Assembly: GCA_015061625.1 (NCBI GenBank)
Contig: SUWG01000001.1
Coordinates: 174,220 to 238,219 of the forward strand
DNA length: 64,000 bases
Reading direction: 5' to 3'
DNA from: Lentisphaerota bacterium
GTDB taxonomy: Bacteria; Verrucomicrobiota; Lentisphaeria; Victivallales; Victivallaceae
In this document: positions 1 through 64,000 of the stretch, in pieces
Numbering within the stretch: position 1 is the first letter of the stretch
How the letters are laid out: every line of letters starts with the position of its first letter
Position numbers and translations under genes: made by a program
The notes under the pieces: model-generated
The model's database searches: none
Told to the model about the DNA's origin: nothing
What the model saw: the letters and a program-made list of their open reading frames with translations, nothing else

Positions 1-565
1 CCAGCGATACACATTGGATGTATCTGCCCGCCTGCGCTATGTCACCGGGCAGCGGCCCGATACCGGCATTGCAGAAACTGCCCACCGCATAAAACACCGC
101 CAGCCACAGCGATTTCAATATGCCGAAACCCTGAAAAATAAATCCCGGCAGCATCAATATGACACCGACTCCTTCAGTGATAAAGGTGTAAGTGATGATC
201 GTGCGCAACAGCGATTCCGTGCCGGCCAGCGAAAACCGGTCGTTGAGATTATACATGATCAGCGTGTTGTTGAATGACAACCCCCGCCCCGCCAGCAACA
301 GGATCATCGCACTTAATGACAATATCCCGAAACATCCCAACTGGATCAGAAGCAAAATGATTAGTTGCCCGAAAAAGGTGAATTCACAGGCCGGTACCGT
401 CGCCAGACCATTCAGACATACCGCACTGGTGGCGGTGAAAAAGGCATCGATCAGCGGCAGTTCCCGGGTGCATACCCCCGGCAGCATAAGCAACAATGTC
501 CCCGCAGTGATCAACACCGCAAAGGACAACGGCAATCCGCCTTTTTTGATCAATTCAATGCGCAC
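1..565 (-). CDS. Trk/Ktr-type potassium uptake membrane protein, N-terminal part (gene runs off the window)
   Basis: Reading the minus strand from a GTG at 565 gives an open frame of 188 residues to the window edge. It is rich in hydrophobic segments. Two half-filter regions match the K+ transporter superfamily TrkH/KtrB: DAFFTATSAVCLNGLA near residues 40-55 and AVFYAVGSFCNAGIG near 160-175. The family's pore glycines are present, but the first filter reads C-L-N-G where T-V-T-G or similar is usual. The product should move K+ across the inner membrane with a TrkA/KtrA-type regulatory subunit, not seen here. The GTG start is chosen because AAAGG lies 7 nt upstream; it begins 21 nt after the LptE-like gene ends, so the two are probably co-transcribed. 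The family call is solid; the exact start and subfamily are less so. Confidence 0.8.
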   Translation of the reverse strand, partial: MRIELIKKGGLPLSFAVLITAGTLLLMLPGVCTRELPLIDAFFTATSAVCLNGLATVPACEFTFFGQLIILLLIQLGCFGILSLSAMILLLAGRGLSFNNTLIMYNLNDRFSLAGTESLLRTIITYTFITEGVGVILMLPGFIFQGFGILKSLWLAVFYAVGSFCNAGIGPLPGDIAQAGRYIQCVSL

Positions 566-585
566 AGCATTACCTTTCAAAAATA

Positions 586-1101
586 TTACCACCCCTCGGT
601 GATATTGGAAACTATACTCTTGGTCGCCGCAAACAATGCCTGACGCATGGCGTTGCGGCGGGAAGTTTCCAGATCCGGGCCGGTGATGAAATCCGCATTG
701 CCCGTGGCAACCCGGTTGTGGATCAAAGGTTTACCGCGACCGGGCAGAATGACGGAATACTCCACTGTAACCTTGCAACGCCACTCATTGGCAAGAAATG
801 AGTCGTCACCATCCGGCGCAGTGCCGTAATCCAAAGCCTGATAAGTCACTTCCGTAACTCTGGCATAAAGGATGCAATCCGCCGCTTCATCCGATTCCAG
901 TTTCATGCTCCCGTCGGTGGTGAAACGCTCACAAAGCAACCCGCGCAACACCGCCGAAGCATTGTACGCCAGCGTCTCATTGGTCACCGGCGCAACGGCA
1001 ATACTCTGCAGTTGCGGATGATTCAATGAACCGAATTTATAGCCGCATCCGGTAAAAATCAACAGAGTTGATACACTGGCAAGTAAGAGGATCTTTTTCA
1101 C
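586..1101 (-). CDS. LptE-like LPS-assembly lipoprotein
   Basis: A 171-residue lipoprotein. The N-terminus has a signal peptide ending in the lipobox LIFTGC (Cys near residue 19), followed by GYKFGSLNHPQLQSIAVAPV, the pattern seen in LptE-family proteins, where a G-Y motif follows the lipidated Cys and a strand carries a conserved 'V.PV.N'. LptE plugs the LptD barrel and helps deliver LPS to the outer leaflet of the outer membrane. The gene lies 3 nt after a BamD-like gene and shortly after kdsD (LPS sugar synthesis), which supports an outer-membrane biogenesis role. No lptD is visible in the window. Function is inferred from the lipoprotein pattern and context. Confidence 0.72.
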   Translation of the reverse strand: MKKILLLASVSTLLIFTGCGYKFGSLNHPQLQSIAVAPVTNETLAYNASAVLRGLLCERFTTDGSMKLESDEAADCILYARVTEVTYQALDYGTAPDGDDSFLANEWRCKVTVEYSVILPGRGKPLIHNRVATGNADFITGPDLETSRRNAMRQALFAATKSIVSNITEGW

Positions 1102-1104
1102 TTT

Positions 1105-2202
1105 TCATCTCCCTCCCTGATTGCTGCCCGGCAGTTTTTCCCCCTTGAGATCGGGGACATTGAGCAGAAAATGTGAACCGTCATCGCGCGGTGAGATCAA
1201 GAGCAATTCAGCATTATCCGGAATGGAATAACTCCGGATATCCGGATATCTTGCTTCAACACTCTGCGCCCCCGGCCCCGGCAGATAATCAGTGGAAATA
1301 TCCACCAATGTCTGTTCGGCAGCAGCGGCACTGCCGCTATCCGGATACCGGCTCATCAACTGTGCCAGATATCTTTCCGCCACATCACTTCTGCCGCTTT
1401 TGCGGTAAAATTCAGCGATTTCAAAAAGTTTTCCCGCCTGCACATCTTTGGCTTGCGCCAGACGGTTGCGGGCAAATTCGACCTCTGTCGCATCGGGATA
1501 TTCCCGGCAGAATTGCGTAAAAAGTTCCACCGCTTCATTGATGCACCGGCTGTCACCGTCACCCCGCCCCGAAAGCGCAAACAGACCGTCGGCCAGAGCC
1601 AGCAGCGCATATTTGCGCTCATTGCTCTGCGGGTGTTTATCCAAAATCTCCCGCAACTGGACGATCGCTTTGGCCTGATCGCCCTGGCGGTTGTGATAAA
1701 TCGCCAACTGCATCCGCGCCGCCGGAGCGAATTCCGAATAAGGCGCGCGGGCCAGAGCAGTATTGTAGATCTCTTCAGTGCGGTCAACATCCAGCAGATA
1801 AGGTATCCAGCGGAAAATCCAGAATGCCGGTTCCCGGTAGCCGTTGAGAAAGAGTTGGGCGATTTCAAACTCTCTGGCGATCAATTCGTTGCAATCCACC
1901 CGGTCAGGGTAGCGTTCCAAGAGTTCCTCGATCAGCAGAAATTCCCGGTAGTAAAGTTTGCACATCCGGAATGCCGCCAACTGCGCTTTGAGACTGTTGG
2001 CGCGGATCGTAGGATTCGAGGAGTGATAACGGCACTCTTCAAATTTTTCAGCGGCATCATAATAGGAACCGGCAAGATAAAGTTCACGCCCTTGAGCATA
2101 AACTGCCACCGCCGTTTCATCATCCGCTTTGAGCAGTAAAGCCAGCGACACGATTCCGAGGAGAAACAAACTTTTCAAGACCGGATTTTTCATAGTTGTC
2201 AC
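1105..2202 (-). CDS. BamD/YbgF-like tetratricopeptide periplasmic protein
   Basis: 365 residues with an N-terminal hydrophobic export signal (to about residue 26) followed by TPR-like helices. Examples are AVYAQGRELYLAGSYYDAAE near residue 33, the APYSEFAPAARMQLAIYHNR repeat and the CREYPDATEVEFARNRLAQA repeat, which read like the 'YP.S.y...A..r' repeats of the BamD/outer-membrane-assembly family. Unlike classical BamD there is no lipobox cysteine after the signal, so it is probably soluble periplasmic or anchored by the uncleaved signal. The C-terminal ~60 residues have no repeats. The start is a GTG at 2202 whose bases overlap the kdsD stop; an ATG at 2193 is an alternative. It lies between kdsD and the LptE-like gene, consistent with envelope assembly. 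The exact role is unproven. Confidence 0.6.
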   Translation of the reverse strand: MTTMKNPVLKSLFLLGIVSLALLLKADDETAVAVYAQGRELYLAGSYYDAAEKFEECRYHSSNPTIRANSLKAQLAAFRMCKLYYREFLLIEELLERYPDRVDCNELIAREFEIAQLFLNGYREPAFWIFRWIPYLLDVDRTEEIYNTALARAPYSEFAPAARMQLAIYHNRQGDQAKAIVQLREILDKHPQSNERKYALLALADGLFALSGRGDGDSRCINEAVELFTQFCREYPDATEVEFARNRLAQAKDVQAGKLFEIAEFYRKSGRSDVAERYLAQLMSRYPDSGSAAAAEQTLVDISTDYLPGPGAQSVEARYPDIRSYSIPDNAELLLISPRDDGSHFLLNVPDLKGEKLPGSNQGGR

Positions 2203-3173
2203 ATGATTTTGAGTCCGGGAAGATCCTGAATGTCGATCAAACCAACCACTTTATTGGCATCATCGACCACCACCAGATCATCCACCCGGCGTTTTTCGAC
2301 CAATTTGATAACTTCGACCACCATGCTTTCGACATTGACCGAAATCGGTGACGGAGTCATTACTTCACTCATTCTGCGGGTCAAGACCGCATCATCCTGC
2401 GCCGCAGTACGGCGGAAATCACCATCGGTGAAAATACCGAGCAATTTGCCCTCACTGTCGGCGATCACTGCCGCTCCGCTGCGGGCATGGCTCATGGCAT
2501 AAAGGGTCTCCCGCACCGTGAAATCCGGCGGCACGACCGCCGTATCAGCAGCTTTGCGCATCACATCGGCGGCTTTCATCGTGACCATCCGGCCGATGGC
2601 ACCGCCGGGGTGACGGCGGCCGTAATCACTTTTGGTGAATCCGTTTTTGTTGAGCAATACCATCGCCAGAGCATCACCGAGTACCAGCAATGCCGTGGTG
2701 GTCGTCGTCGGAGCCAGATTGAAAGGACAAGCCTCTCTGGGAACCGGCATTTCCACAACAAAATCACTCATTTGGGCCAGCGTGGATTCCTTGTTGCCGG
2801 TAATGGCGGCCAGTTCCACGCCGAGCCGTTTGGCGGGGGTCAGCACGACCAGCAATTCTTCGGTTTCGCCGCTGTAACTCAAGGCGATGAGCAGATCATT
2901 TTTCTGCAGCAGCCCCAAATCGCCGTGGCGGGCCTCCACCGGATGCATGAATACTGCCGGATTGCCGACACTGGAAAGCGTCGCGGCAATTTTTTTGCCG
3001 ATATAACCGGATTTGCCAACTCCGGTAAGCACGATTTTGCCCCCGGCATTGATCGCTGCGGCACAACGGTCAACGAGAGTTTCAAAACTGCTGCCCAGAT
3101 TGTTGCGCAACGTGGTCACACCCTCGATCTCAATATCGAAAACTTCACGGGCGATATCCAAGGTACTGCTCAT
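2199..3173 (-). CDS. kdsD: D-arabinose-5-phosphate isomerase
   Basis: 324 residues with the standard KdsD architecture. An N-terminal SIS domain (about residues 30-180) carries GGKIVLTGVGKSGYIGKKIA and ALSYSGETEELL, and is followed by two CBS domains (about 200-324; e.g. GIFTDGDFRR and GLIDIQDL). The enzyme converts ribulose 5-phosphate to arabinose 5-phosphate, the first step toward KDO for LPS. Length matches the family (~325). The gene sits between hisG and envelope genes; the downstream gene start overlaps its stop codon, indicating translational coupling. This is the clearest sign that the organism makes KDO-type LPS. Confidence 0.95.
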   Translation of the reverse strand: MSSTLDIAREVFDIEIEGVTTLRNNLGSSFETLVDRCAAAINAGGKIVLTGVGKSGYIGKKIAATLSSVGNPAVFMHPVEARHGDLGLLQKNDLLIALSYSGETEELLVVLTPAKRLGVELAAITGNKESTLAQMSDFVVEMPVPREACPFNLAPTTTTTALLVLGDALAMVLLNKNGFTKSDYGRRHPGGAIGRMVTMKAADVMRKAADTAVVPPDFTVRETLYAMSHARSGAAVIADSEGKLLGIFTDGDFRRTAAQDDAVLTRRMSEVMTPSPISVNVESMVVEVIKLVEKRRVDDLVVVDDANKVVGLIDIQDLPGLKIM

Positions 3174-3194
3174 AATATGATCCTTTCCGGCGTG

Positions 3195-4058
3195 TCACAG
3201 ACGGCACGCACTGATTTCCATGATGATTATTCCCCGGCCGCCCAATTCGTAAAGCTGATCCATGACGGCATTGGCTTCTTTGCGTTTTACCATGGATTTG
3301 ACTGCGACCCAGTCGGGATTGCTCAACGGAGCGATGGTGGGCGATTCGATACCCGGAGTGATCTTACAGGCAACGTCAAGTTTACTGCGTTCGATATCGT
3401 ATTCGACCATCACATATTCGGCGGCGCGCATGATCCCCCGCAAACGGGCGATCAGCAGAGCCATTTCCGGGCGGTCTGCCACGGCTTTGGTACCGATGAC
3501 GACCGCTTCGCTGTAAAGCATGGGTTCACCGACGATCTCCAGACCGGCTTCTTTCATGGTTGCGCCGGATTCGACGACATCGGCGATGGCATCGGCGACG
3601 CCGAGAGCGATGGAAATTTCCACGGCTCCGTCAAGTTTGACGACCTTGCAATCCAGATTGCGTTTGGCCAATTCGCCTTTGAGCAAATTGGGATAACTCG
3701 TGGCGATACGCAGATTATTGAATTGTTCCACACTCATTTTCTTCTCTTTGGGCGCGGCAAAACAGAAACGGGATTTGCCGAAACCGAGTTTGAAAATGGT
3801 TTCGACTTCCGCACCGCTATCCACAGTCAGGTCGATACCGGTGATACCGGCATCGATGATACCGCTGCCGACATAAAGCGCGATATCCCGCGGACGCAGA
3901 AAGACAAAGTCGATCTTGTTTTCCGGATCCTGAATGACCAGTTCCCTGCCGCTTCTTTTGCAACGGTAACCGGCTTTGCTCAAAAGATTCACTGCGCCCT
4001 CGCTGAGCGCACCTTTGTTGGGCAGTGCCAACTTCAAATTTCCGCTGAAGTCATTCAT
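3195..4058 (-). CDS. hisG: ATP phosphoribosyltransferase, long form
   Basis: 287 residues, the length of the long HisG form that carries its own C-terminal ACT-like regulatory domain and does not need HisZ. Visible features are the N-terminal [14 protein letters not shown], the central [15 protein letters not shown] segment with the PRPP-binding-loop character of the family, and the C-terminal ~75 residues ending in [12 protein letters not shown]. It catalyses ATP + PRPP to phosphoribosyl-ATP, the first and feedback-inhibited step of histidine synthesis. Its ATG overlaps the hisE stop (ATGA). No other his genes lie in the window. Confidence 0.95.
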
Positions 4059-4318
4059 AAGTACTTGTAAATATCCTCAAGTTCCAGTTTGCGGTCGATC
4101 ATCATGACCAGCAGGTGATAGATCAACTGACTGATCTCCTCGGAAGTGCGGTCATTGCCCTCATATTCGCTGGCCATCCACACTTCGGCGGCCTCCTCGA
4201 CGATCTTTTTGCCGATGAAGTGGGTTCCTTTGGCCAACTCTTTGACCGTACCCGAATCGGGATCGGCAGCGGCGGCTTTGGCTTTCAACTCGGCGAAAAG
4301 TTCTTCTACTGTCTTCAT
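4055..4318 (-). CDS. hisE: Phosphoribosyl-ATP pyrophosphatase
   Basis: 87 residues, a stand-alone HisE of the all-alpha NTP pyrophosphatase fold. Diagnostic stretches are [19 protein letters not shown], giving the E-x-x-E metal-binding helix (KIVEEAAE), and [17 protein letters not shown], which carries the second metal-binding region. It hydrolyses PR-ATP to PR-AMP, the second step of histidine synthesis. It is the first gene of a minus-strand run with hisG, and a promoter with 17-bp spacing lies about 50-80 bp upstream. Placing hisE and hisG ahead of LPS genes is unusual compared with compact his operons. Confidence 0.93.
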
Positions 4319-4368
4319 TTTCTCTTATTTCCTGAATTTTCAAATTGAAAAATACACTTCGATTTTAT

Positions 4369-4397
4369 AATATAACCCCGTTGTTTGATAATTGCAA
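4369..4397 (-). promoter_or_regulatory. Sigma70-like promoter of hisE-hisG-kdsD run
   Basis: On the minus strand TTGCAA (4397-4392) and TATATT (4374-4369) are separated by exactly 17 bp. It points toward hisE at 4318. The same -35/spacer/-10 pattern recurs many times in the window. Confidence 0.7.
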
Positions 4398-4461
4398 TCT
4401 TTTTTATTGGGCAGAAAAGCAATAGTTGCAATAGTTTATTGCGCCTTTTTGCATTTTGGGA

Positions 4462-4490
4462 TGGAAAAATCCATTCGCGCGTGCTACATT
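4462..4490 (+). promoter_or_regulatory. Possible promoter of the esterase / citrate synthase run
   Basis: TGGAAA, 17 bp, TACATT upstream of the ATG at 4538. The -35 matches TTGACA at only four of six positions, so this is a tentative call based mainly on position and spacing. The rest of the 219-bp divergent gap (4319-4537) shows nothing else recognisable. Confidence 0.35.
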
Positions 4491-4537
4491 AATACGCGTA
4501 TAAGGTATTTTTTGTAATTTTTTCAGGAGAAATTTTT

Positions 4538-5341
4538 ATGCGGATATATTTGCGTAACCATCCGGAAGCTGCTCCCGGCGGTTGTCCGGCGGATGATTTC
4601 CAGCCCTATATCGACACATTTCTGCTTGATGCATCCCGCTGTCCGCTCGGAGCGGTGCTGATCCTGCCGGGCGGCGGCTACAGTCACCGGGCGCATCACG
4701 AGGGCGATCCGGTGGCGGAAAAATTCAACGCCATGGGTTATCATGCATTCGTATTGCAGTACCGGGTGGCCCCCTACCGTTATCCGGCACCGCAAAAAGA
4801 TGTCGTCCGGGCGATAAAACTGATCCTTTCCCACAAACAGGATTGGTATCTGGATAAACTGGCGGTGCTGGGCTTTTCCGCCGGAGGACATCTGGCGGCC
4901 TCCTCGGCGATGCTGGCAGATAAGATCGACGCCGCCGAAAATGATAAGATCGATGCTGTGCCGGCGAAAGTTGATGCGATGATCCTCTGCTATCCGGTGA
5001 TCGCCCTGACCGGTGAATTCGGTCACCTGGGCAGCGGATACAACCTTTGCGGTCAGGATTCCGCCGTGGAATTGCGCCGCACACTGGATATGCATGAAGC
5101 GGTCAGTGAAAATACTCCGCCGGCCTTTCTGTGGCATACGGCGACCGATCAGACCGTAGATGTGGCCAATTCCGTGGAGTTCGCTAAAAAAATGTGGCAA
5201 TGCGGCAACATCTGTGAATTGCACATTTTCCCCAAAGGGCCGCACGGCCGGGGATTGGGAATGGGCGAACATGACCTTGCCCAATGGCCGGAATTGGCGG
5301 GCAACTTTCTGGAGTTGAATGCCGGATTTTCAAGAGCATAA
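4538..5341 (+). CDS. Alpha/beta-hydrolase, acetyl-esterase-like
   Basis: 267 residues of the alpha/beta-hydrolase fold. Visible are an oxyanion region LILPGGGYSHRAHHEGD near residue 45, the nucleophile elbow GFSAGGH near 115, a probable acidic residue in the ATDQTVDVANS segment and the catalytic His in FPKGPHGRG near the C-terminus. This order and the H-G-G-like PGGGY motif match BD-FAE / acetylxylan-esterase-type enzymes that deacetylate sugars. There is no signal peptide, so it acts in the cytoplasm, perhaps on imported acetylated oligosaccharides. It stands upstream of citrate synthase with a 33-bp gap. The substrate is not decidable from sequence. Confidence 0.8.
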   Translation: MRIYLRNHPEAAPGGCPADDFQPYIDTFLLDASRCPLGAVLILPGGGYSHRAHHEGDPVAEKFNAMGYHAFVLQYRVAPYRYPAPQKDVVRAIKLILSHKQDWYLDKLAVLGFSAGGHLAASSAMLADKIDAAENDKIDAVPAKVDAMILCYPVIALTGEFGHLGSGYNLCGQDSAVELRRTLDMHEAVSENTPPAFLWHTATDQTVDVANSVEFAKKMWQCGNICELHIFPKGPHGRGLGMGEHDLAQWPELAGNFLELNAGFSRA

Positions 5342-5374
5342 ATCAAATTTGACAATAAGGTATCAAGTAACAAT

Positions 5375-6697
5375 ATGATGAAAAAAGCAAAGAAAACATC
5401 AGAAGCGATCCTCAAAGTAGAGGGCAAAGAGGTCGTACTGCCGGTGATCTGCGGCACGGAAGGCGAAAAGGCTGTGGATATTTCCTCACTGCGTAAATCC
5501 ACCGGTTTGATCACGATCGATCCGGGCTTTGCCAACACGGCGAATTGCTGCAGTCAGATCACTTACATCGACGGAGAAAAGGGCATTCTGCGTTACCGGG
5601 GGATCCCGATAACCGAATTGGCCGCCAAAGTATCCTTTGTGGATGTGGCGTATTTGCTGGTGCATGGCACTCTGCCCACGGAAAGTGAGCGGATCGACTT
5701 TTCCAATCTGCTCAACTACAACTCACTGCTCCACGAGGATATGCGTCACTTTTTCGACCACTTCCCCAAAGGTGCGCACCCGATGCACATCCTTTCGACG
5801 ATGGTCAATGCGATGGCGGCATTCTACCCGACGGTGGATGTGACCACCACGGCCCGCAACATTGAACGCTCCTGCGCACGGGTGATCTCCATCGTGCGTA
5901 CGATCGCCGCATTTGCCTATAAAAAATCCATCGGTGAACCGATCGTCTATCCCCGTCACGATCTCTCCTACTGCGCGAACTTCCTGAATATGATGTTCGA
6001 TTCTCCGGTGAAACCCTACCGGATCAGTCCGGAAGCAGTCCGGCTGCTCAACGTGCTTTTCATCATCCACGCCGACCACGAGCAGAATTGTTCCACCACG
6101 GCAGTGCGTGCCATCGGCAGCGCACAGGCGAATTTGTATTCCACGATCGCCGCCGGTGTTTCCGCCCTTTCCGGTCCGCTTCACGGCGGAGCCAATCAGG
6201 CGGTCATCGAACAGCTGCGGATGATCCAGGCCGACGGCGATGTGGAAAAATTCATCAAAAAGGCGAAAGACAAGAGTGATCCGTTCCGGTTGATGGGCTT
6301 CGGCCACCGGGTCTACAAGACCTACGACCCCAGAGCTGAAATCGTGCGCAGGGAGTGTGAGAACTTTCTCAAAAATTCCGGCATCAATGATCCTTTGCTG
6401 GATATCGCCCACAAGATCGAAGATATCGCCAAGAACGACAGTTATTTTGTCGATCGCGGCCTTTATCCCAATGTAGATTTTTACACCGGTATCCTCTACC
6501 GGGCGATGGGCATTCCGGAAAATATGTTCACGGTGATGTTCGCGCTGGCACGTCTGCCCGGCTGGGTGGCGCACTGGCGCGAAATGATCGGTGATGAGAC
6601 CAAAATCGTCCGTCCCCGGCAGATCTATACCGGCCGCACACTCTCGGAAGTCAGTGCGGAAGTGGCAGATTTTGAACCTCCGGCTCTGATCATTTGA
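5375..6697 (+). CDS. gltA: Citrate synthase (type II)
   Basis: 440 residues, the length of hexameric type II enzymes. Catalytic signatures are all present: IIHADHEQNCST (first active-site His), SGPLHGGANQAV (second His), FGHRVYKTYDPR (phosphate- and citrate-binding region), VDFYTGILYRAMGIP (with the catalytic Asp) and an Arg in IVRPRQIYTG. The N-terminus has the type II beta-rich extension, including the 'GILRYRGIPI' segment. It condenses oxaloacetate and acetyl-CoA to citrate. Isocitrate dehydrogenase is encoded at 34.4 kb, so the oxidative half of the TCA cycle exists at least to 2-oxoglutarate. The symbol follows the E. coli type II homologue. rmuC starts 10 nt downstream. Confidence 0.95.
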   Translation: MMKKAKKTSEAILKVEGKEVVLPVICGTEGEKAVDISSLRKSTGLITIDPGFANTANCCSQITYIDGEKGILRYRGIPITELAAKVSFVDVAYLLVHGTLPTESERIDFSNLLNYNSLLHEDMRHFFDHFPKGAHPMHILSTMVNAMAAFYPTVDVTTTARNIERSCARVISIVRTIAAFAYKKSIGEPIVYPRHDLSYCANFLNMMFDSPVKPYRISPEAVRLLNVLFIIHADHEQNCSTTAVRAIGSAQANLYSTIAAGVSALSGPLHGGANQAVIEQLRMIQADGDVEKFIKKAKDKSDPFRLMGFGHRVYKTYDPRAEIVRRECENFLKNSGINDPLLDIAHKIEDIAKNDSYFVDRGLYPNVDFYTGILYRAMGIPENMFTVMFALARLPGWVAHWREMIGDETKIVRPRQIYTGRTLSEVSAEVADFEPPALII

Positions 6698-6707
6698 GGC
6701 GGTAAAG

Positions 6708-8057
6708 ATGGTTGAATGGCTGATCGTTATTCTGCTGATCCTCATTCTGGCATTGCTGGCAGTGCTTCTGCTCCGCAAGAACAGCGACGACAGTGCCGAA
6801 GTGTGTGAAAAGGGTTTTGCTGCCAGCCGCAGTGATCTCAATGAGAACTTCTCCCGCAGCCGTCTGGAGTTGCAGCAATACTTCAATATGCAGCAGGAGA
6901 TGGTCAAAAGTTCCTTTGCGGAATTTATGAAGTTCCTGCAGGAATTCCGGGATGCAGTGCGGCAGGCCGATGCCCAAAGTGCCGAAAAACTGGCCGGTGC
7001 TTTGCAGAATTACGGCGACCGCACCGAAAAGAAAAGTGCCGAATTGATCAAAACTCTGGATGAAAAGATCCGGCTTTTTGAGGAAAGTACCGCCATTCAA
7101 CTGAAAAACAACCGGGAAATGCTCGATGAGCGGTTGAAAAATATTCAGGATGAGAACCGCTCCAAACTCGATGAGATGAAAAAAACCGTCGATGACAAAT
7201 TGCAGGAGTCGATGGAAAAACACTTCAACGAATCATTCAAACTCATCAGTCAACGGCTGGAAGAGGTGCATAAGGGGCTGGGCGAAATGCAGAGCCTTGC
7301 CACCGGAGTAGGCGATCTGAAAAAGGTGCTGACCAATGTCAAAACCAGAGGCAATATCGGGGAGATCCAGCTATCCGCCATTCTGGAGCAGTACCTTGCC
7401 GCCGACCAGTATGCAGTCAATGTGGCGACCGTACCCAACAGCAGTGAGATCGTGGAATTCGCCATCAAACTGCCCGGCAGTAAAGATGATGAACCGGTCT
7501 ATCTGCCGGTAGACAGCAAATTCCCGGTGGAAGATTACCAGCGGCTGATCGAGTGTTATGAACAATTTTCCCGGATGTCGCCGGAGGTCAAAAAAGCGCA
7601 GGATGCCTTTGCCCGCACGGTGAAAAAGAGTGCTTCGGATATCAAAGAAAAGTACATTTATCCGCCCAACACGACGGCATTCGGTCTGATGTTCGTGCCG
7701 AGCGAGGGGATCTATGCGGAAATTCTGCGCATTCCCGGACTCTTTGAAAAGTTGCAGAGCGAATACCAGATCACCGTGGTCGGCCCATCCAATTTAGTGG
7801 CGTTTTTGAATTCATTGCAAATGGGCTTCAAAACGCTGGCGATCGAACAACGCTCCAACGAAGTGTGGCAGATCCTCGGCGCAGTCAAAACGGAATTCAA
7901 CAAATTCGGCAATGAGATGGATGCCACCAGAAAAAGTCTGGAAAGCGTGGTAAATCACATGGAAAAGATCGGTACCCGTTCCAGAGCATTGGAGCGCAAA
8001 CTGCGCACCGTGCAGGAACTCGGCAACGACGAATGTGCCACTTTGCTTGACGAGTGA
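6708..8057 (+). CDS. rmuC: DNA recombination protein RmuC homologue
   Basis: 449 residues. One N-terminal membrane helix (WLIVILLILILALLAVLLL, residues 3-21) is followed by a long coiled coil (about 30-190, charged heptads such as EKSAELIKTLDEKIRLFEE). A C-terminal RmuC domain follows (about 210-430), with the restriction-endonuclease-like core segment PVYLPVDSKFPVEDYQRL that carries the D-x-K pair of this family, and TTAFGLMFVPSEGIYAEIL. RmuC limits recombination between inverted repeats in E. coli, which is of note here because the window is rich in inverted repeats. It is probably co-transcribed with citrate synthase and convergent with the ATPase gene downstream. Confidence 0.92.
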   Translation: MVEWLIVILLILILALLAVLLLRKNSDDSAEVCEKGFAASRSDLNENFSRSRLELQQYFNMQQEMVKSSFAEFMKFLQEFRDAVRQADAQSAEKLAGALQNYGDRTEKKSAELIKTLDEKIRLFEESTAIQLKNNREMLDERLKNIQDENRSKLDEMKKTVDDKLQESMEKHFNESFKLISQRLEEVHKGLGEMQSLATGVGDLKKVLTNVKTRGNIGEIQLSAILEQYLAADQYAVNVATVPNSSEIVEFAIKLPGSKDDEPVYLPVDSKFPVEDYQRLIECYEQFSRMSPEVKKAQDAFARTVKKSASDIKEKYIYPPNTTAFGLMFVPSEGIYAEILRIPGLFEKLQSEYQITVVGPSNLVAFLNSLQMGFKTLAIEQRSNEVWQILGAVKTEFNKFGNEMDATRKSLESVVNHMEKIGTRSRALERKLRTVQELGNDECATLLDE

Positions 8058-8080
8058 CCACCGGGCGACACCCCTCTGCC

Positions 8081-9433
8081 TTACAATACCGGAACCATAT
8101 AAAGCGGCAGGCAAGTGAAGCCATCTTTTTCCATAACATCCCCGGTGTGAAGCAAATACGGTTTATACAACTGCTGATCATATTTCCTGCAAAATTTTTT
8201 CAGGGATGAAAATGTATAGTTTTTGCCGGATTTCACTTCCAACGGAGAAATATTATGCCGGTTGGTAATTTTATTTTTGGCGATCAAAAAGTCTATTTCC
8301 ATATTATTTTCAGAATTTTCCCGGTCTGAATTGGAATAAAAGTAAAGTTTATGACCGGCGGCGGTCAACATTTGAGCCACAATATTTTCTATTATCATAC
8401 CTTCATTGAATTCCAATGTGCCGGATAACAGTTTCCGGTAGATCTCTCCGCCTGTCATCGTGTATTCATCGAAAGCATGACTGATCAGCAATCCGGTATC
8501 TGCCATATAACACTTGAGCGTGGTTCTATCCGTATTCATTTTCAAGCCGACCGTTGGAGCAGTGGCATTGTATGCCGGATTAATGATCATTGCATCATCA
8601 AGCCAGAATATGGCATCTTCATAATCCCTGAACCGTGCTTTTTTGTCGATGGAAGCCAACCGGAAAATTTTTTCATGCCGTTGAAGCTGGGAAGGAATTT
8701 CATCAAAAACCGCTTCCACTTTACGTTCATATCCTTTGGCGTGTTTTATGATATCTGAACGGTAAAGGGTCAAAATATCTCTTTTTACCGTATCGACTTT
8801 CATAAAATCCTGCTCATTGACATATTCAGCAACTGCCTGCGGCATACCGCCGACCAGCAAATACTTTCTGAAATAATCCATTGCTTTGCGATGCATTGCC
8901 TGCCCCATAGGCCTTTGATCAATAAAAGATTCCCGGATCAAAGGGAAGAGTGTTTCATAGCCGACTGCCCATAAAAACTCCTCAAAATCAAAAGGATGCA
9001 TCGATATATGATGTTCTTCAGATGGAATTACGATATTCTCGGTATTGGCTTTGATTGACATCAGAGAACCGGTTTCAATAAAATGATAACGGCCGTCTGC
9101 GACAAGATATTTGATTGCAGACCGCGCTTTGGGATATAATTGAACTTCGTCAAAAATGATCAGAGATTTTCCCGGAATCAACCGGACATTGAAAAAAACA
9201 CTCAAATAGGAAAAAAAGGTATTCAAATCGTTCAAATGATTTTCAAAAAGAGACTTTACATCATTTGTCACCCGGTTGAAATCTATCAGGATATAAGAAT
9301 CATATTCATTTTTGGCAAATTCCTCAACAATATAACTTTTTCCGACACGCCTGGCCCCATCCAGCAAAAGAGCAGTTCGCCGTGCATCATTTTCTTTCCA
9401 CTGTAAAAGTTTATCATAAATTTTCCGTTTCAT
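8081..9433 (-). CDS. ATPase of the AAA_14 / DUF4143 family
   Basis: About 450 residues. Walker A is DGARRVGKSYIVEEF near residue 30 and Walker B is SLIIFDEVQLYPKARSAI, followed by a GSLM sensor-like stretch. The C-terminal DUF4143 half contains EIDFLIAKNKI...ISPLEVKSGKNY, which resembles the E-D-ExK pattern of PD-(D/E)xK nuclease-like domains. Such ATPases are widespread, often horizontally transferred, and of unknown function. The ATG at 9433 is preferred over that at 9445 because GAGG lies 6 nt upstream. Base composition is more AT-rich than the neighbours, which fits acquisition. It is flanked upstream by the 33-bp tandem repeat. Confidence 0.85.
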   Translation of the reverse strand: MKRKIYDKLLQWKENDARRTALLLDGARRVGKSYIVEEFAKNEYDSYILIDFNRVTNDVKSLFENHLNDLNTFFSYLSVFFNVRLIPGKSLIIFDEVQLYPKARSAIKYLVADGRYHFIETGSLMSIKANTENIVIPSEEHHISMHPFDFEEFLWAVGYETLFPLIRESFIDQRPMGQAMHRKAMDYFRKYLLVGGMPQAVAEYVNEQDFMKVDTVKRDILTLYRSDIIKHAKGYERKVEAVFDEIPSQLQRHEKIFRLASIDKKARFRDYEDAIFWLDDAMIINPAYNATAPTVGLKMNTDRTTLKCYMADTGLLISHAFDEYTMTGGEIYRKLLSGTLEFNEGMIIENIVAQMLTAAGHKLYFYSNSDRENSENNMEIDFLIAKNKITNRHNISPLEVKSGKNYTFSSLKKFCRKYDQQLYKPYLLHTGDVMEKDGFTCLPLYMVPVL

Positions 9434-9472
9434 ACACTGCCTCATGTTGCTTGCATAACATATTCAATATCT

Positions 9473-9502
9473 ATAATATTGCACGTTTTCAGGATTTTTC
9501 AA
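9473..9502 (-). promoter_or_regulatory. Possible ATPase-gene promoter embedded in the tandem repeat
   Basis: On the minus strand TTGAAA (9502-9497), 18 bp, TATTAT (9478-9473). The -35 lies inside the first 33-bp repeat unit; TTGAAA recurs in unit 3 and as TTAAAA in unit 2. Moderate support. Confidence 0.4.
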
Positions 9503-9601
9503 GAGGGCGTTTTGCACGTTTTCAGGATTTTTTAACGGGGTATTTTGCACGTTTTCAAGATTTTTCAACGGGGTATTTTGCACGTTTTCAGGATTTTTGG
9601 G
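9481..9601. repeat. 33-bp tandem repeat, 3.7 copies
   Basis: Units begin GCACGTTTTC at 9481, 9514, 9547 and 9580, the last truncated after about 22 bp. They differ at a few positions (for example AAGAGGGCG versus AACGGGGTA in the second half). The period is a multiple of three, so the stretch stays open in several frames on both strands, but no frame has a convincing start or protein context. There are no unique spacers, so it is not a CRISPR array. Confidence 0.9.
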
Positions 9602-9663
9602 AATATTCCGGGGGTAATTTGCCGGTTGAAAAACCGGATTTGGCGCCGGAGCAAGGCCATGCA

Positions 9664-10395
9664 TCACCGGGGGCCGAAAATGGCCACCGGAGCGATATTT
9701 TCCAACGCTTTCCGGAATTTTTCCAGCGTTTCCGGCGGGGCCGGCAGCAAATCTTTCACCACCCCCGGCCGGTCAAGTGTATTAAGTTGGATCGCATCCG
9801 GAGCAATTCTTTTTACCAATTCCGCAAAGCGGTCAATACTGGCCGGAGAATCATTGATGCCGGGAGCAACGAAAATTTCCAGCGCGATCTTCATAACTGA
9901 ATTCTGCCGGAAAGCAACCAGTCCGGAAACCAGTTTCGCCAATGTTTCACCTGCCACCGGATGATTCACCGCCTGATACTCCTCCTCATTGGATGCATCC
10001 AATGAGGGTATGACCATATCCGCATCAGCCACATCTTTCTGCACTTGAGCATCGCCCAGCAGCATACCATTGGTCAACAGGCATACTTTACATTCCGGAT
10101 AATGGCTCTTGATAAAGGCGATCACCCGGCCGATGTCGGCATTGAGCGTGGGTTCCCCCGCCCCGGAAAAGGTGATGAAATCCGGGCGCGGAATCGTTTT
10201 CAATGTTTCATCCAATTCTTTCAAGACCCGGTGGATATCGACGTATGATCTGCGTTCGATCGTGTGACAGGTGGTCGCTTTGGCCTCGCAATAAATGCAA
10301 TCCTGACAGCAGGTTTTGGCGGGAACTAAATCCACACCGAGCGAAACGCCCAGCCGCCGGGAAGCGATCGGGCCGAAAACATATTTTCTATTCAT
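9664..10395 (-). CDS. Radical SAM protein, COG0731/TYW1-like family
   Basis: 243 residues. The N-terminus FGPIASRRLGVSLGVDLVP is followed by the [4Fe-4S] site CCQDCIYCE, with the C-x3-C-x2-C spacing of radical SAM enzymes. Then come ITFSGAGEPTLN (the SAM-binding 'GE' region) and LLTNGMLL. This pattern marks the bacterial COG0731 group ('Fe-S oxidoreductase', related to tRNA wybutosine synthase TYW1). The substrate in bacteria is unknown to me. The start overlaps the stop of the O-antigen-ligase-like gene (ATGA), so it is translationally coupled as the last gene of the minus-strand run. Confidence 0.85.
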   Translation of the reverse strand: MNRKYVFGPIASRRLGVSLGVDLVPAKTCCQDCIYCEAKATTCHTIERRSYVDIHRVLKELDETLKTIPRPDFITFSGAGEPTLNADIGRVIAFIKSHYPECKVCLLTNGMLLGDAQVQKDVADADMVIPSLDASNEEEYQAVNHPVAGETLAKLVSGLVAFRQNSVMKIALEIFVAPGINDSPASIDRFAELVKRIAPDAIQLNTLDRPGVVKDLLPAPPETLEKFRKALENIAPVAIFGPR

Positions 10396-12137
10396 GGTTT
10401 TCTGTAAAGACTTTCTATGGTGTAATCCGGACTTTTGGGGAATAGCCGGTGCGCCTCAAGCTGCAATGCTTCGGCCTTTTCCCGGTTGCCCCGGAGCAAT
10501 TCTATCTGCGCCAGTCTGGCGTATGCCCCCGGACGGCGGGGGTCAACTTCCAGAGCCTGTAAAAAATATTTCTCTGCCTGAAACAGATTCCGGTGCTGCA
10601 AATACCAGTCTCCGGCATACATATATATAACTGCCGAACCGGGGCGGTATTCAGCGGCATTGGCCACTAATTCCTCCACCGTATAACGTCCCATAGCCGC
10701 ATGGATCTCAACGGAGGGCGGATTGACCTTATCCTGAAGTTGCGACAACGCATAATCACCGGCAAGGTAAAAGTATGAGATCACCACGCCGCAAGCGGCA
10801 CAAAGAGCGAGAATACCATTATGGATATAAGCGGGCAGAGGTTTGACATTTTCATTTTCCATATCCGGCCGGATCAGGGCGCAGGCGTAAAGCACCCCCA
10901 TAACGGCGATCATCGCCGGACTTTGCCAGTCGCAGTCGATCAGACTGTGCAAAGTGAAGATCACTCCGCTCCAGAAAACGGCACATGGCAGATTTTGCTC
11001 AAAGCGGTGTTTCCACAACAATACCAATGGATAAAGCAATACCGCCAGCATGACCAACCCCATGGGAATACCGCATTGGGCGGCAAAAGCGGCCACGATA
11101 TTATGCGGATCACGGGCCGATTCATCGACATTGGAAACTTTTATCTGCATATGGGTATGGAAAAATTCCCCCCAACCCGCTCCGGCAAGGGGATATTCTT
11201 TGCATAAAATGGCACAGGTGCGCCAGTAGTCGGCCCTTTCGCCGATGGATTCCACCCCCCGGCCGGTGCGGGCAAAGAAAATGATCCCGGCAACGACCAC
11301 GGCGATACCGGTTGCCAGACCGGCGATCTTCCAGCGCAATTTGATTTTTGAAGTGGAAAATATGGCAATCAGCCCCGCCGCCACCGGACAGGCAACGACA
11401 CTGCGGGAACGGGTGAGGATCAGCACCGACAGGAAAAGCAGACCGAAAAATACGAGGAAAAATATTTTGCCGCTGCGCGGCGGATTGATGAATCTGCTCC
11501 ATTTTGCCGCACAGTAGACTGCTATCGGCACGGCGATCATCAGCAGTGAAGCCAGAATGTTGCTCGATGCCATGGTCGAATAGATACGCGGATCGGTAAG
11601 TTTGAGTTTCATACCTTCAGAAACCGGTATTCCGGCGGCCTCTTGGGCGGCGACCGATTGGCGCAACTCATCCAGCGTGACCAGATGCTGATACCAGCCG
11701 TAAGCGGCAGTTGCCGCACAACCGAGCAAAACGGCACTGATGTAGAAATCTTTTTTCTCCGGCTCCTTATCCAAAAGCAGAACGACGGCGGCAACGACAC
11801 TGCCGCAACCGAAAAGCAAAGATAATTCCCCTTGAGCGATGAGCCAGTCGCCCCGGATCATACCCGGCAGCACCGCCAATGGCGGCAGAATGCACCAGCA
11901 CAGCAGAAACAGCAAAGTCCGGCGGGCAAGTTTTTCCCGGTTGACGATCATCGCCAACGCCAGCAGAAATGCGCCGAAATACGCCAGAGCATGAGGATGC
12001 CAGTTGGGGATGAAAAGCCAGTCGATGAAATATTCCGGATAGTAACCGCCGGATTCCGGCATGACTGCCAGTGCGCCGAATTTCAACGGCAGCAGAAACA
12101 GAAGCAATGCGGCAAGATATCCGGTAATTTTTTTCAT
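10392..12137 (-). CDS. O-antigen-ligase-like membrane protein with C-terminal TPR
   Basis: 581 residues. About ten to twelve transmembrane segments fill the first ~440 residues. The Wzy_C/WaaL region contains VLILTRSRSVVACPVAAGL and the periplasmic-loop stretch GWGEFFHTHMQIK...ARDPHNIVAAFAAQCGI, including the 'H-N' motif typical of O-antigen ligases/polymerases. The last ~130 residues are soluble and hold a TPR pair (AEKYFLQALEVDPRRPGAYA, AQIELLRGNREKAEALQLEA). Such proteins join or polymerise surface glycans at the inner membrane's periplasmic face. Distinguishing ligase from polymerase needs structure or genetics. Located 15 bp after purU in a same-strand run. Confidence 0.8.
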   Translation of the reverse strand: MKKITGYLAALLLFLLPLKFGALAVMPESGGYYPEYFIDWLFIPNWHPHALAYFGAFLLALAMIVNREKLARRTLLFLLCWCILPPLAVLPGMIRGDWLIAQGELSLLFGCGSVVAAVVLLLDKEPEKKDFYISAVLLGCAATAAYGWYQHLVTLDELRQSVAAQEAAGIPVSEGMKLKLTDPRIYSTMASSNILASLLMIAVPIAVYCAAKWSRFINPPRSGKIFFLVFFGLLFLSVLILTRSRSVVACPVAAGLIAIFSTSKIKLRWKIAGLATGIAVVVAGIIFFARTGRGVESIGERADYWRTCAILCKEYPLAGAGWGEFFHTHMQIKVSNVDESARDPHNIVAAFAAQCGIPMGLVMLAVLLYPLVLLWKHRFEQNLPCAVFWSGVIFTLHSLIDCDWQSPAMIAVMGVLYACALIRPDMENENVKPLPAYIHNGILALCAACGVVISYFYLAGDYALSQLQDKVNPPSVEIHAAMGRYTVEELVANAAEYRPGSAVIYMYAGDWYLQHRNLFQAEKYFLQALEVDPRRPGAYARLAQIELLRGNREKAEALQLEAHRLFPKSPDYTIESLYRKP

Positions 12138-12152
12138 AGTCAGCCCGGCAAA

Positions 12153-13010
12153 TTATTTGGAAAATACGATGGTGCGGTGACCGGAAATGATCACCCGGTG
12201 TTCCAGATGGGCGCGGACGGCTCTGGTCAGCACCCGCCGCTCGATATCCCGGCCCCGGTCACGGAGATCTTCCGGCAGACTTTCGTGGGTGATACGCTCG
12301 ACATCCTGTTCGATGATCGGCCCTTCATCCAGATCGGCAGTGGCGTAATGGGCCGTGGCACCGATCATTTTCACGCCTCTTTCCCACGCTCGCTGGTAGG
12401 GATTTCCGCCCATGAATGCGGGGAGGAAGGCGTGGTGGATATTGATGATGCGCGCCGGGAAACGGTTGATGAAGTCATTGGATAAGATCCGCATATAGCG
12501 GGCCAGCACGACCAGATCGATCTTCTGTTTTTCCAGCAATCCGATGATTTGGCGTTCCTGTTCCGGATCACCGCTGCGCTCGACGGGGAAACAGTAAAAG
12601 GGGATGCGGAATTTTTCGGCGGCCTCTTCCAGTTCCGGGTGGTTGCCGATGACCAGTTTGACCTTGCCGGGACCGAGCAGATTTTCCTCGGAATTGGTGA
12701 GCAGATCGTAAAGGCAGTGGGTGGTTTTGGAAACCATCACCGCGACATTCTGCGTTTCCCCGGAGTAGTGGATGGAAAAGTGCAACTCCAATTCGTCGGC
12801 GAGTTTTTTGAATTCCGCTTCGATGGCGGCTCTGGTCAATTCCGGCGGGAGTTCCACGGCGACCCGCATATAGTAGACCTTTTCCAGAATATCGGTATAC
12901 TGGCGGCAGGTGAGGATATTGAGATTCATTCCGGCAAAAAATCCGGTAATGCGGGCGACCAGACCTTTGCGGTCGGCGGTGGTGATAAGAAATATCGCAG
13001 TACGGTTCAT
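12153..13010 (-). CDS. purU: Formyltetrahydrofolate deformylase
   Basis: 285 residues. An N-terminal ACT domain (1-85; FLITTADRKGLVARITGFF) is followed by a formyltransferase-fold domain with the family active-site motif RIINIHHAFLPAFMGGNPY (Asn and His) and the DLDEGPIIEQD segment with the catalytic Asp. PurU hydrolyses 10-formyl-THF to THF and formate, providing formate for PurT and balancing one-carbon units. Length is normal (~280). It lies 18 bp after the rlmI-like gene in a minus-strand operon. Confidence 0.95.
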   Translation of the reverse strand: MNRTAIFLITTADRKGLVARITGFFAGMNLNILTCRQYTDILEKVYYMRVAVELPPELTRAAIEAEFKKLADELELHFSIHYSGETQNVAVMVSKTTHCLYDLLTNSEENLLGPGKVKLVIGNHPELEEAAEKFRIPFYCFPVERSGDPEQERQIIGLLEKQKIDLVVLARYMRILSNDFINRFPARIINIHHAFLPAFMGGNPYQRAWERGVKMIGATAHYATADLDEGPIIEQDVERITHESLPEDLRDRGRDIERRVLTRAVRAHLEHRVIISGHRTIVFSK

Positions 13011-13028
13011 GAGGTTATATCCTTGATT

Positions 13029-14213
13029 TCAATCAATTACTGTTATCAGACCTTTAAGGTAGAATGTTTCCGGCACACTGAGCAATGTCGGGTGATCGGG
13101 CGATTGCTCCAGATGCCTGACCAGCCGGGCATTGACTCCGGCTTCAACGGCGGCATCGGCAGTTATTTTCTGGAAAAGCGCACTTTCCATCGCCCCGGAA
13201 CAGGAAAAGTTGCACAATATGCCGCCGGGAGCAAGCAGTTTGTAACCCAGTCTCGCCAGATCCTGATAGGCCCGGCAGCCGCGCATCATCGCTCCTTTAT
13301 GGGGAATAAGTTTCGGCGGATCGAGGATGACCAGATCGAATTTTTCTTTTCCGGCTTCCAACTGCCGCAACAAATTGAAAACATCGGCGCAAATATGCTG
13401 ATGATCGCCGGTAAAACCATTCAACTGCAAATTTCTTTTGCTCTGTTCCAAAGCGGGGGCGGAAGAATCCGCCGAAGTTACCGACACTGCTCCGCCGGAT
13501 AAGGCGGCACAGGCGAATCCGCCGGTATAGGAAAACATATTCAACACTCTTTTGCCGTGGGCAAGGCGGCGCACTTCCGCTCTGGCACTGCGCAGATCGA
13601 AGTAGAATCCGGTCTTCTGCCCGTTGAGCAGATCGACTTCAAAAGATAAGTCGTTTTCTTTGATGATGATTTTGCCGGGGATGTTTTTTCCGGCGAGACA
13701 GCCGCACCGCTCCGGTAAATTCTCTTTGCGGCGCACCGTGGCATCGGAACGCTCATAAACACCGTTGATAAAGGGCAGTTCCAAAAGAGCATCGGCAATG
13801 GTTTGGCGGTGCAGTTCCGCCCCGGCACTCAAAAACTGCACGGCGGCAAAGTCGGCGTAACGGTCAACGATGACCCCCGGCAGTTGATCGCTTTCAGAAT
13901 AGATCAGACGGCAGCCGCCATCCGGGTCAAGAACGCCGAGTTTTTCCCGCAAAGCGACCGCTTGAGCGATCCGGCGGCGGAAAAATGCGGCATCGACCGT
14001 TTCCGACGGATCGAAACTCCAGATCCGGATGCGCAACTGGGAAGCCGGTGACCATGCCCCCAGAGCCAGCGGAATATCTTTGGCATCGCAAACCAATACC
14101 GTTTCGCCGGGTTTTACCGGAGCATTTTTCTCTTTTACCGCCCCGTCGAATATCCACGGATGACGGCGGAGCAGAGATTTCTCCCTGCCGGGCAACAGGT
14201 GGATCCGGGTCAC
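13029..14213 (-). CDS. rlmI: RlmI-like 23S rRNA (cytosine-5) methyltransferase
   Basis: 394 residues. An N-terminal PUA-type domain (HPWIFDGAVKEKNAPVKPGE, GAWSPASQLRIRI) and a central pre-domain (GVIVDRYADFAAVQFLSAG) lead to a class I SAM methyltransferase domain. That domain carries KRVLNMFSYTGGFACAAL (motif I), VTSADSSAPALEQSKRN and FDLVILDPPKLI (motif IV), and a cysteine region LCNFSCSGAM used as nucleophile in m5C enzymes. RlmI modifies C1962 of 23S rRNA in E. coli; the same target is inferred here. The start overlaps the end of nrdR by 4 bp. Confidence 0.88.
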   Translation of the reverse strand: MTRIHLLPGREKSLLRRHPWIFDGAVKEKNAPVKPGETVLVCDAKDIPLALGAWSPASQLRIRIWSFDPSETVDAAFFRRRIAQAVALREKLGVLDPDGGCRLIYSESDQLPGVIVDRYADFAAVQFLSAGAELHRQTIADALLELPFINGVYERSDATVRRKENLPERCGCLAGKNIPGKIIIKENDLSFEVDLLNGQKTGFYFDLRSARAEVRRLAHGKRVLNMFSYTGGFACAALSGGAVSVTSADSSAPALEQSKRNLQLNGFTGDHQHICADVFNLLRQLEAGKEKFDLVILDPPKLIPHKGAMMRGCRAYQDLARLGYKLLAPGGILCNFSCSGAMESALFQKITADAAVEAGVNARLVRHLEQSPDHPTLLSVPETFYLKGLITVID

Positions 14214-14659
14214 TTTTTCAACTCCTTGATCTCCTGGATGAAGTCGGCGGCATCGGTGAATTTCCGGTATACTGAAGCGAAACGCACAAAGGCCACTTCA
14301 TCGACTTTACGCAAAACCGTCATCACCCGGCTGCCGATCTCGGCACTGGGAACTTCCTTGTCAAAATCCTGCTGGATCGATGAGGCGATCTCGCCCGCCA
14401 TGCGGTCGATTTCCGCCGAAGAAACGTTGCGTTTGTAACACGCCCGGTCGATGCCCCGGCGCAATTTGGCAATATCGAATTCCTCACGGGTACCGTCAAG
14501 TTTGATCACTTTCAACTCTTCCGGACTGACACTTTCCAGCGTGGTAAAACGGTAACTGCATTGGATACATTCCCGGCGGCGGCGCACACCGAAACCATCT
14601 TTGACACTGCGTGAATCGATCACTTTATCATCACTGCATCCGCATTTGGGACAACGCAT
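14210..14659 (-). CDS. nrdR: Ribonucleotide reductase regulator NrdR
   Basis: 149 residues, the full family length. The N-terminal zinc ribbon is MRCPKCGC...RRRRECIQCSYRFTT (two C-x2-C pairs), followed by the ATP-cone domain from about residue 45 (VIKLDGTREEFDIAKLRRGI). NrdR is a nucleotide-sensing repressor of nrd genes; no nrd gene or obvious NrdR box is visible in this window. It sits between a lipoprotein gene of unknown role and the rlmI-like gene, the start 3 nt after the lipoprotein stop. Confidence 0.96.
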   Translation of the reverse strand: MRCPKCGCSDDKVIDSRSVKDGFGVRRRRECIQCSYRFTTLESVSPEELKVIKLDGTREEFDIAKLRRGIDRACYKRNVSSAEIDRMAGEIASSIQQDFDKEVPSAEIGSRVMTVLRKVDEVAFVRFASVYRKFTDAADFIQEIKELKK

Positions 14660-14662
14660 AGA

Positions 14663-15712
14663 TCACCTCTCCTGACGTAAATATTCGACGACCGCCAGCG
14701 GGGAGATCACAATTCCCTGAAACGCCGGATGGGGGGCGGCACGTTTGATCAGAAAGTCGATGGCCCGCTGAAAATCCTGCCAGTTGCGGCGGCGCAGAGA
14801 GCCGCTATCCAGCGCAGTATGCGTGGCCAGCGGTACAGCGATGATGACTTTGGCACCGTTTCCGGCATCGGCCAGTTCCTGACGGGAATTTTCCGGCACC
14901 CGGCTGGGCAGATTGGCCGAAGAAATGACGATCACTCTGGAAGCGTAACGGGCGAAGTCGGAAATTTTGCCGCAGGATAATTCACCGGATTGCGCTTTTT
15001 CGTGATAGAAGTCTGCGATCGCCACCGTCAGAGGCGGCAGGAAGGGGATCTCGGAAATCTGCCGGAGATATTCCAGAGATTGCCGCATGAGCATATCATT
15101 GTCACAGCCGGTGCCGTAACGTTTTTCATCCCAGCGGTAAAGCGACCCCCGGATCCTTTCGGTATTGTCGCCGTTGAAAAGGTGCGGAGTGAGTATGACC
15201 GTCACCCCGGCAATGCGGATATTTTCGGGCAATTCCAAATTGTATTCGACCACGTCGGAAACCGCTTCCGCCAGATCGGGGTACTGGATGAAAAGATTGC
15301 GGATCAACCGGTTGCCCCGGTAACGGTGGTAGAAATCCTGCTGGCTCAAGACGATCTCCACGGGGATATTGCGCTGACTTGCGGCGGTAAGAAAGGCGGT
15401 GAGCGTATCGTCAAGTTCCTGTTCGCTGGTCAACTGGCAGTAGATGCGGTTGAATCCGAGAGCCTCAACAACATCGAGAATATCTTCATTGGCATATCTG
15501 CCGGCAAATGATGCCGGAAAAAGTCCGATGCCCCGGATCTCTGCCGGAGCGATGATATTTTTGAATCCGGCGGAACGGGCGGCGACCGTTTCGGCATCGG
15601 CAGTATACGGCGGAGTGGCGGCGGGCAGATTTTCCCTGACCGGGGTATGACCGCAGCCGCAGAAAAGTACCGAAATGATACCGGCGGCGAAAAACAGGAG
15701 TTTTTTCATCAT
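14663..15712 (-). CDS. Lipoprotein of unknown function, possible TIM-barrel
   Basis: 349 residues with a signal peptide and lipobox VLFCGC (Cys near residue 19). I do not recognise the family. The body alternates hydrophobic strands and helices (IRGIGLFPASFAGRYANEDI, GFNRIYCQLTSEQELDDTL, NIPVEIVLSQQDFYHRYRG, IRIAGVTVILTPHLFNGDN, ASRVIVISSANLPSRVPENS, GAKVIIAVPLATH, FQGIVISPLAVVEYLRQ). This strand-helix rhythm suggests a (beta/alpha)8 glycosidase-like fold, but no catalytic motif can be named. It is the first gene of the run to nrdR, rlmI-like and purU, downstream of two tandem promoters. Outer-membrane or periplasmic location inferred from the lipobox. Confidence 0.7.
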   Translation of the reverse strand: MMKKLLFFAAGIISVLFCGCGHTPVRENLPAATPPYTADAETVAARSAGFKNIIAPAEIRGIGLFPASFAGRYANEDILDVVEALGFNRIYCQLTSEQELDDTLTAFLTAASQRNIPVEIVLSQQDFYHRYRGNRLIRNLFIQYPDLAEAVSDVVEYNLELPENIRIAGVTVILTPHLFNGDNTERIRGSLYRWDEKRYGTGCDNDMLMRQSLEYLRQISEIPFLPPLTVAIADFYHEKAQSGELSCGKISDFARYASRVIVISSANLPSRVPENSRQELADAGNGAKVIIAVPLATHTALDSGSLRRRNWQDFQRAIDFLIKRAAPHPAFQGIVISPLAVVEYLRQER

Positions 15713-15740
15713 ATTACCTTTTTTAGTTGCAACTTTCTAT

Positions 15741-15769
15741 AATATAGCACAAAAATACCTGATTTACAA
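15741..15769 (-). promoter_or_regulatory. Proximal promoter of the lipoprotein-nrdR run
   Basis: On the minus strand TTGTAA (15769-15764), 17 bp, TATATT (15746-15741), starting about 30 bp before the lipoprotein ATG at 15712. Confidence 0.65.
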
Positions 15770-15845
15770 CTTTTTAACCGGCAATGTCCAAAATGTTGTG
15801 AAACTGGTATATCAAGTTGTATGCGAAGATTTCCGTCATAAACAG

Positions 15846-15874
15846 AATATACCATGGCTGGTTGGATTTGTCAA
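15846..15874 (-). promoter_or_regulatory. Distal promoter of the lipoprotein-nrdR run
   Basis: On the minus strand TTGACA (15874-15869), 17 bp, TATATT (15851-15846). A consensus -35 with the usual -10 of this genome, 105 bp upstream of the proximal promoter and facing the same way. Confidence 0.7.
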
Positions 15875-16075
15875 CCGATAAACAAAGTTTGACAGCAACC
15901 GCCCGCCGGGAAGTAACACCCACTGGCTCCGGCGGACAAGGTGTACTGTGTACTCGACCGAACCGGTGTCCGATGACTTGACAAGAAAAAAGCCCGCGAA
16001 CCGCCGCCGGTTTTAATTTTCCGGAAAATTTAATGCTGCCGGGATATGGCCAGCCAGCCGTAACAACCACTATAT

Positions 16076-16200
16076 CCGGCGGATGGATCGTGAGGCAAGG
16101 TCGACGTCAAGTCAAGGCGGAGGTGAGGGAGTGTACCGTGTACTCGACCGAACCGGTGTCCGATGACTTGACAAGAGAAAAGCCCGCGAACCGCCGCCGG
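16076..16200 (+). repeat. Inverted-repeat element, copy B
   Basis: Outer arms CCGGCGG/CCGCCGG and inner arms GTCAAGTC (left) and GACTTGAC (right). The apical part is GAGT-GTAC-CGT-GTAC-TCGA. Within P3 the left GGTGAGG faces the right CCGAACC, with tandem G-A mismatches. Orientation is defined by the GGCAAGGTCG motif on the plus strand. Confidence 0.85.
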
Positions 16201-16265
16201 TTTTAGTTTTCCGGAAAATTTAATGCTGCCGGGATATGGCCAGCCAGCCGTAACAACCACTATAT

Positions 16266-16389
16266 CCGGCGGATGGATCGTGAGGCAAGGTCGACGTCAA
16301 GTCAAGGCGGAGGTGAGGGAGTGTACTGTGTACTCGACCGAACCGGTGTCCGATGACTTGACAAGAGATTGCCCGCGAACCGCCGCCGG
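16266..16389 (+). repeat. Inverted-repeat element, copy C
   Basis: Same arms as copy B, with loop TGT and the right-hand GAGATTGCCCGC intact, so the outer GGCAA/TTGCC pairing is also present. It abuts the 3' end of the TonB-like gene. Confidence 0.85.
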
Positions 16390-16391
16390 TT

Positions 16392-17414
16392 TTAATTTTC
16401 GTGGATCAATGTCACGGTGAAGTATATTCTTTCCGGCGGCACCGGCAGACGGCTGAAAGTACGCAGCATCTCTTCCACAGAACGGTTGACCGCCGCATTG
16501 GGACTGCGCCGGATGATCCTGCCGGTAAAATTGCCTCTGGTGTCGATCTCCACAGAAATCTGCACGGCAGTTTCACGGGTGATGAAAACTCCGGCAGGCG
16601 GCTGCCAGCGGTTTTGAATGATCGGAATGACCTGCCGGATATAAGCATTGCGCCTTGCCTCCATATCACGCGTGGCTCCACCGGCGGGAGTACGGCTGTC
16701 AACTTCACCTCTGGCCTGCCCGGCATCACGGTTGCCGGTGCGGGTATTCTGATTGGTATTGGTGCCGCCGCCGTAACGCTTGTTGGGGTCGAAATTTCCG
16801 GCATTGGGGTCGGTGTGGACACTTTCCCTTTCCCGGCGTTGACGCTCCTGCTCCTGACGGCGGCGTTGCTCGGCGGCACGCTGTTGACGTTGACGCTCCT
16901 GCTCCTGACGGCGGCGTTGTTCAGCCTGTTGACGCTGCCGCTGTTGCTCCTGTTGTCTGCGCTGTTCGGCTTCACGCTGTTGGCGTTGTCGCTCCTGCTC
17001 CTGACGGCGGCGTTGTTCAGCCTGCTGACGCTGCCGCTGCTGCTCCTGTTGTCTGCGCTGTTCGGCTTCACGCTGCTGCCGCTGCTGTTCCTGTTGTCTG
17101 CGCTGTTCGGCTTCGCGCTGCTGACGTTGACGCTCCTGCTCCTGACGGCGTTGTTCGGCAGTGTTATCCGGAGCGGGCGGTTCCGGCGGGGGGGCGGGCG
17201 GCGGAGTTTCACCGGCAGTGCCGGTCACCGGACGTCTTTCCGGCGGCCCGATCTCCGGAGCATGGGAGGGGTCAAGACCGCCAAGTTCCACTTTGAATAC
17301 GATCTCCCGCTGTTTTTCCTCATCATGCATCAGCCAATACCAGCCCACGGGCCCGAATATCGCAAGGATATGGACCAGTAAGATGATAATGAAAATCGAG
17401 GAACGGCGCACCAT
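16392..17414 (-). CDS. TonB/TolA-like energy-transducing protein
   Basis: 340 residues. A single N-terminal membrane anchor (SIFIIILLVHILAIFGPVGW) and a proline-rich segment (TPPPAPPPEPPAP) lead to a long Q/R/E-rich helix of about 115 residues built from near-repeats of EQERQRQQREAEQRRQQ. A Gly/Asn-rich linker and a C-terminal TonB/TolA-type domain of ~85 residues follow (YIRQVIPIIQNRWQPPAG ... PVPPERIYFTVTLI). With the TolR/ExbD- and TolQ/ExbB-like genes immediately upstream it forms a complete proton-driven complex linking inner and outer membranes. The helix-rich middle resembles TolA, the C-terminus TonB; no TolB or Pal gene follows, so TonB- versus Tol-function is open. Confidence 0.83.
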   Translation of the reverse strand: MVRRSSIFIIILLVHILAIFGPVGWYWLMHDEEKQREIVFKVELGGLDPSHAPEIGPPERRPVTGTAGETPPPAPPPEPPAPDNTAEQRRQEQERQRQQREAEQRRQQEQQRQQREAEQRRQQEQQRQRQQAEQRRRQEQERQRQQREAEQRRQQEQQRQRQQAEQRRRQEQERQRQQRAAEQRRRQEQERQRRERESVHTDPNAGNFDPNKRYGGGTNTNQNTRTGNRDAGQARGEVDSRTPAGGATRDMEARRNAYIRQVIPIIQNRWQPPAGVFITRETAVQISVEIDTRGNFTGRIIRRSPNAAVNRSVEEMLRTFSRLPVPPERIYFTVTLIHEN

Positions 17415-17417
17415 GAC

Positions 17418-17828
17418 TTAATTGCCCTCCGCCTGGGTGACCAGTGAAGCATTCCGGAAACCGCAACTGCGCGCCAGACGGAGCAGCTCCAATACTCCGC
17501 CATATTCCTGTTCGTTGTCGCCGCGCACCAGCAGATCGGGCTGGGGATTTTGCGCCGACAATTCCCGGAGCCTTGCGGCGAGATCTTCTGCGCTGATTTC
17601 CTGACGGTCGAGGAAATATTTGCCCTCTTTATCCACTTCGACGGTGATGAAATTTTCTTCCGGCAAAGCCTCGCCATCCATTTCCGGCGGCGAAACATTG
17701 GTGCCGTATTCCATCAGCGGCATGGTGATCATAAAGGCGATCAGCAACAGAAATGTCAGGTCGAGCAGCGGCGTGATGTTGATCTGGTCGATCGCCGCCA
17801 TCGGGGTACGGTTTCTTCTGCGGCGCAT
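17418..17828 (-). CDS. ExbD/TolR-type biopolymer transport protein
   Basis: 136 residues. A cytoplasmic start MRRRRNRTPMAAIDQINITP with the conserved 'INITPLLDLTFLLLIAFMIT' helix carries the membrane Asp (residue ~22) required for proton flow in ExbD/TolR. A periplasmic domain follows (ITVEVDKEGKYFLDRQEISA ... GFRNASLVTQAEG). It acts with the TolQ/ExbB homologue encoded 3 nt upstream and the TonB/TolA-like protein 3 nt downstream. Confidence 0.92.
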   Translation of the reverse strand: MRRRRNRTPMAAIDQINITPLLDLTFLLLIAFMITMPLMEYGTNVSPPEMDGEALPEENFITVEVDKEGKYFLDRQEISAEDLAARLRELSAQNPQPDLLVRGDNEQEYGGVLELLRLARSCGFRNASLVTQAEGN

Positions 17829-17831
17829 GAT

Positions 17832-18596
17832 TCAGAGATCCTTTCCGGCATCGTCTTTGGAAGCAAATTTCAACTGGGAAAGTTTCACACAGACCATGAA
17901 TTCCTCGGCGAAGTTATCCATCGTCACGGTCAGATGGCGGATAGTTCCGGTGAGCAAATTGTAGCCGACCAGCGACGGGATCGCCACGACCAGACCGGCC
18001 ACGGTGGTAAGCAATGCACCGGCCACCCCCGGAGCCAGAGCGGTGAAGTCACTTTTACCGGCCGCCGCAATACCGCAAAATGCCATCATCACCCCCCAGA
18101 CCGTACCGAAAAGTCCGCAGAAAGGACTCAAACTGACCAAAGTGGCCAATACACCGATACGGGTTTCCAACTCTTTCAACTGGGAAGAAATTTCTCTTTC
18201 CAATACCGCTTCGACCGCATTGTACTGCGCTTCAGAAAGTTTGCAGGGCGCAGGAACCCCTTTGGCATTGGTACCGTTGGCAGAGTAAAAGTCGAGCAGT
18301 TTTTCCACTCCGGCCCGGTAGATGGCGGCGGCGGGACCGGGATTCATTTCCGCTTCCCGGAGCAAAGCGGAAGTGAGCATATTATCTTCGCCGTAGTGCT
18401 GAAACAGCGAAACAAAGCGCGCGGCCAGCCGTTTGGCACGATAGAGCGACCACGCCTTATCCAGCATCACGGTCCAGGTGAGAATACTGCCGATAAGCAG
18501 CAATACGACGATCGCTTTGCCGACCGAGTCACTGTTTTCATAGGCGTAATAAACTCCGGGGGTGTTGGCAACGGATGCAAAGAAAAAAGCGGTCAT
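17832..18596 (-). CDS. MotA/TolQ/ExbB-type proton channel protein
   Basis: 254 residues with three hydrophobic segments. The family core is GVLATLVSLSPFCGLFGTVWGVMMAF and VAGALLTTVAGLVVAIPSLVGYNLL near residues 155-225, the hallmark of the ExbB/TolQ channel. An N-terminal membrane segment (AIVVLLLIGSILTWTVMLDKAW) is normal for the family. It forms the inner-membrane channel that energises TonB/TolA. First gene of the three-gene operon; divergent from the ROK gene across a region holding a perfect 10-2-10 palindrome. Confidence 0.93.
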   Translation of the reverse strand: MTAFFFASVANTPGVYYAYENSDSVGKAIVVLLLIGSILTWTVMLDKAWSLYRAKRLAARFVSLFQHYGEDNMLTSALLREAEMNPGPAAAIYRAGVEKLLDFYSANGTNAKGVPAPCKLSEAQYNAVEAVLEREISSQLKELETRIGVLATLVSLSPFCGLFGTVWGVMMAFCGIAAAGKSDFTALAPGVAGALLTTVAGLVVAIPSLVGYNLLTGTIRHLTVTMDNFAEEFMVCVKLSQLKFASKDDAGKDL

Positions 18597-18649
18597 TATG
18601 GTCTCCAGGATAAAATTTTGTTAAAAAAATAGGATTCTGCCCTTTATAA

Positions 18650-18671
18650 AATATAATACAGGTATTATATT
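18650..18671. promoter_or_regulatory. 22-bp palindrome between tolQ-like and ROK genes
   Basis: AATATAATAC-AG-GTATTATATT, two perfect 10-bp arms with a 2-bp centre. It overlaps the -10 of the tolQ-like promoter, so it looks like an operator for a dimeric repressor. The regulator is not identified; a Fur-family protein is encoded at 47.5 kb but the sequence is not a canonical Fur box. Confidence 0.6.
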
Positions 18672-18693
18672 CTACAAGGAGATATTCTCACAA
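18664..18693 (-). promoter_or_regulatory. Promoter of the TolQ-TolR-TonB-like operon
   Basis: On the minus strand TTGTGA (18693-18688), 18 bp, TATAAT (18669-18664). The -10 lies inside the 22-bp palindrome. Confidence 0.55.
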
Positions 18694-18718
18694 AAAATGA
18701 AAAAAAGGAAAATTTATC

Positions 18719-19702
18719 ATGGCTCTTTTATTGGGATTCGATATCGGCGGCACCAAAATCGGCATCGGGCTGGGCGATCAGACCGGTAAACTTTACGGCA
18801 CCTGCCGCCGCGACAACCGCAACACCGACCCGGCAGAGGTGCTGCCGTGGATGGTTTCTGAAGCCCAAAGGCTGGTCAGCGAAGCGGGGTTGACCATGGA
18901 TAAGGTCGATGCATTCGGCATTTCCGCCCCGTTCCCGGCGGATGCCGCCAGAGGTATCATGACCAAACCGACCAACAACCCCTTGTGGCGGGATGTGCCG
19001 ATCCTCGATTACCTCAAAGAGAATCTGGGCATCCCCGGCTGTTTTGAGAATGATGCCAACTGCGGAGCATTGGCAGAGTGGTTTTTCGGTGCGGGCAGAG
19101 GATGCAAGGACTTCATCTATCTGACCATGAGCAGCGGCATCGGCGGCGGGATCATTGCCGCCGGGCGTCTGGTGCGCGGCGGCAAGGCTTTGAGTGCCGG
19201 TGAATTGGGCCATATCTGCATCCAGCTGGATGGCCGGGAGTGTTCCTGCGGCATCAAGGGATGCTATGAAGCTTATTGCGGCGGCGTGGCACTGGCTAAA
19301 AGAATGCGTGAGGAGATCGCCGGACACCCGGATTCACTGCTCAATGAATTATCCGGCAACGATCCGGCCAAACTGGATATGCATCTGCTGGAAAAAGCGT
19401 ACCGGGCCAATGATGCCTATGCGGTATCTCTCTGGCAGGAAATGAGTTTGCGCAGTGCGCAGGCATTCGGCCTCTACATCAATGCATTCAATCCGGAAAA
19501 ACTCGTTCTCGGCACTCTGGCGTGGGCGATCGGCGACATTTACATCGACCCGATCCTGGAGCATCTGGATAAATTCTGCTGGGAAGAACCCCGGAAAAAC
19601 TGTCAGATCGTCTGCAGTGAACTCAAACGGGAGATCGGCAGTTACGCCGGTATCGCCGCCGCCATGAACTACCTCAAGGAAAACGGCAAACTGGAAATTT
19701 GA
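18719..19702 (+). CDS. ROK-family sugar kinase (glucokinase-like)
   Basis: 327 residues. ATP-binding LLGFDIGGTKIGIGLGD at the N-terminus, the catalytic Asp in FENDANCGALAEW near residue 115, MSSGIGGGIIAAGRL, and the ROK zinc site GHICIQLDGRECSCGIKGCYEAY (one His and three Cys). These enzymes phosphorylate glucose, N-acetylmannosamine or related hexoses. No N-terminal HTH is present, so this is a kinase rather than a ROK repressor. The substrate cannot be assigned. The next gene starts a few bases after the stop. Confidence 0.9.
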   Translation: MALLLGFDIGGTKIGIGLGDQTGKLYGTCRRDNRNTDPAEVLPWMVSEAQRLVSEAGLTMDKVDAFGISAPFPADAARGIMTKPTNNPLWRDVPILDYLKENLGIPGCFENDANCGALAEWFFGAGRGCKDFIYLTMSSGIGGGIIAAGRLVRGGKALSAGELGHICIQLDGRECSCGIKGCYEAYCGGVALAKRMREEIAGHPDSLLNELSGNDPAKLDMHLLEKAYRANDAYAVSLWQEMSLRSAQAFGLYINAFNPEKLVLGTLAWAIGDIYIDPILEHLDKFCWEEPRKNCQIVCSELKREIGSYAGIAAAMNYLKENGKLEI

Positions 19703-19707
19703 ACATT

Positions 19708-20670
19708 ATGAAAATCGTCATTATCGGCGGCGGACCGGCAGCGGTGGAAAGTGCCGTATCCGCCAGAAAAAATGCTCCGGAAGCGGTGGTGGATATTTAC
19801 AGTGCGGAAAATACTCTGCCCTACCGCCGCCCGGCCCTTTCCGGTTTGCTGGCCAAAGACAGAAAGATCGATGCCAAAACCTTTTACATCAAAAGTGCCG
19901 ACTTCTTTGCGGCGGAAAAGATCGGCTTTCACCCCGGATATACGGCAAAAAGTATTCAGGGAAAAAATATCGTCTTTGCCTCCGGAGAAAAAGTGCCGTT
20001 TGACAAACTTATTTTCGCCAATGGCGGCAATGCGGTGCGTCCGGGTATTCCGGGGGCGGAAAACGGCTTCACTCTGCGCAACTTATCCGATATGGAAATG
20101 ATCGTTGCCCGGCTGGATGCCGGAGTAAAAAATGCGGTCATCATCGGCGGCGGAGTGCTGGGGCTGGAAATTGCCGACAGTCTGCTTACCAGAGAGATAA
20201 ATACTGTGGTGCTGGAAGCGGCAAATCAACTTTTCCCCGGCAGATTATCCGCAAGTGATGCCGCCGCTCTGCTCGCCAGAGTCAATGCCTTGAAAAATTT
20301 GCAGGTGTTTTGCGGCAAATGTGCTGCGAAAATCACCGATAACGGCGTGACACTGACCGACGGCACGGAATTCCCGGCGGATATCGTCATTCTTGCCACC
20401 GGAAGCCGGCCGGATACGGCTCTGGCGCAAAGTGCCGCAGTAGAGTGCAACCGGGGCGTGATCGTCAATGAATTCATGCAGAGCAGTAATGCGGATATTT
20501 TTGCCTGCGGTGATACAGCGGAAGCCAATGGAAAATGTTTCAATTTGTATATGGATGCCATGGCCAGCGGCAAGACGGCGGGAGCCAATGCCGCCGGGGT
20601 GCAGACCGTATTTGCCGCCAAACCGTCACCGGTGCGGTTGATGGCGTTGGGTGAAAAACTGGTGATGTGA
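19708..20670 (+). CDS. FAD/NAD(P)-dependent oxidoreductase
   Basis: About 320 residues. FAD-binding dinucleotide fold KIVIIGGGPAAVESAVSAR at the N-terminus, second Rossmann motif AVIIGGGVLGLEIADSL near residue 145, ILATGSRPDTALA and the C-terminal FAD motif ADIFACGDTAEANG. This is the pyridine nucleotide-disulphide oxidoreductase class II shape, as in rubredoxin, nitrite or ferredoxin reductases. It lacks the C-terminal dimer domain (usual length ~380-400), so it is a short form. A rubrerythrin with a rubredoxin domain is encoded at 47 kb and could be a partner, but this is speculation. The ATG at 19708 is preferred over the upstream in-frame TTG. Ends directly against the convergent lipoprotein gene. 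Confidence 0.82.
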   Translation: MKIVIIGGGPAAVESAVSARKNAPEAVVDIYSAENTLPYRRPALSGLLAKDRKIDAKTFYIKSADFFAAEKIGFHPGYTAKSIQGKNIVFASGEKVPFDKLIFANGGNAVRPGIPGAENGFTLRNLSDMEMIVARLDAGVKNAVIIGGGVLGLEIADSLLTREINTVVLEAANQLFPGRLSASDAAALLARVNALKNLQVFCGKCAAKITDNGVTLTDGTEFPADIVILATGSRPDTALAQSAAVECNRGVIVNEFMQSSNADIFACGDTAEANGKCFNLYMDAMASGKTAGANAAGVQTVFAAKPSPVRLMALGEKLVM

Positions 20671-21192
20671 TCACCGGGCGTTGGATAACAATTTGTTTTT
20701 CAAAGTCTGATCGGCGATATCCCGAACCAGTATTTCTGTGATCTGCCGCATACTTTTGCCGGATAAACCGGGAATCGTGACCGTGGTAACGTGTCCGTCA
20801 GCCATCATCACCGGCAGCCGGTCGCCGGTGCAGAATTCCGGTTTGACGAATACCACCGGCACATCGGCCGCATTGCCCGGCATTCTGCCGATATTGCCGA
20901 TGTAGACAAAGGATGAAAAATCCATTCCGGCACAGTATGGTGCGATATCAGCGAGCGTAGCAGGCATATTGTCATTATGGTCAAGAATATACATTGCTAT
21001 ACCGGTGCCGATCTGTTTGAGTTCCATCTCATAATTGACCTGACTGGCCTGATTGCGGGCCTGAACCGCCGGAACTGCCGGAGAATTTTCTGCCGGGGCG
21101 GCTCCGGCTTTCTCCTCATCTTTGCCGCATCCGGTCAATAAAGCAGCACTGAAAATCATCGCACACCAAAGGGAACCGTTTTTTTTCATCAT
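20671..21192 (-). CDS. Small lipoprotein with pseudopilin-like H-x-DG C-terminus
   Basis: 173 residues with signal peptide and lipobox LLTGCG, then a low-complexity Ala/Pro/Glu linker. The body has 'IGTGIAMYILDHNDNMPATL' and PVMMADGHVTTV. The 'Y..DN...P' plus 'DGH' pattern resembles the C-terminal module of the DUF1559/H-X9-DG prepilin-like proteins common in Planctomycetes and Lentisphaerae, but here it is attached to a lipoprotein signal rather than a prepilin helix. Function unknown. It has its own promoter and faces the oxidoreductase gene; the stops are adjacent. Confidence 0.7.
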   Translation of the reverse strand: MMKKNGSLWCAMIFSAALLTGCGKDEEKAGAAPAENSPAVPAVQARNQASQVNYEMELKQIGTGIAMYILDHNDNMPATLADIAPYCAGMDFSSFVYIGNIGRMPGNAADVPVVFVKPEFCTGDRLPVMMADGHVTTVTIPGLSGKSMRQITEILVRDIADQTLKNKLLSNAR

Positions 21193-21226
21193 GACACCTC
21201 CTTATCGGTTATCAGCCTTCTGCCGG

Positions 21227-21255
21227 AATATACTCCGGCGGCAGATAAAATGCAA
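21227..21255 (-). promoter_or_regulatory. Promoter of the small lipoprotein gene
   Basis: On the minus strand TTGCAT (21255-21250), 17 bp, TATATT (21232-21227), about 35 bp from the ATG at 21192; AAGGAGG precedes that ATG. Confidence 0.7.
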
Positions 21256-21296
21256 TATCTTCCCCAAAAAATTTCCGGAAAAATTTTCCCCGGCAG

Positions 21297-21325
21297 TTGA
21301 TTTTATCACCGGAATGATGTATTTT
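21297..21325 (+). promoter_or_regulatory. Promoter of the APH-like kinase / HAD pair
   Basis: TTGATT, 17 bp, TATTTT, ending 26 bp before the ATG at 21352; CAAGGAG precedes the ATG. Confidence 0.55.
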
Positions 21326-21351
21326 GTCTGCTGACCCAAGGAGTTATTTTT

Positions 21352-22332
21352 ATGGAATATATCGGACATTTACCATCATGCGATCCGCTTTACGACTTTC
21401 TCAAATATGATATCATGCCGCAAGTCGGCTGTTCCGGCGCAGAGGGCTTCCGGGTCTTTGCCAGCAAATCCTCTCACGCCGTTTACATCTATGAAGACCG
21501 CGCCAGCAATGTCAAAGTGGTCGGCAAATTTTTCGCCGCCGGTGAACCGGATCGGGAACGTGCCAAACGTAAAATGTACCGGGAATTTCACAATATCAAT
21601 GAATTCCGCACTCTGACCGGAGAATCCCACTACGTTGCCAGAGCCTTGGGCTGCAATGAAAATCTCGACTGTCTGCTGGTGGTCGAATATTGTTACGGCG
21701 AAGCCCTCGATTCGATCATCCGCCGGGCGATCACGGAAAAAAATGATGCTCTGCTCTTTGACAAACTTAAAGCTCTGGCCAACTTCCTTGCCACGGTACA
21801 CAACCGTTCCGCCCGGCCGGTGATGGTGGATTTTCACCGGATATGCAACTATGCGGAAAATATCATCCGCCAGTTATCCGGCATCCTTCACCCCGGAGAA
21901 GCGGAATATTTTTACCATCGGATCACCCGTTACCGCCACGATCCGTTGATGTATCAGGATCAGGAAGTGACCACCCACGGTGATGCGACACCGGCCAACT
22001 TCTTTTTCGGTGACGGAATGTATGTGATAACCTTTGATCTGGAGCGTATGCAGCGCAGTGACCGGCTCTTTGATACCGGCCGCATCGCCGGAGAATTGCA
22101 GCACTTCTTTTTACAGCATACCGGCAACAAATATGCCGCCGAACCATTCATCGGCCACTTCCTCTGGGAATACTGCACCCACTTCCCGGATCGTGACCGG
22201 GCCTTTGCCAGCATCACCGCCAGAGTGCCGTTTTATATGGCTATGACCCTGCTGCGGATCGCCAGAAACAACTATTTCGACCGCTCTTACCGCAGAAAAT
22301 TGATCGACGAGGCCAAATTGACTTTGGCATGA
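21352..22332 (+). CDS. APH/choline-kinase-fold phosphotransferase
   Basis: 326 residues. The kinase catalytic loop is TTHGDATPANFFF (H-G-D-x4-N, near residue 205), followed by YVITFDLERM, which supplies the Mg-binding Asp. An N-lobe with VKVVGKFFAAGE may provide the nucleotide-binding Lys, and LLVVEYCYGEALD is the hinge. The fold is that of aminoglycoside, homoserine or choline kinases. No resistance role should be assumed: it is chromosomal and paired with a HAD protein whose start lies 18 nt beyond its stop. Substrate unknown. Confidence 0.78.
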   Translation: MEYIGHLPSCDPLYDFLKYDIMPQVGCSGAEGFRVFASKSSHAVYIYEDRASNVKVVGKFFAAGEPDRERAKRKMYREFHNINEFRTLTGESHYVARALGCNENLDCLLVVEYCYGEALDSIIRRAITEKNDALLFDKLKALANFLATVHNRSARPVMVDFHRICNYAENIIRQLSGILHPGEAEYFYHRITRYRHDPLMYQDQEVTTHGDATPANFFFGDGMYVITFDLERMQRSDRLFDTGRIAGELQHFFLQHTGNKYAAEPFIGHFLWEYCTHFPDRDRAFASITARVPFYMAMTLLRIARNNYFDRSYRRKLIDEAKLTLA

Positions 22333-22349
22333 TACAGGAGATTTTCACG

Positions 22350-23063
22350 ATGATTAAAGCCATTATTTTCGACATCAACGGCACTGTGACCGATATTTAT
22401 ACCAGCGAAAGTGACGACCACATCTGGCGCACGACCGCCAATTTTCTGGATTATCACGGCATAAAAATCGCCCCGGAAAAGTTGAAGCAGGAATATTTTT
22501 TCCGCCTCAAAAGGCAGAAAGAGGAACGCAATGAACCATTCCCGGAATTTGATGTGGTCGCCCTTTTCGCCTCGATCATTGCCGATCACTCCGGCGGGGA
22601 AGATCCGGAATTATCCCGCAATACGGCGTTGCTTTTCCGGGCGGCGGGCAGATACAAACTGCAACTTTACGACGGGGTGAAAGAGGTGCTGGATATGTTG
22701 CAGAAAAAATACCTGCTCGCGGCAGTTTCCGACGGGCAGAAGATCTGGGCACTGCCGGAAATCGAATCCGTCGGCCTGGGCGGATTTTTCCGGGAAGTAA
22801 TCATTTCCAGCGATCACGGTTTCCGCAAACCTGACCGGCGGATGTTCGATATGGCGTTGAAAAAGCTGCAGATCAGACCGGATGAAGCGATCTATGTGGG
22901 CAACGATATGTTCCACGATATTTACGGAGCGAAGCAGGCCGGTATGAAAAGTGTATTTTTCCGTTCCAATCAGGGGAATCAGGAATTCTGCGGTGCCGAA
23001 GCGGATTACATCATTTACAACTTCCGCGAATTGCCCGATGCGGTAAAGTTTCTGGAAAAATAA
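22350..23063 (+). CDS. HAD-superfamily hydrolase with atypical DxN motif
   Basis: 237 residues. Motif I is IIFDINGTVTD, where the usual second Asp of DxD is Asn; motif II is LLAAVSDGQ; motif III HGFRKPDRRMF holds the conserved Lys; motif IV is AIYVGNDMFHDIYGAKQAG. The cap inserts after motif I, as in subclass I HADs (beta-phosphoglucomutase/phosphatase-like). Replacement of the general acid/base Asp suggests altered chemistry, since related dehalogenases and phosphonatases also deviate at that position. The ATG at 22350 is chosen because GGAG lies 9 nt upstream. Probably translated with the kinase-like gene. Confidence 0.82.
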   Translation: MIKAIIFDINGTVTDIYTSESDDHIWRTTANFLDYHGIKIAPEKLKQEYFFRLKRQKEERNEPFPEFDVVALFASIIADHSGGEDPELSRNTALLFRAAGRYKLQLYDGVKEVLDMLQKKYLLAAVSDGQKIWALPEIESVGLGGFFREVIISSDHGFRKPDRRMFDMALKKLQIRPDEAIYVGNDMFHDIYGAKQAGMKSVFFRSNQGNQEFCGAEADYIIYNFRELPDAVKFLEK

Positions 23064-23126
23064 CTCCGGCAGCCGGATAAATGTGGTAATTTCCGGCACA
23101 TTATCCGCAAATAAAAGCGGCAATCA

Positions 23127-23155
23127 TTGCAAAAAACTCCTTTACGGGTTATATT
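23127..23155 (+). promoter_or_regulatory. Promoter of the rhamnosidase gene
   Basis: TTGCAA, 17 bp, TATATT, 43 bp before the ATG at 23198; AAAGGA lies before the start codon. Confidence 0.72.
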
Positions 23156-23197
23156 TTACCGTTGGATGCACAAAAATCAACGTAAAGGATACATCTT

Positions 23198-25573
23198 ATG
23201 ATAAAACAAGCCCGCTGGATCGCCCCCGCCGGGGTGGAGGATATGAAACCATGTCATTTTCTTGCCATCAAAGAATTTGATATCAACGAAGTTCCGGAAG
23301 AATTGCTCCTGCAACTCACCTGCGACGGCAACTATCTGCTGGAAGTCAACCGTCAGACCGTCGGCCGCGGCCCCGCCCGCGGCACCCGGAGCGTGGCATT
23401 CTACGATGAATACGATATTTCCGGCTTCCTGCACCGCGGCAGAAATCAGGTCGCCATTCTGGTCAACTGCATGAATATCAACGCTCAAGCCACCTGGCCG
23501 ATCACTCCGGCACTCCGCGCGGCGATCGGCAGCACTTATTTGAGCGATGAATCGTGGGCAACCTATGTCTGCGATCACGAATTCCCGGTCGGCGGCCCGA
23601 TGTATACCGGTCAATCCGGTTTCGCCCAGTACCGCGATATGAATTTTGACTTTCATCTTGCCCTGCCGGAAAGAGCCGTGACTATCGCCATTGCCGAAAC
23701 TTCGCCATTGGTCGCCAAAGAGTTGCGCAAAAGAGACATCCCCATGCCGCTGGAAACAACGGTGCTTCCGGCGGATATCGCCGCCGCCGCCGAAGTTCCC
23801 CCCTGTGACCTCAACTGCATGGAATTCGCCCGGATCAACACTTCTGAAGCCCACCTGCCGCTGCCGGAAAACAGCGAAAGCATCCTCTCTCGCCTCACTC
23901 TGCCCGGCCGGGAAGCGATCACTTTGCCCGATGTGAAAAATATCGCTCTGGTCATCGACTTTGCCAAAGAGGTCAGCGGCCGGGTGGAGATCGTCATCGA
24001 TGCCCCCGCCGGCAGTGTCGCTGATATCGTCTATGAGGAAGAACTCTATCAGGGCGACCGTCTGCGGGCCGATCACACGCATACCAACCCGACTTATCAA
24101 TTCTGCGACCGCTGTATTCTGCGTGAAGGCAGACAGACCATCGGCAATCTCATCATGGAACGCGGCTTCCGCATGGTGCAGCTCACACTGCGCAATTTGA
24201 GCCGTCCGGCAAAAATTTACAGCATCCGGGCGGTCGATGTGCGCTATCCCTTTGCCCCCAGAGCGCAATTTTTCAGCAGTGACTATCAACTCAACCGCCT
24301 CTGGGAGTGCGCCATAGAGACTATTTCCGCCTGCACGACGGATATTTTCACCGACTGCCCGTGGCGCGAAAGACTCTTTTACTGCAACGATATGGTGATC
24401 GAAAACCGGGTGGCTCTCAAACTTTTCGGCGATCCGGCGATCCACAAACGGGCGTTGCGCATGGTCTTTTCCCAGAAGCGCAAAGATGGACTTTTCACCA
24501 GTACCAGTCCGTCGATGATCGATGAGATTCCGGAAGGCAAAACCAACTTCCACGTGATCCTGTCGGGCAACCTCACGCTGGCGATCTCGGTGCTTGATTA
24601 CTATTTGCATACCGGCGACAAAGAGATGGTCAGAGAGTGTTTCGGACAACTCAAAAAGATGCTCGATACTTTCAAATCATGGAAAGATGAGCGCGGTATC
24701 ATCACCCCGCCGGTAAAATATTGGAACTTCGTGGATTGGTCGTTTGAACTCAACGGCATGGAACTCAACGGGAAACCGACTTCCCTGCTCAACTTCCTCT
24801 ACATCATCGCCGCCGGAGCATTCAACCGGCTTGCCGGTGCCATCGGGGAGGAAGTACTGGAAAGCAATGACGAACTGGAACGCATCTGCCGCAACAGCGT
24901 GGAAACATTCTACTCGGAAAAAGACGGTTTTTTCCTTAATTCCACGGCAGATATCACCGCTCCGGATGCCTATTTGAGTGCCCTGGGCGTACCCCCGGAA
25001 AAGGGCTTCGTGATCGACCGCAGCAGCCGTCTGGCTCATGCGCTGGCGTTGCTCGCCGGTGCCGATCCGGCTCTGTGCGGCAGATTCGCCGATGAATCTC
25101 TGCTCACTCCGGAACTTTACTACGGCATTTTCCTGCTCGACGGTTACGAAAAAGCGCAGGAACCGCTGGCGGCTCTGCGCTACATCCGCACTCACTGGGG
25201 CAAAATGCTCGATAGCGGCACGCCGACTCTGTGGGAAAACGGCGTTCACAAGATCGGCAAAGCCGGTTTCGGCGGTTCTGCCAGTCTGTGTCACGGTTTC
25301 AGTTCCTCACCGGCGGCATTTCTGCAAACGGTCATCCTCGGTGTTGCGCCGCTGGCTCCGGGTTTTACCCGCTTCAAATTTGCGCCGCAATGTGCGGATT
25401 TGAGTTTCGCCAAAGGCGTGATCCCGACCCCGGCCGGTTCGATCCGGGTACAGTGGGAGAAAAAAGATGGATTGTTGCTCGCTTCGATCCATGTGCCGTC
25501 AGGATGCACCGCCGAAACTGAACAGGGCATTTTGACCGCCGGAGAACACACCTTGACCCTTAAAGCACAGTAA
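23198..25573 (+). CDS. GH78-like alpha-L-rhamnosidase
   Basis: 791 residues, no signal peptide, hence cytoplasmic. N-terminal beta-sandwich carbohydrate-binding region (LTCDGNYLLEVNRQTVGRGP, YDISGFLHRGRNQVAILV) as in GH78. The (alpha/alpha)6 catalytic region begins near residue 350 with TDIFTDCPWRERLFYCND, the DCPxRE-type motif that carries the proposed general-acid Glu. A C-terminal Greek-key domain follows (GVAPLAPGFTRFKFAPQC...GVIPTPAGSIRVQW). It should remove terminal L-rhamnose from imported oligosaccharides. Exact linkage is unknown, and other GH78-like activities are possible. Single gene with its own promoter. Confidence 0.85.
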   Translation: MIKQARWIAPAGVEDMKPCHFLAIKEFDINEVPEELLLQLTCDGNYLLEVNRQTVGRGPARGTRSVAFYDEYDISGFLHRGRNQVAILVNCMNINAQATWPITPALRAAIGSTYLSDESWATYVCDHEFPVGGPMYTGQSGFAQYRDMNFDFHLALPERAVTIAIAETSPLVAKELRKRDIPMPLETTVLPADIAAAAEVPPCDLNCMEFARINTSEAHLPLPENSESILSRLTLPGREAITLPDVKNIALVIDFAKEVSGRVEIVIDAPAGSVADIVYEEELYQGDRLRADHTHTNPTYQFCDRCILREGRQTIGNLIMERGFRMVQLTLRNLSRPAKIYSIRAVDVRYPFAPRAQFFSSDYQLNRLWECAIETISACTTDIFTDCPWRERLFYCNDMVIENRVALKLFGDPAIHKRALRMVFSQKRKDGLFTSTSPSMIDEIPEGKTNFHVILSGNLTLAISVLDYYLHTGDKEMVRECFGQLKKMLDTFKSWKDERGIITPPVKYWNFVDWSFELNGMELNGKPTSLLNFLYIIAAGAFNRLAGAIGEEVLESNDELERICRNSVETFYSEKDGFFLNSTADITAPDAYLSALGVPPEKGFVIDRSSRLAHALALLAGADPALCGRFADESLLTPELYYGIFLLDGYEKAQEPLAALRYIRTHWGKMLDSGTPTLWENGVHKIGKAGFGGSASLCHGFSSSPAAFLQTVILGVAPLAPGFTRFKFAPQCADLSFAKGVIPTPAGSIRVQWEKKDGLLLASIHVPSGCTAETEQGILTAGEHTLTLKAQ

Positions 25574-25587
25574 AATTCAGGGAAAAC

Positions 25588-25616
25588 TTGCAATTATTCT
25601 GCAACATGGGTATATT
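25588..25616 (+). promoter_or_regulatory. Promoter of the dnaQ-like / SirB1-like / nadC / ruvA / priA run
   Basis: TTGCAA, 17 bp, TATATT. All genes from 25659 to 31257 face the same way with short gaps or overlaps, so this may be the main promoter of the run. AAGGAG precedes the ATG. Confidence 0.72.
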
Positions 25617-25658
25617 ATACCCATACGGGAAAAAATTCAGTTAAGGAGCATTTTTGCG

Positions 25659-26447
25659 ATGTTGGAAAATTTACAACTTACCCGCCCGCTGGCGTTCTTT
25701 GATATCGAAAGCACCGGAGTCGTGCCACAGCGCGACCGTATCGTGGAGATCGCCGTGATGAAAGTCATGCCCGACGGCACTTCCAGAACCACCGTGCGGC
25801 GGCTCAATCCGGGAATGCCGATACCGCCGGGAGCAACGGCGATCCACGGCATCAGCGATGCAGATGTCGCTGATTGTCCGCAATTTGCCGATATTGCCGA
25901 CAAATTGCTGGCTTATCTGGATGGCTGTGATCTTGCCGGTTACAACATTCAGGGTTTCGATGTGCCGCTGTTGGAAAATGAATTCAAAAGAGTCGGTCTG
26001 GAATTCAACACTGCCGACCGCAATATCATCGATGCCTACAATATTTTCTGCAAACTTTATCCGCGCACTCTGACTGCCGCATACAAATTTTTCTGCGGCA
26101 AAGATCTGGAAGGGGCCCACGGAGCCGCCGCCGATACGGAAGCGACCTTTGAAGTGCTGCTCGGCCAGTTGGCCAAACACCCGGAACTGCCCCGTTCCGC
26201 CGCGGAATTGGCGCAGTGGTCGGATATGACCGATCCCGATGCCGTTGACCGCAACCGCCGCTTCAAATGGAATGGCGATGAGGTGGTCGTCAACTTCGGC
26301 AAATATGCCGGACGCACCTTGAAAGATATTTCCGAAAATGAACCGGGATTTCTGCGCTGGATCATCAAAAGCGACTTCCCCGATGAGGTGCGTTCCATCG
26401 CCGAAAAGGCTCTGGTCGGAATTTTCCCGGAGCGTAAAAAATCATGA
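25659..26447 (+). CDS. DnaQ-like 3'-5' exonuclease with C-terminal DUF3820-like domain
   Basis: 262 residues. DEDD exonuclease motifs: Exo I FFDIESTGVVP, Exo II LAGYNIQGFDVPLL, Exo III GAHGAAADTEATFEVL (H-x4-D spacing, so DEDDh). The last ~60 residues, VVVNFGKYAGRTLKDISENE...GFLRWIIKSDFPDEV, resemble the DUF3820 module often fused to or found with such exonucleases. Likely a repair or nucleic-acid-trimming exonuclease rather than the Pol III epsilon subunit. The stop overlaps the next gene's start (ATGA). Confidence 0.88.
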   Translation: MLENLQLTRPLAFFDIESTGVVPQRDRIVEIAVMKVMPDGTSRTTVRRLNPGMPIPPGATAIHGISDADVADCPQFADIADKLLAYLDGCDLAGYNIQGFDVPLLENEFKRVGLEFNTADRNIIDAYNIFCKLYPRTLTAAYKFFCGKDLEGAHGAAADTEATFEVLLGQLAKHPELPRSAAELAQWSDMTDPDAVDRNRRFKWNGDEVVVNFGKYAGRTLKDISENEPGFLRWIIKSDFPDEVRSIAEKALVGIFPERKKS

Positions 26448-27283
26448 GCCTTTCCCCGGAAACTTTGCAACTGGCCTCCATGCTCGACGATCAGGATAAT
26501 GATGTCGGGCTCAATGTGCTTGCTCAGTTGCTCAACCGGGAAGATGAAGTTGAGGAGTTGTCAAGGATATTGCAGGAATATCCCGACCCGCTGGTGCGCA
26601 AAAGGATACATACATTGCAGAATGCTTTTGTCATGCGCCGACGGCGGCGGCAGATCAGTGCCATGCTCAAAGAGGCCGTGCCGCCGGATATCATCGGCAC
26701 GCTGATCTCATTGCATTTGCTGTGGTTCGACAAGGATAATCCGGCGGATATCCGGCGGGATGTGGAAAAGTTTATGGAATCGGCCGCCGCATTTCCCATG
26801 ACTTCGCTGGATGATCTGGAAATATTCATGCGGCAAAACCGTTTCCTGCCGGAAAATGAGACCACCATCCGCCCGGAAAGTTACTGTCTGGGAACGGTGA
26901 TATTTCACCGTCTGGGGGCGACTTCGACCCTGATGGCACTCGGTCTGGCGTTGTTGAATGATGAAAAAAAGTATCAGGCGGTCAGAGTGCTGGGGCAATT
27001 TGCCATCCGGGATGAGCGCGGCAGAGTATTGCTGGGTCACGGTTCGTGGCGGCAGGAAAGTCTGCCGGAAAATTTTCCGGTGGAGTATTGGCCGGTTGGG
27101 AAGTTGTTGCGCTATATTGCGGTGACACTGCTTTCCTGTGCGGTAAACAGTGACAGTTACCGTTATGTGATGAGCATAACCAGAGTGCTGACCGGCAACG
27201 AAGAAAAAAATGTGTTTGACAATTTTCCGTATCCGTATTGTGCCGGTGAGGAAATGTTGGGAGATGGGAAACAACTGTTTTGA
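26444..27283 (+). CDS. SirB1-like (transglutaminase-core-2) protein
   Basis: 279 residues. The middle section SLDDLEIFMRQNRFLPEN followed by PESYCLGTVIFHRLGATST and VRVLGQFAIRDERGRVLLG matches the layout of SirB1 / Transglut_core2 proteins: an 'L..ll....' helix, then 'YL..VL.RR.G.PisL', then 'G.fllR'. The match is divergent, lacking RR-G-P-I. An unusual run of five Arg lies near residue 66. Function of the family is poorly defined. It is coupled to the exonuclease gene by a 4-bp overlap and precedes nadC by 18 bp. Confidence 0.6.
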   Translation: MSLSPETLQLASMLDDQDNDVGLNVLAQLLNREDEVEELSRILQEYPDPLVRKRIHTLQNAFVMRRRRRQISAMLKEAVPPDIIGTLISLHLLWFDKDNPADIRRDVEKFMESAAAFPMTSLDDLEIFMRQNRFLPENETTIRPESYCLGTVIFHRLGATSTLMALGLALLNDEKKYQAVRVLGQFAIRDERGRVLLGHGSWRQESLPENFPVEYWPVGKLLRYIAVTLLSCAVNSDSYRYVMSITRVLTGNEEKNVFDNFPYPYCAGEEMLGDGKQLF

Positions 27284-27301
27284 CATTCAGGAGGAAATAT
27301 T

Positions 27302-28168
27302 ATGAGTAACATTGACTGGAAAAGAGTGGATATTCTGATCGATCTGGCCTTGGAAGAAGACCTCGGCGACCGCGGAGACACCACCACGCTGGCGTGCGTA
27401 CCGGAATCGGCGCAGTCGCGTGCCATTCTGCTTTGCAAGGAAGATGAGATGATCCTGGCCGGTATCGACGTGGCCAAGCGGGTCTTTCAGAAAATCGATC
27501 CGGCACTGGAATTCACCGCATTGAAACACGACGGCGATCTCTGTGTCAGAGGTGAAAAACTGGCGGTCATCACCGGTTCCGCCAGAGCCATCCTCACCGG
27601 GGAACGCACCGCATTGAACTTCATCCAGCGGCTCTGCGGCGTGGCGACGATGTCGCACTTCTACGCCAGAGAATTGCAGGATTCCTCCTGCGTGGTGCTG
27701 GATACCCGCAAGACCACCCCCGGCTACCGCAATCTGGAAAAATATGCCGTCGCGGTCGGCGGAGCGGGCAATCACCGCATCGGATTGTATGACCGCATCA
27801 TGATCAAAGACAACCACCGGGAATTGGCCGCTTTGGAGGGCGACGGTGCCATCACCAGAGCCGTCAACCGGGCCAGAAGTGCTTATCCGGATCTGGAAAT
27901 CGAAGTTGAGGCCGACACGCTTGACGAAGTTGCCGAAGCGGCAAATTGCGGCGTGGAACACATCATGCTGGATAATATGTCCAATGATGAGATGAAAAAA
28001 GCTGTGGCGATCGTTGCCGGGCGGGCGAAACTGGAAGCCTCCGGCGGCATCACCATCAAACGGCTGGCTTCCATCGGTCAGATCGGGGTGGATTTTGTTT
28101 CTTCCGGAGCGTTGACCCATTCGGTGCGTTCCATGGATATCTCACTGGATATTGAGGTGGTGAAATGA
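27302..28168 (+). CDS. nadC: Nicotinate-nucleotide pyrophosphorylase (carboxylating)
   Basis: 288 residues, the family length. Signatures: EEDLGDRGDTTT at the N-terminus, VLDTRKTTPGYRNLEKYAV (PRPP/quinolinate site), GGAGNHRIGLYDRIMIKDNH, IEVEADTLDEV, and EASGGITIKRLASIGQIGVD. Converts quinolinate plus PRPP to nicotinate mononucleotide in NAD synthesis. nadA and nadB are not in the window. Its stop overlaps the ruvA start (ATGA). Confidence 0.96.
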   Translation: MSNIDWKRVDILIDLALEEDLGDRGDTTTLACVPESAQSRAILLCKEDEMILAGIDVAKRVFQKIDPALEFTALKHDGDLCVRGEKLAVITGSARAILTGERTALNFIQRLCGVATMSHFYARELQDSSCVVLDTRKTTPGYRNLEKYAVAVGGAGNHRIGLYDRIMIKDNHRELAALEGDGAITRAVNRARSAYPDLEIEVEADTLDEVAEAANCGVEHIMLDNMSNDEMKKAVAIVAGRAKLEASGGITIKRLASIGQIGVDFVSSGALTHSVRSMDISLDIEVVK

Positions 28169-28755
28169 TCGGATTGCTTTCGGGCAAATTGATCGACAAG
28201 GATTTTTCCAGTTGTCTGCTCGATGTCAACGGGGTCGGTTTTGAGGTGCTTATTCCGCTTTCCACCTTTGATGTTCTGCCGTTGAATGAAGAAAAGGTCA
28301 CGCTCCACATCCACACGGCGGTGCGGGAAGATGCGATCACGCTTTTCGGTTTTGCTTCCAGAGATGAGAAAAAACTTTTCCAGCAGTTGATCAATGTTTC
28401 CGGTGTCGGCGGCAAACTGGCACTCAATGTGTTAAGTGCGATGCCGGCAGCAAATTTCTGTGCTGCGATCGCTTCCGGGGATGTGAAAAGTTTATCCCGG
28501 ATCAACGGAGTCGGCAAGCGCACTGCTGAAAGGCTCATCGTGGAACTTAAAGGCAAACTGGAAAATCTCGATCCTGCCGCCGCACCGCCGACCGGCAACA
28601 GTGATGCCGCTGATGCCGCTGCGGCTCTGGAACAATTAGGCTACCGCAAAGATGCGGTCAACAAGACCATCAATGCGCTGGTCGCTGAATTGCCGCCAAA
28701 CGAGTGTACGGTGGAAAATCTGATCCGGGCCGCTTTGATGCGGTTGAATTTCTGA
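28165..28755 (+). CDS. ruvA: Holliday junction helicase subunit RuvA
   Basis: 196 residues. N-terminal OB-fold (MIGLLSGKLIDKDFSSCLLD, NGVGFEVLIPLSTF), then helix-hairpin-helix motifs LINVSGVGGKLALNVLSAM and LSRINGVGKRTAERLIVELK. A C-terminal domain III (ALEQLGYRKDAVNKTINALV) contacts RuvB. RuvA tetramers bind Holliday junctions. Neither ruvB nor ruvC is adjacent. Confidence 0.95.
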   Translation: MIGLLSGKLIDKDFSSCLLDVNGVGFEVLIPLSTFDVLPLNEEKVTLHIHTAVREDAITLFGFASRDEKKLFQQLINVSGVGGKLALNVLSAMPAANFCAAIASGDVKSLSRINGVGKRTAERLIVELKGKLENLDPAAAPPTGNSDAADAAAALEQLGYRKDAVNKTINALVAELPPNECTVENLIRAALMRLNF

Positions 28756-28772
28756 CTTTCACGGGGATATAT

Positions 28773-29021
28773 ATGCTCAACAATGATGACAAGATCCGTC
28801 AGGCGATGCTGCTGGGCGTGGGTTTGGATAATAAAGACGGTCACAAACGCATCACCAAAGGTGACAACTTCTATCTGGCCGGCGGTTCGGAGGAAACTCA
28901 TGAACGCATGACCGAAACCGTGATCAAATTCAACGAAAAACTCGCCCGTAAAGGCAAGCATTTGCAGGAACTTTCCCGTGAGGAGTTCCACGATATGATG
29001 CGTGAAGCTGAAGGGAAGTGA
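28773..29021 (+). CDS. Small hypothetical protein between ruvA and priA
   Basis: 82 residues from the ATG at 28773, which is preceded by ACGGGG. Highly charged, no signal peptide or membrane segment: KIRQAMLLGVGLDNKDGHKR near the start, then a helix-rich C-terminal half (TETVIKFNEKLARKGKHLQE). I do not recognise a family. Its stop is followed within 10 nt by the priA ATG, and AAGGGAAG at its end serves as the priA ribosome-binding site. Codon use and close packing argue that it is real. Confidence 0.7.
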   Translation: MLNNDDKIRQAMLLGVGLDNKDGHKRITKGDNFYLAGGSEETHERMTETVIKFNEKLARKGKHLQELSREEFHDMMREAEGK

Positions 29022-29028
29022 CCGTTTC

Positions 29029-31257
29029 ATGATCGCCAAGGTCATCACCGACATCTCCCTCGACCGGGAATTCGATTACCTCGTGCCGGAAGCATTGACC
29101 AAAGTCGTGCGCACCGGCAGTGCGGTCACGGTGCCATTCGGCAGAAGTGTGCGTACCGGTTACGTTCTGGGTCTGGCGGAAACTTCCGCTTACGACCCCG
29201 CCAGACTGCGCTATCTGACCGGTATCGCCGCCGACCGCCCGGCAATTCCGGAAAATCTGATCAAACTGGGCAAATGGATCGCTGAATACTACTGCGCTTC
29301 CGGTGAACACGCCATCCGCACTTTGCTCCCCGCCGCCATCCGCAGCGGCAGGGTCAGGGAGAAAAAAATCCGCCTCTACTCCATTGCCGATCTGACGGCG
29401 GCAGAAAAATATATCATCGATCACGCTAAAGAGACCCGACTTGCCAAACGGGTCAAAGTATTGCAAATGCTCATCCGCAAAGGCGAGGGCCCCAAAGCGG
29501 AATTCGCCACCGAGGTCGATTTTTCCGCTTCCGCATTCGACGCTCTTTGCAAAGATGGCCTGATCAAAGTGCGGGAAGAAGCCGCCGCCAACGATTTCGA
29601 TAACGGTATGGAAACTTTGCCCGATACCCCGCTGGAACCGACCGCCGATCAGCGCAAAGCACTCCAACAGATCAGCGATATGCTGGAAAAGAAAACTCCT
29701 TCTCATGTGCAACTGCTTTTCGGCACGACCAACAGCGGCAAAACGGAAGTCTATCTGCAGGCGATCAGTAAAGTATTGAATATGGGAAAATCCGCCATCG
29801 TATTGGTGCCGGAAATTTCCCTCACCCCCCAGACCGTGCGCCGTTTCCGGGCAAGATTCGGCAAAAAATTAAGCGTTCTGCACAGCCGTTTGAGCGACCG
29901 GGAACGGTTCGATGAGTGGAACCGGATCAATTCCGGTAAAGTACAGATCGCCGTCGGCGCACGCTCGGCTCTCTTTGCCCCCTTTGACAATCTGGGATTG
30001 ATCGTCGTCGATGAGGAGCATGACAGCAGTTACAAACAATCCGAATCCCCCCGCTACCACGCCAGAGATGTGGCAGTTGTGCGGGCTAAACTGGAAAACG
30101 CCTGTGTCATCCTCGGTTCCGCCACCCCGTCGGCCGAATCACTCTACAATGCCCAAAATGGCAAATTCCTGATGTGCCGCATGGCGGCGCAGGTGGATAA
30201 CAAACCCGCACCGGTCATCCATATCGTTGACCGCCGGCGTGATCCCGCCCCCACTGAAGGCATGAGCAACCTGCTCTCCCCCATACTCATCCACGCCGTC
30301 GAAGAACGCCTCGAACGGGCCGAACAGGCCATTTTGTTCCTCAACCGCCGGGGCTATGCCCGCACTTTGTGCTGTCCGCAATGCGGCTATGAAGCCCGCT
30401 GCCCGGAGTGTTCAATAAATTACAACTACACTTACAGCCGCAGCCGGGAAGTTTTGAGCTGCCACCTCTGCGGCGGCGTCGTACCCGCCCCATCCGCTTG
30501 TCCGGATTGCGGATTTCAGGAAATCCGCTACTTCGGCAGCGGTACCGAAAAACTGGAAAGCTGCGCCAGAGCCGTATTCCCCGGTGCCAGGATCGGCAGA
30601 ATGGATTCCGATCTGATGCGCTCCGCCGATGATTATGAAGTGGTGCTGGATAAATTCCGCCGGGGCAGACTCGATATCCTCGTGGGGACCCAGATGATCG
30701 CCAAAGGACTACACTTCCCCGGCGTGACCCTCGTCGGCGTGGTCAATGCCGATCTGGGACTTTCCATGCCCGATTTCCGCGCCCAGGAAAGAACTTTTCA
30801 AATGCTCACCCAGGTCGCCGGCAGAGCCGGCAGAGGCGAAAGACGCGGCGAAGTCATCTTCCAAACCACCCGCGACAGCGATGTGCTGCGCTTCGCCGCC
30901 GATCTGGATTTTGAGGGATTTTCCAAATTCGACCTCGAATTCCGCGAAATGCTCGGCTATCCGCCATTCACCCGCCTCATCGCCATATTTTTCAAGGGTG
31001 AAAAAGAATCTGCCGTCGCCGATTATGCCGCATTTTTCGCCGAAAAACTGGCCGCTTATCAACACGATAAAGTCAGAATCACCCCCCCGGCTCCCGCCCC
31101 GGTGGAAAAAATCCGTAACCAATTCCGCTATATGATGACCGTCAGAGGCAACGGCCTGAAAACCATCCGCGAAGCAATACGCATTCTGGCTCTGCATCAT
31201 ACCCCGCCCAACGGCGTCTCCGTCGCCGTCGATGTCGATGCCCAGCATCTTATGTAA
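29029..31257 (+). CDS. priA: Primosomal replication restart helicase PriA
   Basis: 742 residues from the ATG at 29029, chosen because AAGGGAAG lies about 10 nt upstream. N-terminal 3'-DNA-binding domain (FDYLVPEALTKVVRTGSAVT), Walker A FGTTNSGKTEVYLQ, DEEH box LIVVDEEHDSS, and GSATPSAES. Four zinc-binding Cys pairs lie between the helicase lobes (CCPQCGYEARCPEC, CHLCGG, CPDCGF), followed by VGTQMIAKGLHFPGVTLVGV and QVAGRAGRGERRGEV. Restarts stalled forks by loading the replicative helicase. End of the co-directional run. Confidence 0.95.
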   Translation: MIAKVITDISLDREFDYLVPEALTKVVRTGSAVTVPFGRSVRTGYVLGLAETSAYDPARLRYLTGIAADRPAIPENLIKLGKWIAEYYCASGEHAIRTLLPAAIRSGRVREKKIRLYSIADLTAAEKYIIDHAKETRLAKRVKVLQMLIRKGEGPKAEFATEVDFSASAFDALCKDGLIKVREEAAANDFDNGMETLPDTPLEPTADQRKALQQISDMLEKKTPSHVQLLFGTTNSGKTEVYLQAISKVLNMGKSAIVLVPEISLTPQTVRRFRARFGKKLSVLHSRLSDRERFDEWNRINSGKVQIAVGARSALFAPFDNLGLIVVDEEHDSSYKQSESPRYHARDVAVVRAKLENACVILGSATPSAESLYNAQNGKFLMCRMAAQVDNKPAPVIHIVDRRRDPAPTEGMSNLLSPILIHAVEERLERAEQAILFLNRRGYARTLCCPQCGYEARCPECSINYNYTYSRSREVLSCHLCGGVVPAPSACPDCGFQEIRYFGSGTEKLESCARAVFPGARIGRMDSDLMRSADDYEVVLDKFRRGRLDILVGTQMIAKGLHFPGVTLVGVVNADLGLSMPDFRAQERTFQMLTQVAGRAGRGERRGEVIFQTTRDSDVLRFAADLDFEGFSKFDLEFREMLGYPPFTRLIAIFFKGEKESAVADYAAFFAEKLAAYQHDKVRITPPAPAPVEKIRNQFRYMMTVRGNGLKTIREAIRILALHHTPPNGVSVAVDVDAQHLM

Positions 31258-31307
31258 AATGATGTGGTGAATCGGGGGAAGGGGAATACAAAAGGTGCGA
31301 TCCGACC

Positions 31308-31428
31308 GGTGGATGCAGTGCGAGGCAAGGTCGCAGCCAAATCAAGGCGAAAGCGAGGGAGTGTATAACCATACTCGACCGAGCTTGAGTCCGCCGATTT
31401 GGCAAGAGATTGTCCGCAATGCGCCACC
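31308..31428 (+). repeat. Inverted-repeat element, copy D
   Basis: Divergent copy downstream of priA. Outer arms GGTGG/CCACC; P1 GCCAAATC/GATTTGGC instead of GTCAAGTC/GACTTGAC; P2 GGCG/CGCC; P3 AAGCGAGG/CCGAGCTT with tandem G-A mismatches; constant GAGT/TCGA loop; P4 GTAT/ATAC with loop AACC. The changes in P1 and P4 occur on both strands together, preserving pairing. Confidence 0.85.
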
Positions 31429-31475
31429 GCAGGTTTGATTTTTCACCCAAAATCAGAATAATAATCAACACATCC

Positions 31476-31600
31476 TTACTCGCGAAGCGAGCGCTTCACT
31501 TTCGCCGCAAGGCGAAAAGCTTCACATTGCGGAGCAATGCTTCACGCCGGGAAGAATTCCCGGCACTTCACGTTGATTTGCGGCACGCAAATCAACACCC
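31476..31600. repeat. Array of short hairpins separated by CTTCAC
   Basis: Successive perfect hairpins with the spacer CTTCAC between most: CTCGC-GAA-GCGAG (31479-31491), TTTCGCC-GCAA-GGCGAAA (31500-31517), ATTGC-GGA-GCAAT (31526-31538), GCCGGGAA-GAA-TTCCCGGC (31546-31564), GTTGATTTGC-GGCAC-GCAAATCAAC (31572-31596). No credible gene in this part of the 623-bp gap. Confidence 0.85.
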
Positions 31601-31624
31601 CGCGCTCCCGTTGGTCGCAAACCG

Positions 31625-31768
31625 GATCATTTTTTGATAATGATCAGAATTTTGTGAGTAAAAAGTTGGAATTGCTTTTATCGTTTGCGATAAAAGCAAT
31701 TCCTGCAAAAGTTTTTGGAAGATGGGGTGCGGGGAAGAAAACTTTTTTCAAAAAGGTTTCTTCCCCGC
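31625..31768. repeat. Long hairpins in the priA-BspA gap
   Basis: GATCATT/AATGATC (31625-31645); a 15-bp stem GAATTGCTTTTATCG/CGATAAAAGCAATTC with loop TTTG (31669-31702); and a ~19-bp stem with one mismatch starting GCGGGGAAGAAA and ending TTTCTTCCCCGC (31729-31768). The last could stop transcription, although neither side has a classical U-tract after the stem. Confidence 0.8.
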
Positions 31769-31794
31769 AAAACAATTTTGCTTCGCTTTGCTTC

Positions 31795-31866
31795 ACTTTC
31801 GCCGCAAGGCGGAAAACTTCACATTGCGGAGCAATGCTTCATGCCGGGAAGAATTCCCGGCACTTC
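31795..31866. repeat. Second, shorter CTTCAC hairpin array
   Basis: Repeats three of the hairpins of the first array in the same order: TTTCGCC-GCAA-GGCGGAAA (31798-31815), ATTGC-GGA-GCAAT (31823-31835) and GCCGGGAA-GAA-TTCCCGGC (31843-31861), again spaced by CTTCAC or CTTCAT. It ends just before the 3' end of the BspA-like gene. Confidence 0.85.
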
Positions 31867-31880
31867 ACATTAATAATTGC

Positions 31881-34151
31881 TTACCGCCTTGTCACCTTAC
31901 ACCAGCCGGGGAAAGCTCCTTCTGCGACCTGACAATCCCGTGGAATTGAAATCGCTTTCAAACTGACACAGTAGATAAATGCATCTTTTTCAATGACGGT
32001 AACGCTGTCAGGCACAGTTATTGCGGACAAACGGCGGCAATGCGAAAACGCATCGGCAGTGATAACCGTTACCCCATCCGGAATAACGCAACGGCTAACG
32101 GCATGGTTTATTACTCCGGTAACTTTTTTACCATCCTCACTTAACACGCATACTCCGATGCCTTCGGCCAATCCTGCAAGCCGGGCATTTTCTGCTTCCC
32201 GGTCAGCACAGAGGCTTGCTGCCTGCTGATACAATCTTTGCATTTGCTGCTGCTGATTGCTGACAAATTCCAGATATTCTCTCTGCATTTCCAGATAACG
32301 GCGTTGGGCTTCGGCATAAGCCGCCGCATTGTCACTCTCTCCGGGTTCCCGGTGGATGACCCGGCAGCCGTCATAAAAAACATCTTCACCCAACCGGCAA
32401 TTTTTAACTATTGAAACCGACTCCAGCGAAAATGACCGGAACCAGCCTTTATTAAACGCCTCATCCCCGATATACGTCACACTGTCGGGAATGAAAACGC
32501 TGACCAGTGATGAGCAGTTGTAAAACGCCCCATCCCCGATAGAAACCACTCCATCGGGAATTATCACTTCCGTAAGATCACTGCACCCCTCAAAAGCCCG
32601 GTCGCCGATGGCAGTCACCCCATCCGGAATGACACATCCGGTAATACTTTTATCCGTAACACCGATCACCGTTTTACCATCGTCACTTAAAATGCACACC
32701 TCAAAGCCCAGAGCGATCCTTCCCTTTTCCAATTTTTCTCTCTGTTCCTGATCGAGTGCTTCCGCTTCCCGGCCCGATCTTAAGATTTCCCGGATCAATC
32801 TTGTGATTTCCAACTGACGGGCTCTGGCATTTTCTGCTTCCACCGAACTTTGCCAACGTATTTCAATGCGGGTGGAAAGATCAAAAGAGATCCGGTCAAA
32901 ACGGCAATTCCCCGGCAGGGAAACCCGGCTTATCTGACCGAAAAACAATGCATCATTGCCAAATGAGCGATTGCCGATTTCAGTCACACTGTCAGGCACA
33001 AAAACACTGGTCACCCGGCTGTCGATAAATACATAATCTGCGATTCTCACCACCCCATCCGGCACAATGTAATGACCGGAACCGCTGACCGGAAAATACA
33101 ATAATACTTTTTTCCGGTTGTCGATCAATGCTCCGCATTCATCAAGGGTGAAGACCGGATTACCGGATGCAACTGCCACTGCTTTGACCTTATAGAATGC
33201 GGCTTCCCCGATTTCAGTTATTTGAACCGGGATCGTGATATTCAAATTTGCACACAGCGCAAATGTCCTGGTCCCGATGGCAGTCACACTGACCGGGATC
33301 GTAACTGCAGTCAGACTTTTGCAGTTGTAAAACAGATCGTTGGCAAGGGCCGTAATTCCGGCTGGTATGGTGATCGAAGTCAAACTTTCACAGTTGTAAA
33401 ATGCACATACTCCGATACTTCTCAAACTTGAAGGCAAAGTTGCCGAAGTAAGTTTTTTACAACCGTCAAAAACACTGTTGCCGATCGTTACCACTCCTTC
33501 AGGAATGACGATGGAAGTCAGATTTTCACACCCCTGAAATGCTCCGTACTCGATCGAAGTAACACTGCCGGGGATCGTGACCGAAGTCAGATTTTTACAA
33601 CCGGCAAATGCCTTGCGCCCGATCGAAGTGATGCCGGATGGCAAAGTTACCGAAGTCAGACTTTTGCAGTTGTAAAACAGATCGTTGGCAAGGGCCGTAA
33701 TTCCGGATGGTATGGTGATCGAAGTCAAACTTTCACAGTTGTAAAATGCACATACTCCGATACTTCTCAAACTTGACGGTAAAGTTGCCGAAGTAAGTTT
33801 TTTACAACCGTCAAAAACACTGTTGCCGATCGTTACCACTCCTTCAGGAATGACGATGGAAGTCAGATTTTCACACCCCTGAAATGCTCCGTACTCGATC
33901 GAAGTAACACTGCCGGGGATCGTGACCGAAGTCAGATTTTTACAACCGGCAAATGCCCTGCGCCCGATGCGCGTCACCCCATCCGGAATGACTGCTGAAA
34001 CGGCACTTTCCTGACAGTAGGTCACAGTCGTACCTTCCTGATTGAATCTCATGCCCTGTTCTCTGGCGGCCTGTAACTCCGCCTCACGGTTTCCGGCAAA
34101 AAGCATATTACTCAAAGTGAATACCGCCAACAGAAAAATGATTTTTTTCAT
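31881..34151 (-). CDS. BspA-like secreted leucine-rich-repeat protein
   Basis: 756 residues with an N-terminal signal peptide (KKIIFLLAVFTLSNMLFAG). The body is LRR_5/BspA repeats of ~23 residues with consensus IGxxAFxxCxxLTSVTIPxS. At least ten repeats lie in the first half; repeats resume near residues 490-570 and again at the C-terminus. Non-repeat charged segments (RQLEITRLIREILRSGREAE and a Gln-rich QQQQMQRLYQQ helix) separate the blocks. Five consecutive repeats (115 residues) are almost exactly duplicated. BspA proteins are surface or secreted adhesins of gut and oral bacteria. No sorting or anchoring domain is evident. GGAGAAAG precedes the ATG. Confidence 0.88.
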   Translation of the reverse strand: MKKIIFLLAVFTLSNMLFAGNREAELQAAREQGMRFNQEGTTVTYCQESAVSAVIPDGVTRIGRRAFAGCKNLTSVTIPGSVTSIEYGAFQGCENLTSIVIPEGVVTIGNSVFDGCKKLTSATLPSSLRSIGVCAFYNCESLTSITIPSGITALANDLFYNCKSLTSVTLPSGITSIGRKAFAGCKNLTSVTIPGSVTSIEYGAFQGCENLTSIVIPEGVVTIGNSVFDGCKKLTSATLPSSLRSIGVCAFYNCESLTSITIPAGITALANDLFYNCKSLTAVTIPVSVTAIGTRTFALCANLNITIPVQITEIGEAAFYKVKAVAVASGNPVFTLDECGALIDNRKKVLLYFPVSGSGHYIVPDGVVRIADYVFIDSRVTSVFVPDSVTEIGNRSFGNDALFFGQISRVSLPGNCRFDRISFDLSTRIEIRWQSSVEAENARARQLEITRLIREILRSGREAEALDQEQREKLEKGRIALGFEVCILSDDGKTVIGVTDKSITGCVIPDGVTAIGDRAFEGCSDLTEVIIPDGVVSIGDGAFYNCSSLVSVFIPDSVTYIGDEAFNKGWFRSFSLESVSIVKNCRLGEDVFYDGCRVIHREPGESDNAAAYAEAQRRYLEMQREYLEFVSNQQQQMQRLYQQAASLCADREAENARLAGLAEGIGVCVLSEDGKKVTGVINHAVSRCVIPDGVTVITADAFSHCRRLSAITVPDSVTVIEKDAFIYCVSLKAISIPRDCQVAEGAFPGWCKVTRR
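33316..34005 (-). repeat. 345-bp near-identical internal duplication in the BspA-like gene
   Basis: The landmark CTTTTGCAGTTGTAAAACAG occurs at 33316 and 33661, exactly 345 bp (115 codons, five 23-residue repeats) apart. The two blocks differ by only a few substitutions, indicating a recent duplication or gene-conversion event; the boundaries given are approximate. Confidence 0.85.
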
Positions 34152-34198
34152 CTTCTTTCTCCATATTGAAATTAAAGTGAGTAATTGAATCTTCTATA

Positions 34199-34227
34199 AA
34201 TATATCCTCTGTCAATGTAAAATACAA
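34199..34227 (-). promoter_or_regulatory. Promoter of the BspA-like gene
   Basis: On the minus strand TTGTAT (34227-34222), 17 bp, TATATT (34204-34199), 48 bp before the ATG at 34151. Confidence 0.65.
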
Positions 34228-34315
34228 TAAACGCAAGATCAAATTTCACAATTTTATGAATAAAGCCATTTTGAAACCATTTTATGCAAAAAAACGTAAA
34301 AACCGCTTTTTACAG

Positions 34316-34345
34316 TTGTACTTAACGGAGAATCCATGCTATATT
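34316..34345 (+). promoter_or_regulatory. Promoter of icd
   Basis: TTGTAC, 18 bp, TATATT, about 50 bp before the ATG at 34397. Its position rules out an upstream in-frame ATG at 34256 as the translation start. Confidence 0.6.
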
Positions 34346-34396
34346 ATATATAACATTATACTTTTTTCCAACAATTCCCAAAAGAAGGAGTTTTTC

Positions 34397-35647
34397 ATGA
34401 GCGAATCACACATCGTCCGACCGGCCAACGGCGAATATGTCATCAATAATGCCAACGGTTTGCAGGTTCCGGATAATCCCATTATCAGTTTCATCGAGGG
34501 CGACGGTATCGGTCCGGATATCATGAAAGCCTCTATGTATATGTGGGACAGTGCCGTAAAAAAAGCCTACAACGGTAAAAAAGCGATCGCCTGGCAGGAG
34601 GTCTACGCCGGTGAAAAAGCCAATACCGTCTACAATGAAACCATCTGGCTGCCGCAGGAAACCATCGATGAGATCCGCCGCTCGCTTATCGCCATCAAAG
34701 GCCCTCTGACCACCCCGGTCGGCGGCGGATTCCGTTCCCTCAATGTCGCTCTGCGTCAGGAACTTGACCTCTATGCCTGCGTGCGCCCGGTGCGCTATTT
34801 TGAAGGTGTCCCCTCACCGGTCAAGGCCCCCGAAAAGACCGATATGATCGTATTCCGGGAAAATACCGAAGATATCTACGCCGGTATCGAGTGGATGGCC
34901 GGCACCGATGAGGCCGCCAAAGTCATCGCCTTTCTCCGTAACGAAATGGGCGTCAAAAAGATCCGCTTCCCCGAAACTTCCAGCATCGGTATCAAACCGG
35001 TTTCCAGCGAAGGCAGTGAAAGATTGATCCGTGCCGCGCTGGATTACGCCGTGGCCAACAAACGCAAAAGCGTCACCCTCGTCCACAAAGGCAATATCAT
35101 GAAATTCACCGAGGGCGGCTTCAAAAACTGGGGTTACGAATTGGTCAAACGCGAATATGCCGATGTGGCGGTGGCCTATGCCGACTGCAACGGCGTCGCC
35201 CCGGAAGGCAAAATTCTGGTCAAAGATTGCATCTGTGACGCCTTTTTGCAGCAGATCCTCACCCGTCCGGATGAGTACGATGTGATCGCCACGCTCAATT
35301 TGAATGGCGACTACGTTTCCGATGCTCTTGCCGCCTGTGTCGGCGGTATCGGTATCGCTCCGGGAGCCAATATCAACTACACCACCGGCCATGCGGTCTT
35401 TGAAGCGACCCACGGCACGGCTCCCAAATATGCCGGTATGGATAAGGTCAACCCCTGCAGTCTGGCCCTTTCCGGTGAAATGATGCTGCGCCACCTCGGC
35501 TGGAACGAAGCCGCTGATCTGCTCATTCAGGGCATCAGCCGCGCGATCGCCGACCGCATGATGACCTATGACCTCGCCCGTCTGACCGCCGGTGCCACGG
35601 AATTGAGCTGTTCCGGATTCGCCAATGCGGTCGTTGAGAGGATGTAA
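34397..35647 (+). CDS. icd: NADP-dependent isocitrate dehydrogenase
   Basis: 416 residues from the ATG at 34397 (AAGGAG 6-8 nt upstream), the same length as E. coli Icd. Substrate motif [19 protein letters not shown] contains the regulatory Ser and the isocitrate-binding Arg residues. [31 protein letters not shown] (catalytic Lys) and [15 protein letters not shown] follow; the K-Y pair in the last motif is the NADP-specificity determinant. Converts isocitrate to 2-oxoglutarate. The downstream AAA+ gene begins 8 nt after the stop. Confidence 0.96.
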
Positions 35648-35655
35648 TTTGCATC

Positions 35656-36915
35656 ATGCCGATCACTTCCGCATTCCGCCTGCTTTTTTATCATTCCGGC
35701 CAAGACGGTTCGCCGTTGCCGCCGGATGATACTCTCTTGCGCCATGTGGAAAATCTGCTTGACGGTCAAAATCTGCCGTTAAAACTCAACCTGCTGGCTA
35801 AAGTGACCAGTGCGGAAAAGTTCCCGGAAAAATTCTTACCGGCACTTTTCAACGCATTGATCACTTTCCGGGTCATGCCCGCAGATCTGCTGGCGGAAAA
35901 CTTTTCCGCCGACACCGCATTTCTGTTGCAGAATTCCGTTGCATTGTGCCGTTATCTGCGCAATTTATCCGGCTCTGTCAAGGATGATCCGGCTCTGCTG
36001 CCCAGTGCAAAGGATATCTTTTCCCGGTTGCCGCAAACTTCTGATATCAGGGAATTTGCCCGTATCCTCTCTGCCGCCGATCCCTTTGGCGGCAGCAGAG
36101 TTTTCAACTTCCGCAACCGTAATTTTCTCCCGGTTCAACCCTCATCGGTCAAAAGTGTGGATAAGTTTTTCGGCTTTCCCGGTGTCCGGCTGGCGTTGCA
36201 GGAGCATTTCCGGGATTTTGCCGCCGGAAAGACCAGTTTGCCGCTGTTGATCAACAGTCTGCCCGGTTACGGCAAAACCAGTATGGTGATCTCCTTTGCG
36301 CTTTCAGTTCCCGGTACCGTGGTGATACTGCCCGATCCGGATGCCCTGGAATTTGCCTGGGAAGAGTTGATCGCCGCCTTGAGCGCACGCAAAGATCACC
36401 GCTTCGTCCTCTTTTTCGATGACATCGATCCCCGGAGCATCAACTGGTACAACTTCCGCACCAATGTCGGCGGAGCCTTTACCCCGCCGGAAAATATCAT
36501 GCCGGTACTGACGGCAAATTATGAGTTCCCCCCCAGCATCCTCTCCCGCGGCCGCCGGATATCCTATCCGGTTTTCGACGAGGAAAGATGTCTGGAAATG
36601 ATCGAGGATTTCCTCGCCACATTCGGCATGAAAAAGCCGCCGCGCAACATCGTTTCGCTCATGGGCGCAGAATACACCGAGGAATTCGGGCAGAAAAAAT
36701 TTACGGAATTATCCCCCCGTACTTTGATGCGCCATCTGGCCAACTATGAGAAAGATCCGCGCAAACGCAAACAGATCGTGGAACTTTCCGGCGGCGGCAT
36801 GATCACCAAACCGGATGCCGAATTGTTTTATGAATTCAATATCGAATTGATGCGTTCACTCTACGGCGAAGAATATATCCAGCGTCTGCTCAAGGAAAGG
36901 TTGCGTTCATTATGA
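35656..36915 (+). CDS. AAA+ ATPase, DUF815-like
   Basis: 419 residues. An N-terminal ~170-residue helical region of no recognised family is followed by an AAA+ core. Walker A is INSLPGYGKTSMVISFA (near residue 210), Walker B HRFVLFFDDIDPRS, a sensor-1-like VLTANYEFPPSILSRGRRI, and a C-terminal helical lid with a second Arg-rich stretch. The 'RFVLFFDDI' and following layout resemble DUF815 ATPases, whose role is unknown. It overlaps mreC by 4 bp (ATGA), so it is translated with the cell-shape genes; a function in envelope assembly is an inference from context only. Confidence 0.65.
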   Translation: MPITSAFRLLFYHSGQDGSPLPPDDTLLRHVENLLDGQNLPLKLNLLAKVTSAEKFPEKFLPALFNALITFRVMPADLLAENFSADTAFLLQNSVALCRYLRNLSGSVKDDPALLPSAKDIFSRLPQTSDIREFARILSAADPFGGSRVFNFRNRNFLPVQPSSVKSVDKFFGFPGVRLALQEHFRDFAAGKTSLPLLINSLPGYGKTSMVISFALSVPGTVVILPDPDALEFAWEELIAALSARKDHRFVLFFDDIDPRSINWYNFRTNVGGAFTPPENIMPVLTANYEFPPSILSRGRRISYPVFDEERCLEMIEDFLATFGMKKPPRNIVSLMGAEYTEEFGQKKFTELSPRTLMRHLANYEKDPRKRKQIVELSGGGMITKPDAELFYEFNIELMRSLYGEEYIQRLLKERLRSL

Positions 36916-37784
36916 AAAAATTTCCCTCCAGAAGCAGCCGCAGTCCTCAACTGGTGTTGACCGTAACGCTGGTGATTTTGGGGATCGTCATCATTCTGAC
37001 TGCCGGATTCAATGTGGTGCGCTATGCGCTGGGCAGATTTGCCGACGGATTTTTCTATCCGTATATGAAATTGACCACCCCGTCGGAAAAACTTACCGAT
37101 CCGTCACTGCTGATGGCCGATAAACATGATCTCGCCGCCAGAGTCGAGCGGCTTACCGCCGCCAACCGGGAACTGGCTCTGCAGGGACAATCCGCCGCCG
37201 TGCTGATGGAGGAAAACCGCCGTCTGCGTACCATGCTCGGCTTGCGTGACCGGATCTCCCCCCGCTACACCGTGGCCGGAATAATTTTGCGTGATCCCCG
37301 CCACTTTTCCGCCGGATTCACCATCGACAAAGGCAGCCGTGACGGCATCGTGCCGGGAGCGGCAGTGGTCGATGTGAATATCAATGGACAACTGCTTTTA
37401 GTCGGTGTCATCACCGAAGTCGGAGCCAGAACCAGCAAAGTTACCACCTTGCTCAATGCTTCTCTGCGGGTCTCCGGTGAAGTGAGCTGCAACCGCATGG
37501 TGGGCTTCATCAATGCCGGGGAAGTCGTGCCGGAAACCGGCAACATCCCTTTCGGTATGCTGCCGCCGCGTGAAGATTACATCCACGGCAGTATGGTCAC
37601 AACGACCGGTTTTGAGCGCGGCATACCGCCGGGCATCAAGATCGGCGAATTGAATACCGGCAATGCCGGCACTTCACACGCCCAGGAAGATTTCAGTTGT
37701 GAATTGATCCCGGCGGTACGTTTTGAATCACTCCGTTTCGTGGCAGTGGCTCTGATCCCTGTCGCTCCGGAGGAGTTGAGATGA
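36912..37784 (+). CDS. mreC: Rod-shape-determining protein MreC
   Basis: 290 residues. N-terminal membrane anchor (LVLTVTLVILGIVIILTAGF), short coiled coil (ARVERLTAANRELALQ, VLMEENRRLRTMLGL), then the MreC beta-barrel domain with DPRHFSAGFTIDKGSRDGIV and LLVGVITEVGARTSKV, typical of the family. MreC scaffolds the elongasome in the periplasm. mreD and PBP2 follow with 4-bp overlaps; mreB is not in the window. Confidence 0.92.
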   Translation: MKKFPSRSSRSPQLVLTVTLVILGIVIILTAGFNVVRYALGRFADGFFYPYMKLTTPSEKLTDPSLLMADKHDLAARVERLTAANRELALQGQSAAVLMEENRRLRTMLGLRDRISPRYTVAGIILRDPRHFSAGFTIDKGSRDGIVPGAAVVDVNINGQLLLVGVITEVGARTSKVTTLLNASLRVSGEVSCNRMVGFINAGEVVPETGNIPFGMLPPREDYIHGSMVTTTGFERGIPPGIKIGELNTGNAGTSHAQEDFSCELIPAVRFESLRFVAVALIPVAPEELR

Positions 37785-38305
37785 AAGTTTTTCTGAATAT
37801 ATTTGTCACCGCTTTGCTGATGAATCTGGAACTTTTTTGCGGCAATGCCGGACTTTCACTGGGGCTGCCGCTTTTCGGTGCCACCTACTTTTTCGTCACC
37901 TTTTCCCCCATTCACGGAGCAGTTTCGGCGACTCTTTCCGCCCTGTTGCTCGATGTGATGTATATGGGCAACTGTCTGACGTGGCCCTTTTTTGCCATGC
38001 TTGCCGTCTTTCTCACCGGCAATTTTGCCAAATATCTGCAACGGCAAATGCCGTTATCACCGCTGGGCAGCGGGGCATTATGTGCGTTACTGGTCTTTAC
38101 CTACAATTTTTTCCATGCGCTGTTTTCCGGTGTTCCTGCGCCCGGCCCGGACTTTTTCAGTATGCTGGTCTTTCAACTTGCCGGCGGCGCACTATTCATG
38201 ACGGTCATGGTCTGGCTCTTTGATGCCATAAATTTCCGCTGCAATCTGCCGAAATTCTGCACCGCTGAAAATAAGAAAAACCGGCTGAATGGAGGCCGCT
38301 TATGA
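37781..38305 (+). CDS. mreD: MreD-like membrane protein
   Basis: 174 residues, mostly hydrophobic, with about five transmembrane helices and the central GAVSATLSALLLDVMYMG stretch resembling the 'G..G...GLl.D.' motif of MreD. Assigned mainly by position between mreC and the PBP2 gene (4-bp overlaps both sides), size and topology. MreD is part of the rod-shape elongasome in the inner membrane. Confidence 0.8.
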   Translation: MKVFLNIFVTALLMNLELFCGNAGLSLGLPLFGATYFFVTFSPIHGAVSATLSALLLDVMYMGNCLTWPFFAMLAVFLTGNFAKYLQRQMPLSPLGSGALCALLVFTYNFFHALFSGVPAPGPDFFSMLVFQLAGGALFMTVMVWLFDAINFRCNLPKFCTAENKKNRLNGGRL

Positions 38306-40161
38306 GAAAATTCGGCTACCGTGACGGGGTGGATGGCGGCATTCTGGATGATGACCGTTTGCGGATACTTATCCTGGGATTATGCTTTTTTATCGCCTTT
38401 ATGGTGCTGATCGGCCGCCTCTATTTCCTGCAGCTGCATCAGGGCGAAGAACACCGGATGCTGATCACCAGACAATCTGAAAGGCGCGTGCGCATCCCCG
38501 GCTTGCGGGGGAGTATCTATTCCGCTGACGGTGAATTGCTCGCCGGTAACCGGCAGGCTTACGATCTGCTCTTTTTCCCTTCGGAAATGCATCAGGGCAG
38601 CCGCCGCGCCACTTCGGAATATATGTATAATTGTGCGGTAACTCTGGCCCGGATACTCAACCGCAGTGAATATCCTTCGGTGGAAGATTTCGCCCGCCAT
38701 CTGGTCATTTCCCCCGGTGTGCCGATGACAGTTTTCACGAATCTTTCCACCGTGGAAATCGCGCTGGTCTTTGAAGCTTCACGCCAGACCGAGGGTATCG
38801 ACATCCAGTTTTCCCCGATCCGCTTTTATCCCTGCGGCAGTCACGCTTCCCACATCATCGGCTACGCCCGCAAAGCCGATGCCGCCAATGCCGGTGACCG
38901 GGAGGAATTCTTTTACTACAACCCTGATATGGAAGGGCGCAGCGGCATTGAAAATGCCTTTGATACCCTCGGTGCCGACGGCACTGTACTGGGTTTGCGG
39001 GCATTCCCCGGCCGTTCCGTGATCCAGGTCAACAACATCGGTTATGCCCAGCGCGAATTGCTCGGCCGCACCGCCCCGATCCACGGCAACGATGTCATTC
39101 TCACCATCGACAGCCGCGCCCAACGCCTCGCCGAAGAATTGCTCGGCACATCCACCGGGGCATTTGTGGTGATCGATGCGGATAACGGCAATATCATCTG
39201 TGCGGCAAGTTCACCGCGGATCGACCTCGCCCAATTCTCACCGCGACTGGATCCGGCATACTACCGGGAATTGCTCGATAACCCGGAAAAACCATTGATC
39301 AACCGGGCATTTCAGGCGATCTACCCGCCGGGATCGACGATCAAACCTCTGATGTGTCTGGCGTTTCTGCAAGCCGGGATCGATCCTTACGAAATGATCT
39401 ACTGCCCCGGTGAAAGTGTCATCGGCAATGCCACGATCGGCTGTTCGGCGCACCGCCGTTACGGGGATGATATGGATATGATCAAAGCTCTGGAAAAATC
39501 CTGCAACAACTACATGATCACCCATGCCACTCAAATCGGTCTGACCGCATTATCCGATATGATCCGCCGAGCGGGATTCGGCCGCAAAACCGGTCTGCCG
39601 ATCCCGGAAAACAGCGGCACTGCCCCCTCGGATGAGTTGAAAATGCGCCTCTATAAAACTCATTGGAACGTTTACGATACCGCCTTATTGAGCATCGGTC
39701 AGGGCATCATCGCCGTCACTCCGCTGCAGTTGGCGGTCTATTGTGCCGCCATTGCCAACGGCGGCACCGTCTGGAAACCGCAACTGGTCAGCCGGATCAT
39801 CGACCACCGGGGCATCACTCATTTTGAAGTGCGTCCGGAAACTGCCGGAAATCTGGAAGTTTCCCCTGAAAATCTGGATATCGTGCGCCGGGGAATGTTT
39901 CAAGTGGTCAATTCTTCCGGCGGTTCCGGCAGAAACGGCAGAGTTGCCGGTTTGCAAGTTTACGGCAAAACCGGTACTGCGGAGGTCGGTTCCGGGGATA
40001 ATATACGCAACATCACCCACTTCATCGCCTTTACCACTTACCATGACCGCACCTATGCGCTGGCGATAACTATCGAGGATGGCCGCTCCGGCGGACGTAC
40101 CTGCGCCCCGCTGGCGGCAGAATTTTTCAGGCGTTATCTGCTTCCGGCGGAAGAACGTTGA
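38302..40161 (+). CDS. mrdA: Penicillin-binding protein 2 (elongasome transpeptidase)
   Basis: 619 residues. N-terminal membrane helix (ILILGLCFFIAFMVLIGRLY), PBP dimerisation domain (RRVRIPGLRGSIYSADGELL) and transpeptidase domain. Active-site motifs are YPPGSTIKPLMCL (S-T-I-K, nucleophile Ser), EKSCNNYM (S-C-N) and VYGKTGTAEVGSG (K-T-G). Also QGIIAVTPLQLAVY, common to class B PBPs. Cross-links peptidoglycan during lateral growth. The last 35 bp overlap the convergent MATE gene. No rodA follows in the window. Confidence 0.94.
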   Translation: MRKFGYRDGVDGGILDDDRLRILILGLCFFIAFMVLIGRLYFLQLHQGEEHRMLITRQSERRVRIPGLRGSIYSADGELLAGNRQAYDLLFFPSEMHQGSRRATSEYMYNCAVTLARILNRSEYPSVEDFARHLVISPGVPMTVFTNLSTVEIALVFEASRQTEGIDIQFSPIRFYPCGSHASHIIGYARKADAANAGDREEFFYYNPDMEGRSGIENAFDTLGADGTVLGLRAFPGRSVIQVNNIGYAQRELLGRTAPIHGNDVILTIDSRAQRLAEELLGTSTGAFVVIDADNGNIICAASSPRIDLAQFSPRLDPAYYRELLDNPEKPLINRAFQAIYPPGSTIKPLMCLAFLQAGIDPYEMIYCPGESVIGNATIGCSAHRRYGDDMDMIKALEKSCNNYMITHATQIGLTALSDMIRRAGFGRKTGLPIPENSGTAPSDELKMRLYKTHWNVYDTALLSIGQGIIAVTPLQLAVYCAAIANGGTVWKPQLVSRIIDHRGITHFEVRPETAGNLEVSPENLDIVRRGMFQVVNSSGGSGRNGRVAGLQVYGKTGTAEVGSGDNIRNITHFIAFTTYHDRTYALAITIEDGRSGGRTCAPLAAEFFRRYLLPAEER

Positions 40162-41521
40162 ATTTTTCCTTGCGCAACACACGGCAGTAGAGCCAGAGGA
40201 TACCGGCAGTATTGATGACCCAGGTCACCGGATAACTGATGAGAATGGTTTCCAGAGTCGGATACCAGAGGAAAACCGTGTAAAGCCACACCACCCGCAA
40301 CACACAAACGCAGAAAAGCGTGAATATCGTCGGTGATACCGAGTGCCCCATGCCCCGCAAGGCACCGGTCAGAGTTTCCATGACCGCACAGACAAAGAGC
40401 AGTGGCAATGTGCAGTAAAATCTTCTCATGCCGATATCGATAACTTCCGGATCGGTATTGAATATGGCCAGCATACTTCTGCCGCAGGTCAGCAATATGA
40501 TACTGACTGTCACCGCCCACAAAGTAACCAGAGTATTGCAGATGGTCACACTGCGTTTGACCCGGTCAAAATTTTTCGCACCGTAATTCTGACCGACAAA
40601 ACTTACCACCGCCTGACCGATGGCGGCATGGGAAACGAAACTGAGCATTTCCAGCGTGCCGCCGGCAGTCACTCCGGCGATCGCCACACTGCCGAATTTA
40701 TTGATCGATGATTGGATAAGAATATTGGAAAGAGAAAAACATGATGCCTGAAAGCCCGCCGGCAGACCGATCCAGAGCAATTCCCGCATATTTTTCCATT
40801 TGAAACGCAAATTCTGCCATTTGAAACGGCATGGGCCGCGCATTTTGTAAAGCACCCGCAGAACCAGAATACCGGCGATACCCTGCGATATGATCGTAGC
40901 AGTCGCCACCCCGGCGACATCCCAGTGGCAGACGATCACAAAGAACAAATTGAATAACACGTTGATGATCCCGGCGACCAGCAGAAAGTAAAACGGCCGG
41001 GTGGTATCTCCCATCGCCCGCAGCACAGCACTGCCGAAGTTGTAGAGCATGACCATCGGCATTCCGCCGAAAAATATCCACATATAAAGTGCCGCCATAT
41101 CCAGGATATCTTCCGGAGTGCCCATTAATTGCAACAGCGGTTTGGCAAAAGCGATGCCGACTCCGGCGAGGAATGCGCCGCCGCCCAGACTGGTCATGAT
41201 CGCCGTATGCACGGTGCGGGAAGTATCTTTGCGGCTCTGTTCGCCCAGATAACGGGCGACCAATACGTTGGTACCGACCGATAAACCGATGAAAATATTG
41301 ATGAGCAGCATGGTCAGTGAAGCCGTCGCCCCCACTGCCGCCAATGCTTTATGGGATGAAAAGCGGCCGACCACGATCAAATCCGCCGAATGGAAAAGCA
41401 TCTGCAGTACACCGGAAATGATCAACGGTATAACGAAACGGATGATCTGCCACAACAGCGGCCCGTGACACATATCGACCTGATAAGAATCCCGGCCGGA
41501 AAAGCCGCTCACTTTTGCCAT
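40127..41521 (-). CDS. MATE-family efflux transporter
   Basis: About 464 residues with twelve hydrophobic segments in two homologous halves. N-terminal signature LIISGVLQMLFHSADLIVVGRFSSHKALAAVGA and a second-half equivalent GFQASCFSLSNILIQSSINKFG...VAIAGVTAGGTLEML. The MATE pattern ('P......l......d...vg..g....a..g', repeated) is clear; NorM/DinF-type Na+- or H+-coupled drug or metabolite export. The ATG at 41521 is preferred over an in-frame TTG 18 nt upstream. A terminator-like hairpin separates it from the upstream RND gene, and it overlaps the convergent PBP2 gene by 35 bp. Confidence 0.9.
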   Translation of the reverse strand: MAKVSGFSGRDSYQVDMCHGPLLWQIIRFVIPLIISGVLQMLFHSADLIVVGRFSSHKALAAVGATASLTMLLINIFIGLSVGTNVLVARYLGEQSRKDTSRTVHTAIMTSLGGGAFLAGVGIAFAKPLLQLMGTPEDILDMAALYMWIFFGGMPMVMLYNFGSAVLRAMGDTTRPFYFLLVAGIINVLFNLFFVIVCHWDVAGVATATIISQGIAGILVLRVLYKMRGPCRFKWQNLRFKWKNMRELLWIGLPAGFQASCFSLSNILIQSSINKFGSVAIAGVTAGGTLEMLSFVSHAAIGQAVVSFVGQNYGAKNFDRVKRSVTICNTLVTLWAVTVSIILLTCGRSMLAIFNTDPEVIDIGMRRFYCTLPLLFVCAVMETLTGALRGMGHSVSPTIFTLFCVCVLRVVWLYTVFLWYPTLETILISYPVTWVINTAGILWLYCRVLRKEKFNVLPPEADNA

Positions 41522-41537
41522 ATTATCCACACCCTTC

Positions 41538-41580
41538 AAAAAAATTCTGTTGTGCCGCCCTTACCGGGGTGACACAACAG
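41538..41580 (-). terminator. Intrinsic terminator after the RND operon
   Basis: On the minus strand an 8-bp stem CTGTTGTG/CACAACAG (41580-41573 with 41554-41547), with further G/C pairing inside, is followed by AATTTTTTT. Confidence 0.75.
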
Positions 41581-41607
41581 ATAAAATACATCTGCGTAAA
41601 AACAAAA

Positions 41608-44600
41608 TCAAGCCTGTTTTCTGAATATTGCAGTTAACTTCTGCAAAATATTCTTTTTCCCTTTTTCCGGAACAAAGAGAAAGTATAAAGCGGGAATAAC
41701 GTACAACGTAAGCAGTGATGATATGGTCAATCCGCCAACCACGCCGACCCCGCAACTGGAACGCAGTTCCGACCCCAAACCGGTGCCGAATGCCATCGGC
41801 AGCATACCCGCCACCGCCGCAATACTGGTCATCACGATCGGCCGGAATTTTTCCTGCACTGCGATCAGCATCGCCTCATGCGGATCGATACCGTTTTTCT
41901 GTTGCACACCGCATTCATCAAGGATCAGAATGGCGTTATTCACCACGATACCGATCATCATCACGCCGCCCAGCAGCCCCATCATCGACATCGACATTCC
42001 GAAACAGTAAAGCGTCAGATACATTCCGAGAAAACCCAGCGGCACAGTGAACATGATCAGCAACGGTTTTATCCATGATTCCATGATCCCGGCGATCAGC
42101 AGATAGGTGAGCAACGCCGCCAGAGCGATGACCCGGATGAATTCTTTGGCCGTTTCATTCATCATTTCCACACTGCCGCTCATGCGGACGGAGTATCCCG
42201 GCGGCAGCACACTTAATACTTCCTGTTCGATGCGCCGGGAAACATCACCCAGCGCATAGCCCGGAGCCGTATTGGCATAGAGCCACATCGTGCGCACCTT
42301 GTCGTAACGGTTGATAACCACCGGGCGCGCCTCTTCCACGATATCCGCCAGCACTTCCGTACCCAGCGGATTATTGTCCTTGACTGCCGCCGCCGTCTGG
42401 CGCAACTGGACATCTCCGGTTTCCCGGCGGTTGCGCAAACGGATATCAAAGGTGCGTGACCCCATGCGGTAGTCGCCCACTTCAATACCGTCAAGCGAAC
42501 CGAGCAGATAACGGTACAACTCTTCAGAAGTCATCCCCAGATTCTGCAAGATCGTGCGGTCGGGAATGATGCTGATATTGGTTTTGCGTTCCCGGCGTGA
42601 GGAGTCGAGGTCGCGCACCATACCGGTACCCGGCAGGATCTCCATCACCCGCTGTTCCGCCTGTTCCAGCACTTCCAGATCCGGCCCGTTGATCACACAC
42701 CTTATTTCTGCGCCACTGCCGCCGAAAGTTGCCGGTATGGATAAGGTTATCAGGCAGTTGTCAAGGTAACTTAATTCCTCCCGGAGCAAGGCCTGCAATT
42801 CATAAATGGTTTGAGTGCGTTCATTTTTGCCGGTGGTTTTGATGTTGATCTGCCCCAGATAGACTGCCGTGCCGACCTGACCGCGGCTGGAATTGGAAGT
42901 ACCGACAGAAACTGACATACCGGTAATGAATCCGCCGTTTTCTTTGCCGTACTTTGCTTCCAGTCTGGCGGCGGCTTCCCGGATGAGTCTTTCGGTGGTT
43001 TCCAGATTGTAGGATGTCGGGAATTCAAATTTGATCCGGATCTCGCCCTGATCGCAGTAGGGCAGAAATGACAAACCGACCTGCGGGATAACCAATTTCC
43101 ACACTGCCAGCGAAATTATTACGATCACCAGCAGGAAATTCAGCGGATGACGGGCCACGAATTTGATGCTTCTGCCGAATATCCGGCAGAGCCAATCATA
43201 TCCGATATCCCACGGGATGAATAATTTTTCCAGTAAACTCTTCTTCTTTTTTTCACCGTCATATTTTCCCTTGAGCAATACGCACGCCAGGATCGGGGTC
43301 AGAGTAAAACTGATGAAAAGCGAAACCAGTGTCGCCGCCACCATCACTCCGGCAAACGGCACCATCATACTGCCGATACGCGAGGTCATCATCATCACCG
43401 GCACGAATACCACCACGTTGGTCAATGCACTGGCGGAAACTGCGCCAATAACTTCACCGGTCCCCTTTTCGGCGGCAGTTTTGATATCCTCTTTGCGTTT
43501 GAGGTGGTTGAAAATGTTTTCGATCACCACGATCGAGTTGGTCACCAGCACCCCTACGGAACAGCCCAGCGAAAGCAGGGTCATGATGTTGAATGAATAA
43601 TCCAGATAAGCCATTGCCGCAAAGGTCACGACCACCGAGATCGGCATGGAGATCATGACGATAAAGGTCGAGCGCGGATCATGCAGAAAGAGGAAGAGCA
43701 GCACCGCCGTAAGAATGATACCGGTAAGAATACTGCTCCACGCATCATCCACCGAGGCCTGAATGAATTCACCGGAATCTTTGAACCATACCAGTTCCAT
43801 ACCGGTCGGCAATTCGCCTTTGTTTTTCATCTCCTCAAATTTGCGGCGTACCCCGGCGATAACTTCCAAAGCGTTGGCATCGCCCTTTTTGACGATGTTG
43901 AATGTCGCAGCCGGCCGGCCGTTGACAAAAGCCTTGCTGCGCACTTCCCGGCTCTGCAGACGCACTTCTGCAATGTCGCGCAAATAGACCCGTTTACCGT
44001 CAAAAGTGCCGATCTCCAGATTGCGGATCTCATCCAGCGAGCGGTAATCACCGGCAAAAGTGACGTTTTTTTCCACCTCATCGACCTGAATACGGCCCAG
44101 CGGACGGCGGATATTATTCTGTTGAAGCCGGGCGACGATGTGGTTGATGTCGATATTCATGGCGGCAAGTTTCGTCCGGTCAAGCAGAATGTGTATCTGC
44201 ATTTCATTGGCACCGTAAACCCGCACTTCACCGACTCCCGGCACGGAAGCGATACGGTCGGCGATCACATCTTCGGCATAGTCGTAAAGGTCATCCTGCG
44301 TGCGGTCACCGACCAGAAATGCCTGAATAACGGTCGTGGCATTGGTGTCGATTTTGCGGATAACGGGTTCTTTGGCCCCATCCGGCAGATCTTCCCGGAT
44401 GCGGTTAAGTGCCTCGCGGATATCCGTGGCGGCAACGTCAACGTCGGTACCCATGACGAATTCCAACTGGATTTGCGCCTGATCTTCCATAGCGACACTG
44501 GTGATGTGGCGGATGCCGTCAATACTGGAAACGGCATCTTCGATGCGGCGGATGATCTCCGCCTCGATCTCTTCCGGACTGGCTCCCTGATATTCACAGC

Positions 44601-44742
44601 GCACCAGGATCGTCGGTATCTCCATACTGGGCAGCAGGTCGATACTGATACGTTCATAAAGAGAGGCTCCGATCATGACCAGCACGATGATGAATGCGGT
44701 CATGGCGATCGGGCGTCGGACAGATAGTGAAGCGATATTCAT
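41608..44742 (-). CDS. RND-family efflux pump, inner-membrane transporter
   Basis: 1044 residues, the usual AcrB/MexB length. N-terminus SVRRPIAMTAFIIVLVMIGA with the typical first helix, two large periplasmic loops and twelve transmembrane helices in two halves. In the first half, LSLGCSVGVLVTNSIVVIENIFNHLKR holds the conserved 'E-N' end of helix 4; the position of the usual proton-relay Asp pair reads CSVGVLVTNS, with Asn in place of Asp. The second half has LGGVMMIGIVVNNAILILDE. Drug or metal efflux cannot be distinguished. It follows the adaptor gene by 3 nt; no TolC-type outer-membrane gene is seen. Confidence 0.9.
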   Translation of the reverse strand: MNIASLSVRRPIAMTAFIIVLVMIGASLYERISIDLLPSMEIPTILVRCEYQGASPEEIEAEIIRRIEDAVSSIDGIRHITSVAMEDQAQIQLEFVMGTDVDVAATDIREALNRIREDLPDGAKEPVIRKIDTNATTVIQAFLVGDRTQDDLYDYAEDVIADRIASVPGVGEVRVYGANEMQIHILLDRTKLAAMNIDINHIVARLQQNNIRRPLGRIQVDEVEKNVTFAGDYRSLDEIRNLEIGTFDGKRVYLRDIAEVRLQSREVRSKAFVNGRPAATFNIVKKGDANALEVIAGVRRKFEEMKNKGELPTGMELVWFKDSGEFIQASVDDAWSSILTGIILTAVLLFLFLHDPRSTFIVMISMPISVVVTFAAMAYLDYSFNIMTLLSLGCSVGVLVTNSIVVIENIFNHLKRKEDIKTAAEKGTGEVIGAVSASALTNVVVFVPVMMMTSRIGSMMVPFAGVMVAATLVSLFISFTLTPILACVLLKGKYDGEKKKKSLLEKLFIPWDIGYDWLCRIFGRSIKFVARHPLNFLLVIVIISLAVWKLVIPQVGLSFLPYCDQGEIRIKFEFPTSYNLETTERLIREAAARLEAKYGKENGGFITGMSVSVGTSNSSRGQVGTAVYLGQINIKTTGKNERTQTIYELQALLREELSYLDNCLITLSIPATFGGSGAEIRCVINGPDLEVLEQAEQRVMEILPGTGMVRDLDSSRRERKTNISIIPDRTILQNLGMTSEELYRYLLGSLDGIEVGDYRMGSRTFDIRLRNRRETGDVQLRQTAAAVKDNNPLGTEVLADIVEEARPVVINRYDKVRTMWLYANTAPGYALGDVSRRIEQEVLSVLPPGYSVRMSGSVEMMNETAKEFIRVIALAALLTYLLIAGIMESWIKPLLIMFTVPLGFLGMYLTLYCFGMSMSMMGLLGGVMMIGIVVNNAILILDECGVQQKNGIDPHEAMLIAVQEKFRPIVMTSIAAVAGMLPMAFGTGLGSELRSSCGVGVVGGLTISSLLTLYVIPALYFLFVPEKGKKNILQKLTAIFRKQA

Positions 44743-44745
44743 CTC

Positions 44746-45948
44746 TTATTCCTCCGCGGCCGCTCCGGCTTCGGTCAGAAGTGAACCGTTGTTGATAAAG
44801 GTTTGTCCGGTAATGACGAAACGGTGTTCCAGCAAATCCCCGGCATTGAGGATCTCGGCGTAGCCCCGGTCAACGATGCCGCGCCGGATCTCCACGCTCT
44901 GCGCCCGGTTTTCGCCGTTGATGGTGTAGGCGATGAGAATGTCATTGGCGCGGAGCAGCACGGCGGATTCCGGCAGACCGTAACCTTCTCTTTCCACCAG
45001 AATAATATTCAATTCGCAAAGCATACCGCTGACCAGACCGGTGGATCGCGGCACGGAAATTTTCACTTTGAATGTGCGGCTTTCCGGGTCGATCGACGGG
45101 GCTTTGTAAGTGATCTGACTGCGGGCGACGGCCTGACCGTCACTGCCGGTGAAGTCCACGGCAGTTTCACCGGGAACGACCTGCTCATAATAGACGGCAC
45201 TCAAGAAGCAGATGACTTCCAGCTGATTGTGGTTTTCCAGCCGCAAGATCGGCTGACCGGAAGAAACATATTCGTTTTCTTCGACCATCGTATCGGTAAT
45301 GACACAGTCAAAGGGGGCGGTGATGACGGAATCGGCCAGATTTTTCCGGGCGATTTCCAGATTGCTGCGCGCCTGCTGCAACTGGGATTCGGCATTGGCG
45401 ACCTCGGCTTCGGCGGCGGTGACTGCGGCTTCGGCGGAAGCGACATCCATTTCGGCCTTTTTGAATTCCGTTTCCATGATTTCAAAGTCGGCAGTACTGA
45501 TCGCCTTGTTTTCCAACAGGTTTTTGGCGCGGTTATAGTTGCGCAAGGCCTGTTCCAGAGCGATTTTGGCGATATCTCTGGAAATTCTGGCGATATTCAA
45601 TGCGCTTTGCGAACTGGCGAGGGCGGCTTCACGCACTCTGATCTCATCTTCCTTGACCACCACCTGATTTCTCAACACCTGCCGGTCGATCTCAAAGAGG
45701 ACATCACCTTTTTTGACCACATCGCCCTCATCGACCCGGAGTAATTCCAAAGTGCCGCCGATCTTGGCGGAAATGGTGGCAAATTCAACCGGTTGTACGG
45801 TTCCCTGAACCGGGATACGCATCTGAAAAGTGCGTTTTTCCAACTGCGCCAGAGTTACTCTGGTAGTTTTTTCGCCGGATCGTTCCTGTTTTTTCTCACA
45901 ACCGGCGGCAAAGAACAGAATGCCAGCCAGCAGCCACGAATATTTCAT
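44746..45948 (-). CDS. RND pump periplasmic adaptor (membrane-fusion lipoprotein)
   Basis: About 400 residues. Signal peptide and lipobox LFFAAGCEKK, then the lipoyl/barrel-sandwich halves (VQPVEFATISAKIGGTLELL and VITAPFDCVITDTMVEENEY) flanking a long alpha-hairpin coiled coil (residues ~90-195, Ala/Glu-rich ARISRDIAKIALEQALRNYN). Beta-barrel and membrane-proximal domains follow. Start at 45948 rather than 45954 because GGGGGA is then 6 nt away. Forms a tripartite pump with the RND protein directly downstream. Confidence 0.9.
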   Translation of the reverse strand: MKYSWLLAGILFFAAGCEKKQERSGEKTTRVTLAQLEKRTFQMRIPVQGTVQPVEFATISAKIGGTLELLRVDEGDVVKKGDVLFEIDRQVLRNQVVVKEDEIRVREAALASSQSALNIARISRDIAKIALEQALRNYNRAKNLLENKAISTADFEIMETEFKKAEMDVASAEAAVTAAEAEVANAESQLQQARSNLEIARKNLADSVITAPFDCVITDTMVEENEYVSSGQPILRLENHNQLEVICFLSAVYYEQVVPGETAVDFTGSDGQAVARSQITYKAPSIDPESRTFKVKISVPRSTGLVSGMLCELNIILVEREGYGLPESAVLLRANDILIAYTINGENRAQSVEIRRGIVDRGYAEILNAGDLLEHRFVITGQTFINNGSLLTEAGAAAEE

Positions 45949-46165
45949 AATCATTCCCCCATTCTGAAAACATAGTTGGTTTTACCCGCATAACGGAGCA
46001 AAAAGTTCCATTATTTTATGCGTGCACGGGAAGAGATCGGATTTTTTTGCAAAAAAATTTTAAAATGGTGTCAGAAATATGTTTGCCCCGACACTATTAT
46101 CAGCGGAAACATCAAAACGATGTGAAAAAGAAAAACAAAAACAAAAAAAGAAAAGGAAAAAGAAA

Positions 46166-46513
46166 ATGAAAAAACTGCTCGCAACTCTCGCTCTCACCCT
46201 GATCGGATCAGCCGCTTTTGCCGGAGCCCAGGGAGGGCCCAAATCCGCTGATGAAAGAGTCAACGCCAACGGTGCCGACCGTTACGAAATCGTCTTCAAC
46301 GGCGGCGAACAGGCCCGCGTGGTGGTTGACGGTGACGGTGATACCGACCTCGACCTCTACATCTACGATGAAAACGGCAATCTGATCACCAAAGATGATG
46401 ACAATACTGATTACTGCATCTGCACCTGGACTCCGAGATGGACCGGTAAATTCATCATCCGTATCGTCAACCGCGGCAGTGTTTACAACGCTTACACTCT
46501 GCGTACCAACTGA
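46166..46513 (+). CDS. Small secreted protein consisting of a single PPC-like domain
   Basis: 115 residues from the ATG at 46166. Signal peptide KKLLATLALTLIGSAAFAGA, then about 90 residues resembling the bacterial pre-peptidase C-terminal (PPC) beta-sandwich: RYEIVFNGGEQARVVVDGDG, TDLDLYIYDENGNLI, TKDDDNTDYC and WTGKFIIRIVNRGSVYNAYT. PPC domains usually sit at the end of secreted proteases; a stand-alone copy is unusual. Asp-rich turns suggest Ca2+ binding. An in-frame ATG at 46079 would add a Lys-rich stretch and lose the signal peptide, so it is rejected. Followed by a strong terminator. Confidence 0.8.
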   Translation: MKKLLATLALTLIGSAAFAGAQGGPKSADERVNANGADRYEIVFNGGEQARVVVDGDGDTDLDLYIYDENGNLITKDDDNTDYCICTWTPRWTGKFIIRIVNRGSVYNAYTLRTN

Positions 46514-46533
46514 AACTTTCCCCCCCAACACCT

Positions 46534-46570
46534 GCGCTTCACAGCTCCCCGCTGTGGAGCGCGTTTTTTT
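46534..46570 (+). terminator. Intrinsic terminator of the PPC-domain gene
   Basis: 12-bp stem GCGCTTCACAGC / GCTGTGGAGCGC (one G-T pair) with loop TCCCC, followed by GTTTTTTT. Confidence 0.92.
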
Positions 46571-46636
46571 GTAACAAAGTCAAGCGGGGGTACGGGGTGC
46601 GGTTTTTCCGCCCGTCGGAATGACTTCCCCAATGCT

Positions 46637-46787
46637 ATTTTGCAAAGCAAAATCGGGGTATGGGGCGACAGCCCCATCAAGGGCGACAGCCCGCAAGAGT
46701 CGAAACAAACAAAACCCCGGCAGACTGCAAAAATCTACCGGGGGTACGGGGGGCAACGCCCCCTGTCAAGGGCGGTGCAAACCGCCC
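46637..46787. repeat. GC-rich hairpin array in the PPC-rubrerythrin gap
   Basis: Successive hairpins: ATTTTGC-AAA-GCAAAAT (46637-46653), TGGGGC-GACA-GCCCCA (46661-46676), GGGC-GACA-GCCC (46681-46692), GGGGGC-AAC-GCCCCC (46749-46763), GGGCGGT-GCAA-ACCGCCC (46770-46787). No gene is supported in this 421-bp gap. The array is followed by element copy E, mirroring the arrangement after priA. Confidence 0.8.
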
Positions 46788-46813
46788 GCCGAGCCGATCC
46801 ACACTGCGGCCTG

Positions 46814-46935
46814 ATTCGTCGCAGTGTGCGGCAAGGTCGCCGTCAAGTCAAGGCGGAGGTTGGGGAGTGTACGACTGTACTCGACCCAACCGACGACCGC
46901 CGACTTGACAAGAGATTGCCCGCAATGCGACGAAT
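46814..46935 (+). repeat. Inverted-repeat element, copy E
   Basis: Outer arms ATTCGTCGCA/TGCGACGAAT (perfect 10 bp), P1 GTCAAGTC/GACTTGAC, P2 GGCGG/CCGCC, P3 GGTTGGG/CCCAACC (fully paired, no G-A mismatches), constant GAGT/TCGA, P4 GTAC/GTAC with loop GACT. The right arm ends on the last base of the rubrerythrin stop codon. Confidence 0.88.
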
Positions 46936-47468
46936 CAATAGTTGGTGGCTTCGATTTCGAAGTAAGCTTGGGGGTGCTTGCAGGTCGGGCAGAGTTCCGG
47001 GGCTTTGTCGCCGATGTGAATATGCCCGCAGTTGCGGCATTCCCACCGCTGGGGACCGGTTTTGACGTAAACTTCGCCTTTTTCGAGGTTTTCGATCAAT
47101 TTATTGTAGCGGTTTTCGTGACGTTTTTCGATTTCGGCGACGCGGGCGAGCTGACGTGAAAGTTCAGCAAAACCTTCAGCGGCGGCGACTTCGGAAAATT
47201 CGCGGTACATTTCGGTCCATTCCTCGTGTTCACCGGCGGCGGCGGCTTTCAGGTTATCGAGAGTGGAACCGATACCGTCGAGGGCCTTGAACCAGAGTTT
47301 GGCGTGTTCTTTTTCGTTATTGGCGGTAGCTTCAAAGATGGCGGCGATCTGTTCGTAGCCTTCTTTGCGTGCTTTGGAGGCGAAATAGGTGTACTTGTTT
47401 CTGGCCTGTGATTCACCGGCGAATGCGTACCAGAGATTGGCTTCAGTTTTGCTTCCTTTGAGTTCCAT
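46935..47468 (-). CDS. rbr: Rubrerythrin
   Basis: 177 residues. A four-helix di-iron domain with ETANL-type first Glu (KTEANLWYAFAGESQARNKY), ANNEKEHAKLWF and IEKRHENRYNKLI (two E-x-x-H iron ligands) is followed by a C-terminal rubredoxin domain WECRNCGHIHIGDKAPELCPTCKH with two C-x2-C pairs. Reduces hydrogen peroxide in anaerobes and microaerophiles. It is 30 bp downstream of the Fur/PerR-type regulator gene on the same strand, the classical peroxide-stress pairing. Confidence 0.95.
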   Translation of the reverse strand: MELKGSKTEANLWYAFAGESQARNKYTYFASKARKEGYEQIAAIFEATANNEKEHAKLWFKALDGIGSTLDNLKAAAAGEHEEWTEMYREFSEVAAAEGFAELSRQLARVAEIEKRHENRYNKLIENLEKGEVYVKTGPQRWECRNCGHIHIGDKAPELCPTCKHPQAYFEIEATNY

Positions 47469-47498
47469 AGTTTTTTCCCCTTTTTTGTTGATTGGATT

Positions 47499-47933
47499 TT
47501 ATTTTTCTGCGGACGGATCGTCCGTTTTACACTTTTCACATAATCCGGTGAAGCGGATCTCCATGTGGCGCACCAGACCGGGAACGTTACCGGCGAATGC
47601 GGCAAGGTTGTCATCGAGGGCGAAATCGGCGATCGAACCGCAATTTTCGCAGATGAAATGGCCGTGCGGCATGGTGTTGCTGTCGTATCTGGCACTGCTG
47701 ACATGATCGAGCCGCCAGATAAGGTTGTGAGCGGCGAATTCATTGAGGATGCGGTAGACGCTTTCTCTGGTCACGGTGGGCAGTTTACTGCGCACGGCGG
47801 CCCAGACGGAATCGACGTCAGGGTGGCAATGATCATGCCGGACACATTCATAGACTGCCAGACGTTGCGGAGTGCATTTCCACTTGAAACGGCGGCAGAT
47901 ATGAGCGAAATTTTCCGGTTGAAAAACTTCCAT
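47499..47933 (-). CDS. Fur-family regulator, PerR-like
   Basis: 144 residues. Winged-helix DNA-binding domain (KCTPQRLAVYECVRHDHCHP, TVTRESVYRILNEFAAHNLI) and dimerisation domain with the metal-site stretch MPHGHFICENCGSI and a second C-x2-C (GLCEKCK) forming the structural zinc site. Co-location with rubrerythrin points to PerR-type peroxide sensing rather than iron regulation. GGAGG precedes the ATG. An imperfect A/T palindrome overlaps its own -10, consistent with autoregulation. Confidence 0.88.
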   Translation of the reverse strand: MEVFQPENFAHICRRFKWKCTPQRLAVYECVRHDHCHPDVDSVWAAVRSKLPTVTRESVYRILNEFAAHNLIWRLDHVSSARYDSNTMPHGHFICENCGSIADFALDDNLAAFAGNVPGLVRHMEIRFTGLCEKCKTDDPSAEK

Positions 47934-47973
47934 TGTCGTCCTCCTGATCGCGGTTTTATTTTAACTTCAATTA

Positions 47974-48002
47974 AATATAACATTTATTTACAATTAATGC
48001 AA
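47974..48002 (-). promoter_or_regulatory. Promoter of the perR-like / rubrerythrin operon, with overlapping A/T palindrome
   Basis: On the minus strand TTGCAT (48002-47997), 17 bp, TATATT (47979-47974). The stretch 47973-47989 (AAATATA-ACA-TTTATTT) is an imperfect 7-3-7 palindrome over the -10, the size and base content expected of a PerR/Fur-type operator. The operator part is tentative. Confidence 0.6.
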
Positions 48003-48140
48003 ATGGATTTTTGGAATTTTTTTAAAAATTTTTTGTGGCAAATCCAACCGGCGGCGAGGCCGCTCTCCCGCGGCCGCCTTGTCACGGCGTAGTATAACGA
48101 AGCCGGAAGGGAGATTTTTTGGAGAAAAGCGGTTATGGTC

Positions 48141-48169
48141 TTGACAAACTCTTCCGGCTATGCTATATT
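48141..48169 (+). promoter_or_regulatory. Promoter of the Sel1-repeat gene
   Basis: TTGACA, 17 bp, TATATT: consensus -35 and the genome's usual -10. It lies downstream of an in-frame ATG at 48135, showing that the real start is the ATG at 48216. Confidence 0.8.
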
Positions 48170-48215
48170 ATCATTAATTGTGGTGAAAAATATCAACCTT
48201 AAATGGAGGTATATC

Positions 48216-48752
48216 ATGAAATTCGGTTCAAAATTGTTGTTGATTGCGGCACTTTTCGGTTGCACATTTTTCTGTATGGCTGACGATGATCAGTTTGCCT
48301 ATGACCGTGAAAACAATGAATTTTACGAAGATGCCGAAGCCGGTGATGCGCGGGCGCAGTACAATCTGGGGGTCTGCTATTTTACCGGTAAGGATGTGGA
48401 GCGTTACAATTTGCAGGAAGCAGTCAGATGGTTCCGCCGGGCTGCCGATCAGGGTTATGCCAATGCGGAGTGCTTCCTCGGTCTGTGCTATACTTTCGGT
48501 CGCGGCGTGACCCAGAATTACGTCACTGCCCGCAGTTGGTTTGAAAAAGCGGCCGCCAAAGATATCGCTGAAGCACAGTATAATCTGGGCTGGTTCCACG
48601 AAACCGGTAAAGCCGGTTTTGCCGCCGACCCGGTCGAGGCTCTGAATTGGTACCGCAAAGCGGCCGCCAAAGAACACGCCAGAGCCAAAACCGCTATCGA
48701 AAGATTGAGCAGACGCGACAACGAATCCAATACCCCGTCCTATTTGCAGTAA
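48216..48752 (+). CDS. Secreted Sel1-repeat protein
   Basis: 178 residues from the ATG at 48216 (GGAGG 6 nt upstream). Signal peptide (KLLLIAALFGCTFFCMA), then about three Sel1-like TPR repeats of ~36 residues: AEAGDARAQYNLGVCYFTGK, YNLQEAVRWFRRAADQGYAN and NYVTARSWFEKAAAKDIAEA, with a final EALNWYRKAAAKEHARAK. Sel1 repeats mediate protein-protein contacts; the partner is unknown. A Cys lies in the signal region (FGCTFF) but is too early for a convincing lipobox. Single gene with promoter and terminator. Confidence 0.88.
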   Translation: MKFGSKLLLIAALFGCTFFCMADDDQFAYDRENNEFYEDAEAGDARAQYNLGVCYFTGKDVERYNLQEAVRWFRRAADQGYANAECFLGLCYTFGRGVTQNYVTARSWFEKAAAKDIAEAQYNLGWFHETGKAGFAADPVEALNWYRKAAAKEHARAKTAIERLSRRDNESNTPSYLQ

Positions 48753-48769
48753 GCAAGCAAAATAAAAGA

Positions 48770-48813
48770 GGCCGTTGCCAACCTTGAAATGAGGTGAGCA
48801 GCGGTCTTTTTTT
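48770..48813 (+). terminator. Intrinsic terminator of the Sel1-repeat gene
   Basis: 9-bp stem GGCCGTTGC / GCAGCGGTC (two G-T pairs) around a 19-nt loop, followed by TTTTTTT at 48807-48813. The remaining gap to 48932 shows nothing recognisable. Confidence 0.8.
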
Positions 48814-48932
48814 ATTGGTAATGTCCCGAATTGTGATTTTTCAACCAGATCTGCATGGGTCAGCTCCAACCGGCTTGTCCGGGCGCAGCTTTATGCGAAG
48901 ACTGATGGATGGATTGCGGTCTGCAGGAGTGG

Positions 48933-51461
48933 TCAGAGGTTGTATAAATCCTTGTAAAGTGAGAGGATATGCAAGGCGGTGGCATTCGGGGAAGTTTCCG
49001 GCACGACCCGGATATCGGCGTAATGCTCAAAGACGTTTTTGCGGGCCAGATTCATCCGGATAAAGGCTTCCAGCGGCTCTTTTTCACCGGCGAGAAACGG
49101 CGGCAAACCATTGGATAAAATGCGTTCAAAAGCAATTTTATCGTCAGTATCGAGCCAGATTTTGCAACCGATACGTTTTTTGACCTCTTCCGGAACAAAG
49201 GGGTTGCTCAATGCACCGCCGCCCAGCGCGATCACCATTTTTTGCGGTGCATCGGCCAGAGCGGTCAATACCTGCGCTTCAAGTTTCCGGAAATGTTCCT
49301 CGCCGTCAGCGGTGAAAATTTCCCGGCAGGTGCGGTTTTTGCCGTCGAGTTTTTCCACTTCCCGGTCGGTATCGGTCAGGGGAATATCCAGAATGGCGGC
49401 CACTTCGGTACCAACAGTGGTTTTGCCGCAATGTTTGATGCCGCAAAGCACCATATTTTCCGGCAGACGGTGGGAGTTTTTATAGCAGAGCCACGAATCA
49501 CGCAAGTTGCGGCCGTGACGGAAAAGAGCGGCAAAACGTTCACCGTCACCGGCGGCAAGACAGTCGCACATATCTTTCAAACAGGTTTGAAACTCCGCAA
49601 GCGCAGGCAGAATGGCACGGTAGTTGGCCAGACAGATCTCTTTCCACATTTCCGGAGAACTCGAAGCGATACGGGAAGTGTCACGGAATCCGGTGGCACA
49701 GCCGGAGTAGTGCCGCCGCTGTTCAGCGGCATCCGGCCGGTCAAGGATGCTCCGGGTCAGAGCCGAAGCGATGATATGGAGCATATGGCTGGTGTGAGCG
49801 ACCAGCGCATCGTGTTCAGCAGTGGAAATGCGGCGGATATGGGTATTCAGGTCGGCCCAGAATTTTTCCACCGTTGCAATTCCGTCAGCCGTGGAATATT
49901 TCCCCGGCACGACAAAAACATCCGCATTGTCATACAGACCTTTGAAGCCGGCAAGATAACCGCTTTTTTCAGTTCCCGCCATCGGGTGACTGCCGACAAA
50001 ATTGAAGCCCGGACAACTCTCCGCCGCCGCCATCACCTGATTTTTGACACTGGCGATATCCGTGGCCACCGCACCGGGTTTCAAAAGAGAATGATATTGC
50101 CGGATGAATTTTTCCGTGACCGGCACCGGCAGACACAAAAGCAGAATATCCGCTTGAGCAAAAGCACTTTGCACCGAATCACAAATCCCGTCAGCGGCAC
50201 CTTTTTCCAGAATGTAACTGCACGCCTGCAAATTGCGGTTCCAGACGGCGACCCGGTATTTGCGGCGGTCGATGCTCTGCGCCAGAGAAGAACCGAGCAG
50301 ACCCAGACCGGCAATGACGACTTGCGGCCTTTCATCAAGTGGAATATCTGCGGCATCGAAACGCATGGCAAAATATTCACCGATCAATTCCTGCGTCCAC
50401 TGCGGGTCGAGCGATACGGTTTTGACTTCACCGGTTTTCAGCGGCAACACCGCCCGGAAACGGCCGTCACCGTTTTTCTTGTCGCCTTTCATCAATTCGA
50501 TGATTTTTCCGGGATCCTGCCGGACGGCTGAAACCGGGAAATTTTCCGGGGCAATGGCGAAATTTTTGAGCAGGGCATACTGCCATTGCAAAACATCCTC
50601 ACTGCATAAGCCGAGTTTGACGGCGGCAAATGCGGCGATATCCATGCCAACTGCCACGGCTTCACCGTGGGCGAGGCGGAAATTGGAAAGGTGTTCGATA
50701 GCGTGGCCGAAAGTGTGGCCGTAATTGAGAAATACCCGGCCGCTGTCACCGGATTCTTTTTCGTCATTGGAAACGACCATCGCCTTGATCCGGCAGGAAC
50801 GGCGCACCGCATAGCGGATCATTTCCGGATCATCGGCGATATTGCCGGAAAAAGCAGCCAGTTTACCGGCGAAATCCGCATCGAGGATCAGCGCGGTTTT
50901 GACGATCTCTGCCAGACCGCTGCGGATCTCTCTGGCAGGCAAAGTTTGCAAAACATCACAGTCGATGACCACCAGTTTCGGCTGATGAAATGCCCCGACC
51001 AGATTTTTGCCGTAAGGCGTATCGACCGCCGTTTTGCCGCCGACGGAACTATCCACCATCGCCAGAAGCGAAGTGGGTATCTGAATGAAATCAACTCCAC
51101 GCATGAACATCGAAGCGGCAAAACCGGTCAGATCCCCGGTGACACCGCCGCCCAGAGCGGCAAAAAGTGCGTTGCGCCCCAGTTTCAATGAACTGGCATA
51201 ACCGCATAATGCCATGGCATTATCCATATTTTTGGAAGCCTCCCCGGCGGGAAAGACCCATTGGTAAACGGTTTTGCCGCTTTTTTCCAGTGCGGCGGTA
51301 AGAAGCGGCAGATATTGAGCGGTGTTGCTGTCGGCGGCGATCAGCACATTTTTCTGCGGCATAGCGGCAAATGCAGCGATGGTTTGCGGCGCATCGACGG
51401 CTTGAAAAATTATGTCGTAACTGCGTTCAGCAAGTTCGACACGCACATTATCATTATTCAT
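48933..51461 (-). CDS. aroB-tyrA-aroK: Trifunctional fusion: dehydroquinate synthase - prephenate dehydrogenase - shikimate kinase
   Basis: 842 residues in one uninterrupted frame. Residues ~1-370 are AroB: FAALGGGVTGDLTGFAASMF, MVDSSVGGKTAVD and NYGHTFGHAIEHL (zinc His residues). Residues ~380-660 are a TyrA-type dehydrogenase: VVIAGLGLLGSSLAQSIDRR (NAD fold) and NFVGSHPMAGTEKSGY (catalytic His region). Residues ~675-842 are shikimate kinase: VLCGIKHCGKTTVGTEVAAI (Walker A), TDTDREVEK, GEEHFRKLE and VIALGGGALS. The three enzymes act in the shikimate pathway and tyrosine branch. In the kinase lid the usual R-P-L-L reads P-P-F-L. The ATG at 51461 is used because GGTGAG lies 5-6 nt upstream; an in-frame TTG at 51488 has no such support. 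Its own promoter lies 40 bp upstream. Confidence 0.9.
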   Translation of the reverse strand: MNNDNVRVELAERSYDIIFQAVDAPQTIAAFAAMPQKNVLIAADSNTAQYLPLLTAALEKSGKTVYQWVFPAGEASKNMDNAMALCGYASSLKLGRNALFAALGGGVTGDLTGFAASMFMRGVDFIQIPTSLLAMVDSSVGGKTAVDTPYGKNLVGAFHQPKLVVIDCDVLQTLPAREIRSGLAEIVKTALILDADFAGKLAAFSGNIADDPEMIRYAVRRSCRIKAMVVSNDEKESGDSGRVFLNYGHTFGHAIEHLSNFRLAHGEAVAVGMDIAAFAAVKLGLCSEDVLQWQYALLKNFAIAPENFPVSAVRQDPGKIIELMKGDKKNGDGRFRAVLPLKTGEVKTVSLDPQWTQELIGEYFAMRFDAADIPLDERPQVVIAGLGLLGSSLAQSIDRRKYRVAVWNRNLQACSYILEKGAADGICDSVQSAFAQADILLLCLPVPVTEKFIRQYHSLLKPGAVATDIASVKNQVMAAAESCPGFNFVGSHPMAGTEKSGYLAGFKGLYDNADVFVVPGKYSTADGIATVEKFWADLNTHIRRISTAEHDALVAHTSHMLHIIASALTRSILDRPDAAEQRRHYSGCATGFRDTSRIASSSPEMWKEICLANYRAILPALAEFQTCLKDMCDCLAAGDGERFAALFRHGRNLRDSWLCYKNSHRLPENMVLCGIKHCGKTTVGTEVAAILDIPLTDTDREVEKLDGKNRTCREIFTADGEEHFRKLEAQVLTALADAPQKMVIALGGGALSNPFVPEEVKKRIGCKIWLDTDDKIAFERILSNGLPPFLAGEKEPLEAFIRMNLARKNVFEHYADIRVVPETSPNATALHILSLYKDLYNL

Positions 51462-51498
51462 GGTACTCACCGGATATGAAATTTGCAAAATTCTCTAT

Positions 51499-51527
51499 AA
51501 TATACCACAAAAAAACGCCAAATGCAA
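51499..51527 (-). promoter_or_regulatory. Promoter of the aroB-tyrA-aroK fusion gene
   Basis: On the minus strand TTGCAT (51527-51522), 17 bp, TATATT (51504-51499). Confidence 0.72.
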
Positions 51528-51584
51528 AAGATTTCAATAAAAAACATAGAAACACATACCAGTTGTTGTAGCGCATTAAACTGC

Positions 51585-51595
51585 GTTAACTTTTC
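51585..51595. repeat. Left 11-bp direct repeat flanking the R-M cassette
   Basis: GTTAACTTTTC at 51585-51595 recurs in the same orientation at 54285-54295, exactly 2,700 bp away, bracketing the AT-rich cassette. It could be a target-site duplication or recombination scar, or chance in AT-rich DNA. Confidence 0.5.
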
Positions 51596-51639
51596 TGTCT
51601 TAAATAAGGAATGAAAGTATGGCAACATTAGATTTTTGA

Positions 51640-51665
51640 TACTCATAGTCTGTAGACATAAAGTC
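51640..51665 (+). promoter_or_regulatory. C-box operator of the restriction-modification controller
   Basis: Two half-palindromic sites TACTCATAGTC (51640-51650) and GACATAAAGTC (51655-51665) separated by TGTA. The layout of two 'GACT..AGTC'-type sites with a 4-bp gap matches C-boxes bound cooperatively by C-protein dimers (as in Esp1396I or AhdI systems). The right site overlaps the -35 of the C-gene promoter. Confidence 0.75.
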
Positions 51666-51681
51666 ATCTTTCTATTATATT
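51653..51681 (+). promoter_or_regulatory. Promoter of the C-gene / endonuclease operon
   Basis: TAGACA, 17 bp, TATATT. The -35 sits within the right half of the C-box, the arrangement that lets the C protein activate at low and repress at high concentration. Confidence 0.7.
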
Positions 51682-51710
51682 ATTCAAATAATGTATTGGA
51701 GGTTTTTATT

Positions 51711-51929
51711 ATGAGTATTTGTAAGAAATTTGGAGTTAAAGTTAAAGAATTACGAGTTGCTCAAAAATTATCTCAAGAAATGCTGGCTCAAAAATCAGGA
51801 TTGCATCGAACCTATATCGGCGGCATTGAACGTGGCGAACGCAATATCAGTTTAATTAATATTGAAAAAATAGCTGTAGCTCTTGATATTTCAATAAATT
51901 GTTTAATGGAAGGATTGAATAATGACTGA
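51711..51929 (+). CDS. Controller (C) protein, XRE-family HTH
   Basis: 72 residues, the typical C-protein size. HTH: VKELRVAQKLSQEMLAQKSG followed by LHRTYIGGIERGERNISLIN and a short C-terminal dimer helix (EKIAVALDISINCLMEGL). Start at 51711 with TTGGAGG 8 nt upstream; an in-frame ATG at 51636 lies upstream of the C-box promoter and is rejected. It overlaps the endonuclease gene by 8 bp (ATGACTGA), so both are on one message. AT-rich composition matches the rest of the cassette. Confidence 0.88.
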   Translation: MSICKKFGVKVKELRVAQKLSQEMLAQKSGLHRTYIGGIERGERNISLINIEKIAVALDISINCLMEGLNND

Positions 51930-52851
51930 TTTAAATAAAAATATAACAATATTGTCTCCAAACGAAAAAAAACATACCAAAGCTTCAGAACGTTATGTCC
52001 ATGTTCGTTTTGATTATGAAAAAGAGAAAATGCATTGGGAAGGATGGATTCCAATTGAATATCGGAGAACAGGTGTTCATATAGAATTCTCCAATAAAAA
52101 ATCACTATACGCTTATCTCAACCGGATATATATCGAAATGAATCCCCAAAAATATAGCGAATGGGAAAAATCACAAAATGAATTTTGGAATCAGGAAAAA
52201 AACAAAGCCAATATAACCAAAACATTTTTTGATGGCTTAAAAGATTGTCAATGGAAATGCCGCACTTGTGAGTTACCTGAAAATCCCAATTTCGCACGCA
52301 GAATTCAAGACTTAAAAGAATTTGGATATACTATTGCAACGGATACAAAACGCTTTTGTCCAAAATGTAATAAAAATAATACTCACTTATTACTTTTGCC
52401 AATCAAACGGTATGGGATTGCCGGTAATGGTTATGAAACGTGGTCTAGCAAATTACGTAATAAAATATTACAAGTTCTTCAAAATATTGATGTCTATGAA
52501 AATCGCCATTCTACCAATCTTCTTCCTGATCACAAGTTTCCTGAAATCCGATGGGATGAACAAACTAAAGTCGATAACTCTAATGATATGACAGACAGCG
52601 AAATAAAGAGCAAGTTTCAATTACTTACAAATCAACGTAATTTACAAAAAAGAGAAGTCTGCCGTGAATGTTTTCAAAGCGGAAAACGGGGGAATCTATT
52701 CGGTATAAAATATTATTACGCCGGCGAAGAACAGTGGAATAAAAACATTCCAAGCAAAGGTAAATGTGCCGAACAAGGTTGTGTTGGATGCCCTTGGTAT
52801 GATATTGCCGCATGGCGAAATTCATTAAACGAAAAATTGAAAAATAAATAA
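51922..52851 (+). CDS. Type II restriction endonuclease, probable HNH/beta-beta-alpha-metal fold
   Basis: 309 residues. A first zinc-ribbon-like pair CRTCEL...CPKCNK (residues ~112-152) is followed by LLPDHKFPEIRWDEQ and FQLLTNQRNLQKREVCREC, which fit the D-H ... N ... K/N pattern of HNH nucleases of R-M systems. More Cys pairs follow (GKCAEQGCVGCPWYDI). Identification as the restriction enzyme rests on this HNH-like core plus its position between the C gene and the methyltransferase. Recognition sequence unknown. Marked AT bias and abundant AAA/AAT codons differ from the flanking core genes. Confidence 0.78.
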   Translation: MTDLNKNITILSPNEKKHTKASERYVHVRFDYEKEKMHWEGWIPIEYRRTGVHIEFSNKKSLYAYLNRIYIEMNPQKYSEWEKSQNEFWNQEKNKANITKTFFDGLKDCQWKCRTCELPENPNFARRIQDLKEFGYTIATDTKRFCPKCNKNNTHLLLLPIKRYGIAGNGYETWSSKLRNKILQVLQNIDVYENRHSTNLLPDHKFPEIRWDEQTKVDNSNDMTDSEIKSKFQLLTNQRNLQKREVCRECFQSGKRGNLFGIKYYYAGEEQWNKNIPSKGKCAEQGCVGCPWYDIAAWRNSLNEKLKNK

Positions 52852-52855
52852 CAGT

Positions 52856-54229
52856 TCATAGAAAAACAAGTTGGATATCACCGGAATGAGTGGAGGTATC
52901 ATTCGCATATCTTCCTCTCCTTTGAATACGGGATTTTTTTTCAATTTCTTCAAATGGCATTTCACAAGAACGTTTCAGTAATACTTTTTCCAGTTCTATA
53001 TTAATCTTCAGGTTACGTTCTTGCTTTCTGCGAATAATTCCACTGCATCCCACAGGAGAAATATACAAACTTTCATCGCGATTTACCGATATGACGTCAA
53101 TCATCGAACCAAATTTAAAATTGGAAGAACACGGCGATGTATTTATAAGTTCGCCGTTTAACGTAACAAAATCACCACTCATATCAATATAAATGCCTTG
53201 ATGATTTATAACATTTAGCCGCATTGTTGAAATGCAATTAGTTATATTCGTAATCGAAGAAAAGTTATTTTTACCGCAAAAAAGTTGCTCACCTATCCAC
53301 TTTATAACCGGAATGGCCCATGAGTTACCTAAAGCCTGATATTGATTTGTTTTCTTGGAACCCTCTATTGAAGTGTAATTATCAGGGAATCCCATTAAAC
53401 GTTCAGCTTCCAACACAGATAAGCGTCTAATACGCTCATCTTGTACGACATACAATGAACCGTTATATGCAGCAGCATTACCATTCCATTTGGTTCCGTA
53501 AGAAGAATACAAACAATCGGTGTATTCTCTGAAAATCTGAAATTTATGTTCCGCTTTTTCAAAAATAAAACATGGTTTGGGATAAATTGGTATTTTGTTT
53601 AACCCAGTTTCAAAAAGAATATTTTCCGGATGAAAATCTTTTCCGCCTGCCAACAAATACAAACGTCTTCTCTGTTGAGGAACACCAAAATATTTTGCAT
53701 CAAGAATTCTCCATGCAATATTTCTCTTTGGACCTCTGATAATTCCTGCTGTTCCCCACTTGAAAGTTAATATTTCTTCAAAACCGGCAAGCAAAGATAC
53801 AAAGTAGCCAAAAGCATTTGTCTTATCCGATAAAACTCCCTCAACATTTTCCCAAAATAAAATAGTTTCTTGTTTTTGTTCTGACTTTCTTGCAATATCG
53901 TTTGCCTCGACTATATCAATCAGTGCCAGTGCCAAATTGCCCCTGTCGTCATCTAATCCGCGTTTCCATCCGGCTAGAGAAAATGCTTGACAAGGTGTTC
54001 CGGCACAAATCATGTCAGGAGCAATAATTTTACCGGAAGATATTTTTTCAGGCAACAACCTCATATCTCCCATATTTGGGATAGTTGGGTATCTTAAACT
54101 TAACAAAGAGCAGGGGAAAGTTGCTATTTCTGAAAACCATTGGAAGCTCACATCTAAATTAGCCCACGCAACAGAAGCTGCTTCTATTCCGGAGCATATA
54201 CTACCAATAGTTTTTATTTTTGCATTCAT
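52856..54229 (-). CDS. DNA (cytosine-5) methyltransferase of the R-M system
   Basis: 457 residues. 5mC motifs in order: I SICSGIEAASVAW, IV AGTPCQAFSLAGWKRGLDDD (catalytic Cys), VI FWENVEGVL, VIII VPQQRRRLYLLAGG, IX region RRLSVLEAERLMGFPDNY, and X YQALGNSWAIPVIKWIG. After motif X an extra ~140 residues follow with no recognised motif, ending in QLVFL. It faces the endonuclease gene, with only 4 bp between the two stop codons. It protects the host sites. Its own promoter (TTGCTT, 16 bp, TATATT) is outside the C-box, so host protection can come first. Confidence 0.93.
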   Translation of the reverse strand: MNAKIKTIGSICSGIEAASVAWANLDVSFQWFSEIATFPCSLLSLRYPTIPNMGDMRLLPEKISSGKIIAPDMICAGTPCQAFSLAGWKRGLDDDRGNLALALIDIVEANDIARKSEQKQETILFWENVEGVLSDKTNAFGYFVSLLAGFEEILTFKWGTAGIIRGPKRNIAWRILDAKYFGVPQQRRRLYLLAGGKDFHPENILFETGLNKIPIYPKPCFIFEKAEHKFQIFREYTDCLYSSYGTKWNGNAAAYNGSLYVVQDERIRRLSVLEAERLMGFPDNYTSIEGSKKTNQYQALGNSWAIPVIKWIGEQLFCGKNNFSSITNITNCISTMRLNVINHQGIYIDMSGDFVTLNGELINTSPCSSNFKFGSMIDVISVNRDESLYISPVGCSGIIRRKQERNLKINIELEKVLLKRSCEMPFEEIEKKSRIQRRGRYANDTSTHSGDIQLVFL

Positions 54230-54256
54230 TTCTTGACCTCTAAATATTATAATCGT

Positions 54257-54284
54257 AATATACCATCAAAACAAAAAAAAGCAA
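54257..54284 (-). promoter_or_regulatory. Promoter of the methyltransferase gene
   Basis: On the minus strand TTGCTT (54284-54279), 16 bp, TATATT (54262-54257), 28 bp before the ATG at 54229. Confidence 0.65.
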
Positions 54285-54295
54285 GTTAACTTTTC
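54285..54295. repeat. Right 11-bp direct repeat flanking the R-M cassette
   Basis: Second copy of GTTAACTTTTC (see 51585). It lies just upstream of the methyltransferase -35. Confidence 0.5.
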
Positions 54296-54379
54296 AAGTA
54301 TACCTACAGCTAACGTATGCTATACGAGTACAGCACGAGTTAAAATTACAGGGTTTCCGGCAAATTTACAATAATATGC

Positions 54380-54408
54380 TTGACAACAGCAGATTCGACA
54401 TATATATT
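54380..54408 (+). promoter_or_regulatory. Promoter of the nusA-infB-rbfA run
   Basis: TTGACA, 17 bp, TATATT, about 112 bp before the nusA ATG. Consensus -35. Confidence 0.8.
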
Positions 54409-54425
54409 ATAGATTGTGAAGGTTT

Positions 54426-54482
54426 CAGACCGGACAAAAATTGTTTTTTTGATACCAAGCGGGACGGTCTGCCCGCTTTTTT
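54426..54482 (+). terminator. Leader attenuator of the nusA operon
   Basis: Between promoter and nusA: stem AAGCGGG (54457-54463) / CCCGCTT (54472-54478) with loop ACGGTCTG, then a T-run to 54482, which is an intrinsic-terminator shape. The loop segment CGGTCTG (54465-54471) is perfectly complementary to CAGACCG at 54426-54432 in the leader, which could form a pseudoknot or a competing structure. This suggests transcription attenuation, in keeping with nusA autoregulation known in other bacteria. Confidence 0.7.
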
Positions 54483-54520
54483 AGTCCCTTGAAATGACGA
54501 AATGAGAAAGGAACAAAAAC

Positions 54521-55759
54521 ATGAGTAACGAATTATTGACTGTCATCGAATACTTGAGCCAAAACCGCAGCATCAGCCGGGAAAGCATCATCCGCGCTCT
54601 GGAAAATGCCATCATGTCGGCGGCGAAAAAAAGTATTCACCCGGCCAGCGAAGTCAAAATCAAAATCGATCCGCCGACCGGCAGGATTCAGGCCTGGGCC
54701 GTGCTGGAAGTGGTCGATCATGTGCCGCAGAATAACGATCAGATCGTGATCGACCGGGTGCGGGAACGCTTCCCGGATGCCAAAGTCGGCGACCGCATCG
54801 AGTGGGAAGTCACCCCCAGCAACTTCGGCCGTATCGCCGCCCAGGCCGCCAAACAGAATCTCACCCAGCAGCTCCGCCGCGCCGAAAAAGAGACCGTGCA
54901 GGAGGAATTCGCTGACCGTGTGGGACAGATCATTTACGGCACCGTGGAGAAATTCGACGGCAACAATATCATCGTCGATCTGCAGACCACCAAAGCGATC
55001 CTGCCGGCGCGTGAACAGATCCGCGATGAGAAATTCCATGCCGGCGACCGCATCAATGCCCTGTTGATCAAAATCGATATCAACTCATCCGGCCCCTCGC
55101 TGATCGTTTCCCGCACCGCGCCGGAATTCGTCACCCGCCTCTTTGAAAGAGAGGTCAGCGAGATCCATGACGGCGTGGTTTCCGTCAAAGGTATCGCCCG
55201 TGAAGCCGGTAAACGCAGCAAGATCGCCGTGGCTTCCAGCGATCCCAGAGTCGATCCGGTCGGAGCCTGTGTCGGCGTGCGCGGCACCAGAGTCAAACGC
55301 ATCACCGATGAACTCGGCGACGAAAGGATCGATATCGTGCCTTACAGCGAAGATCTGGCCACTTACGTTTCCAATGCCCTGCTGCCGGCCAAAGTGCAGA
55401 GCGTGAAAGTCGATGAAGCCAACCACGCTCTGATGGTCATCGTCGATGAAGATCAATCCAAAGTCGCTTTCGGCCGCAAGGCGCAGAATGTGCGCCTCGC
55501 CGGTAAACTGGTCGGCTGGACGGTCAAACTTTGCGATGAAACCAGCAAGGAGCGGGCGCCTTCCATCGAGGAACAGATGAAGATCGCCGCCGGTAAATTG
55601 AGCGAAGCACTCGGCATTTCCGCCGGTGATGCCGCCAAACTCGTCGCCAGCGGATTCGTTACGGTCGATGGCCTGAAAGCCGCCGATGCCGATACGCTCG
55701 CCGCCGTTGAGGGCATCGATCACGATGCTCTGCAAACCGCCCTGGAAAATATCGGCTGA
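54521..55759 (+). CDS. nusA: Transcription termination/antitermination factor NusA
   Basis: 412 residues. N-terminal RNA-polymerase-binding domain (SRESIIRALENAIMSAAKKS), S1 domain (~135-200; VGQIIYGTVEKFDGNNIIVD), and two KH domains (DPVGACVGVRGTRVKRITDE, GRKAQNVRLAGKLVGW). A C-terminal helix-hairpin-helix-like tail follows (VASGFVTVDGLKAADADTLA). Shorter than E. coli NusA, with one rather than two AR2-type repeats. rimP, the usual upstream neighbour, is absent; nusA is first after a leader attenuator. Confidence 0.95.
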   Translation: MSNELLTVIEYLSQNRSISRESIIRALENAIMSAAKKSIHPASEVKIKIDPPTGRIQAWAVLEVVDHVPQNNDQIVIDRVRERFPDAKVGDRIEWEVTPSNFGRIAAQAAKQNLTQQLRRAEKETVQEEFADRVGQIIYGTVEKFDGNNIIVDLQTTKAILPAREQIRDEKFHAGDRINALLIKIDINSSGPSLIVSRTAPEFVTRLFEREVSEIHDGVVSVKGIAREAGKRSKIAVASSDPRVDPVGACVGVRGTRVKRITDELGDERIDIVPYSEDLATYVSNALLPAKVQSVKVDEANHALMVIVDEDQSKVAFGRKAQNVRLAGKLVGWTVKLCDETSKERAPSIEEQMKIAAGKLSEALGISAGDAAKLVASGFVTVDGLKAADADTLAAVEGIDHDALQTALENIG

Positions 55760-55780
55760 TGAATAAGGAGGGGTTGAATT

Positions 55781-57835
55781 ATGGATATTTCAGTAAAAAG
55801 TCTGGCTAAAAAATATGGCGTTTCCGCCAGAGATATCATCCGCGAACTCAACGATCAGGGGTTCGATGATATCGCTGACGTGAATGATATCATTCCGGAA
55901 GATTCGATCGAATTGGTCGAATCCTACTTCAATGACCTTTACGATACCGAGGAGATCGCCGCTCCCAAAAGCAAACGCGGCGGCAACAGCAAAAATCAGC
56001 GCAGTAAAGGGCAGGAAAAAAATATGCCCAAAAATAACGATTCCCGCCGCCAGAGCAGTTCGTCGGAAACCCCCGACAGCATCACTCTGCCCTCGCCGGT
56101 GATCGTTAAAGATCTGGCCGAAGCCCTCGGCAAACGCCCCAATGAGATCATTACCGAATTGATCAAACTCGGCGAATTGGCCGGTATCAATCAGGCTGTC
56201 AGCGATGCCAATGCCAAAAAAATCTGCTCGGCAATGGGCGTGGAACTGACTTTCGGTGCCGCCCCCAAAGCGGCGGCCAAAGCCGCTCCGGTGAAAAAAG
56301 TCCAGCCGGTCGATCCGGCAATGCTCAAGGAACGCCCCCCGGTGGTGACCTTTATGGGTCACGTCGATCACGGCAAAACCTCGTTGCAGGATAAGGTGCG
56401 CCACACCAACGTCACCGCCGGTGAAGCCGGTGCCATTACCCAGCATATCGGCGCATCATCAGTAAAATTCAACGGCAAGGATATCACCTTTATCGACACT
56501 CCGGGACACGCTGCCTTTTCCAAAATGCGCGCCCGCGGTGCCGACTGCACGGATATCGTGGTGCTGGTGGTTTCCGCCGCAGAAGGTTTCAAACCGCAAA
56601 CCGTCGAAGCGATGAATCATGCTCTGGGCGCCAAAGTCCCCATCATCGTGGCGATCAATAAGATCGATCTGCCGGAAGCCGATCCGGATAAGATCCTGCT
56701 CCATATGCAGCAGAACGGCCTGACCAGTGAGGACTGGGGCGGCGATGTCGGCACGGTGCGGGTTTCCGCCAAGACCGGTGAAGGTATCCCCGATCTTCTG
56801 GAGCGTATTCTGCTGGAAGCGCAGATGCTCGAACTCAAAGCCAACCCCAAAGGCACTGCCGACGGCGTGGTGCTGGAAGCGCAGTTGGAACAGGGCTTCG
56901 GCCCCACCGCCCATGTGCTTATTCAGGATGGCACACTCAAAGTCGGTGATATCGCTCTCTGCGGCGAACACTACGGCCGCATCCGCACTTTGATCAACGA
57001 CAAGGGCGAAAGAGTCAAATCGGTGCCGCCGGGTTTCCCGGTGAAGATCGTCGGACTTTCCGGTATTCCGGAAGCCGGTGACCACCTGGAGATCTGTTCA
57101 TCCGACAAAGAGGCCCGTCAGATCGCCGCCGAAAGACTGGCGGTCAAACGGCAGGAAACTCTGGCCAGCAGTGCGATAAGTTCCGCCGAAGACCTTTTCA
57201 GCAAACTTAATAAGGACGAAGTCAATTCGCTCAATATCATCATCAAATCCGACGTGCGCGGTTCCGGTGAGGCCATTGCACAGTCGCTGGAGCAGCTTCC
57301 CAACGAAAAGATCAAGGCTTCCGTGGTTGCCAACGGGGTCGGCCCCATCAGCGAAAGCGATATCGACCTTGCCGCCGCCACCAATTCGCTGGTGGTCGGT
57401 TTCCACGTCAGGGTCAATCCCGGTGTGAATGATCTGGCGAAAAAGCGGGGCGTGGAGATCCGCCTTTACAGCATCATCTATGAATTGCTGGAAGATATCA
57501 CCGACGCTCTGGCCGGTAAACTTGAGCCGGAACGCAAAGAGAAGATCACCGGAGAGGCCAGAATCCTCCAGATCTTTGAATTGAGCAAAGGGCCGAAAAT
57601 CTGCGGTTGCCGGGTCAATTCCGGCAGTGTCAGGGTCGGTTCCAAAGCGCGGGTCTGGCGCAACCGGGAACTCATCTACAACGGCGAAGTCGTCAGTCTG
57701 CGCCACTTCAAAGATGATGTCCGGGAGGTCAAAGCCGGTCTGGAATGCGGTATCCGCCTGGATAACTTTGCCGACTTTATCGAAAATGATGAGATCGAAT
57801 TGTACGAAATCGAATACAGGAAAGCAACTTTGTAA
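55781..57835 (+). CDS. infB: Translation initiation factor IF-2
   Basis: 684 residues. N-terminal domain [20 protein letters not shown], a charged linker (~60-110), then [21 protein letters not shown] domain: G1 [13 protein letters not shown]3 DTPGHAAF, G4 NKIDLPEAD. Domains II-IV follow ([24 protein letters not shown]-like [40 protein letters not shown]). It delivers initiator tRNA to the 30S subunit. It begins 21 bp after nusA and ends one base before the rbfA ATG. Confidence 0.97.
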
Positions 57836-58186
57836 ATGGCAGAAAAAGTAGACCGGTTGACCAGAGTCAACGAATTGATCAAACGGGAATTGGCCAACTA
57901 TCTGGAAAAATTCCCCGTCGAAGCGGCCGAAAATATGCTGGTATCCATTACGGAAGTGAATACCAGCGTGGATCTGCGCAACGCCACGGTGTCGATCAGC
58001 ATTTTCGGCGGCAAAAACAGCAACCGGGCGGAAGTTTTCAAAGAGTTGAATTCCAAACGGAGCGATATGCAGAGAGTTCTGGCGCGCACGCTGGCATTCA
58101 AACACACCCCGGTATTGGCCTTTAAACCTGACCGCCGTCTGGAAATGGGCGACCGGGTGCTGGCTTTGCTGAATGATCCGGAGTAA
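57836..58186 (+). CDS. rbfA: 30S ribosome-binding factor RbfA
   Basis: 116 residues. KH-type fold: RLTRVNELIKRELANYLEKF at the N-terminus, DLRNATVSISIFGGKN in the middle and LAFKHTPVLAFKPDRRLEMG at the end (the family 'r..P.l.F..D'). Assists late 16S maturation. The start codon directly follows the infB stop. Confidence 0.94.
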   Translation: MAEKVDRLTRVNELIKRELANYLEKFPVEAAENMLVSITEVNTSVDLRNATVSISIFGGKNSNRAEVFKELNSKRSDMQRVLARTLAFKHTPVLAFKPDRRLEMGDRVLALLNDPE

Positions 58187-58192
58187 GAAATA

Positions 58193-59197
58193 ATGAGCAA
58201 CACCCACGCCTGTTCTGCGATCGCCGCCAGACTGATGATGGCCGGAAAAGTTCTGCTGCTGACCCATCAGCGGCCGGATGGCGATGCGCTGGGCAGTACT
58301 TTCGGTATGCGGGAATTTCTCCGGGGCAACGGCATTGCCGCTGATGTATTGATCCCCGGCGCACTGCCCCGCCGTTACGAGGAACTTTGCAAAGATCATT
58401 TGAACCGGGTCTTTCCGGCGGAATTAGCTTCGTATGACCTTTTCTGTGCGCTGGATTGCGCCAATGCCGCCCGTCTGGGCAGCGGTGAAGAATTTTCCGC
58501 CGATGATCTGCGGGGGAAAAATTTTATCTGTATCGACCATCACGGCGGCAATACACTTGCAGCCGATGAATCGTGGATCGATGCCGGTTGCGGCAGTACC
58601 TGTCAGATGGTGATGGAGTTGATCAGTTTTCTCAATCAGCCCATCAATCCGGCGGGAGCGACCTATCTGCTTACCGGCATGATGACAGATACGGGCTGTT
58701 TCTGTTTTTCCAACACGTCGGGCAGCGTATTGCGGGCGGCGGCGTTGGCGGCGGATTACGGGGCGGATATCGAGAAGATCGCCAATCAGGTATTTTTCAA
58801 CAAGCCCTTGAAGCAGTTGAGATTTGAAGCCGATCTGGTGGAAAATGCCTTGAAAATCGAATGCAGCGGACAATTTGCCTATGCCTGTATCACCGATGAA
58901 TTGCTGGCGAAATATGATTTTGATCTGCGTGAGGATGAGGGTTTGATCGACATTCTGCGGTCGATCGAAGGAGTGACTGTGGCGATGCTGGCGCACCGCC
59001 GTCCGGATGGCTGGCGGATTTCGTTGCGCAGTAAGGATTCCGGATTTCCGGTGCGTCCGGTGGCGATGAAATTCGGCGGCGGCGGTCACGATCTGGCGGC
59101 GGGATGCACCATCGACCTGCCGGATTTTGCCGACGTGGAAGCGGCGATCCTGCCGGAAATACAAAAACTTCTTACCATCGGAGCCCTGGAAAAATAA
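58193..59197 (+). CDS. DHH-family phosphoesterase, NrnA/RecJ-like
   Basis: 334 residues. DHH motifs: LLLTHQRPDGDALGSTFGM, DLFCALDCANAARLGSGEEF and FICIDHHGGNTLA (D-H-H). C-terminal DHHA1 domain with MKFGGGGHDLAAGC. Likely degrades short oligonucleotides (nanoRNA) or pAp. It takes the place that nrnA-type genes often occupy after rbfA. Nearly adjacent to rbfA (6 bp) and to nfo (ATG directly after the stop). Confidence 0.9.
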   Translation: MSNTHACSAIAARLMMAGKVLLLTHQRPDGDALGSTFGMREFLRGNGIAADVLIPGALPRRYEELCKDHLNRVFPAELASYDLFCALDCANAARLGSGEEFSADDLRGKNFICIDHHGGNTLAADESWIDAGCGSTCQMVMELISFLNQPINPAGATYLLTGMMTDTGCFCFSNTSGSVLRAAALAADYGADIEKIANQVFFNKPLKQLRFEADLVENALKIECSGQFAYACITDELLAKYDFDLREDEGLIDILRSIEGVTVAMLAHRRPDGWRISLRSKDSGFPVRPVAMKFGGGGHDLAAGCTIDLPDFADVEAAILPEIQKLLTIGALEK

Positions 59198-60037
59198 ATG
59201 AAATTTATCGGTCCGCACGTTTCCATTTCCGGCGGCGTGGAAAACGCCCCAGTCAATGCCGCCAAATTGAATGCTTCCGGCTTTGCCATGTTCACCAAGA
59301 ATCAACGGCAGTGGAGCGCACCGCCGATCTCCGCTGAATCCGCAGAAAAATTCAAAGCCAACTGCCGTCAGCATGGTTACACCCCCGATATGATCCTGCC
59401 CCATGACAGTTATCTGATCAATTTGGGGCAGCCCGATCCGGTCAAACGTGCCAATGCCGTCAAAGCCTTTATTGACGAATTGGAGCGTTGCCGCACTCTG
59501 GGCTTGACCATGCTCAATTTCCACCCCGGCAGTCATTTGAAACTGGTTTCTGAAAGTGAAGGGTGTGAACTTATCGCCCGGAGCGTCCGCACCGCCCTTA
59601 ATGAAGTGCCCGATGTGTGCGCTGTTTTTGAAAATACCGCCGGTCAGGGCAGTAATCTCGGCTATAAGTTTGAACAACTTGCCGCCATGATCGAAATGGT
59701 CGGCATCCCTGAACGCACCGGGGTATGCATCGACACCTGTCACGCTTTCGCCGCCGGATATGATTTATCCACTGCAGAAAGTTTCGACAAGTGTTTTGAG
59801 GAATTTGACCGCCTGATCGGCATGAAGTTCCTGCGCGGGATGCATCTGAATGATTCCAAAGGAGTGCTTGCCGGTCATCTCGACCGCCACGCCCCGCTCG
59901 GTCAGGGAACTCTGGGCATGGCGGTCTTTGAAAAAATCGCTCAAGACAAACGGTTTGAGAATATTCCACTCATTCTCGAAACTCCGGATGAGTCACTCTG
60001 GGCAGCTGAAATCAGCACGTTGCGGAATTTGAACTGA
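59198..60037 (+). CDS. nfo: Endonuclease IV (AP endonuclease)
   Basis: 279 residues, full family length. TIM-barrel metal ligands are in the expected motifs: GPHVSISGGVENAP, NFHPGSHL, VFENTAGQGSNLGYKFEQL, GVCIDTCHAFAAGYD, HLNDSKGVLAGHLDRHAPLG and ILETPDE. Cuts 5' of abasic sites in base-excision repair. Last gene of the nusA run; convergent with clpB, 21 bp between. Confidence 0.96.
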   Translation: MKFIGPHVSISGGVENAPVNAAKLNASGFAMFTKNQRQWSAPPISAESAEKFKANCRQHGYTPDMILPHDSYLINLGQPDPVKRANAVKAFIDELERCRTLGLTMLNFHPGSHLKLVSESEGCELIARSVRTALNEVPDVCAVFENTAGQGSNLGYKFEQLAAMIEMVGIPERTGVCIDTCHAFAAGYDLSTAESFDKCFEEFDRLIGMKFLRGMHLNDSKGVLAGHLDRHAPLGQGTLGMAVFEKIAQDKRFENIPLILETPDESLWAAEISTLRNLN

Positions 60038-60058
60038 ATAGTTCCCTCTTCCGGCAGG

Positions 60059-62650
60059 TCACTGCTGAAGTGTTGTCCTGAATTCCAGTGCCTCACCGCC
60101 TGCGACCGCTTCGACTTTCATACCGGAAGCGATCTCTCCGGCAATGATTTTGCGGGATAAGGGCGTTTCCAGCAGCCGGATGACCGCCCGTTTGAGCGGC
60201 CGTGCGCCGAAATCCGGATCATATCCCGCCGAGGCGATAAAGTCGCACGCTTCATCACTCACGCTCAAATCGATGCCGTTTTCCTGCAATCTGGCACTTA
60301 ATTTACCGATCTGGATTTTGGCGATCCGGCGCAATTCCTCACGGGTGAGCGAATGGAATATGAGTGTTTCATCGATCCGGTTGAGGAATTCCGGCCGGAA
60401 GTAACGGCGCAATTCCAGATTGAGCAGATCTTTGAGTTTCTCCTCATCTTTGCCGCCGCTTTCCAGGATCATGCTGCTGCCCAGATTGCTGGTCATGATG
60501 ATAATGGTGTTTTTGAAGTTCACCGTTCTGCCCTGTGAATCCGTCACCCGGCCGTCTTCCAATATCTGCAACAGGATATTGAAAACATCCGCATGGGCCT
60601 TTTCGATCTCATCAAACAGCACCACCGCATAAGGACGGCGGCGGACGGCTTCAGTAAGTTGACCGCCTTCCTCGTATCCCACATATCCCGGAGGCGCACC
60701 GATGAGCCGGGAAACGCTGAATTTTTCCATATATTCAGACATATCGATCCGGATCATGGCTCTTTCATCATCGAATAACTGTTTGGCCAGAGTTCTGGCC
60801 AACTCCGTTTTACCCACCCCGGTAGGGCCGAGGAAAATGAAACTGGCTATCGGCCGATCCGGATCGTGCAGTCCGGCTCTCGCCCGCAAGACCGCATCGC
60901 TGACCGCATTTACGGCCTCATTCTGACCGATCACGCTGCGATGCAGGGATTCTGCCAGAGTGAGCAGTTTTTCCTTTTCACTCTGAACCAGTTTCGTTAC
61001 CGGGATATGCGTCCAACGGCTGATGATACGGGCGATATCCTCCTCATCGACTTCCTCTTTGAGCATTCTTTCGCCATGACTTTTCTGCATTGCCGCTTCG
61101 GCGGCGGCGAGGTCGCTTTCCAGCCGGGGGATGACTCCGTGGCGCAATTCGGCGGCTTTTTCCAGATCGTAGGAGCGTTCGGCTTTTTCCAGTTGACCTT
61201 TGGCCAGATCGAGTGCTTCCCGGCAGTCACGCAACTTGCCGATAGCCTGTTTTTCACTATCGTAACGGGCCTGAAGGGCCTTGCCCGCTTCCCGCAATTC
61301 GGCGGCTTCCTTTTCCAACGCCTCTTTGCGGCGGATACCGGCGGCATCTTTTTCGTTGCGCAAACTGGTCAATTCGATCTCCAGCTGCATAAGTTTGCGG
61401 CGGTTTTCATCCAACTCCAGCGGACTGCTTTCGATCCCGGTGCGCAAGGCGGCGGCGGCTTCATCGACCAGATCGATCGCCTTATCCGGCAGAAACCGCT
61501 CGGAAATGTACTTATCCGACAACACTGCCGCCGCCACCAATGCACTGTCTTTGATGCGGATGCCGTGGTGCAATTCGTAACGTTCTTTCAGACCGCGCAA
61601 GATGGAAATGGTATCTTCCACGCTGGGCGGTTCGACCAGCACCGACTGGAATCTGCGCTCCAAAGCGGCATCTTTTTCAATATATTTGCGGTATTCATCC
61701 AGCGTGGTCGCCCCGATGCAGTGCAATTCGCCGCGGGCGAGCATGGGTTTGAGCAGATTTCCGGCATCCATGGAACCATCCCCGCCGCCGGCTCCGACCA
61801 CGGTATGCAGTTCATCGATGAAAAGAATTATTCTGCCCTCACCGGCGGTGACTTCTTTGAGAACGGCTTTGAGTCTTTCCTCAAATTCGCCCCGGAATTT
61901 CGCCCCGGCGATCAATGCCCCCATATCCAGTGCGGCAATGGTGCGGTCTTTCAGACTTTCCGGCACGTCGCCGGAAACCACCCGGCGCGCCAGCCCTTCG
62001 ACGATGGCAGTTTTGCCCACCCCCGGTTCACCGATCAGCACCGGATTGTTTTTGGTACGCCGGGAAAGGATCTGGATGACCCGGCGGATCTCCTCATCCC
62101 GGCCGATGACCGGATCAAGTTTATCCATCCGCGCCATCTGGGTAAGGTCACGGGAATATTTTTTCAAGGCTTCAAAGGTCGCTTCGGGTTCCGGGGAAGT
62201 GACCCGCTGATTGCCGCGCAAAGTCTGCAAAGTCTGCAGAATTTTTTCCGCATCCAAACCGGCATTGGCCAACAGTTTGGCCGCCTGACCGCCATCAGTG
62301 GCCAACGCCAGAAAGAGGTGTTCCACGCTGACATATTCATCACCCATCTCTCCGGCCTTTTTCATGGCGGTATTGAGCAGAGAAGTGAATGCTTTTGATA
62401 ATTTCACTTCCTGATCGCTCTGCCCCTCAACGCGCGGCAAAGAGGCCAAAGCGGTGGAGATCCGGCCATTGAAAAGTTCCGGATCGATGTGGTGCTGGGA
62501 AAAAATGGAATTGACCAGATTTTCCTTATCCTCAAGCAAAGCGGCCAAAAGATGCAAAGGGGATAACTCCAGGTGATTGGCACTTTCAGCGAGCGATTTG
62601 GCGTTGAAAAGTGCTTCGCGGCTTTTAGTAGTGAATTTTTCGATGTTCAT
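60059..62650 (-). CDS. clpB: ATP-dependent disaggregase ClpB
   Basis: 863 residues. Clp N-domain repeats ([35 protein letters not shown]), first AAA+ module (Walker [14 protein letters not shown]; Walker [16 protein letters not shown]), the ~100-residue ClpB middle coiled coil ([20 protein letters not shown] ... [16 protein letters not shown]), and second AAA+ module ([29 protein letters not shown]). No ClpP-loop, so it is a disaggregase working with DnaK. The upstream region has no CIRCE element; AAAGGAG precedes the ATG. Confidence 0.97.
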
Positions 62651-62846
62651 ATTTTTTTTCTCCTTTCATAATATCAGTATATCAGTAAGAAATCTAACCA
62701 GCACCGGTTGCAAACAGGCCTTTCTCTCCGTCATTGTCCGCCGGAAGGTCTGTACTGTATTCATAACCGGACGGGCGTTGCTTTCCATATTTCCATTTAT
62801 AATACAAGCAATTTCTGTGCCGACTGTAATTTTCAGCACAGAAAAC

Positions 62847-62875
62847 TTGAAAAAGATGGTGTGTCAGTGTATATT
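62847..62875 (+). promoter_or_regulatory. Promoter of the TrmH-family gene
   Basis: TTGAAA, 17 bp, TATATT. The -10 lies in the left arm of a long inverted repeat. Confidence 0.7.
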
Positions 62876-62904
62876 TATGACCCGGCAGCGTGTCATAAAT
62901 ACAC
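62867..62904. promoter_or_regulatory. Inverted repeat over the -10 and start site of the TrmH-family gene
   Basis: Left arm GTGTATATTTATGAC (62867-62881) pairs with right arm GTCATAAATACAC (62892-62904), 13 bp with a 2-nt bulge and a 10-nt loop. As DNA it could be an operator; as RNA a 5' hairpin of the message. The rest of the 287-bp gap to clpB (62651-62846) shows only a short direct repeat TATCAGTATATCAGTA near 62674. Confidence 0.6.
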
Positions 62905-62937
62905 ACCTCGGCCGTTGAGGAGAAAGAAGTAAATATT

Positions 62938-63750
62938 ATGGAATTCATCACGATCACCAGCGCACAGAATCCGGCGGTGAAACATCTGGTAAAATTGCGT
63001 GACCGCCGTACCCGTGACAAAGAAAATCTGACCATTCTGGAAGGTTACCGCGAATTGACCCGTTCTCTGGAATACGGCATGGAGTTGATCGAGTGTTTCT
63101 TCTCCCCGGAACACTTCCTCGGCAGCAACGAATATCCGCTGTTGGAAAAAATCGCCGCTTCCGGAATAAAAGTGACCCGGCTCGCTCCGCATCTGCTGGA
63201 AAAAGTCACCTACCGCGACCGGCCGGAAGGTCTGCTGGCCGTGGCAAAAATGCGTTCTCACGGGCTGGAAAAACTGCCGGAATTCGATGCGCCGCTCTAT
63301 CTGGTCGCAGAAACCATCGAAAAACCGGGCAATCTGGGTTCCATGCTCCGCAGTGCCGATGCCGCCGGGGCCGATGCGCTGATCGTCTGTGAACGTAAAA
63401 CCGACCTCTACAATCCCAACGTCATCCGTGCCAGCACCGGAGCGATATTCTCCGTGCCGGTGGCGGTTTGCGATAATGAATCCGCCATGCGTTACCTCAA
63501 GGAACGCAATATCAGGATCCTCGCCGCCACGCCGCATACCGACTTCAAATATACCGATGTCGATCTCACACAGGGTGTTGCCATCGTCGTCGGTGCCGAA
63601 CAGACCGGATTGACCGATTTCTGGATGGATCAGGCCGATTTGAAAGTGAATATCCCCATGCTGGGCAAAATCGATTCACTCAATGTCGCTTCCGCGGCTA
63701 CGATCTTACTTTATGAAGCGGCAAGACAGAGAAATTTCAAAAAACGCTGA
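62938..63750 (+). CDS. TrmH/SpoU-family RNA 2'-O-methyltransferase
   Basis: 270 residues. An N-terminal substrate-binding domain (TSAQNPAVKHLVKLRDRRTR, LTILEGYRELTRSLE) is followed by the SPOUT knot. Motif 1 is AETIEKPGNLGSMLRSADAA (the N-x-G-x2-x-R pattern), motif 2 IVVGAEQTGLTDFW, motif 3 NIPMLGKIDSLNVASAATIL. Uses SAM to 2'-O-methylate a ribose in rRNA or tRNA; the target site is not predictable. The DAHP synthase start follows 17 bp downstream. Confidence 0.92.
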   Translation: MEFITITSAQNPAVKHLVKLRDRRTRDKENLTILEGYRELTRSLEYGMELIECFFSPEHFLGSNEYPLLEKIAASGIKVTRLAPHLLEKVTYRDRPEGLLAVAKMRSHGLEKLPEFDAPLYLVAETIEKPGNLGSMLRSADAAGADALIVCERKTDLYNPNVIRASTGAIFSVPVAVCDNESAMRYLKERNIRILAATPHTDFKYTDVDLTQGVAIVVGAEQTGLTDFWMDQADLKVNIPMLGKIDSLNVASAATILLYEAARQRNFKKR

Positions 63751-63767
63751 ATTTTCAGAGGTAAATC

Positions 63768-64000
63768 ATGATAGTCATATTAAAGGAAAATACTTCTGCT
63801 CAAGCCATGGAGCAGGTGGTCGGCAATTTCAAATCATTCGGTTTTGATGTCCATATTTCCCATGGAAGTACGCACACCATTCTGGGCTTGATCGGCGATA
63901 CGGGCAAACTGGATATCGACCAGATCAAAATGTTTGAGTGTGTCGATGATGTCAAGCGCATTCAGGAACCATTCAAAAACGCCAACCGTAAATTTCATCC
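63768..64000 (+). CDS. DAHP synthase (3-deoxy-7-phosphoheptulonate synthase), N-terminal part
   Basis: An open frame from the ATG at 63768 (CAGAGG upstream) runs off the window after 77 residues. MIVILKENTSAQAMEQVVGN, the GSTHTILGLIGDTGKLD segment and VKRIQEPFKNANRKFHP match the N-terminal regulatory (ACT-like/ferredoxin-like) domain of class I-beta DAHP synthases of the AroF/AroG-Thermotoga/Bacillus AroA type. First step of the shikimate pathway, which the aroB-tyrA-aroK fusion continues. The catalytic barrel is outside the window. Confidence 0.85.
   Translation, partial: MIVILKENTSAQAMEQVVGNFKSFGFDVHISHGSTHTILGLIGDTGKLDIDQIKMFECVDDVKRIQEPFKNANRKFH

Follow-up and report, generated by a model that had tools for sequence, protein, structure and literature searches.

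The question raised by this locus is what kind of element is an imperfect hairpin that occurs in four full copies within a single window (the whole 64,000-nt stretch of DNA analysed here, from a gut bacterium of the Lentisphaerota). Most probably it is a mobile palindromic repeat, present in a MITE form and a solo form, whose pairing is selected on one strand and which represents a new family of REP/MITE-like character.

The features of the window are collected in Table 1. The four full hairpins (B to E) are all on the plus strand, two in a 190-bp tandem array and two single. Their existence, reported in the initial annotation, was confirmed by model matches and by the core GGGAGTGTA-N3..10-TACTCGACC, found four times in the window against none in 100 shuffles. 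B and C are units of the same tandem repeat and therefore not independent; the truncated third unit, A, has its left half replaced by a small REP-like palindrome remnant, GGCTCCGGCGGACAAGG. The arm changes described for helix P1 (GTCAAGTC/GACTTGAC versus GCCAAATC/GATTTGGC) and for helix P4 (GTAC/GTAC versus GTAT/ATAC) had been read correctly. The outer stem, said to be different at each locus, falls instead into families, and that of D is common to many MITE-type copies as judged by eye. On its right side, the MITE to which D belongs has a terminal inverted repeat that a pattern search at 4 mismatches missed.

Table 1. Features of the hairpin family in the window, with positions numbered from its first letter.
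Feature	Position	Strand	Remarks
MITE left terminal inverted repeat, remnant, seeding the B/C array	15780..15803	+	GGCAATGTCCAAAATGTTGTGAAA, 4 mismatches to the pattern
Outward MITE promoter TTGACA-N17-TATATT	15846..15874	-	points at gene 14663-15712 (-)
Hairpin A, truncated, right half	15930..16000	+	weak model match C36:190149-190194, E 0.016
Hairpin B, full	16070..16210	+	model match 127.5 bits
Hairpin C, full	16260..16399	+	model match 142.5 bits
Hairpin D, full, MITE type	31300..31440	+	model match 149.1 bits
Right terminal inverted repeat, degenerate, of the MITE carrying D	31438..31466	+	TTTTTCACCCAAAATCAGAATAAT; by eye against intact right ends
Intrinsic-terminator-like hairpin with T-rich tail	46703..46744	-	by eye
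Hairpin E, full, solo type	46806..46946	+	model match 132.7 bits

All copies had been placed directly 3' of genes, and in the window this is the case. The right arm of C adjoins the stop codon of a TonB-like gene (16392-17414, minus strand, TonB_2; junction TAA-AACCGGCGGCGG), the outer stem of E reaches the stop codon of a rubrerythrin gene (46935-47468, minus strand; junction TGA-TTCGTCGCATTGCGGGC) and D begins 43 nt past priA (29002-31257, plus strand, with PriA domains). The terminator-like hairpin has the rubrerythrin sense and marks the distal limit of the mosaic 3' region that contains E. Genome-wide the claim fails in part: when 122 copies were placed against the output of a gene caller written for this analysis, 100 proved to be flanked by called genes on both sides (63 tandem, 29 convergent and 8 divergent), 2 fell within called ORFs and 20 were located at the border of the retrieved sequence.

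The hairpin is a lineage-specific, high-copy repeat. The covariance-model search of its own genome and of relatives, proposed in the initial annotation, gave 131 matches in the own genome at E ≤ 0.1, a lower bound because scoring covered 150 of the 469 first-look candidates. Matches occur in 19 of the 34 genomes of the genus, in 9 genomes spread over four further genera of the family and in 1 genome outside it. A slightly looser core had 49 exact matches in the own genome versus 0 for the reversed control. Of the 131 matches, 123 were carried forward (8 short or weak ones being omitted), and reading by eye covered part of them. Bare-core matches in Dyadobacter, Porphyromonas, Verrucomicrobiales and three viral contigs were discarded as chance, the full model covering the core only with 13-21 bits. 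One copy was compared with each of two collections, hairpin E with plasmids and hairpin D with phages, and neither gave a match. Rfam scans returned nothing above the gathering threshold for the window, a best score of 16.3 bits against a threshold of 50 for the E region, and tRNA and 5S alone for 14 loci. The open-licence papers searched, as far as their available text goes, include none on such a repeat in Lentisphaeria. Five contigs of the own genome (C7, C16, C25, C26 and C36) start or stop no more than about 100 nt from a copy, and the copies help account for assembly breaks in this genome.

The unit, of about 120-140 nt, comprises six short helices, conserved internal loops with an inner tandem G·A and wobble pairs, and a short end loop. 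Covariation, for which a test had also been proposed, was evaluated in 105 non-redundant copies with an R-scape-style null written by the author (not R-scape itself): 7 of 9,316 column pairs, every one of them in a stem, exceeded the tree-based null (E < 0.05), and a restricted test found 20 of 29 stem pairs significant. Changes on both sides were seen in 27 of the 29 stem pairs, and 94.5% of stem cells are paired, versus 28.9-48.3% when the alignment is slid by 1-3 columns. The selection on pairing suggested in the initial annotation is thus supported. The inner tandem G·A is constant while the stems vary, tandem U·G pairs are conserved as well, and the fold is kept across genera. Wobble pairs are asymmetric, with 255 G·U against 33 A·C, and therefore one strand is the selected one; the plus strand folds more stably than the minus strand in 126 of 127 copies with RNA parameters and in 122 of 127 with DNA parameters. 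Pairing of the hairpin is under selection on one strand. With up to 131 matches per genome in five genera of one family, the repeat constitutes a large natural experiment on strand-specific fold upkeep in mobile DNA. Against selection as the sole source of the compensatory changes, arm-to-arm template switching could have produced part of them, though it would be expected to remove the constant G·A mismatches.

The MITE form was detected 42 times, at 41 loci (locus L193 being counted twice) of four genomes, and contains the hairpin as the right half of an element of about 276-286 bp. Inverted ends of about 24 bp, GATAATGTCCCGAATTTTGTGAAA, are paired in all 42 detections. The targets are AT-rich, and their 8-bp duplications are perfect in 30 of 42 detections and match at 7 of 8 positions in 3 more, at one fixed offset, compared with 7 or more matches in 13 of 197 random pairings. 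As expected of a MITE, this form has terminal inverted repeats together with a fixed-length target duplication; copies fetched from genome G020 have related left ends and fail the two-end search. These ends and duplications, the near-identical copies and the absence at orthologous sites bear out the earlier suggestion of a non-autonomous mobile element. At the left end there is an outward promoter, TTGACA-N17-TATATT, in 34 of 42 detections, with a 17-nt spacer and at 92-95 nt. That this promoter sets the orientation of insertion was rejected, the left-hand genes being driven in 15 cases and not in 18. By eye, a U-rich stretch comes only about 8 nt after the hairpin. Even in the plainest reading, a MITE that combines an outward promoter with a highly stable hairpin could rewire neighbouring genes.

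Insertion of the MITE form would depend on a DDE transposase acting in trans, IS256-like as judged by the ends. The IS256 transposase (PF00872) was found in none of the 8 hairpin-rich genomes and in 6 of the 34 genomes of the genus, at full length in G016 alone, whose ends share just GATAAyGTCC. No Transposase_mut gene with ends like those of the MITE turned up in the 8 hairpin-rich genomes or in the 34 of the genus, and this transposase was rejected as the resident partner. Contigs C36, C22 and the first 60 kb of C35 were scanned for an autonomous element sharing the ends of the MITE, and no long end-to-end pair was seen.

In the own genome the solo form comprises 95 copies, defined as those called neither MITE nor right-end-only and including 14 left-end-only copies and 5 at contig ends. 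The right end lies at a gene 3' end, antisense to the gene, in 20 of these copies (21 with one at -30) and the left end in 1 of 95; the majority, 74 of 95, have no right end adjoining a gene end. At the junctions the right arm begins at the stop codon or a few nt past it, or at the CCA of a tRNA, and in the latter case the copies begin at a T-run behind the CCA. Such T-runs are often found without a hairpin, and since the loci were fetched for holding hairpins the tRNA counts are not genome frequencies. Some solo copies grow by tandem duplication and form mosaics with other palindromes. Class II outer stems, read by eye in part of the 123 copies, run TTTT...AAAA, with an A-run at the U-tract position of a terminator; because this orientation is the reverse of an intrinsic terminator, insertion into terminator loops was rejected as a general rule for class II copies.

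Orthologous loci, another comparison proposed at the outset, were inspected for both single hairpins: the insertion of D is absent from orthologous priA ends and that of E from the rubrerythrin ends of relatives, evidence of turnover. Orientation differed among genomes. In G000 the loci are biased to one strand within contigs (66 of 81 in the contig majority, 54.3 expected, p 0.00005), G042 shows no such bias (11 of 14, 10.3 expected, p 0.42), and in G012, where most of the copies read are MITEs, orientation is random (45 of 68, 47.2 expected, p 0.86). As to whether replication might underlie the strand bias, GC3 skew in contigs C36 and C35 weakly suggests that the hairpin strand is the C-rich strand; C22 is neutral.

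The repeat thus has a MITE form, observed directly, and a solo form, observed in its placement, with a mechanism that we infer. Most likely the selected strand would be recognised in its folded state by a protein, within copying or maintenance of the repeat, as has been proposed for REP/REPIN. The folded species would more likely be single-stranded DNA than mRNA, since in solo copies adjoining a gene it is the template strand of that gene that is selected; an RNA would accommodate the conserved tandem U·G pairs at least as well as DNA. These pairs, the conserved G·A, the covariation and the excess of G·U over A·C would also fit a structured non-coding RNA, transcribed from the plus strand and functional as a fold, for example a small RNA or the RNA of a SINE-like retroelement with an A-rich 3' end primed at T-runs behind genes. 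The start of solo copies at the T-run behind tRNA CCA agrees with such priming, and the isolated half copies listed, 20 right-half and 7 left-half (both sets including several that score weakly, lie at contig ends or match the palindrome on the opposite strand), resemble 5' truncation. This RNA is nevertheless doubtful: the sole conserved MITE promoter faces away from the hairpin and is on the other strand, neither the window nor the E region has an Rfam match, and the strand under selection runs antisense to the gene that a solo copy abuts. That antisense placement also disfavours a hairpin acting in the mRNA of the abutted gene. A host 3'-UTR element serving this gene as terminator, insulator or mRNA 3' protector is an unlikely explanation. 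As part of the gene's RNA the hairpin would show the less stable of its two strands, in which A·C replaces G·U, and the class II outer stems, in the part of the copies read by eye, are oriented the opposite way to those of an intrinsic terminator. In favour of such an element, hairpins do sit on stop codons and tRNA ends, ordinary terminator-like hairpins are often present at the rubrerythrin end in relatives (by eye), and the priA end carries varying members of the hairpin family in G000, G012, G046 and, weakly, G017.

Quite improbable, and already disfavoured, is a decaying palindromic part of a transposon in which covariation came from template switching between the arms and the function of the fold is unselected. 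Tandem arrays, and half copies that begin at the apex, do indicate a slippage-prone palindrome, but the fixed inner G·A mismatches and tandem U·G pairs outlast changes in the flanking stems, the wobble pairs are strongly strand-asymmetric and the fold persists between genera. Returning to the mobile repeat selected on one strand, a bolder version is put forward with low confidence: the solo hairpin may be a mobile unit independent of the MITE, a folded single strand, either DNA or an RNA that is reverse-transcribed, whose right end is attached in antisense precisely to gene 3' ends (stop codons and tRNA CCA). It would then, equally tentatively, be the bacterial equivalent of SINEs, or of an integration of folded strands as in attC, without a known enzyme. 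If true, this would open a new route by which small folded sequences join gene ends, with a bearing on the spread of REP, ERIC and similar repeats and on the rebuilding of bacterial 3' ends.

Among known systems, IS256-family-like MITEs share with this one the inverted ends beginning GATAA.GTCC, which we take to resemble IS256 ends, and the 8-bp target duplications. The present MITE differs in that all eight hairpin-rich genomes are devoid of the IS256 transposase, in its covarying hairpin and outward promoter, and in that the hairpin also occurs outside the MITE. The ends of attC sites carry RYYYAAC and GTTRRRY boxes; no RYYYAAC box was seen by eye behind the stop codon or CCA in 19 solo junctions, and identity with attC was rejected on this reading. 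Group IIC introns are described, in the text available of one source, as having a stem-loop upstream of the insertion site, and group IIC-attC introns as inserting opposite to the cassette genes (PMC7923331). As far as that source goes, attC sites and these introns are alike to the hairpin in presenting a folded bottom strand at gene 3' ends; unlike group IIC introns, the hairpin has no group II match in the Rfam scans of the window and the 14 loci. In enterobacteria, the RU-1 repeat of the ERIC/RU-1/RU-2 group is given, in the excerpt consulted, as a 127-bp intergenic MITE-like repeat (PMC2759123). These repeats come from another clade and are likened to the hairpin by description, not by sequence.

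REP doublets, which form REPINs, are thought to be mobilised by RAYT (Y1) transposases. A search of 13 genomes for Y1 transposases gave matches in 6 (5 over the cut-off), G008 and G015, both rich in hairpins, being among them; G000 and the remaining 6 genomes had no match, and mobilisation by RAYT was set aside for G000. The partial text of one source describes REP/REPIN as a 20-40-bp palindrome with a GTAG or CGTC tag (PMC3733652); the present unit measures 120-140 nt and its consensus, read by eye, has neither of these terminal tags. It differs from REP/REPIN in this much longer unit, in its fixed inner tandem G·A and in the DDE-type ends and 8-bp duplications of part of its copies, and resembles them in being a dispersed, extragenic, high-copy mobile DNA hairpin.

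The four full copies of the hairpin in the window (B to E) have the positions and folds given in the initial annotation, as confirmed by re-examining the sequence. The window contains 4 matches to the core pattern, against 0 in 100 shuffles, and a slightly looser core was identified 49 times in the 2.7-Mb genome of the organism (reversed control, 0). The proposed covariance-model search of this genome, with model R1 built from 31 copies, gave at least 131 matches at E ≤ 0.1, a lower bound because scoring covered 150 of the 469 candidates from the first look. Rfam gave no match to the window or the E region.

A strand-specific fold of the hairpin is under selection on the + strand, the one on which B to E read. 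Covariation was evaluated on 138 aligned copies, reduced to 105 at 90% identity, against our own null, which re-deals reconstructed substitutions on a tree. Significance (E < 0.05) was reached by 7 of 9,316 column pairs, all of them stem pairs, in an alignment fitted to the model and therefore biased towards the structure; the covariation beyond phylogeny that the annotation had named as a check was thus found with this null. When the test was restricted to the 29 stem pairs, 20 were significant; 100 copies analysed earlier had likewise yielded 7 significant pairs, every one within a stem. Both-side changes were present in 15 of 29 pairs as early as the first alignment, which MAFFT built from 31 copies without guidance, and shuffle and slide controls agree with hairpin pairing. 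Conservation is highest in the loops and core, the conserved elements being AAGG, GAGATT and the inner tandem G·A, in which GGAG faces GACC; one subtype also conserves GTTTTGC/GCAAGGC, where two U·G pairs stand side by side. In E, normal base pairs take the place of the outer tandem G·A, as previously described. The + strand is taken as the selected one because G·U exceeds A·C (255 vs 33) and because, of the two strands, this one has the more stable fold in 126 of 127 copies.

The hairpin spreads as a MITE, a non-autonomous transposon of ~280 bp with inverted ends, of which it is the right half. Sharp ends are visible in near-identical copies of the relatives G012 and G017, the source of the ends in the table. 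Among all loci fetched up to then, both ends with the core between were identified in 42 detections, equivalent to 41 loci in the own genome, G008, G012 and G017. An 8-bp duplication at one fixed offset is perfect in 30 of the 42 and has 7 of 8 matches in 3 more (7 or more in 13 of 197 random pairings). A conserved sigma70-type promoter (TTGACA, 17-nt spacer, TATATT-like) points out of the left end, at 92-95 nt in 34 of 42 detections; its spacer sequence diverges while the promoter stays conserved. The 30 MITEs flanked by called genes on either side have tandem (19), convergent (9) or divergent (2) neighbours, and orientation along contigs is random in G012. The ends resemble those of IS256. 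IS256 transposase was absent from all 8 hairpin-rich genomes, and among the 34 genomes of the genus a full-length one was identified only in G016. A DDE transposase acting in trans would mobilise the MITE form.

Part of the solo copies, those without MITE ends, is placed in polar fashion. Of 123 copies examined in the own genome, 18 have both MITE ends, 10 the right end alone and 95 neither arrangement. In 20 of these 95 a gene 3' end is found no more than 15 nt from the right end, with one more case at -30, whereas the left end is so placed in 1; contact via the right end is antisense to the gene by definition, via the left end sense. In the 19 junctions read, the outer arm begins at, or a few nt beyond, the stop codon, which one junction replaces by CCA; outer-stem sequences differ among them. 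Hairpins of the other genera lie against the 3' ends of tRNA genes. The fetched loci contain 24 distinct tRNA 3' flanks, and in 8 of them an antisense hairpin follows at no more than 180 nt; 7 of the 8 begin directly at the T-run behind CCA, and a similar T-run also follows many tRNAs lacking a hairpin. Two further copies lie ~35-40 nt from 5S rRNA ends. Many tRNA genes in the fetched loci have the T-run right behind CCA and no separate terminator hairpin visible, as though the tRNA served as its own terminator stem. Within contigs of the own genome 66 of 81 loci share one orientation (54.3 expected, p 0.00005), with 49 of 58 for non-MITE copies (40.6 expected, p 0.001) and 16 of 19 for MITE copies (13.5 expected, p 0.08); this bias was not reproduced in G042, which has few loci.

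For orthologous loci, a comparison suggested by the annotation, 34 genomes of the genus were searched with the regions holding E and D. The aligned stretches of rubrerythrin and priA end where the genes end, and the E and D insertions are absent from all flanks read, namely those whose alignments reach the gene end (22 rubrerythrin-like, 15 priA). Ordinary terminator-like hairpins are frequent behind rubrerythrin in relatives. The model scan of flanks (47 loci) identified at the priA end a MITE copy bearing a duplication of its own in G012, a divergent hairpin in G046 (104.5 bits) and a weak one in G017 (29 bits), and at the rubrerythrin end a weak one in G017 (25 bits); therefore hairpins arrived repeatedly at the same gene ends.

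Matches to R1 were identified in 29 of 137 genomes of the order, in a survey with stricter filters in one of the scans: 19 of the 34 in this genus, 9 spread over four further genera of the family and 1 in another family. The latter contains a single copy resembling the MITE of the genus, possibly contamination. The exact core was found in 6 stretches of public named genomes, 3 of them Lentisphaeria/Lentisphaerae MAGs; the other 3, outside these groups, were discarded as chance matches. Plasmids searched with hairpin E and phages searched with hairpin D gave no match.

Other repeats are included in the table. The right-half copies suggest that the hairpin breaks or slips at its tip. Several contigs end in CACGGGAAACCGCGCAGACCGCAGTCGAATGCAC blocks, so the assembly breaks on them.

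Locations of hairpin forms and accompanying repeats (C, contig; L, locus)
Feature	Location	Description
MITE left end		GATAATGTCCCGAATTTTGTGAAA
MITE right end		TTTCACAAAAAATGAGACAATAAC
Copies B/C	window	attached to MITE left end and its promoter
Copy D	window	MITE with decayed right end; no left end seen
Copy E	window	solo form
ATCCGCCTTCGCCAAGGCTCCGGCGGACAAG-type palindrome	window 15930-15945; own genome C35:813, C36:255083, C43:57636	second short palindrome, inserted in hairpin core, same spot each time
Palindrome related to ATCCGCCTTCGCCAAGGCTCCGGCGGACAAG type	C26:57148, C36:139618, G017 L138	in outer arm
Right-half copies	own genome C1:5183, C22:75097, C35:19053, C36:141325	directly behind a full copy, starting at apex or within 2 nt
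CACGGGAAACCGCGCAGACCGCAGTCGAATGCAC... blocks	own genome C12:17470, C1:25252, C25:20096, C39:437, C43:17219 and others	longer shared repeats containing about ten near-identical hairpins
45/51-nt periodic repeat	window 16785-17155	six copies, inside TonB-like gene 16392-17414
300-nt direct repeats	window 33242-33886	two (90%), within BspA-type leucine-rich-repeat gene
85-nt block of short palindromes	window 31493-31577, 31790-31874	two copies (94%) behind D; similar blocks elsewhere in genome
33-nt tandem repeats	window 9476-9598	with GCACGTTTTCAGGATTTTT, upstream of ORF 8081-9445 (-)

A protein may recognise the folded + strand. A role of the hairpin in the mRNA of the abutting gene is disfavoured because that mRNA holds the less stable complement. 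We lean towards DNA rather than RNA as the folded species, since transcription from the conserved promoter would lead away from the hairpin, and the strand under selection serves as template for the gene.

The repeat differs from IS256 in its want of a resident transposase and from REPs in both size and tag; as for a RAYT (Y1) transposase, 6 of 13 genomes searched have a match (5 above the cut-off), hairpin-rich G008 and G015 among them, but the own genome has none. The repeat is therefore assigned to neither IS256 nor REP/REPIN. Its likeness to both is in the mode of working: the MITE form works as IS256-type MITEs do, and the hairpin, mobile and with compensatory changes, as REP/REPIN repeats, for which PMC3116915 also reports compensatory changes in a mobile hairpin.
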